This document shows positions 1 through 14,068 of a DNA stretch of 14,068 nucleotides, in pieces. Within the stretch, counting starts at the first letter, position 1. Each line of letters opens with the position of its first letter. The notes beneath the pieces are model-generated. The model had not been told where the DNA came from. It saw only the letters and a program-made list of their open reading frames with translations, and ran no database searches. The position numbers were made by a program, and so were the translations under genes. The stretch covers positions 1 through 14,068 of the forward strand of contig DMNL01000127.1 of the NCBI GenBank assembly GCA_003452735.1. The letters run 5' to 3'. The DNA comes from Spirochaetaceae bacterium (GTDB lineage Bacteria > Spirochaetota > Spirochaetia > Treponematales > Rectinemataceae).

Positions 1-1
1 C

Positions 2-652
2 GCGATGCGTGATCAAACCTCCGTCCCCATTTCCATCAAGCTGCGTACTGGCTGGGACCAGAATTCTATCAATTATCTTGAAACCGCAGCTATTGCTGAA
101 GAAGCAGGAGTATGTGCTATAACACTGCATGCCCGGACACGTGCCCAAGGCTATGCAGGCAAAGCGGACTGGGAGGCGATCAAAGCTTTATCTGAGCAAA
201 CCTCTGTCCCTGTATTTGGTTCAGGCGACGTCCTGAGCGCTAGCGCAGCGATGTCTATGATCCGCGAAACTGGCTGCAATGGTGTCATGATAGCAAGGGG
301 AGCTATAGGTAATCCTTTCATATTTTCAGATATTCATGAGTTGGCCCATCGCAGAAATGCCGAGGCATATTCTAACAAACCTCCGTCCCTCTTCCTTGAA
401 AGCCCCTCCAACCCAGAAAGCACTTTCATCTATAGGAGACCAGATATTATAGCTCAAACCGCTCTTCGCCATCTCGAAATGTCTACTAAATATATCGGTG
501 AGACGAGGGCATGCATAGAATTTCGAAAACACTTTTGCGCTTATACAAGAGGTCTCCCTGGAGGAGCTGAATTGCGCGCCCAAGCAGTTCGCTGCTCTAC
601 TATTGATGAGTACAAACCCCTTTTTGAGATAATTACCAGAATATATAGCTAG
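2..652 (+). CDS. dusB: tRNA-dihydrouridine synthase, DusB-like, 5' end outside the window
   Basis: C-terminal 216 residues of an FMN- and NADPH-dependent enzyme that reduces uridine to dihydrouridine in the tRNA D-loop. The frame is open at the window edge, so the ATG at 5 is internal, and the N-terminal FMN-binding part and catalytic Cys loop are missing. Visible family motifs are IKLRTGW, LHARTRAQGYAGKADW, the glycine-rich GSGDV strand and GVMIARGAIGNP (FMN phosphate binding), followed by the helical C-terminal domain (HFCAYTRGLPGG). Three repeat-word copies lie in the frame. Two encode TSVP where relatives usually have SIP/V before a beta strand. The third lies in a segment after IFSDIHE that looks longer than usual. 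The family is clear; the assignment to DusB rather than another Dus subgroup is likely but not certain. Confidence 0.88.
   Translation, partial: AMRDQTSVPISIKLRTGWDQNSINYLETAAIAEEAGVCAITLHARTRAQGYAGKADWEAIKALSEQTSVPVFGSGDVLSASAAMSMIRETGCNGVMIARGAIGNPFIFSDIHELAHRRNAEAYSNKPPSLFLESPSNPESTFIYRRPDIIAQTALRHLEMSTKYIGETRACIEFRKHFCAYTRGLPGGAELRAQAVRCSTIDEYKPLFEIITRIYS
15..28 (+). repeat. Dispersed word copy 1 (AAACCTCCGTCCCC)
   Basis: Full 14-nt consensus, C-rich strand in the sense of the Dus gene; read as Gln-Thr-Ser-Val-Pro. Confidence 0.85.
198..211 (+). repeat. Dispersed word copy 2 (AAACCTCTGTCCCT)
   Basis: Variant with T for C at the seventh and T at the last C-rich position; read as TSVP in the beta strand before GSGDV of the Dus enzyme. 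Confidence 0.7.
377..390 (+). repeat. Dispersed word copy 3 (AAACCTCCGTCCCT)
   Basis: C-rich strand in sense; here in a different phase, read as Lys-Pro-Pro-Ser-Leu in a variable segment of the Dus gene. Confidence 0.85.
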
Positions 653-675
653 ACTGAGCTTATCAAAAGATAATA

Positions 676-2001
676 TCAATTATTAGAGATTAGCCAATCA
701 GGCATTGTCCCTATATATTTCTCAAAAGCAATACGGAAATCTTGATCTATTGCTCTCCTTGAATCAGGATTAGACATCACGCTTTCGAGCCAATGATGCA
801 AAAAATCTCTCGAGAAGTCTTCCCAATAATCTGGAATATGGGCAGGCTCAGGTATAGCAGCCGACAATAATGGGTTTTGTCCATAATCAGGAAAATATCG
901 CAGGAATATAGTTTCATTTACTTGCATTATGCTGCTGAAACCATCAAAGGCACCTACATAATCAGGCAAAAGCTGCTGGGATTCCATTTCCTTCCATATC
1001 TTTTCTTGGTTCGTTGACACCAAGAGCCATCTAGCAAATTCTAAGGCTGCTTTTCGATTTTTTGAGCCCTTAGGAATTCCCATGTATCTCGAATCTGAGG
1101 TCAATATGAGCTTATTTTCTACTGTTGGAAAGCGATACCGAAGCTGTTCTCTTGTTGAGTGAGGAAGCTTGAAGAATTCACTTGCCTTCATAGGCCAATA
1201 AAGCACTTTACCCTCAAGGACAAGCTGGTATCCAGGCTTGTTGAAATAAACAAATGCAAAAGCATCTTGGTCAGATATTCTTATATCAGAATTAAAGGAT
1301 AACAAGACTTCAATAGATTTTTCAAGATTTTGCTTATTCCATAAAATTGGCCACAAGCTCATATCAGCTGATACGGCGGGGACAGAGGTTAGCTTCCAGT
1401 TTTGATTTGGAGCAAAACCGACATTTCCTGCAAGAAGCCAATTCTCAGCAAAACTCAGATCCCACCGTGGAGAAAATCCTAGGCTGCTAATCTTGCCATT
1501 TTCTATCCGAGTAAAAGCTTGAGACGCCTGGCGAATCATTTCGGAATCGAGCATGGCTGTACCAGCCCTAGCGGTTTCAGACTTGTTTTCTATGATCAAT
1601 TCACAATCAAAAGAAACAGGCAACAAGACATGCCTTGAACCTAACTTGCCTGCATTGAGCAATGCTGGATATATATCGTTTGGATCAAGATAATACTTGG
1701 TAAAAAGCTCATCCAATGAGGCGAATTTTTTCAATACAGTATTAGAAAGCATGTACTTTGCAATTATTAGGGACGGAGGTTTAGTGGCATTATTTATCTC
1801 AGAAGCTGGATACGCTTTATATTCTACATCGATGGTATATTGATCATTCTCTCGATTAAAAAGTTGAGCTGCAATGATGAGTTCGGGCATATCTGTCCAA
1901 ATAAGTGCACTTGAAGTAAAATGAACACATGCAGAGCATAAAAGGATTATTATTAGGGCAAATATGCTAATTCCAATGCGAAAAGTGCATCGTCTGTACA
2001 T
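676..2001 (-). CDS. Extracellular solute-binding lipoprotein (family 1-like)
   Basis: A 441-residue protein with a basic N-terminus (MYRRCTFRIG), a hydrophobic stretch at residues 9-21 and LCSAC ending at Cys25. This fits a lipoprotein signal with the relaxed lipobox typical of spirochaetes. The rest resembles ABC sugar-binding proteins in length and in pattern: residues 310-350 carry a YMGIPKGSKNRKAALEFARW segment like the usual AIPKGSKN-K-AA-F--W motif. It would be anchored in a membrane and bind a sugar or other small ligand; the ligand cannot be inferred. No permease or ATPase gene is adjacent, so it is an orphan here. The ATG at 2001 has a GAAGG ribosome-binding site and a candidate promoter upstream. 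It converges on the Dus gene with a 23-bp gap. Two repeat-word copies encode KPPSL (74-78) and TSVP (205-208). Confidence 0.75.
   Translation of the reverse strand: MYRRCTFRIGISIFALIIILLCSACVHFTSSALIWTDMPELIIAAQLFNRENDQYTIDVEYKAYPASEINNATKPPSLIIAKYMLSNTVLKKFASLDELFTKYYLDPNDIYPALLNAGKLGSRHVLLPVSFDCELIIENKSETARAGTAMLDSEMIRQASQAFTRIENGKISSLGFSPRWDLSFAENWLLAGNVGFAPNQNWKLTSVPAVSADMSLWPILWNKQNLEKSIEVLLSFNSDIRISDQDAFAFVYFNKPGYQLVLEGKVLYWPMKASEFFKLPHSTREQLRYRFPTVENKLILTSDSRYMGIPKGSKNRKAALEFARWLLVSTNQEKIWKEMESQQLLPDYVGAFDGFSSIMQVNETIFLRYFPDYGQNPLLSAAIPEPAHIPDYWEDFSRDFLHHWLESVMSNPDSRRAIDQDFRIAFEKYIGTMPDWLISNN
1378..1391 (-). repeat. Dispersed word copy 4 (TAACCTCTGTCCCC)
   Basis: Given in the sense of the lipoprotein gene; CTCTGTCC variant, read as TSVP at residues 205-208. 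Confidence 0.65.
1769..1782 (-). repeat. Dispersed word copy 5 (AAACCTCCGTCCCT)
   Basis: C-rich strand in the sense of the lipoprotein gene; read as KPPSL at residues 74-78. Confidence 0.85.
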
Positions 2002-2036
2002 TTTCCCTTCCTTGAATAGTCTTCATGTATAGTGTC

Positions 2037-2064
2037 ATCATAGTAACAAATCTCTTGCTAGCAA
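2037..2064 (-). promoter_or_regulatory. Candidate sigma70-type promoter for the lipoprotein gene
   Basis: On the minus strand, TTGCTA (2064-2059) and TATGAT (2042-2037) are separated by 16 nt, which would start transcription about 30 nt upstream of the lipoprotein ATG. It lies in the 84-bp divergent gap. The -35 part overlaps the palindrome TTGCTAGCAA (2055-2064), a possible operator. Inferred from sequence match only. Confidence 0.35.
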
Positions 2065-2085
2065 AGATGAAGGTCAAGCAAAATT

Positions 2086-3150
2086 ATGCAACGATCCCTT
2101 GATTCAATAGAAAAAGTAAGAATCAATTGGCACTCTCAATGCTTAAAAGCTCGCTATGGTGAGAAAGTATGGAGATTAGGCCTTGATGCAGGTTTCACTT
2201 GCCCCAATCGCAGTGCAGATCGATTGCAAGGAGGGTGCCGATTTTGCGCCGCAGATGGAAATATTTCAGCATACCAGAAATCACAAACCTCCGTCCCCAA
2301 TAGCAACACTAGTGTTACCAAAGCTATCAATGATAGATCAACTATCGAAGATCAAATCCGCCGCGCTCTCGCTTTTACCCGTCAACGCTATAAGGCAAAA
2401 GCCTTTTTCCTCTACTTTCAGGCATATACTTGTACTAACGCGCCTGTATCTATGCTAGCTAAAATATACAACGATGCCATAAAGACATTCATGCGCATTT
2501 ATTATGATACTCAAAAGCAAGCTAGCGTTGACTTGAAGTTATCTGATATCTCTATGACACCTTTGAAGGGAATTATTGTATCTACACGGCCAGATTGTTT
2601 TGATATAGAGAAGGCAGAACTCTTAGCATCCTATAGAAAACAGGATTTGGAGGTATGGATCGAATTTGGCCTTCAGTCAGCGCACGAGAAAACACTCGCT
2701 TTTATTAATCGAGGTCATGGTATCGATGAATTTCTCATTGCGATGGATATTGCCAAAAAAGCTCAGCTTAATAGAACGGTACATATAATCTTAGGACTAC
2801 CAGGAGAATCTCACAGAGATATGATTGAGACTATTAAATTCGTTGCCCAGATAAAGCCAGAGGGATTGAAGTTTCATGATTTACACCTGGTAAAAGGCTC
2901 AGCATTCGCGCGAAGTTTCCATTCGGGCGAGATTACATTGATGCATCCATCTCGTTTACCGGTTCTTATTGCTGATTGTCTTGAGCTGTTGCCTCCATCG
3001 ACCGAGATTATGCGTTTGTCAGCAGATTTCCGGCCTGAAGAGACAATCAATCTTTCCCCACAAACTGATAAGCACAAACTGGCCCGCGCAGTAGAAGAAG
3101 AACTTTTGGTTCGTGATTCATTTCAGGGACGGAGGTTTGAAATGGACTGA
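2086..3150 (+). CDS. Radical SAM protein, YhcC/YtqA (TIGR01212) family
   Basis: 354 residues. The N-terminus has the family signature RLGLDAGFTCPNR followed by GGCRFC, giving Cys39-x11-Cys51-x2-Cys54 as ligands of the SAM-cleaving [4Fe-4S] cluster. Further matches to E. coli YhcC are YFQAYT, STRPDC, VWIEFGLQSAHEKTLAFINRGH, GLPGE and KFHDLHLVKGS. The family acts on an unconfirmed substrate; a link of the B. subtilis member YtqA to wobble-uridine tRNA modification is my recollection, not verified. That would suit a location between a tRNA-modifying enzyme and tRNA genes. The ATG at 2086 is preceded by AAGG 12 nt upstream, rather far. The protein is longer than the roughly 310-residue E. coli homologue because of extra sequence at residues 60-88 and 145-160. 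A repeat-word copy lies in the first of these (TSVP, 68-71), and another near the C-terminus gives QGRRF. Confidence 0.85.
   Translation: MQRSLDSIEKVRINWHSQCLKARYGEKVWRLGLDAGFTCPNRSADRLQGGCRFCAADGNISAYQKSQTSVPNSNTSVTKAINDRSTIEDQIRRALAFTRQRYKAKAFFLYFQAYTCTNAPVSMLAKIYNDAIKTFMRIYYDTQKQASVDLKLSDISMTPLKGIIVSTRPDCFDIEKAELLASYRKQDLEVWIEFGLQSAHEKTLAFINRGHGIDEFLIAMDIAKKAQLNRTVHIILGLPGESHRDMIETIKFVAQIKPEGLKFHDLHLVKGSAFARSFHSGEITLMHPSRLPVLIADCLELLPPSTEIMRLSADFRPEETINLSPQTDKHKLARAVEEELLVRDSFQGRRFEMD
2285..2298 (+). repeat. Dispersed word copy 6 (AAACCTCCGTCCCC)
   Basis: Full consensus, read as QTSVP in a serine/threonine-rich loop just after the radical SAM cysteine motif, a segment that appears extended relative to E. 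coli YhcC. Confidence 0.85.
3125..3138 (-). repeat. Dispersed word copy 7, G-rich in sense
   Basis: On the + strand AGGGACGGAGGTTT, read as Gln-Gly-Arg-Arg-Phe four codons before the stop of the radical SAM gene. Flanks CATTTCA (3119-3125) and TGAAATG (3138-3144) are inverted repeats, so the word would sit in a hairpin loop. Confidence 0.85.
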
Positions 3151-3180
3151 TAGAGCAATCGATGGTAGCCCTTTCAGCAC

Positions 3181-3209
3181 TTGACAATTACCATGCTTTC
3201 TCGTATTGT
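3181..3209 (+). promoter_or_regulatory. Promoter of the tRNA cluster
   Basis: Perfect -35 TTGACA (3181-3186), 17-nt spacer and -10 TATTGT (3204-3209), about 30 nt upstream of the first tRNA. Strong sigma70-type match in the right place for a stable-RNA operon. Confidence 0.7.
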
Positions 3210-3238
3210 CGATTCTCGCCGACTGGTCTGCTGACATT

Positions 3239-3323
3239 GGAGCGGTGTCCGAGGGGTTTAAGGAGACGGTCTTGAAAACCGCTGTACCGCAAGGTACCGG
3301 GGGTTCGAATCCCCCCTGCTCCG
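3239..3323 (+). tRNA. tRNA-Ser(UGA)
   Basis: 85 nt. The acceptor stem GGAGCGG pairs with CTGCTCC, with one G-U pair. The anticodon loop is CTTGAAA with anticodon TGA at 3273-3275. There is a long variable arm and a T-loop TTCGAAT. The discriminator is G, as expected for serine; CCA is not encoded. Reads UCA and neighbouring UCN codons. Confidence 0.96.
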
Positions 3324-3343
3324 ATTTAAACCATCTGGTCCAA

Positions 3344-3431
3344 GGAGAGGTGCGAGAGAGGCCGAATCGGGCTCCCTGCTAAGGAGTTGTACCTCTAAAG
3401 GGTACCGAGGGTTCGAATCCCTCCCTCTCCG
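3344..3431 (+). tRNA. tRNA-Ser(GCU)
   Basis: 88 nt. Acceptor GGAGAGG/CCTCTCC, anticodon loop CTGCTAA with GCT at 3378-3380, long variable arm, T-loop TTCGAAT, discriminator G, no encoded CCA. Reads AGC and AGU. Starts 20 nt after the previous tRNA. Confidence 0.96.
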
Positions 3432-3440
3432 GTCTTTCGT

Positions 3441-3514
3441 GAGGCTATAGCTCAGCTGGATAGAGCTTCAGATTGCGGATCTGAAGGTCGGAGGTTCGAA
3501 TCCTCTTAGCCTCA
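3441..3514 (+). tRNA. tRNA-Arg(GCG)
   Basis: 74 nt. Acceptor GAGGCTA/TAGCCTC; D-arm GCTC...GAGC with A20 (GGATAG), an arginine identity base. The anticodon stem TCAGA/TCTGA closes a 7-nt loop TTGCGGA, so the anticodon is GCG (3475-3477), which would read CGC and CGU. T-arm GGAGG TTCGAAT CCTCT, discriminator A, no encoded CCA. Most bacteria use ACG (inosine) for these codons, so GCG is unusual. Confidence 0.93.
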
Positions 3515-3522
3515 TTCTTATT

Positions 3523-3608
3523 GGAGAGATGCGAGAGCGGTTGAATCGGGCGGTCTCGAAAACCGTTGAACCCTCTGGGTTCCGGGGGTTCGAATCCCCC
3601 TCTCTCCG
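3523..3608 (+). tRNA. tRNA-Ser(CGA)
   Basis: 86 nt. Acceptor GGAGAGA/TCTCTCC, anticodon loop CTCGAAA with CGA at 3557-3559, long variable arm, T-loop TTCGAAT, discriminator G, no encoded CCA. Reads UCG. Starts 8 nt after tRNA-Arg. Confidence 0.96.
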
Positions 3609-3644
3609 CTATAACAAACCGCAGATTATATCCACGGTTTTCTC

Positions 3645-3673
3645 TTGATTGCCTTGTTGTGTTGATTTATTGA
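3645..3673 (+). promoter_or_regulatory. Candidate internal promoter for tRNA-Ser(GGA) and SRP RNA
   Basis: TTGATT (3645-3650), 17-nt spacer and TATTGA (3668-3673) end 16 nt before the next tRNA, in the only long gap (81 nt) of the cluster. It could drive SRP RNA separately from the upstream tRNAs. Confidence 0.4.
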
Positions 3674-3689
3674 TTGCTTTTTGCAGTCT

Positions 3690-3777
3690 GGAGAGATGAC
3701 CGAGCGGTCGAAGGTGCACGATTGGAAGTCGTGTGTACCCCGAAAGGGTACCGAGGGTTCAAATCCCTCTCTCTCCG
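3690..3777 (+). tRNA. tRNA-Ser(GGA)
   Basis: 88 nt. Acceptor GGAGAGA/TCTCTCC, anticodon loop TTGGAAG with GGA at 3724-3726, long variable arm, T-arm GAGGG TTCAAAT CCCTC, discriminator G, no encoded CCA. Reads UCC and UCU. Only 12 nt separate it from the SRP RNA, so the two are probably processed from one transcript. Confidence 0.96.
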
Positions 3778-3789
3778 TGAATAATTCGA

Positions 3790-3900
3790 GCGCATAAGGC
3801 CAGGCACTGTGCTCGTAACCACTGTCTAAACCCGCCAGGTCCGGAAGGAAGCAACGGTACACAGCAGGTGCGGTGCCGCAGAGCGCCTGGCCTTATGCGC
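3790..3900 (+). ncRNA. ffs: Signal recognition particle RNA (small bacterial 4.5S type)
   Basis: The ends form a perfect 16-bp stem (3790-3805 with 3885-3900). The centre carries the conserved apical hairpin GTCCGGAAGGAAGCAAC with the GGAA tetraloop, the binding site for the Ffh M domain. Length about 111 nt, with no Alu domain, as in Gram-negative-type 4.5S RNA. It directs Ffh-dependent targeting of membrane proteins. Exact mature ends are inferred from the stem. Confidence 0.95.
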
Positions 3901-3944
3901 TTTGACTGCTTTACCCTTACACCCTCGCATGGTATTTTTCCATT

Positions 3945-5948
3945 ATGCAATTTGAAGTCACGGCAAACCGTAAACGACCACAGACTTTCGAACAACTAGC
4001 AGGTCAAAGCTTTGTATCCTCTACGCTTATTTCATCGCTAGAACAAGGACGCATAGCACATGCCTATCTATTCTCTGGACCGAGAGGATGCGGAAAGACC
4101 AGTACAGCTCGCATACTAGCTAAAGCGCTAAATTGCGAACAAGGTCCTACTGCTCATCCATGCGGGACATGTGATTCTTGCATTTCCATTGCCAATGGTT
4201 CTTCTCTCGATGTTATCGAAATAGATGGCGCATCGAATACATCTGTAGATAATATTAGACAGATCAAGGATGAAGTACTGTTCCCTCCTAATATTGGACG
4301 TTATAAAATCTATATTATAGACGAAGTTCATATGCTATCGATGAGTGCCTTTAACGCGCTCCTTAAGACCATTGAAGAACCTCCGCCATATATTGCATTC
4401 ATATTTGCAACCACAGAACCCCACAAGGTTCCTGCAACTATAAAAAGCCGATGCCAGCAATTCAATTTCAGACTGATTTCTGTAGAGACTATTTTTGAGC
4501 TTTTGAAGCAAGTCGTTTTAGAGACAGGCATCGAAGCAGAGGAAGAAGCGCTATTATGGATAGCTCGAGAAGCTGCAGGCTCTATACGCGATGCTTATAC
4601 CCTTTTCGATCAAATTGCTTCATTTTCTGGCACAAAAATCACTGCTCAGAATATTAGAGAAACGCTCGGATTAGTAGGAATTGAATCTCTTAACGCACTT
4701 TTTCGAGCCATTGCAAAAGGAAACTCCCAGGATGCATTTCTTATCCTAGATGATATTATTATGCGGGGTGTTTCTCCTGAACAATTCTTGACAGATGCTG
4801 TGAATTATTGTCGTTCTGTGTTGCTTATAATGAACGGCATCCAAAAAGAAAACCTAATAATTGCCCCTCATACAGTATTCGAGCCTATAGTTATTGAGTC
4901 TCTTTCGAAAGCCCAAATCGAATATTCTATTGCTCTACTTCTTGATACATATCGACATCTCAAAGAAAGCATAGAACCACGATACGAAATCGAATTGACC
5001 ATTGCCAAATTGTGCCACCTCTCATCATATATTAGCCCTCTTGAATTATTTGACATGCTTCATAACATTCAGCAGCTCTTTAAAAAAAACGAAATACGCG
5101 CTTCAAGCTTGAACGAAATTGGATCTCCCGAGTCAATAATTAAAGAAACGATCAATAGCAAATCTTCTGATAAACAAATACCGTTATCCGAATTAAGAAA
5201 GAAAATCATCAGCAAATTGCGAAGCCAAAACCTCTTCCTGGCTTCGGCTCTAGAAAAATCAGCAGAATGGCAACCTAAACACAATGGCATAATCATCCCA
5301 GTCTCAAATCGGGTTGAGATGGACATCATTTTGCGATTTGAATCTTTCATTATAGAGACAGCTACCCAAATTCTAGGAAAACCATGTGCAATCGAAGTCC
5401 GACATTTATCAGTTCAAGAAAACCACGAAAATAATGAAAATAGCGACCTCCGTCCCCCGTTACAGACAAACACCCAATCAAGTGAACCACAACCACAGAC
5501 CTCCGTCCCTCAAAACGGAGAGACTATTCAAGGAGAAATTGACAAGAAAAAAACTACTAATGAAAGGACTCCTCAAGGACAAGATTCTTTGCTGAAAGAA
5601 AACATAGGGTTATCAGGTGAGAAGGGGGATAGCCCCGACTCTTTTGAGCTTCCTTTAGAGACCAATGAAATAGGATTTTCTAATAATGATGAGAAGATAA
5701 AAAGCGGTAATGGGATTCAATGCTCAGATGCCTCAGAACAAAACAAGCTTACAGAATCAGAGGCTCATCTTGTAGATGTTGTGCGCAAGGTCTTCAAGGG
5801 TACAGTGGTGGCAACAAAAGTTACCCATGAGCCTTCTATTCTCGAAAAATCGTCCTTATCTTCTAATTTATCAAGAAATACCTCATATTCATCTGAACTC
5901 TCTGAACAATCAGAAGAATTCGCTGATATGCAGGATGAAGAAATCTAG
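3945..5948 (+). CDS. dnaX: DNA polymerase III subunits tau/gamma
   Basis: 667-residue clamp-loader ATPase of the replisome. It has Walker A GPRGCGKT (45-52), four zinc-binding Cys (64, 73, 76, 79), Walker B IIDEVH (124-129), sensor-1 ATTEP (155-159) and the arginine-finger SRC motif (168-170). The collar domain III runs to about 370. Beyond it lie a conserved-looking domain (about 395-485), a long low-complexity linker with two repeat-word copies (RPP and TSVP) and a short C-terminal segment (LVDVVRKVFKGTVVATKV). The start is chosen because FEVTA...RPQTF is the expected N-terminus; no ribosome-binding site is visible before it. An A8 run at codons 380-382 could yield a truncated gamma-like form. 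First gene of the dnaX-ybaB-recR set, 44 bp after the SRP RNA. Confidence 0.97.
   Translation: MQFEVTANRKRPQTFEQLAGQSFVSSTLISSLEQGRIAHAYLFSGPRGCGKTSTARILAKALNCEQGPTAHPCGTCDSCISIANGSSLDVIEIDGASNTSVDNIRQIKDEVLFPPNIGRYKIYIIDEVHMLSMSAFNALLKTIEEPPPYIAFIFATTEPHKVPATIKSRCQQFNFRLISVETIFELLKQVVLETGIEAEEEALLWIAREAAGSIRDAYTLFDQIASFSGTKITAQNIRETLGLVGIESLNALFRAIAKGNSQDAFLILDDIIMRGVSPEQFLTDAVNYCRSVLLIMNGIQKENLIIAPHTVFEPIVIESLSKAQIEYSIALLLDTYRHLKESIEPRYEIELTIAKLCHLSSYISPLELFDMLHNIQQLFKKNEIRASSLNEIGSPESIIKETINSKSSDKQIPLSELRKKIISKLRSQNLFLASALEKSAEWQPKHNGIIIPVSNRVEMDIILRFESFIIETATQILGKPCAIEVRHLSVQENHENNENSDLRPPLQTNTQSSEPQPQTSVPQNGETIQGEIDKKKTTNERTPQGQDSLLKENIGLSGEKGDSPDSFELPLETNEIGFSNNDEKIKSGNGIQCSDASEQNKLTESEAHLVDVVRKVFKGTVVATKVTHEPSILEKSSLSSNLSRNTSYSSELSEQSEEFADMQDEEI
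5082..5113 (+). promoter_or_regulatory. Possible slippage site for a gamma form of DnaX
   Basis: Eight A residues (5082-5089) followed by C are read Lys-Lys-Asn at codons 380-382, just after domain III. A -1 shift gives a stop after about 18 codons and a +1 shift after 7, so either makes a roughly 390-400-residue product. A 12-nt palindrome TTCAAGCTTGAA (5102-5113) follows. E. coli (A6G, ribosomal) and Thermus (A9, transcriptional) make gamma by slippage at comparable A runs. Inference; no upstream stimulatory Shine-Dalgarno is seen. Confidence 0.35.
5446..5457 (+). repeat. Dispersed word copy 8 (ACCTCCGTCCCC)
   Basis: Third C-rich phase, read as Leu-Arg-Pro within DLRPPLQ in the DnaX linker. 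Confidence 0.8.
5499..5510 (+). repeat. Dispersed word copy 9 (ACCTCCGTCCCT)
   Basis: Read as TSVP in the DnaX linker, 53 nt after copy 8 but in a different reading phase, so the pair is not a tandem duplication of one coding unit. Confidence 0.8.
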
Positions 5949-5975
5949 ATTTACAAGGAATAAGCTGGAGGTTAC

Positions 5976-6329
5976 ATGGATCTTTCGAATATTATCGACA
6001 TGCTAAAGAATCCACAAGCATTAAAAATGCAAGCTGAAGAAATGCAAAAAAAAATGAACGCTATTCAAGCTACAGGACAGGCCGGAGGCGGCATGGTCAA
6101 AATTACTCTTTCAGGAAACATGGAATTGCTTGAATGCCTAATTTCTCCTGAGCTTTCAGATTTAAAAGATATACCTTTGCTTCAGGATCTCATTCGGGCT
6201 GCCCATCATAATGCTACGGAAAAGATAAGAGAAGCTATCCAAAAAGAATTTGCTGGCTCATTAGGAGAATTTAGTACGAGCATCCCATTTGGAAACTTCC
6301 CCGGCAATTTCACGGGGACGGAGGTTTAA
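5976..6329 (+). CDS. ybaB: YbaB/EbfC family nucleoid-associated protein
   Basis: 117 residues. N-terminal helix with Met/Gln-rich NPQALKMQAEEMQKKM, then the conserved GQAGGGMVKITLSGNMELLECLISPEL and a C-terminal helix, matching the small DNA-binding EbfC dimer family. Its gene sits between dnaX and recR in most bacteria. The ATG at 5976 follows GGAGG (5967-5971), 27 nt after the dnaX stop, so cotranslation is likely. The last codons and the stop are formed by a repeat-word copy: GTEV then TAA uses the final T of the word, making a tail that may have been reshaped by the repeat. Confidence 0.93.
   Translation: MDLSNIIDMLKNPQALKMQAEEMQKKMNAIQATGQAGGGMVKITLSGNMELLECLISPELSDLKDIPLLQDLIRAAHHNATEKIREAIQKEFAGSLGEFSTSIPFGNFPGNFTGTEV
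6314..6327 (-). repeat. Dispersed word copy 10, G-rich in sense
   Basis: + strand GGGGACGGAGGTTT, read as Gly-Thr-Glu-Val followed by TAA, so the word supplies the C-terminus and the first base of the stop codon of ybaB. Confidence 0.85.
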
Positions 6330-6414
6330 GCTTCTAAGCTTCTGCTTGAATTGGATGCGCTGCTTTCTCTATCGCCCGCTTCTTAATTTCTTAATCTGGG
6401 CTTTGGTGGACTTT

Positions 6415-6427
6415 GGGGACGGAGCTT
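6415..6427 (-). repeat. Dispersed word copy 11 (intergenic, GCT variant)
   Basis: + strand GGGGACGGAGCTT, in the 145-bp ybaB-recR gap, same orientation as copy 10 and 101 nt from it. The rest of the gap shows no other feature apart from a doubled AAGCTTCT (6328-6343). Confidence 0.7.
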
Positions 6428-6474
6428 GATGGTTTTTGAAACTTGAAAGATGGATAAGCAAAAAGGACATGATT

Positions 6475-7077
6475 ATGAAATCAATCGAAGATCTCGTTTC
6501 AATTCTCACAAAACTGCCTGGAATTGGACGAAAAAGCGCTCTGAGGATTGCATATGCTCTATTAAGATCTGATATCTCTTTCAGCGAAGCCCTTGCTGAG
6601 AGTATTTTAATGCTGCGTAAAACTGTGCGTTTTTGCTCCGAATGTGGTTCTTATGCAGAAACTGATATTTGCCAAATCTGTTTAGATAATTCCCGCGATC
6701 GAAGTATTATCTGTGTCGTAGAACAACCACAAGATGTATTTACAATTGAAACATCCAGGGAATATAGAGGCCTCTATCATGTTCTGGGAGGGCTACTTTC
6801 TCCTTTGGAAGGTATTGGTCCTGAGTCTCTAAGCATAAACAAGCTTATCCAGCGCATACACAATTCTTTTTCAACCTCCGTCCCCATACAGGAAATAATT
6901 ATTGCAACAAATCCAACAGTCGAGGGAGATACTACTGCCCTATATTTAAAAAAATTGTTTGAAAAAGAGCTTGTGTCAGTTACGCGATTAGCTACTGGTA
7001 TTCCTGTAGGGGGTGATCTTGAGTATGCAGATAAACTTACTCTTGCTCGATCCTTCCGAGGAAGAGCGCCTCTTTAG
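6475..7077 (+). CDS. recR: Recombination mediator protein RecR
   Basis: 200 residues from the chosen ATG, the usual family length. N-terminal helix-hairpin-helix LPGIGRKSA (14-22), zinc finger Cys54-x2-Cys57...Cys66-x2-Cys69, and a Toprim domain with VVEQPQDV, GLYHVLGG and IIIATNPTVEGD (acidic residues), ending in RLATGIPVGGDLEYAD and RSFRGR. RecR works with RecF/RecO to load RecA on gapped DNA. The frame extends upstream to a TTG at 6436, but AAAAGG lies 8 nt before the ATG at 6475 and family alignment begins there. A repeat-word copy encodes TSVP (134-137) just before the Toprim strand EIIIATN. Confidence 0.96.
   Translation: MKSIEDLVSILTKLPGIGRKSALRIAYALLRSDISFSEALAESILMLRKTVRFCSECGSYAETDICQICLDNSRDRSIICVVEQPQDVFTIETSREYRGLYHVLGGLLSPLEGIGPESLSINKLIQRIHNSFSTSVPIQEIIIATNPTVEGDTTALYLKKLFEKELVSVTRLATGIPVGGDLEYADKLTLARSFRGRAPL
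6873..6885 (+). repeat. Dispersed word copy 12 (AACCTCCGTCCCC)
   Basis: Read as STSVP in RecR, in the short loop before the EIIIATN strand of the Toprim domain, where relatives vary. Confidence 0.8.
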
Positions 7078-7115
7078 TTCGTGAGAGAAGATATTAAATA
7101 TAGGGATTAAATATT

Positions 7116-7541
7116 GTGATTATAGAGTATAATATTCCTCGATTGGATTTCTTTGCTGCAGGCAAGACTTCAACAGATCTCAAACATCGATTGATACAGC
7201 TCGGTTTACCGCCTCCATTGATTAAGAGAATTGCCATCGCGGCCTACGAAGCAGAAATGAATATTGCAATCCACGGGGACGGAGGTCGAGCAGAAATTGA
7301 TATTTCAAAAGATAAGATTACTACCCGCTTTATCGACCATGGCCCAGGTATCCCAGATATCGAGCTTGCAATGCAAGAAGGGTATTCAACTGCTCCTGAA
7401 GAGATCCAAAATATGGGATTTGGTGCTGGAATGGGATTGCCTAATATGAAAAAGAATGCAGATGAGCTAATCATTCAAAGCGAGCCAAATAATGGCACAA
7501 CTGTAGTAATGCATTTCAACTTATTTTCTGGAGAGTCATAA
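7116..7541 (+). CDS. RsbT/SpoIIAB-like ATP-binding regulator (HATPase_c)
   Basis: 141 residues, a single GHKL ATPase domain. The N-box is EAEMNIAIH (45-53), the G1 box DHGPG (74-78) and the G2 box GFGAGMGLPNM (101-111), with a C-terminal beta strand GTTVVMHF. Such proteins are serine kinases or anti-sigma/anti-anti-sigma switch proteins. The start is GTG at 7116 with AGGGA about 10 nt upstream. Its stop is immediately followed by the GTG of the hydrogenase-like gene, so the two are translationally coupled and likely work together. In clostridia a similar ATPase is found beside HydS-like genes (recalled context). A repeat copy reads GDGG (54-57) directly after the N-box His. The target is unknown. 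Confidence 0.85.
   Translation: MIIEYNIPRLDFFAAGKTSTDLKHRLIQLGLPPPLIKRIAIAAYEAEMNIAIHGDGGRAEIDISKDKITTRFIDHGPGIPDIELAMQEGYSTAPEEIQNMGFGAGMGLPNMKKNADELIIQSEPNNGTTVVMHFNLFSGES
7275..7286 (-). repeat. Dispersed word copy 13, G-rich in sense
   Basis: + strand GGGGACGGAGGT, read as Gly-Asp-Gly-Gly after the N-box of the ATPase. Gly-Gly is common at this place in the family, so this copy may be chance-assisted. Confidence 0.6.
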
Positions 7542-8972
7542 GTGGATCTGGAATCTAGGAATCAACCTCAAGCTATTCTTCCGATTTTTCATTCTGTTCA
7601 ACTTGATACAGACCTGTGTGTTGGCTGCACCACCTGTATAAAATTTTGCCCAACCAAAGCTATTCGTGTCAAAAATGGAAAAGCAAAAATATTTGAAGAT
7701 CGCTGTATAGACTGTGGTGAATGTATCCGCCGATGTCCTAAAGGAGCAAAAAAGGCAATTTCTGACCCGATTTTTTTAATGGATGGTTATGATCTCAAGG
7801 TCGCTTTACCAGCTCCGTCCCTTTACGCTCAATTTGGTCCAAAATATCGTCATTCAGATATTTTCAATGCACTTCATAAATCTGGCTTCGATGAGGTTTT
7901 TGACGTTGCATGGGGAGCACTTGTCGTAACAGAGATGACTCGCAATTTGCTCTCCCAGACAGACCTAAGGCCTCGCATTTCAAGCGCTTGCCCAGTCGTT
8001 GTACGACTTATCCAACAGAGATTTCCAAGCTTGATCCCGAATCTCGTGCCTATTCTTCCGCCTTTTGAAATAGCAGCTAGAGAAGTGCGAAACAGATTAA
8101 ATCATCTATCAAAGAGAATCGGGATTTTTTTCCTTAGTCCATGTACAGCAAAAGTGACCGCAATCAAGATGCCATTAGGATATGAATACTCTGCAATCAA
8201 TGCAGTGTTTTCGTTTGGCAAAGTATATAGGCTGATCAAGCGCGCGCTCGATCCTCTGTACTCATTAATTTCGCCCCCATCTCGTTTGCCATCTGATTCA
8301 GAATTACCTTCTATAAGAATTGATGATATCTTATATGAGCCGCATGCACAGCCCCTATCTCAACATCTATTACCTATAATAGATAATTTGGATTCGGGAA
8401 TAGGTTGGGCACGATCAGATGGAGAACTAGATGCGCTCCATATAGAAAATGCAGTCTCTGTCGATGGCATTTCTAATGTCATAGAGCTATTGGAAGCTAT
8501 CGAAAATGGCAATACTGACTCTATTGAATATGTCGAAGCACTTGCTTGTCCTGGTGGCTGTGTAGGTGGACCGATGGCAGTAGAAAATCCATATATTGCC
8601 CGCTCGACAATTCGCCAACGATACCGCTCTGCTGCCCTTGTTTCTGCTGTTCCCCAGCCTTTCTTGGATGGCTATCAAAATATTAAAGAAGAATCTAGAC
8701 CTCCGTCCCCAAAATCTATAGAAAAAGAATATGAAGCATTTAGATGGAACAAACCTCTGTCCCCAAACCCTGTCCTTGTCCTAGATAAGGACCTATCGAA
8801 AGCTCTCGAAATGGCAGAAAGAATCGAATATATAAGAGGCAAACTTCCAGGAATCGATTGCGGAGCATGTGGCGCACCAGATTGTGATTCATTCGCAGAG
8901 GATATTGTTCGTGGCTTGAGCACTCTGGACGAATGTATTCTTCTCGCTGATCAAGATATCAATCAATCATGA
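7542..8972 (+). CDS. Sensory [FeFe]-hydrogenase-like iron-sulfur protein
   Basis: 476 residues. An N-terminal ferredoxin domain binds two [4Fe-4S] clusters (Cys26/29/32/36 and 55/58/61/65). A hydrogenase large-subunit domain follows with degenerate H-cluster motifs: SSACP (Cys150), SPCTAK (Cys201) and ALACPGGCVGG (Cys336, Cys340). All four H-cluster ligand Cys are present, but the usual TSCCPxW has Ala149 in place of the proton-relay Cys and lacks the Trp. A C-terminal FeS domain has Cys440-x2-Cys443-x4-Cys448-x16-Cys465. There is no PAS domain. This pattern suits a redox or hydrogen sensor, not a catalytic hydrogenase (inference). GTG start abuts the preceding stop, with GGAGAG 7 nt upstream. 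Two repeat copies fall in the linker at 386-408 and one at residues 90-93. Confidence 0.82.
   Translation: MDLESRNQPQAILPIFHSVQLDTDLCVGCTTCIKFCPTKAIRVKNGKAKIFEDRCIDCGECIRRCPKGAKKAISDPIFLMDGYDLKVALPAPSLYAQFGPKYRHSDIFNALHKSGFDEVFDVAWGALVVTEMTRNLLSQTDLRPRISSACPVVVRLIQQRFPSLIPNLVPILPPFEIAAREVRNRLNHLSKRIGIFFLSPCTAKVTAIKMPLGYEYSAINAVFSFGKVYRLIKRALDPLYSLISPPSRLPSDSELPSIRIDDILYEPHAQPLSQHLLPIIDNLDSGIGWARSDGELDALHIENAVSVDGISNVIELLEAIENGNTDSIEYVEALACPGGCVGGPMAVENPYIARSTIRQRYRSAALVSAVPQPFLDGYQNIKEESRPPSPKSIEKEYEAFRWNKPLSPNPVLVLDKDLSKALEMAERIEYIRGKLPGIDCGACGAPDCDSFAEDIVRGLSTLDECILLADQDINQS
7811..7822 (+). repeat. Dispersed word copy 14 (AGCTCCGTCCCT)
   Basis: GCT variant of the word, read as Ala-Pro-Ser-Leu at the start of the hydrogenase-like domain (ALPAPSLYAQF). 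A PAPS/A sequence is common at this site in the family, so assignment to the repeat is less sure. Confidence 0.5.
8699..8710 (+). repeat. Dispersed word copy 15 (ACCTCCGTCCCC)
   Basis: Read as RPPSP in the linker between the hydrogenase-like domain and the C-terminal FeS domain. Confidence 0.85.
8751..8764 (+). repeat. Dispersed word copy 16 (AAACCTCTGTCCCC)
   Basis: CTCTGTCC variant, read as KPLSP in the same linker, 40 nt after copy 15. Confidence 0.75.
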
Positions 8973-8999
8973 ATCAACAGTATCTAATAATCGATAAAT

Positions 9000-9028
9000 T
9001 TGACAAATAGACATGGAATGAGTATAGT
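9000..9028 (+). promoter_or_regulatory. Promoter of the glycosidase gene
   Basis: TTGACA (9000-9005), 17-nt spacer, TATAGT (9023-9028). Predicted start near 9035 leaves a leader of about 90 nt before the TTG start codon. It separates this gene from the upstream operon. Confidence 0.65.
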
Positions 9029-9127
9029 AAGTTGCGATATGCTTGAATATAGTGCAATTTCTTATAAAATTTTGCTGTTATCCATAAATTCAGCGAATTA
9101 CATACATATAATAAGAGGGTAAGTTTT

Positions 9128-10570
9128 TTGAATAAAAAGGATTTTCCTCATATTCACTTCTATGACCAGGATTTTGTCGATATTTATGATCGAACATGGG
9201 CATGGATTGCTGATTGCTGGACAAATGGAGGTAGCCAGACCAAAATCAGCAAAATCAGATTCTTTTATTACCCTTCAGCGAAGACTCTTGATTTTCTGGA
9301 GCAAGTCTTTTCCAGTTTCTTTCTAGTATATAGCAATCGGATTTACCCAGCATCAAATGGACTAGATGCACTTTATGCGCTTCAAGAGCCCGATGGTGCG
9401 ATTCGCAATGCCTATGATATAGAGACAGGAGTTCCTATTCTCCCCAAAGATAATCCTCTTGGCGTAACACTTCCCCTGCTCTCATGGGCAGAGTTTAATC
9501 TCTACCATAAGACAGCCAATAAGAAGAGAGTAAAAGAAATAATGCCAGCACTGAGCAATTATTACAAATGGCTTGAGGCTAATTTCAAAATGCCGAACGG
9601 GCTTTTTGCTACTCCTCTTTCTTCTACAGGCATGGAAAATTCTCCGCGTTCAGAGGCTAGATATTTTATAGACTTCAACGCAGCCATGGCTATGAATGCC
9701 CTATATTTATCTGCTTTGGGAGACATTCTGAATGATAAGGACGCTTCTTTTCAATATAAAAGAGACTATTTTTCTATAAAAACAAGAATCAATTCGAAAA
9801 TGTGGAATCCAGAAGATGGTTTCTATTATGACCTAGATGAAGATGAAATTCAGATTCGGACAAAGACCTTAGGGACATATTGGCTTCTTTTGGCAGAAAT
9901 ACCAAATGAAGAGCGCGCAGAAAAACTAATTGCCAAGCTAAAAGACCCTTCCTGTTTTGGTACTGAAAACCCCTTCTCATCGCTTTCGGTCGATCACCCT
10001 GCCTTTGATAAAAAGGGTCAGGGATATCGAGGGAGTGTTTTCCCATGGCTCACATTCATGGTCATCAAGGGACTGGAAAAATATTATTTTTATGAACTTG
10101 CTAGAAACTCAGCCATAAGGCATCTCTATTATATTTTGGATTCCATGCATAACAGCGATCAGGAAGCGAACAAGCGCAGCAACCATCCTACCGTGTGGAG
10201 CGCTTATCAGCCTATGAATGAAGGGAAAGCCATTTGGGAAGAACATCCAGATTGGCCTCTGCCAAATCATTTCCCATCTAATGGCCTTAGCACGGTTACC
10301 TTGATAATAGAAAATGTCATTGGGCTATATATATCTCTGCCCAGAAAAACGGTCGATTGGATAATTCCCAATCTTGAAGCAATGGGTATTGAAAACCTCT
10401 CTCTTAAGCGCAATATGATCACCATTCTTTCAAGCAAATCAGGAAGAGGATGGGAAATCCATATGGAAAGCGAGAAACTATATTATTTTACCATCAATGT
10501 ATTGGGGAAAAAGAAGAAAACTCTCCCGATACCGTCTGGAAAATGCTCAATGCTCATTGACAAGATATAG
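9128..10570 (+). CDS. GH63/trehalase-like (alpha/alpha)6 glycoside hydrolase
   Basis: 480 residues, no signal peptide, so probably cytoplasmic. The barrel is recognised by NGLFATPLSSTGMENSPR (157-174, the GMDNSPR-type motif carrying the general acid), DFNAAMAMNALYL (182 onward) and YRGSVFPWLTFMVIKGL (300-316, the YWRGPVWP-type motif). IWEEHPDW (369-376) is placed like the general-base region. A beta-rich tail follows. The usual Asp of GMDNSPR is Glu170, so activity or specificity may differ. Relatives hydrolyse trehalose, mannosylglycerate or glucosyl-mannose linkages; the substrate cannot be told. Start TTG at 9128 with GAGGG 8 nt upstream. It has its own promoter, no partner gene, and no copy of the repeat word found in nearly all neighbouring genes. 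Confidence 0.72.
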   Translation: MNKKDFPHIHFYDQDFVDIYDRTWAWIADCWTNGGSQTKISKIRFFYYPSAKTLDFLEQVFSSFFLVYSNRIYPASNGLDALYALQEPDGAIRNAYDIETGVPILPKDNPLGVTLPLLSWAEFNLYHKTANKKRVKEIMPALSNYYKWLEANFKMPNGLFATPLSSTGMENSPRSEARYFIDFNAAMAMNALYLSALGDILNDKDASFQYKRDYFSIKTRINSKMWNPEDGFYYDLDEDEIQIRTKTLGTYWLLLAEIPNEERAEKLIAKLKDPSCFGTENPFSSLSVDHPAFDKKGQGYRGSVFPWLTFMVIKGLEKYYFYELARNSAIRHLYYILDSMHNSDQEANKRSNHPTVWSAYQPMNEGKAIWEEHPDWPLPNHFPSNGLSTVTLIIENVIGLYISLPRKTVDWIIPNLEAMGIENLSLKRNMITILSSKSGRGWEIHMESEKLYYFTINVLGKKKKTLPIPSGKCSMLIDKI

Positions 10571-10624
10571 GAAAACAAGCCTTGCGCTAACTTTAGATCT
10601 TGGAGTCGAGAATGATACGAAATG

Positions 10625-10664
10625 TTAAAAAAGAAATTTGGAATTTAAAGGAAATTTCCAAATT
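10625..10664 (-). terminator. Intrinsic terminator downstream of pyrH
   Basis: Perfect 9-bp stem AATTTGGAA/TTCCAAATT (10635-10643 with 10656-10664), loop 12 nt. On the minus strand it is followed by TTTCTTTTTT. The stem is AT-rich but the U tract suits termination of the pyrH transcript; there is no U tract on the plus side. Confidence 0.6.
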
Positions 10665-10705
10665 CGAGTATCTCTTCAAGCTGACCAATGTAAAGCACGA
10701 TAAAT

Positions 10706-11437
10706 TCAATCAATTATTGTCCCAATAAATGGTTTATCATTGAGAATATCAGCGAAATTCATCAAGTTCTTCCCTGATGCAAATATGACGGTAATACCGA
10801 GTTCCCGAGCTTTGGCTGCTGCAATTGGATCGAAAGGTACATTTGCCCCAGGATCCCATTCAGTCCCAATCATCTGTAAAAGCGAATCAAAAGATATATG
10901 AAGAAGTGGCTTTGCATTAGGATCTACTTTTGGATCAGCGCTATAAATCTGAGAAACATTTGAAAGATTCAATATCTTTTCTGCATGAAAGCGCTCAGCA
11001 AGAATAACAGCATCATAGTCTGTAGAAAACCCTGGCTTCCAGCCAGCAGCAATCAGTATTCTGCTGTTCATTGTAATGTCGGCGGAAGGATCTGTTACTA
11101 TTGGATCTCGACTATAGTCAGAAAAAACCTCCTTAATTAACTGTGCATTGAGCCTTGTTGCTGCAATGCCTATTCTATCAAGAGATTGGCGAACATCAAC
11201 ATCTGTGCCTAAGATTGGTCCTCCGTCCCCTCTAGTTGACTTATCTATTTCAATCATTTCCTTATAGGCCTTTTGCCACTGACGAGCTGCATAACCTCCA
11301 CCAACCACTATGATCACCTTGTGATCCTCTCTATTTAGCCAGGAGAGTAACACGTTCCTGAAATCATATAAGAATAGGCCGCTGGGACCTTCTTGTGGAG
11401 CAACTATTGAACCGCCTAAAGATATTACAATAGTCAT
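10706..11437 (-). CDS. pyrH: UMP kinase, archaeal/spirochaete type
   Basis: 243 residues of an amino-acid-kinase-fold enzyme that phosphorylates UMP to UDP in pyrimidine synthesis. Motifs: N-terminal ISLGGSIVAP (5-14), IVVGGGYAARQW (43-54), DRIGIAATRLNAQL (87-100) for UMP binding, GWKPGFSTD (132-140), and NLSNVSQIYSADPK with VPFDPIAAAKARELGI near the nucleotide site. It is closer to the short archaeal form than to the standard bacterial PyrH. ATG at 11437 has a strong AAGGAG 7 nt upstream. The segment 66-85 between VVGGG and DRIG appears longer than in relatives I remember and contains the repeat-derived GDGG (70-73). It follows the RocB-like gene by 45 nt, probably one operon. Confidence 0.88.
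   Translation of the reverse strand: MTIVISLGGSIVAPQEGPSGLFLYDFRNVLLSWLNREDHKVIIVVGGGYAARQWQKAYKEMIEIDKSTRGDGGPILGTDVDVRQSLDRIGIAATRLNAQLIKEVFSDYSRDPIVTDPSADITMNSRILIAAGWKPGFSTDYDAVILAERFHAEKILNLSNVSQIYSADPKVDPNAKPLLHISFDSLLQMIGTEWDPGANVPFDPIAAAKARELGITVIFASGKNLMNFADILNDKPFIGTIID
11220..11230 (+). repeat. Dispersed word copy 17 (CCTCCGTCCCC)
   Basis: G-rich in the sense of pyrH, read as Gly-Asp-Gly-Gly at residues 70-73, inside a probable insertion. Confidence 0.75.
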
Positions 11438-11482
11438 CGTTATTCTCCTTAGTATTTATATAACTTATAATTTCATAAAAGA

Positions 11483-13144
11483 TTATTTAAGCTGTATTAG
11501 TATTCTTTGGCAAATTCTAAATACCAAATCTGGCAAAACATTGAAAGCATAGTAGCGATTTACTCTTTCTCCCCATTGATGATATTCCCTACCCCATGGC
11601 CCAATATTAATTACAGGTGCCTTAATAAAATTATCCAGATACTTGTCCAAATCCTTCTGAATTACCGCCGATTGCTTTTTTATGTATTCTATCGAATGAC
11701 TTTCTATTGATGGTGCTAGAATACTCATATCCGAAATACCAGGGAAAAAGGGACGGAGCTTTATTGATTCTTGATATTCCCTATTGAACTGTGCAATCTC
11801 ATCTTTGAGCAGTATTAAGAAATCTTGGTCTCTTTTTAAACCTAATTCAGCTTTTGCATAAAAAGGAGGAGCAAAGCCAACAATTGCACAGGGTCCTTCA
11901 ATTTGGGCAAATGAAAGCAATTCATGAACAATTTTAGCTGTTTGCAGCACAGGATCTTCTGGATTGTTCTTTTCAGCTGCCTTTCTTAGACGATCTAAAA
12001 TACCTGGTGCAACATATTCAGCTTTATTAACTAATTCAGAAAAATCTACAACTTTGGAAGAGAACTTTTGCATTGCAATATGTTCATTCTTTTTTCTGGA
12101 AAAAACAGATTTTCTTTCATAAAAGAGAGAAATAGCATTATTTAGTGTCTCTTGCACAAGCAATTTGAAATTTTCAAATATTTTTTCGGGTTTCTTTTCA
12201 AAGGTCAAAATGTTCACAGCGCAGAATATGTCAAAAGGCATAGTTACATCATAATGTGTCCGCATATCTCGGCTGTAGAGAATAGTTGGCGGAGGCGGTT
12301 CTTCTCCGGGAAAGCTAGTACGAGTACCAAAGCAGTCACTATTGCATTCTATTTCTCTCATAAAAAGAGAAGCAGCTAACACCGGGTTAAAGCCATCAAA
12401 AGGTGCTCCTGCGTGAGCTGGTTTTCCAACAAATAGAGCAAATGGAAGAACTTTACTAACTGATCCGAGAAATACAGCTTTGCCTTCACCTCCGTCCCCT
12501 TGATCGACTGCAGCATCTAAATTAATTATTCCTTTCATCTGAAGCTGATGAGAACTAATGAAATCTGAGAGAATCTTCTTAGCTGCTTTCATACCAACAG
12601 AAGATCCCTCTTCATCTGGAACAGCTAAGAAAATGATATTCCCAATCCTACCAGGATCTCCCAAGAATCTAGAGATCACAGTAATTGCAACAGCTAGTCC
12701 ACTTTTCATATCTAGGATGCCCCTGCCCGGAATGAAGAAACCGCTTTCCAAATCCTTTTTTAGAGATATTTCTGAAGGCGAAAGGCTCTCTTTAGCAGAA
12801 AGTATTTGTAGCATTTTTTTCAAAAGTGTATCTGGATCAAAAGCAAGCGGCTCTAAGGCTCCATAATTGCTTGTATCAACTACATCATAATGTCCTGTAA
12901 GCGTTATACATGCTTGCCCTTCTCCTGGAGCAAAAGCAATTACAATTCTCCGTTTCCACTCATCCTCAGAAATCTCAAATTCTTGTACAAGGTTTGGCCT
13001 TTTACTAAAGAAGGGTATTTCTAGAAGAACAGAAATAAGGAAATCAGGATAGGATAATTCTCCTGAGGTTTTCGTTATGCTAGCAAATTTGGCCAATCGA
13101 ATCGCGAGAGACTGAGTATCTATATTACTGTTTCTATTTATCAT
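11483..13144 (-). CDS. RocB-like M20 family metallopeptidase/deacylase
   Basis: 553 residues. Di-zinc hydrolase signatures: TGHYDVVD (His85, Asp87), GILDMKSG (bridging Asp145), PDEEG (Glu178 general base, Glu179), NLDAA (Asp210) and C-terminal REYHQWGERV (His522). GSVSKVLPFALFVGKPAHAGAPFDG and EEPPPPTIL...MRTHYDVTMPFD match the RocB-type subgroup, known from Bacillus arginine catabolism loci but without a settled substrate. It is expected to be cytoplasmic; no signal peptide is seen. ATG at 13144 has no clear ribosome-binding site. It probably forms an operon with pyrH. Repeat copies give GDGG (216-219), where relatives often also have a GD, and LRP near residue 463. Confidence 0.8.
   Translation of the reverse strand: MINRNSNIDTQSLAIRLAKFASITKTSGELSYPDFLISVLLEIPFFSKRPNLVQEFEISEDEWKRRIVIAFAPGEGQACITLTGHYDVVDTSNYGALEPLAFDPDTLLKKMLQILSAKESLSPSEISLKKDLESGFFIPGRGILDMKSGLAVAITVISRFLGDPGRIGNIIFLAVPDEEGSSVGMKAAKKILSDFISSHQLQMKGIINLDAAVDQGDGGEGKAVFLGSVSKVLPFALFVGKPAHAGAPFDGFNPVLAASLFMREIECNSDCFGTRTSFPGEEPPPPTILYSRDMRTHYDVTMPFDIFCAVNILTFEKKPEKIFENFKLLVQETLNNAISLFYERKSVFSRKKNEHIAMQKFSSKVVDFSELVNKAEYVAPGILDRLRKAAEKNNPEDPVLQTAKIVHELLSFAQIEGPCAIVGFAPPFYAKAELGLKRDQDFLILLKDEIAQFNREYQESIKLRPFFPGISDMSILAPSIESHSIEYIKKQSAVIQKDLDKYLDNFIKAPVINIGPWGREYHQWGERVNRYYAFNVLPDLVFRICQRILIQLK
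11749..11760 (-). repeat. Dispersed word copy 18 (AGCTCCGTCCCT)
   Basis: GCT variant, C-rich in sense; read as Lys-Leu-Arg-Pro-Phe near residue 463 of the RocB-like protein. Confidence 0.6.
12488..12499 (+). repeat. Dispersed word copy 19 (ACCTCCGTCCCC)
   Basis: G-rich in the sense of the RocB-like gene, read as Gly-Asp-Gly-Gly in the loop after NLDAAVDQ. Confidence 0.8.
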
Positions 13145-13246
13145 ATAGATGCTACTCTATCATAAATTTAAAAGCTTAGTTGAGTATTTAGAAAAAATGA
13201 TGACATTCCTAGACGTAATAAAAAGTCATAAAGATCCAAATAACAA

Positions 13247-13260
13247 GGGGACGGAGGTTT
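13247..13260 (-). repeat. Dispersed word copy 20 (intergenic)
   Basis: + strand GGGGACGGAGGTTT, full consensus, 219 nt upstream of the RAYT start and in its orientation. The internal GGAGG lies 8 nt before an ATG at 13266. Confidence 0.85.
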
Positions 13261-13265
13261 GGTGT

Positions 13266-13391
13266 ATGTTTGGCTTAGGTTTGGCATACAGCATTGGCAC
13301 TATATCTAACTTATTAGCATTTAAAGATTTAATACTGGCTAAATGTTTCAGCTTTGTACTTCAATATTTTAGTCTCCCTATTTTACTCTAG
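13266..13391 (+). CDS. Possible 41-residue hydrophobic peptide
   Basis: The ATG at 13266 is 8 nt after the GGAGG of repeat copy 20. The product begins MFGLGLAYSIGTISNLLAF and is rich in Leu, Phe and Ile throughout, as in small membrane peptides. A hairpin with a T-rich tract follows 28 nt downstream. The frame stays open upstream to 13149, but nothing supports a start there. It could equally be chance; there is no family match that I recognise. Confidence 0.2.
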   Translation: MFGLGLAYSIGTISNLLAFKDLILAKCFSFVLQYFSLPILL

Positions 13392-13418
13392 AATTAGCAA
13401 TGCAGTTTATAGTTAATC

Positions 13419-13464
13419 TCAAAGTGATTGTATTCCAAACTTTGAATTATTTTTTCTTTTTTCT
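13419..13464 (+). terminator. Hairpin with T-rich tract upstream of the RAYT
   Basis: Perfect 7-bp stem TCAAAGT/ACTTTGA (13419-13425 with 13439-13445), loop 13 nt, followed by ATTATTTTTTCTTTTTT. It reads as an intrinsic terminator for transcription entering from the left, or as a structured end of the transposase unit. The stem is AT-rich. Confidence 0.45.
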
Positions 13465-13478
13465 GCGATGTTCTTTAT

Positions 13479-13967
13479 ATGAGACATTCAAGGATATTAT
13501 CAGAAGGATCCTGGTACCATGTTTTTGCCAAGATCAATAGAGGAGAATGCATATTTGACAATAAAGAGATAAAGCGACTATTCCTCAAGGTAGTTCTGCG
13601 TGCAAAAACTAAAGCAAGGCATCCTTATAAATTTGAAATTGCCAATTTTTGTATTATGGGCAACCACATTCATTTTTTAATCAGGCCTGCAAAAGGAGAA
13701 TCTCTATCAAAAATAATGCAATGGATATTGTCAGTATTTGCTATACATTATAACAAAATAATACAAGCAAATGGTCATGTATGGCATGACCGTTTTAAGA
13801 GCGTAATAATTAATACCATCAGGCAATTTATTTTAGTATATGAATATATAAGCAACAACCCTATAAAAGCAGGCCTTTGCACATTATCTTCAGCATATCA
13901 ATACTGTGGTGAATATTTTATATCAAAAGATGATTTTCGGATTATAGAGAAAGATTTCAAGTTTTAA
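13479..13967 (+). CDS. REP-associated tyrosine transposase (RAYT, Y1/IS200-like)
   Basis: 162 residues, complete length for this group. It has the HUH metal-binding motif as GNHIHFLIRP (His63, His65) and the catalytic-tyrosine helix as VYEYISNNPIKAG (Tyr123), with the usual GHVWHDRFKS between them; the N-terminal SEGSWYHVFAKINRGECIF is also typical. These enzymes cut and join single-stranded DNA at short hairpin repeats and are usually single-copy and domesticated rather than flanked by insertion-sequence ends. No terminal inverted repeats or target duplication are evident. No clear ribosome-binding site precedes the ATG at 13479. All active-site residues are present, so it appears functional. 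It is the obvious candidate partner, by proximity only, for the dispersed word. Confidence 0.9.
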   Translation: MRHSRILSEGSWYHVFAKINRGECIFDNKEIKRLFLKVVLRAKTKARHPYKFEIANFCIMGNHIHFLIRPAKGESLSKIMQWILSVFAIHYNKIIQANGHVWHDRFKSVIINTIRQFILVYEYISNNPIKAGLCTLSSAYQYCGEYFISKDDFRIIEKDFKF

Positions 13968-14068
13968 TCAAAATAAGCCTTAAAAAGCTCTCTTCTGACC
14001 CTCTTCAAAGGTCCACGAATATTCTGGCATAGGTTGTAGGAATAAGAATAGAGACAGGATTTTGCAGG

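Follow-up and report, generated by a model that had tools for sequence, protein, structure and literature searches.

RAYT genes are common among bacteria. Their function is still an open question, and the spread of REP sequences is poorly understood; the enzymes are said to be domesticated transposases, as Bertels reportedly termed them in 2017. Short dispersed words also occur in other settings. The DNA uptake sequences of Neisseria and the Pasteurellaceae are short exact words that have many copies in genes, originate by substitution and are found genome-wide, and matS/MatP, parS/ParB and Chi represent short dispersed recognition words of DNA-acting proteins, none of which is known to depend on a linked transposase.

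REPs are described as palindromes that lie outside genes and are scattered at random across the genome (PMC3116915, PMC8266576). TIRYTs, or TIRtrons, are presented in Di Nocera 2013 (PMC3733652) as Y1 transposases with flanking terminal inverted repeats, some with the sequence GGGGWSAS. Quentin 2018 (PMC6006769) links TIRYTs to subclass 2.1, the proteins of which have a median length of 238 aa.

The word array and transposase gene in the window

The window analysed here is a stretch of 14,068 nucleotides from a Spirochaetaceae bacterium, for which an initial annotation had reported a short word in 20 copies, mostly inside genes and with unconserved flanks. The repeat is a genuine short word. 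A search of the window with CCTCCGTCCC and no more than one mismatch finds exactly 20 places, compared with a mean of 0.25 and a largest value of 2 for the same 10-mer search in 200 dinucleotide shuffles of the window, and the positions agree with those first reported to within a few bases. Fourteen copies are exact CCTCCGTCCC, three are CCTCTGTCCC and three are GCTCCGTCCC. The original division into three core forms holds with respect to the counts, but not with respect to a separate CTCTGTCC form, the three copies concerned being the C/T variant of the same word; the corrected core is CTCYGTCCC. Flanks are indeed unconserved among the window copies, and alignments across species show a conserved block of 13 columns that consists of the word alone (columns −3 to +9).

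Eighteen of the 20 copies lie inside the 12 accepted ORFs. The dus gene contains copies on the plus strand at 18..27 (peptide TSVP, retained in G004 and G007), 201..210 (T variant, also TSVP) and 380..389 (KPPS). A solute-binding-protein-like gene contains a T variant at 1379..1388 and a further copy at 1770..1779, both on the minus strand, and a radical-SAM gene has copies at 2288..2297 (plus) and 3126..3135 (minus). Two plus-strand copies in dnaX, at 5447..5456 and 5500..5509, of which the latter has no intact word in G004, are followed by minus-strand copies at the 3′ end of ybaB (6315..6324) and in an intergenic position (6416..6425, GCTCC variant). The recR copy at 6875..6884 (plus) again encodes TSVP, while that in the HATPase gene at 7276..7285 (minus) gives HGDGG where the aligned outgroup rows have HGGGG in 9 of 9 cases. 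On the plus strand of an Fe-hydrogenase-like gene, a GCTCC variant at 7812..7821 encodes the largely conserved peptide PAPSL and has one mismatch in G004, and two more copies are located at 8700..8709 and 8754..8763, the latter a T variant. The amino-acid-kinase gene has a copy at 11220..11229 (plus), and the M20 peptidase gene a GCTCC variant at 11750..11759 (minus) and a copy at 12489..12498 (plus). The intergenic copy at 13248..13257 (minus) is the closest upstream of the transposase gene, in a TIR-like position with the G strand pointing toward the gene. Recurrent TSVP, KPPS and GDGG peptides in these genomes can accordingly be DNA-level words rather than protein motifs, which calls for caution in annotation.

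The presumed agent, a 162-aa Y1 HUH transposase of RAYT/TnpAREP type, is encoded at 13479..13967 on the plus strand; the contig ends 101 bp past the gene. Residues 13–127 match Pfam Y1_Tnp with 45.6 bits (cut-off 23), and NCBIfam NF047646 (REP-associated tyrosine transposase) scores 71.9 bits, which is under its cut-off of 80, and matches all eight of the genus members. A profile of eight members matches TnpAREP (PDB code 4er8) with E=3e-5, and the HUH motif and the catalytic tyrosine in Y---NP (H63, H65, Y123, N127, and P128) are invariant in the eight genus members. With respect to the C-terminal helix-turn-helix of subclass 2.1, no other Pfam family was found in the window protein at E 0.001, a threshold that a divergent domain could escape. 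With respect to IS200/IS605 insertion sequences, which are high-copy, near-identical elements with subterminal hairpins, the gene has one full copy in its own genome, and genus members are 48–91% identical. In G004, a G-strand word is located 219 bp upstream of the ortholog.

Clusters of words around RAYT genes

The genome that contains the window (1.31 Mb) has 34 exact copies of CCTCCGTCCC, compared with 2 for the reversed control, and all 34 sit on 6 of 176 contigs. C120, C138 (the window), C132, and C48 are collinear with one stretch of contig C4 in G007, at about 195–253 kb, and C133 meets that stretch by one ORF at 264.5 kb, and the sixth, C27, is unplaced. The collinearity of four of the six with a single G007 segment, together with the one-ORF contact of a fifth, disfavours contamination or a chimeric bin as the cause of the small number of word contigs.

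Here and throughout the genus (Rectinema, Spirochaetota), the copies cluster over tens of kb around Y1 HUH genes of the RAYT/TnpAREP type. A RAYT is found in six of ten genus genomes, and lies inside word clusters in all six. Both cluster flanks are visible for G007 C4, G007 C7, and G002 C42. Of the 122 words on G007 C4 (605 kb), 53 lie within 25 kb of its RAYT, where 10.1 are expected, and the first 160 kb has 0–2 words per 10 kb. Clusters extend about 10–50 kb around the gene, with one word per roughly 0.4–1.3 kb on both strands. Strand use more than 300 bp from the gene is about equal (148:168 upstream and 141:165 downstream), and no bias is seen beyond that distance. The share of words inside genes is close to the share of the DNA that is genic, with 40 of 48 in the G000 region and 54 of 60 in G007, where ORFs cover 84% and 85% of the DNA, respectively. 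Two IS200-like Y1 loci have no word cluster (0 words in 28.5 kb and 1 in 20 kb). The word is almost certainly tied to the RAYT, although one stretch of G007 C4, at 510–575 kb, counts against this by holding 31 words where no Y1 gene was found.

The initial annotation had noted a likeness to uptake sequences in density and coding location and suggested that the word could be an uptake, recombination or chromosome-organisation word. The density, the coding location and the substitution origin of the copies agree with the uptake likeness; their distribution does not, since it is not genome-wide but limited to clusters, the majority of which surround Y1 transposase genes. The few word contigs in the window genome, the sparse first 160 kb of G007 C4 and the decay of words in genomes that have ComEC and DprA all speak against a genome-wide uptake word, which is refuted for the genus and retains next to no probability. 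ComEC was found in eight and DprA in nine of ten genus genomes, including the word-decayed G001, G008, and G009, and competence genes do not explain the confinement to clusters; of 14 control genomes, 10 and 11 also have matches to the two families, so that their presence says little. Neither was found in the incomplete window genome.

Directly upstream of most RAYT genes lies a word, as a rule of the same type as the other words of that cluster. At the 57 of 80 named RAYT loci that have at least four words, 43 G-strand and 4 C-strand words lie 0–100 bp upstream of the gene, while a downstream C-strand word is weak (11:4 at 300–500 bp). The tail of the upstream word is the commonest tail of its cluster in 32 of 46 testable loci, compared with a mean of 12.3 and a maximum of 22 in 10,000 permutations. 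Two counts oppose the assignment to the RAYT: the 260 bp upstream contain no GGGACR at 13 of the 80 loci, and among the remaining 67, 30 fall short of p<0.01. A spread of the word to other phyla was considered and rejected; among 15 plasmid records with distant Y1 relatives, four loci were examined, one of which has AACCGTCCCT, two have no such word and one has other repeats. At L260 of Acetoanaerobium noterae, 14 copies of AACCGTCCCT surround the gene, mostly with conserved flanks, and the array is therefore REP/TIR-like.

Retention, decay and origin of the copies

At aligned coding sites, 76–96% of the words are retained in the 12 directed pairs among G000, G002, G004, and G007, all of which have a linked RAYT (for example, 13 of 14 from G000 to G002, and 28 of 33 from G000 to G007). 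Random 9-mers are retained at 5–7% in such pairs, or 32% in the closer G000–G004 pair, and DNA identity is mostly about 70%. From G007 to three closer relatives where the linked RAYT was not detected, the word erodes as other DNA does: 5 of 48 (G009), 9 of 32 (G008), and 7 of 30 (G001) words are retained, against 22, 20, and 24% of random 9-mers, respectively. With G000, G004, and G002 as the starting genomes, 10–27% of the words are still retained in the RAYT-free relatives against 4–6% of random 9-mers, and decay is therefore incomplete. The collinear regions with and without the transposase look like natural knock-outs, with dozens of words in core genes letter-perfect only where it is present, and upkeep of the word very probably depends on the linked RAYT. 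One genome counts against this dependence: in G006, the orthologous position is occupied by a RAYT that is 59% identical, but this genome retains few of the word sites of the others (2 of 10, 2 of 10, 5 of 16, and 4 of 21), and has words elsewhere, in the GCTC form. In G007, the RAYT is broken but the words remain good, a state that requires either a recent break or a sequencing error. In G009, a second RAYT fails to retain the first cluster, a single case that bears on locality.

Nine RAYT-bearing cluster sets contain 78 one-mismatch words beside 333 exact ones, with 89.8 expected, and there is no overall halo; the sum excludes the G007 C4 cluster with its broken RAYT (25 against 29.3 expected, beside 60 exact). 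An apparent depletion below chance, obtained with a permuted-template control, is withdrawn, since this better same-genome control gives chance level overall. Within the nine sets, G006 C64 counts against the pattern, since its one-mismatch words exceed expectation (17 against 6.9). Two G008 clusters have a halo of 58 one-mismatch words, with 37.8 expected, beside 29 exact.

Where the origin of a copy is readable, it arose by base substitution, without length change. The HATPase and Fe-hydrogenase copies align with outgroups without any difference in length, and within the genus and in outgroup G014 the RecR peptide is equally long whether or not the word is present, while the length of that loop varies in other outgroups. 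Word insertion is disfavoured at sites with alignable outgroups. These observations, together with the ungapped non-word that G007 has at site 8754, weigh heavily against local transposition, by which the word would be a minimal element inserting near its mobilising gene. Such a process has a precedent in RAYT/REP systems, G004 contains a 33-bp tandem array that includes the word, and the dnaX and ybaB-tail copies sit in variable stretches; it is nevertheless disfavoured and seems highly improbable.

An AT-rich valley surrounds the RAYT in four of five clusters examined. In the zone from −5 to +10 kb around the RAYT, fourfold sites with AT in G007 and GC in G009 number 437, compared with 177 of the opposite kind, and from −45 to −25 kb the two counts are 300 and 299. 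Counter to this, G006 C64 has 49 words and no clear valley, and G007 contigs have further dips in third-position GC without a RAYT. The valley also bears on plain selection for binding sites, under which the words would serve as operators, as decoys titrating the RAYT in the vicinity of its gene, or as sites of a local nucleoprotein structure, each under weak selection. The upkeep that accompanies a linked RAYT, the near-equal use of both strands beyond 300 bp, the operator-like position upstream of most RAYTs and, in several genome pairs, the location of words in less conserved protein stretches are all compatible with this. Selection alone leaves the AT bias and the changed glycine motif in the HATPase unexplained, and it would have to operate on each of dozens of sites, which makes it a rather unlikely, if still serious, account.

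Slightly less probable still is a linked transfer drive, in which the RAYT nicks words and frees single-stranded stretches that recombine into other cells, so that word alleles near it are passed on more, like uptake words. Locality, substitution origin and loss of words after loss of the RAYT would all follow, and ComEC and DprA were each found in most genus genomes, but judged by synteny, the RAYT at the window locus looks vertically inherited among G000, G002, G004, and G007.

Possible mechanism and relation to described systems

On balance, we favour, with some reserve, the interpretation that the word serves the neighbouring RAYT-type Y1 HUH transposase as its recognition sequence, and that this enzyme maintains and spreads it in cis. 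The initial guess of a recombination word thereby survives in a new form, as a word tied to a linked HUH nuclease. In this mechanism, the RAYT protein would bind and nick the word on single-stranded DNA, by a chemistry known for TnpAREP, which cleaves and joins single-stranded DNA in vitro (PMC8266576). The enzyme would work in cis, on the DNA around its own gene; a nick that is resolved by strand transfer or by patch repair, with another word as the source, could turn near-matches into words and restore damaged ones, and the exposed single strands might give rise to AT-biased change. That upkeep is enzymatic and takes place in cis by cleavage and conversion, rather than by plain selection or transfer drive, has a little under an even chance. 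More tentatively, the Y1 HUH enzyme may be a local sequence writer, which uses its own word as template to convert near-matches within tens of kb to exact copies, repairs mutated copies, edits conserved host genes base by base without insertion, and raises AT-biased mutation in the zone.

The data point to a local process that can change a conserved residue and accompany a shift in base composition over some 20 kb. A word that stays almost letter-perfect with the gene and wears away where the gene was not found suggests an enzyme that rewrites its own chromosomal neighbourhood, and the question of what a RAYT does to its chromosome becomes directly testable.

In openly licensed literature, searched by titles and the beginnings of abstracts, no report was found of a local word array around a RAYT or TIRYT, or of a spirochaete uptake word; a Thiomargarita paper with GGGGACAG was set aside, the letters being a PCR primer. 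GGGGWSAS terminal repeats beside such genes are already known, while the local, coding-indifferent, transposase-dependent array did not turn up in the literature searched.

The window word shares with uptake sequences its short exact form, its many genic copies and its origin by substitution, but differs in being clustered, mostly around transposase genes. Unlike Chi, it shows no strand bias farther than 300 bp from the gene. As for REP/REPIN systems, there is a dedicated RAYT with matching short sequences and one word type per RAYT, but unlike REPs the window word is non-palindromic, indifferent to gene borders and clustered near the gene. Of the REP hallmarks, neither a palindrome or hairpin nor a GTAG-type foot is found in the word, which as read from its letters is not self-complementary, contains no GTAG and has unconserved flanks, and the extragenic location of REPs is not seen in the G000 and G007 regions. 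The array shares with TIRYTs an HUH Y1 protein, a G-strand word upstream and, less often, one on the C strand downstream. In its A form, GGGGACAG, the word agrees with GGGGWSAS, and GGGGACGG does not. The window protein is shorter than the subclass 2.1 median given in Quentin 2018 (162 against 238 aa). Unlike the TIRYT repeats, the word here fills tens of kb of mostly coding DNA, is retained together with the gene, and decays where the gene is not found.

The repeated word in the window and in the genus

The repetition of a short word proposed in the initial annotation is borne out: CCTCCGTCCC occurs 20 times in the window with at most one mismatch, compared with 0.25 times in shuffles, and the pooled copies give the consensus (A)(A)(A)CCTCYGTCCCY, with GCTC in some of them. 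Accepted ORFs hold 18 of these copies, in all frames and on both strands, where the spelled peptides include TSVP, KPPS, LRP, GTE and GDGG. The word-bearing ORFs are dus, a solute-binding-protein-like gene, a radical-SAM gene, dnaX, ybaB, recR, a HATPase gene, an Fe-hydrogenase-like gene, an amino-acid kinase gene and an M20 peptidase gene; the names dus, dnaX, ybaB, recR and HATPase are presumed from the look of the proteins, and the remaining ones are based on Pfam. The solute-binding-protein-like gene (676–2001) lies beside dus, and its SBP_bac_1 score is under the Pfam cut-off. In the recR regions of the genomes aligned below, the share of words inside ORFs is close to the ORF share of the DNA (40/48 in 84% for G000, 34/40 in 82%, 27/31 in 82%, and 54/60 in 85% for G007).

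In the source genome (G000; an assembly of 1.31 Mb in 176 contigs, 79% complete), exact CCTCCGTCCC is found 34 times (reversed control, 2), and all copies are confined to contigs C27, C48, C120, C132, C133 and C138, the last being the window. Contigs C120, C138, C132 and C48 are collinear with one stretch (~195–253 kb) of contig C4 in G007, a genome of the same genus, and C133 touches that contig via one ORF at 264.5 kb, so that the copies in G000 mainly represent one chromosomal cluster. On the long contigs of G007, word counts are highest in a small number of zones. When 58 genomes, G000 among them, were searched with ACCTCCGTCCCY, enrichment was seen within the genus (G000 28, G007 49, G004 28, G002 25, G009 12, G008 11, G001 10, G005 4; controls 0–2), with exact copies nearly absent in two members (G003 0, G006 1). 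Other genera have at most 6 copies per genome, often no more than their own control.

Word clusters around the transposase gene

The gene at 13479–13967 of the window codes for a Y1_Tnp protein, the RAYT. Its relatives were found in six of the ten genus genomes, every one inside a cluster of the word CTCYGTCCC: on G007 C4 (gene broken), G007 C7, G004 C164, G002 C55, G002 C42, G006 C44, G006 C64 and G009 C137. These clusters contain 20–68 words per fetched stretch (reversed controls 0–2), and the two long G007 contigs have 122 versus 14 and 54 versus 3 words. Several of the RAYT genes are near contig ends, and both flanks are visible at G007 C4, G007 C7 and G002 C42. On G007 C4, the 25 kb to either side of the RAYT hold 53 of the 122 words where 10.1 would be expected, a concentration equalled or exceeded at 134 of 5000 random centres. 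A separate region of this contig (510000–575000; L078–L081) holds 31 words over ~65 kb; it shows no drop in GC, a Y1_Tnp gene was not found in it, and it may be a cluster lacking its transposase or what is left of one. The ends of G004 C164 and C206 carry a 33-bp tandem array with units containing the word (L051:19932–20006 and L053:7168–7209); these ends are similar to each other and may adjoin on the chromosome.

From a scan of named genome contigs, the best 80 of 336 RAYT loci were used, 78 of them spirochaetal by title and two titled only "bacterium"; they are not independent, because several come from one genome. At least four CTCYGTCCC words are present in 57 of these 80 loci, and in these 57 the 100 bp upstream of the RAYT contain 43 G-strand and 4 C-strand words. 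The C strand is somewhat favoured 300–500 bp downstream (11 C versus 4 G), and beyond 300 bp the summed strands are about even (G:C 148:168 upstream, 141:165 downstream). When each RAYT's upstream word was taken as query, a choice independent of how often the word occurs, 67 of the best 80 loci yielded 406 further copies, as against 15.5 for letter permutations, with p<0.01 in 37 of the 67; the other 13 lack such an upstream word. Upstream and cluster words co-vary, with GAGG, GAGC, GACC and other tails, and of the 46 of these loci that have an upstream word and in which some tail occurs four times or more, 32 have the same five-letter tail in both (permutation mean 12.3, maximum 22 in 10,000). 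In L226 and L235, from one genome, a near-palindromic GGTCAGACC-like word replaces the GGGAC word. In many of the loci L159–L238, a recurrent TGAAGCA or CAAGCA motif can be seen by eye in the interval that separates the upstream word from the RAYT start.

Upkeep and origin of the words

In codon alignments of the recR region, after removal of the 0 to 5 gapped sites in each pair, genomes with the linked RAYT (G000, G004, G002 and, broken, G007) keep 24/27, 13/14, 28/33, 25/26, 13/14, 22/25, 12/13, 13/15, 20/23, 28/36, 22/29 and 22/26 of each other's words, at 68–70% DNA identity and with 5–7% of random 9-mers kept (87% and 32% for G000–G004). In 115 word instances from five directed RAYT-bearing pairs, identity is 0.78–0.97 over columns −3 to +9 (0.71 at the C/T column), against 0.63 in the flanks. 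G009, G008 and G001 are nearer to G007 (79–82% DNA identity) than the other RAYT-bearing genomes are, and keep 5/48, 9/32 and 7/30 of its words (random 9-mers 22%, 20% and 24%), with no conservation peak over 113 instances (0.67–0.84; flanks 0.77). Lost copies are mostly 1–3 bases off (G001 19/23, G008 19/23, G009 35/43). Viewed from G000, G004 and G002, the same three genomes keep 10–27% of words versus 4–6% of random 9-mers, and some words therefore persist.

In G009, an IS1595-like (ISXO2) element (L240:9078–9731) occupies the place of the RAYT; C137 carries another RAYT, which has a cluster of its own, and thus a related RAYT elsewhere failed to keep the first cluster. In G008, collinearity ends at the RAYT place within the fetched stretch, and the sole Y1 match in the genome is an IS200-like gene located elsewhere. 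No Y1 gene was found in the 71%-complete assembly of G001, where the RAYT state is less certain because the contig stops short of the place. G006 is a counter-case, with a RAYT at the same place, yet only 2/10, 2/10, 5/16 and 4/21 of others' sites kept; it is the most distant genome (60–64%), and its words there are 91% GCTC, as opposed to mostly CCTC. Taken over these alignments, word upkeep appears to go with the linked transposase.

One-mismatch words are at chance in nine RAYT-bearing cluster sets (78 versus 89.8 expected, alongside 333 exact), and a depletion hinted at by an earlier, cruder control is not claimed. They are in excess in one of the nine, G006 C64 (17 versus 6.9), and in two G008 clusters (58 versus 37.8, alongside 29 exact).

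Where their origin can be read, the copies appear to have arisen by substitution. HATPase has HGGGG in all nine of the rows that could be aligned from 19 outgroup loci and in G006, G008 and G009, HGDGG at unchanged length in G000, G004, G007, G002 and G001, and HGEGG in G003. In the Fe-hydrogenase-like gene, the word spells a largely conserved PAPSL, exact in 5/8 outgroup rows. RecR has TSVP at equal length within the genus, with or without the exact word, and ESVP in outgroup G014; the loop varies in length in other outgroups. At window position 8754, G007 has an ungapped non-word. The stretches surrounding other copies, e.g., those in dnaX and the ybaB tail, are too variable for their origin to be read.

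Base composition, proposed mechanism and known systems

On approach to the RAYT of G007 C4, third-position GC drops from 0.65 to 0.36, compared with 0.54–0.56 for the same genes in RAYT-free G009, and the difference is gone past ~25 kb to one side and past ~10 kb to the other; G008 agrees, except in two small bins. Among fourfold sites of conserved residues between −5 and +10 kb, AT in G007 is paired with GC in G009 at 437, and the reverse holds at 177 (300 versus 299 at −45 to −25 kb), and fourfold identity is 0.44–0.53 near the RAYT and 0.51–0.77 elsewhere. Valleys are also present at the RAYTs of G002 C42, G007 C7 and G009 C137 (one side), with no clear valley at G006 C64, and mean GC at the gene is ~0.05 under the locus mean in named loci 15 kb or longer (32–39 per bin). 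RAYTs may instead prefer AT-rich sites, and some dips on the G007 contigs, e.g., 55–65 kb left of the C4 gene, have no RAYT. Two IS200-like Y1 loci have no word cluster, and say little about valleys because one is AT-rich throughout.

TnpAREP of E. coli and others is described as cutting single-stranded DNA near its REP and joining strands, with cleavage yielding a 5′ phosphotyrosine and a 3′-OH (PMC8266576). The simplest extension of this chemistry would be that the present enzyme acts on the word near its own gene. The RAYT would recognise the word on single strands there, nicking and joining or repair would copy it into near matches and mend damaged words, and exposure of single strands would lead to AT-biased change. 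We tentatively favour this reading over plain selection of the words as binding sites, which is rather unlikely, and over a transfer-linked drive, which seems slightly less probable still.

On a plasmid of Acetoanaerobium noterae (pTPELB2; L260:1265–21297), a distant Y1 relative is surrounded by 14 copies of AACCGTCCCT, most of which have conserved flanks (ATCA... and ...TGATT); these copies form a REP/TIR-like family of greater length, in Bacillota, that shares the GGGACGG core. TIRYT genes, as described by Di Nocera and colleagues, are flanked by TIRs, some sharing GGGGWSAS (PMC3733652), and the word array resembles them in transposase type and, in the A form of its word, in terminal motif. 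Quentin and colleagues detected no REP-like sequences next to genes of subclasses 2.1 and 2.3 (PMC6006769), and REPs are given as extragenic, with doublets randomly distributed in that space (PMC3116915). The word array has a known transposase type and, in part, the terminal motif, but differs from TIRYT and REP systems in place, form, origin and dependence.
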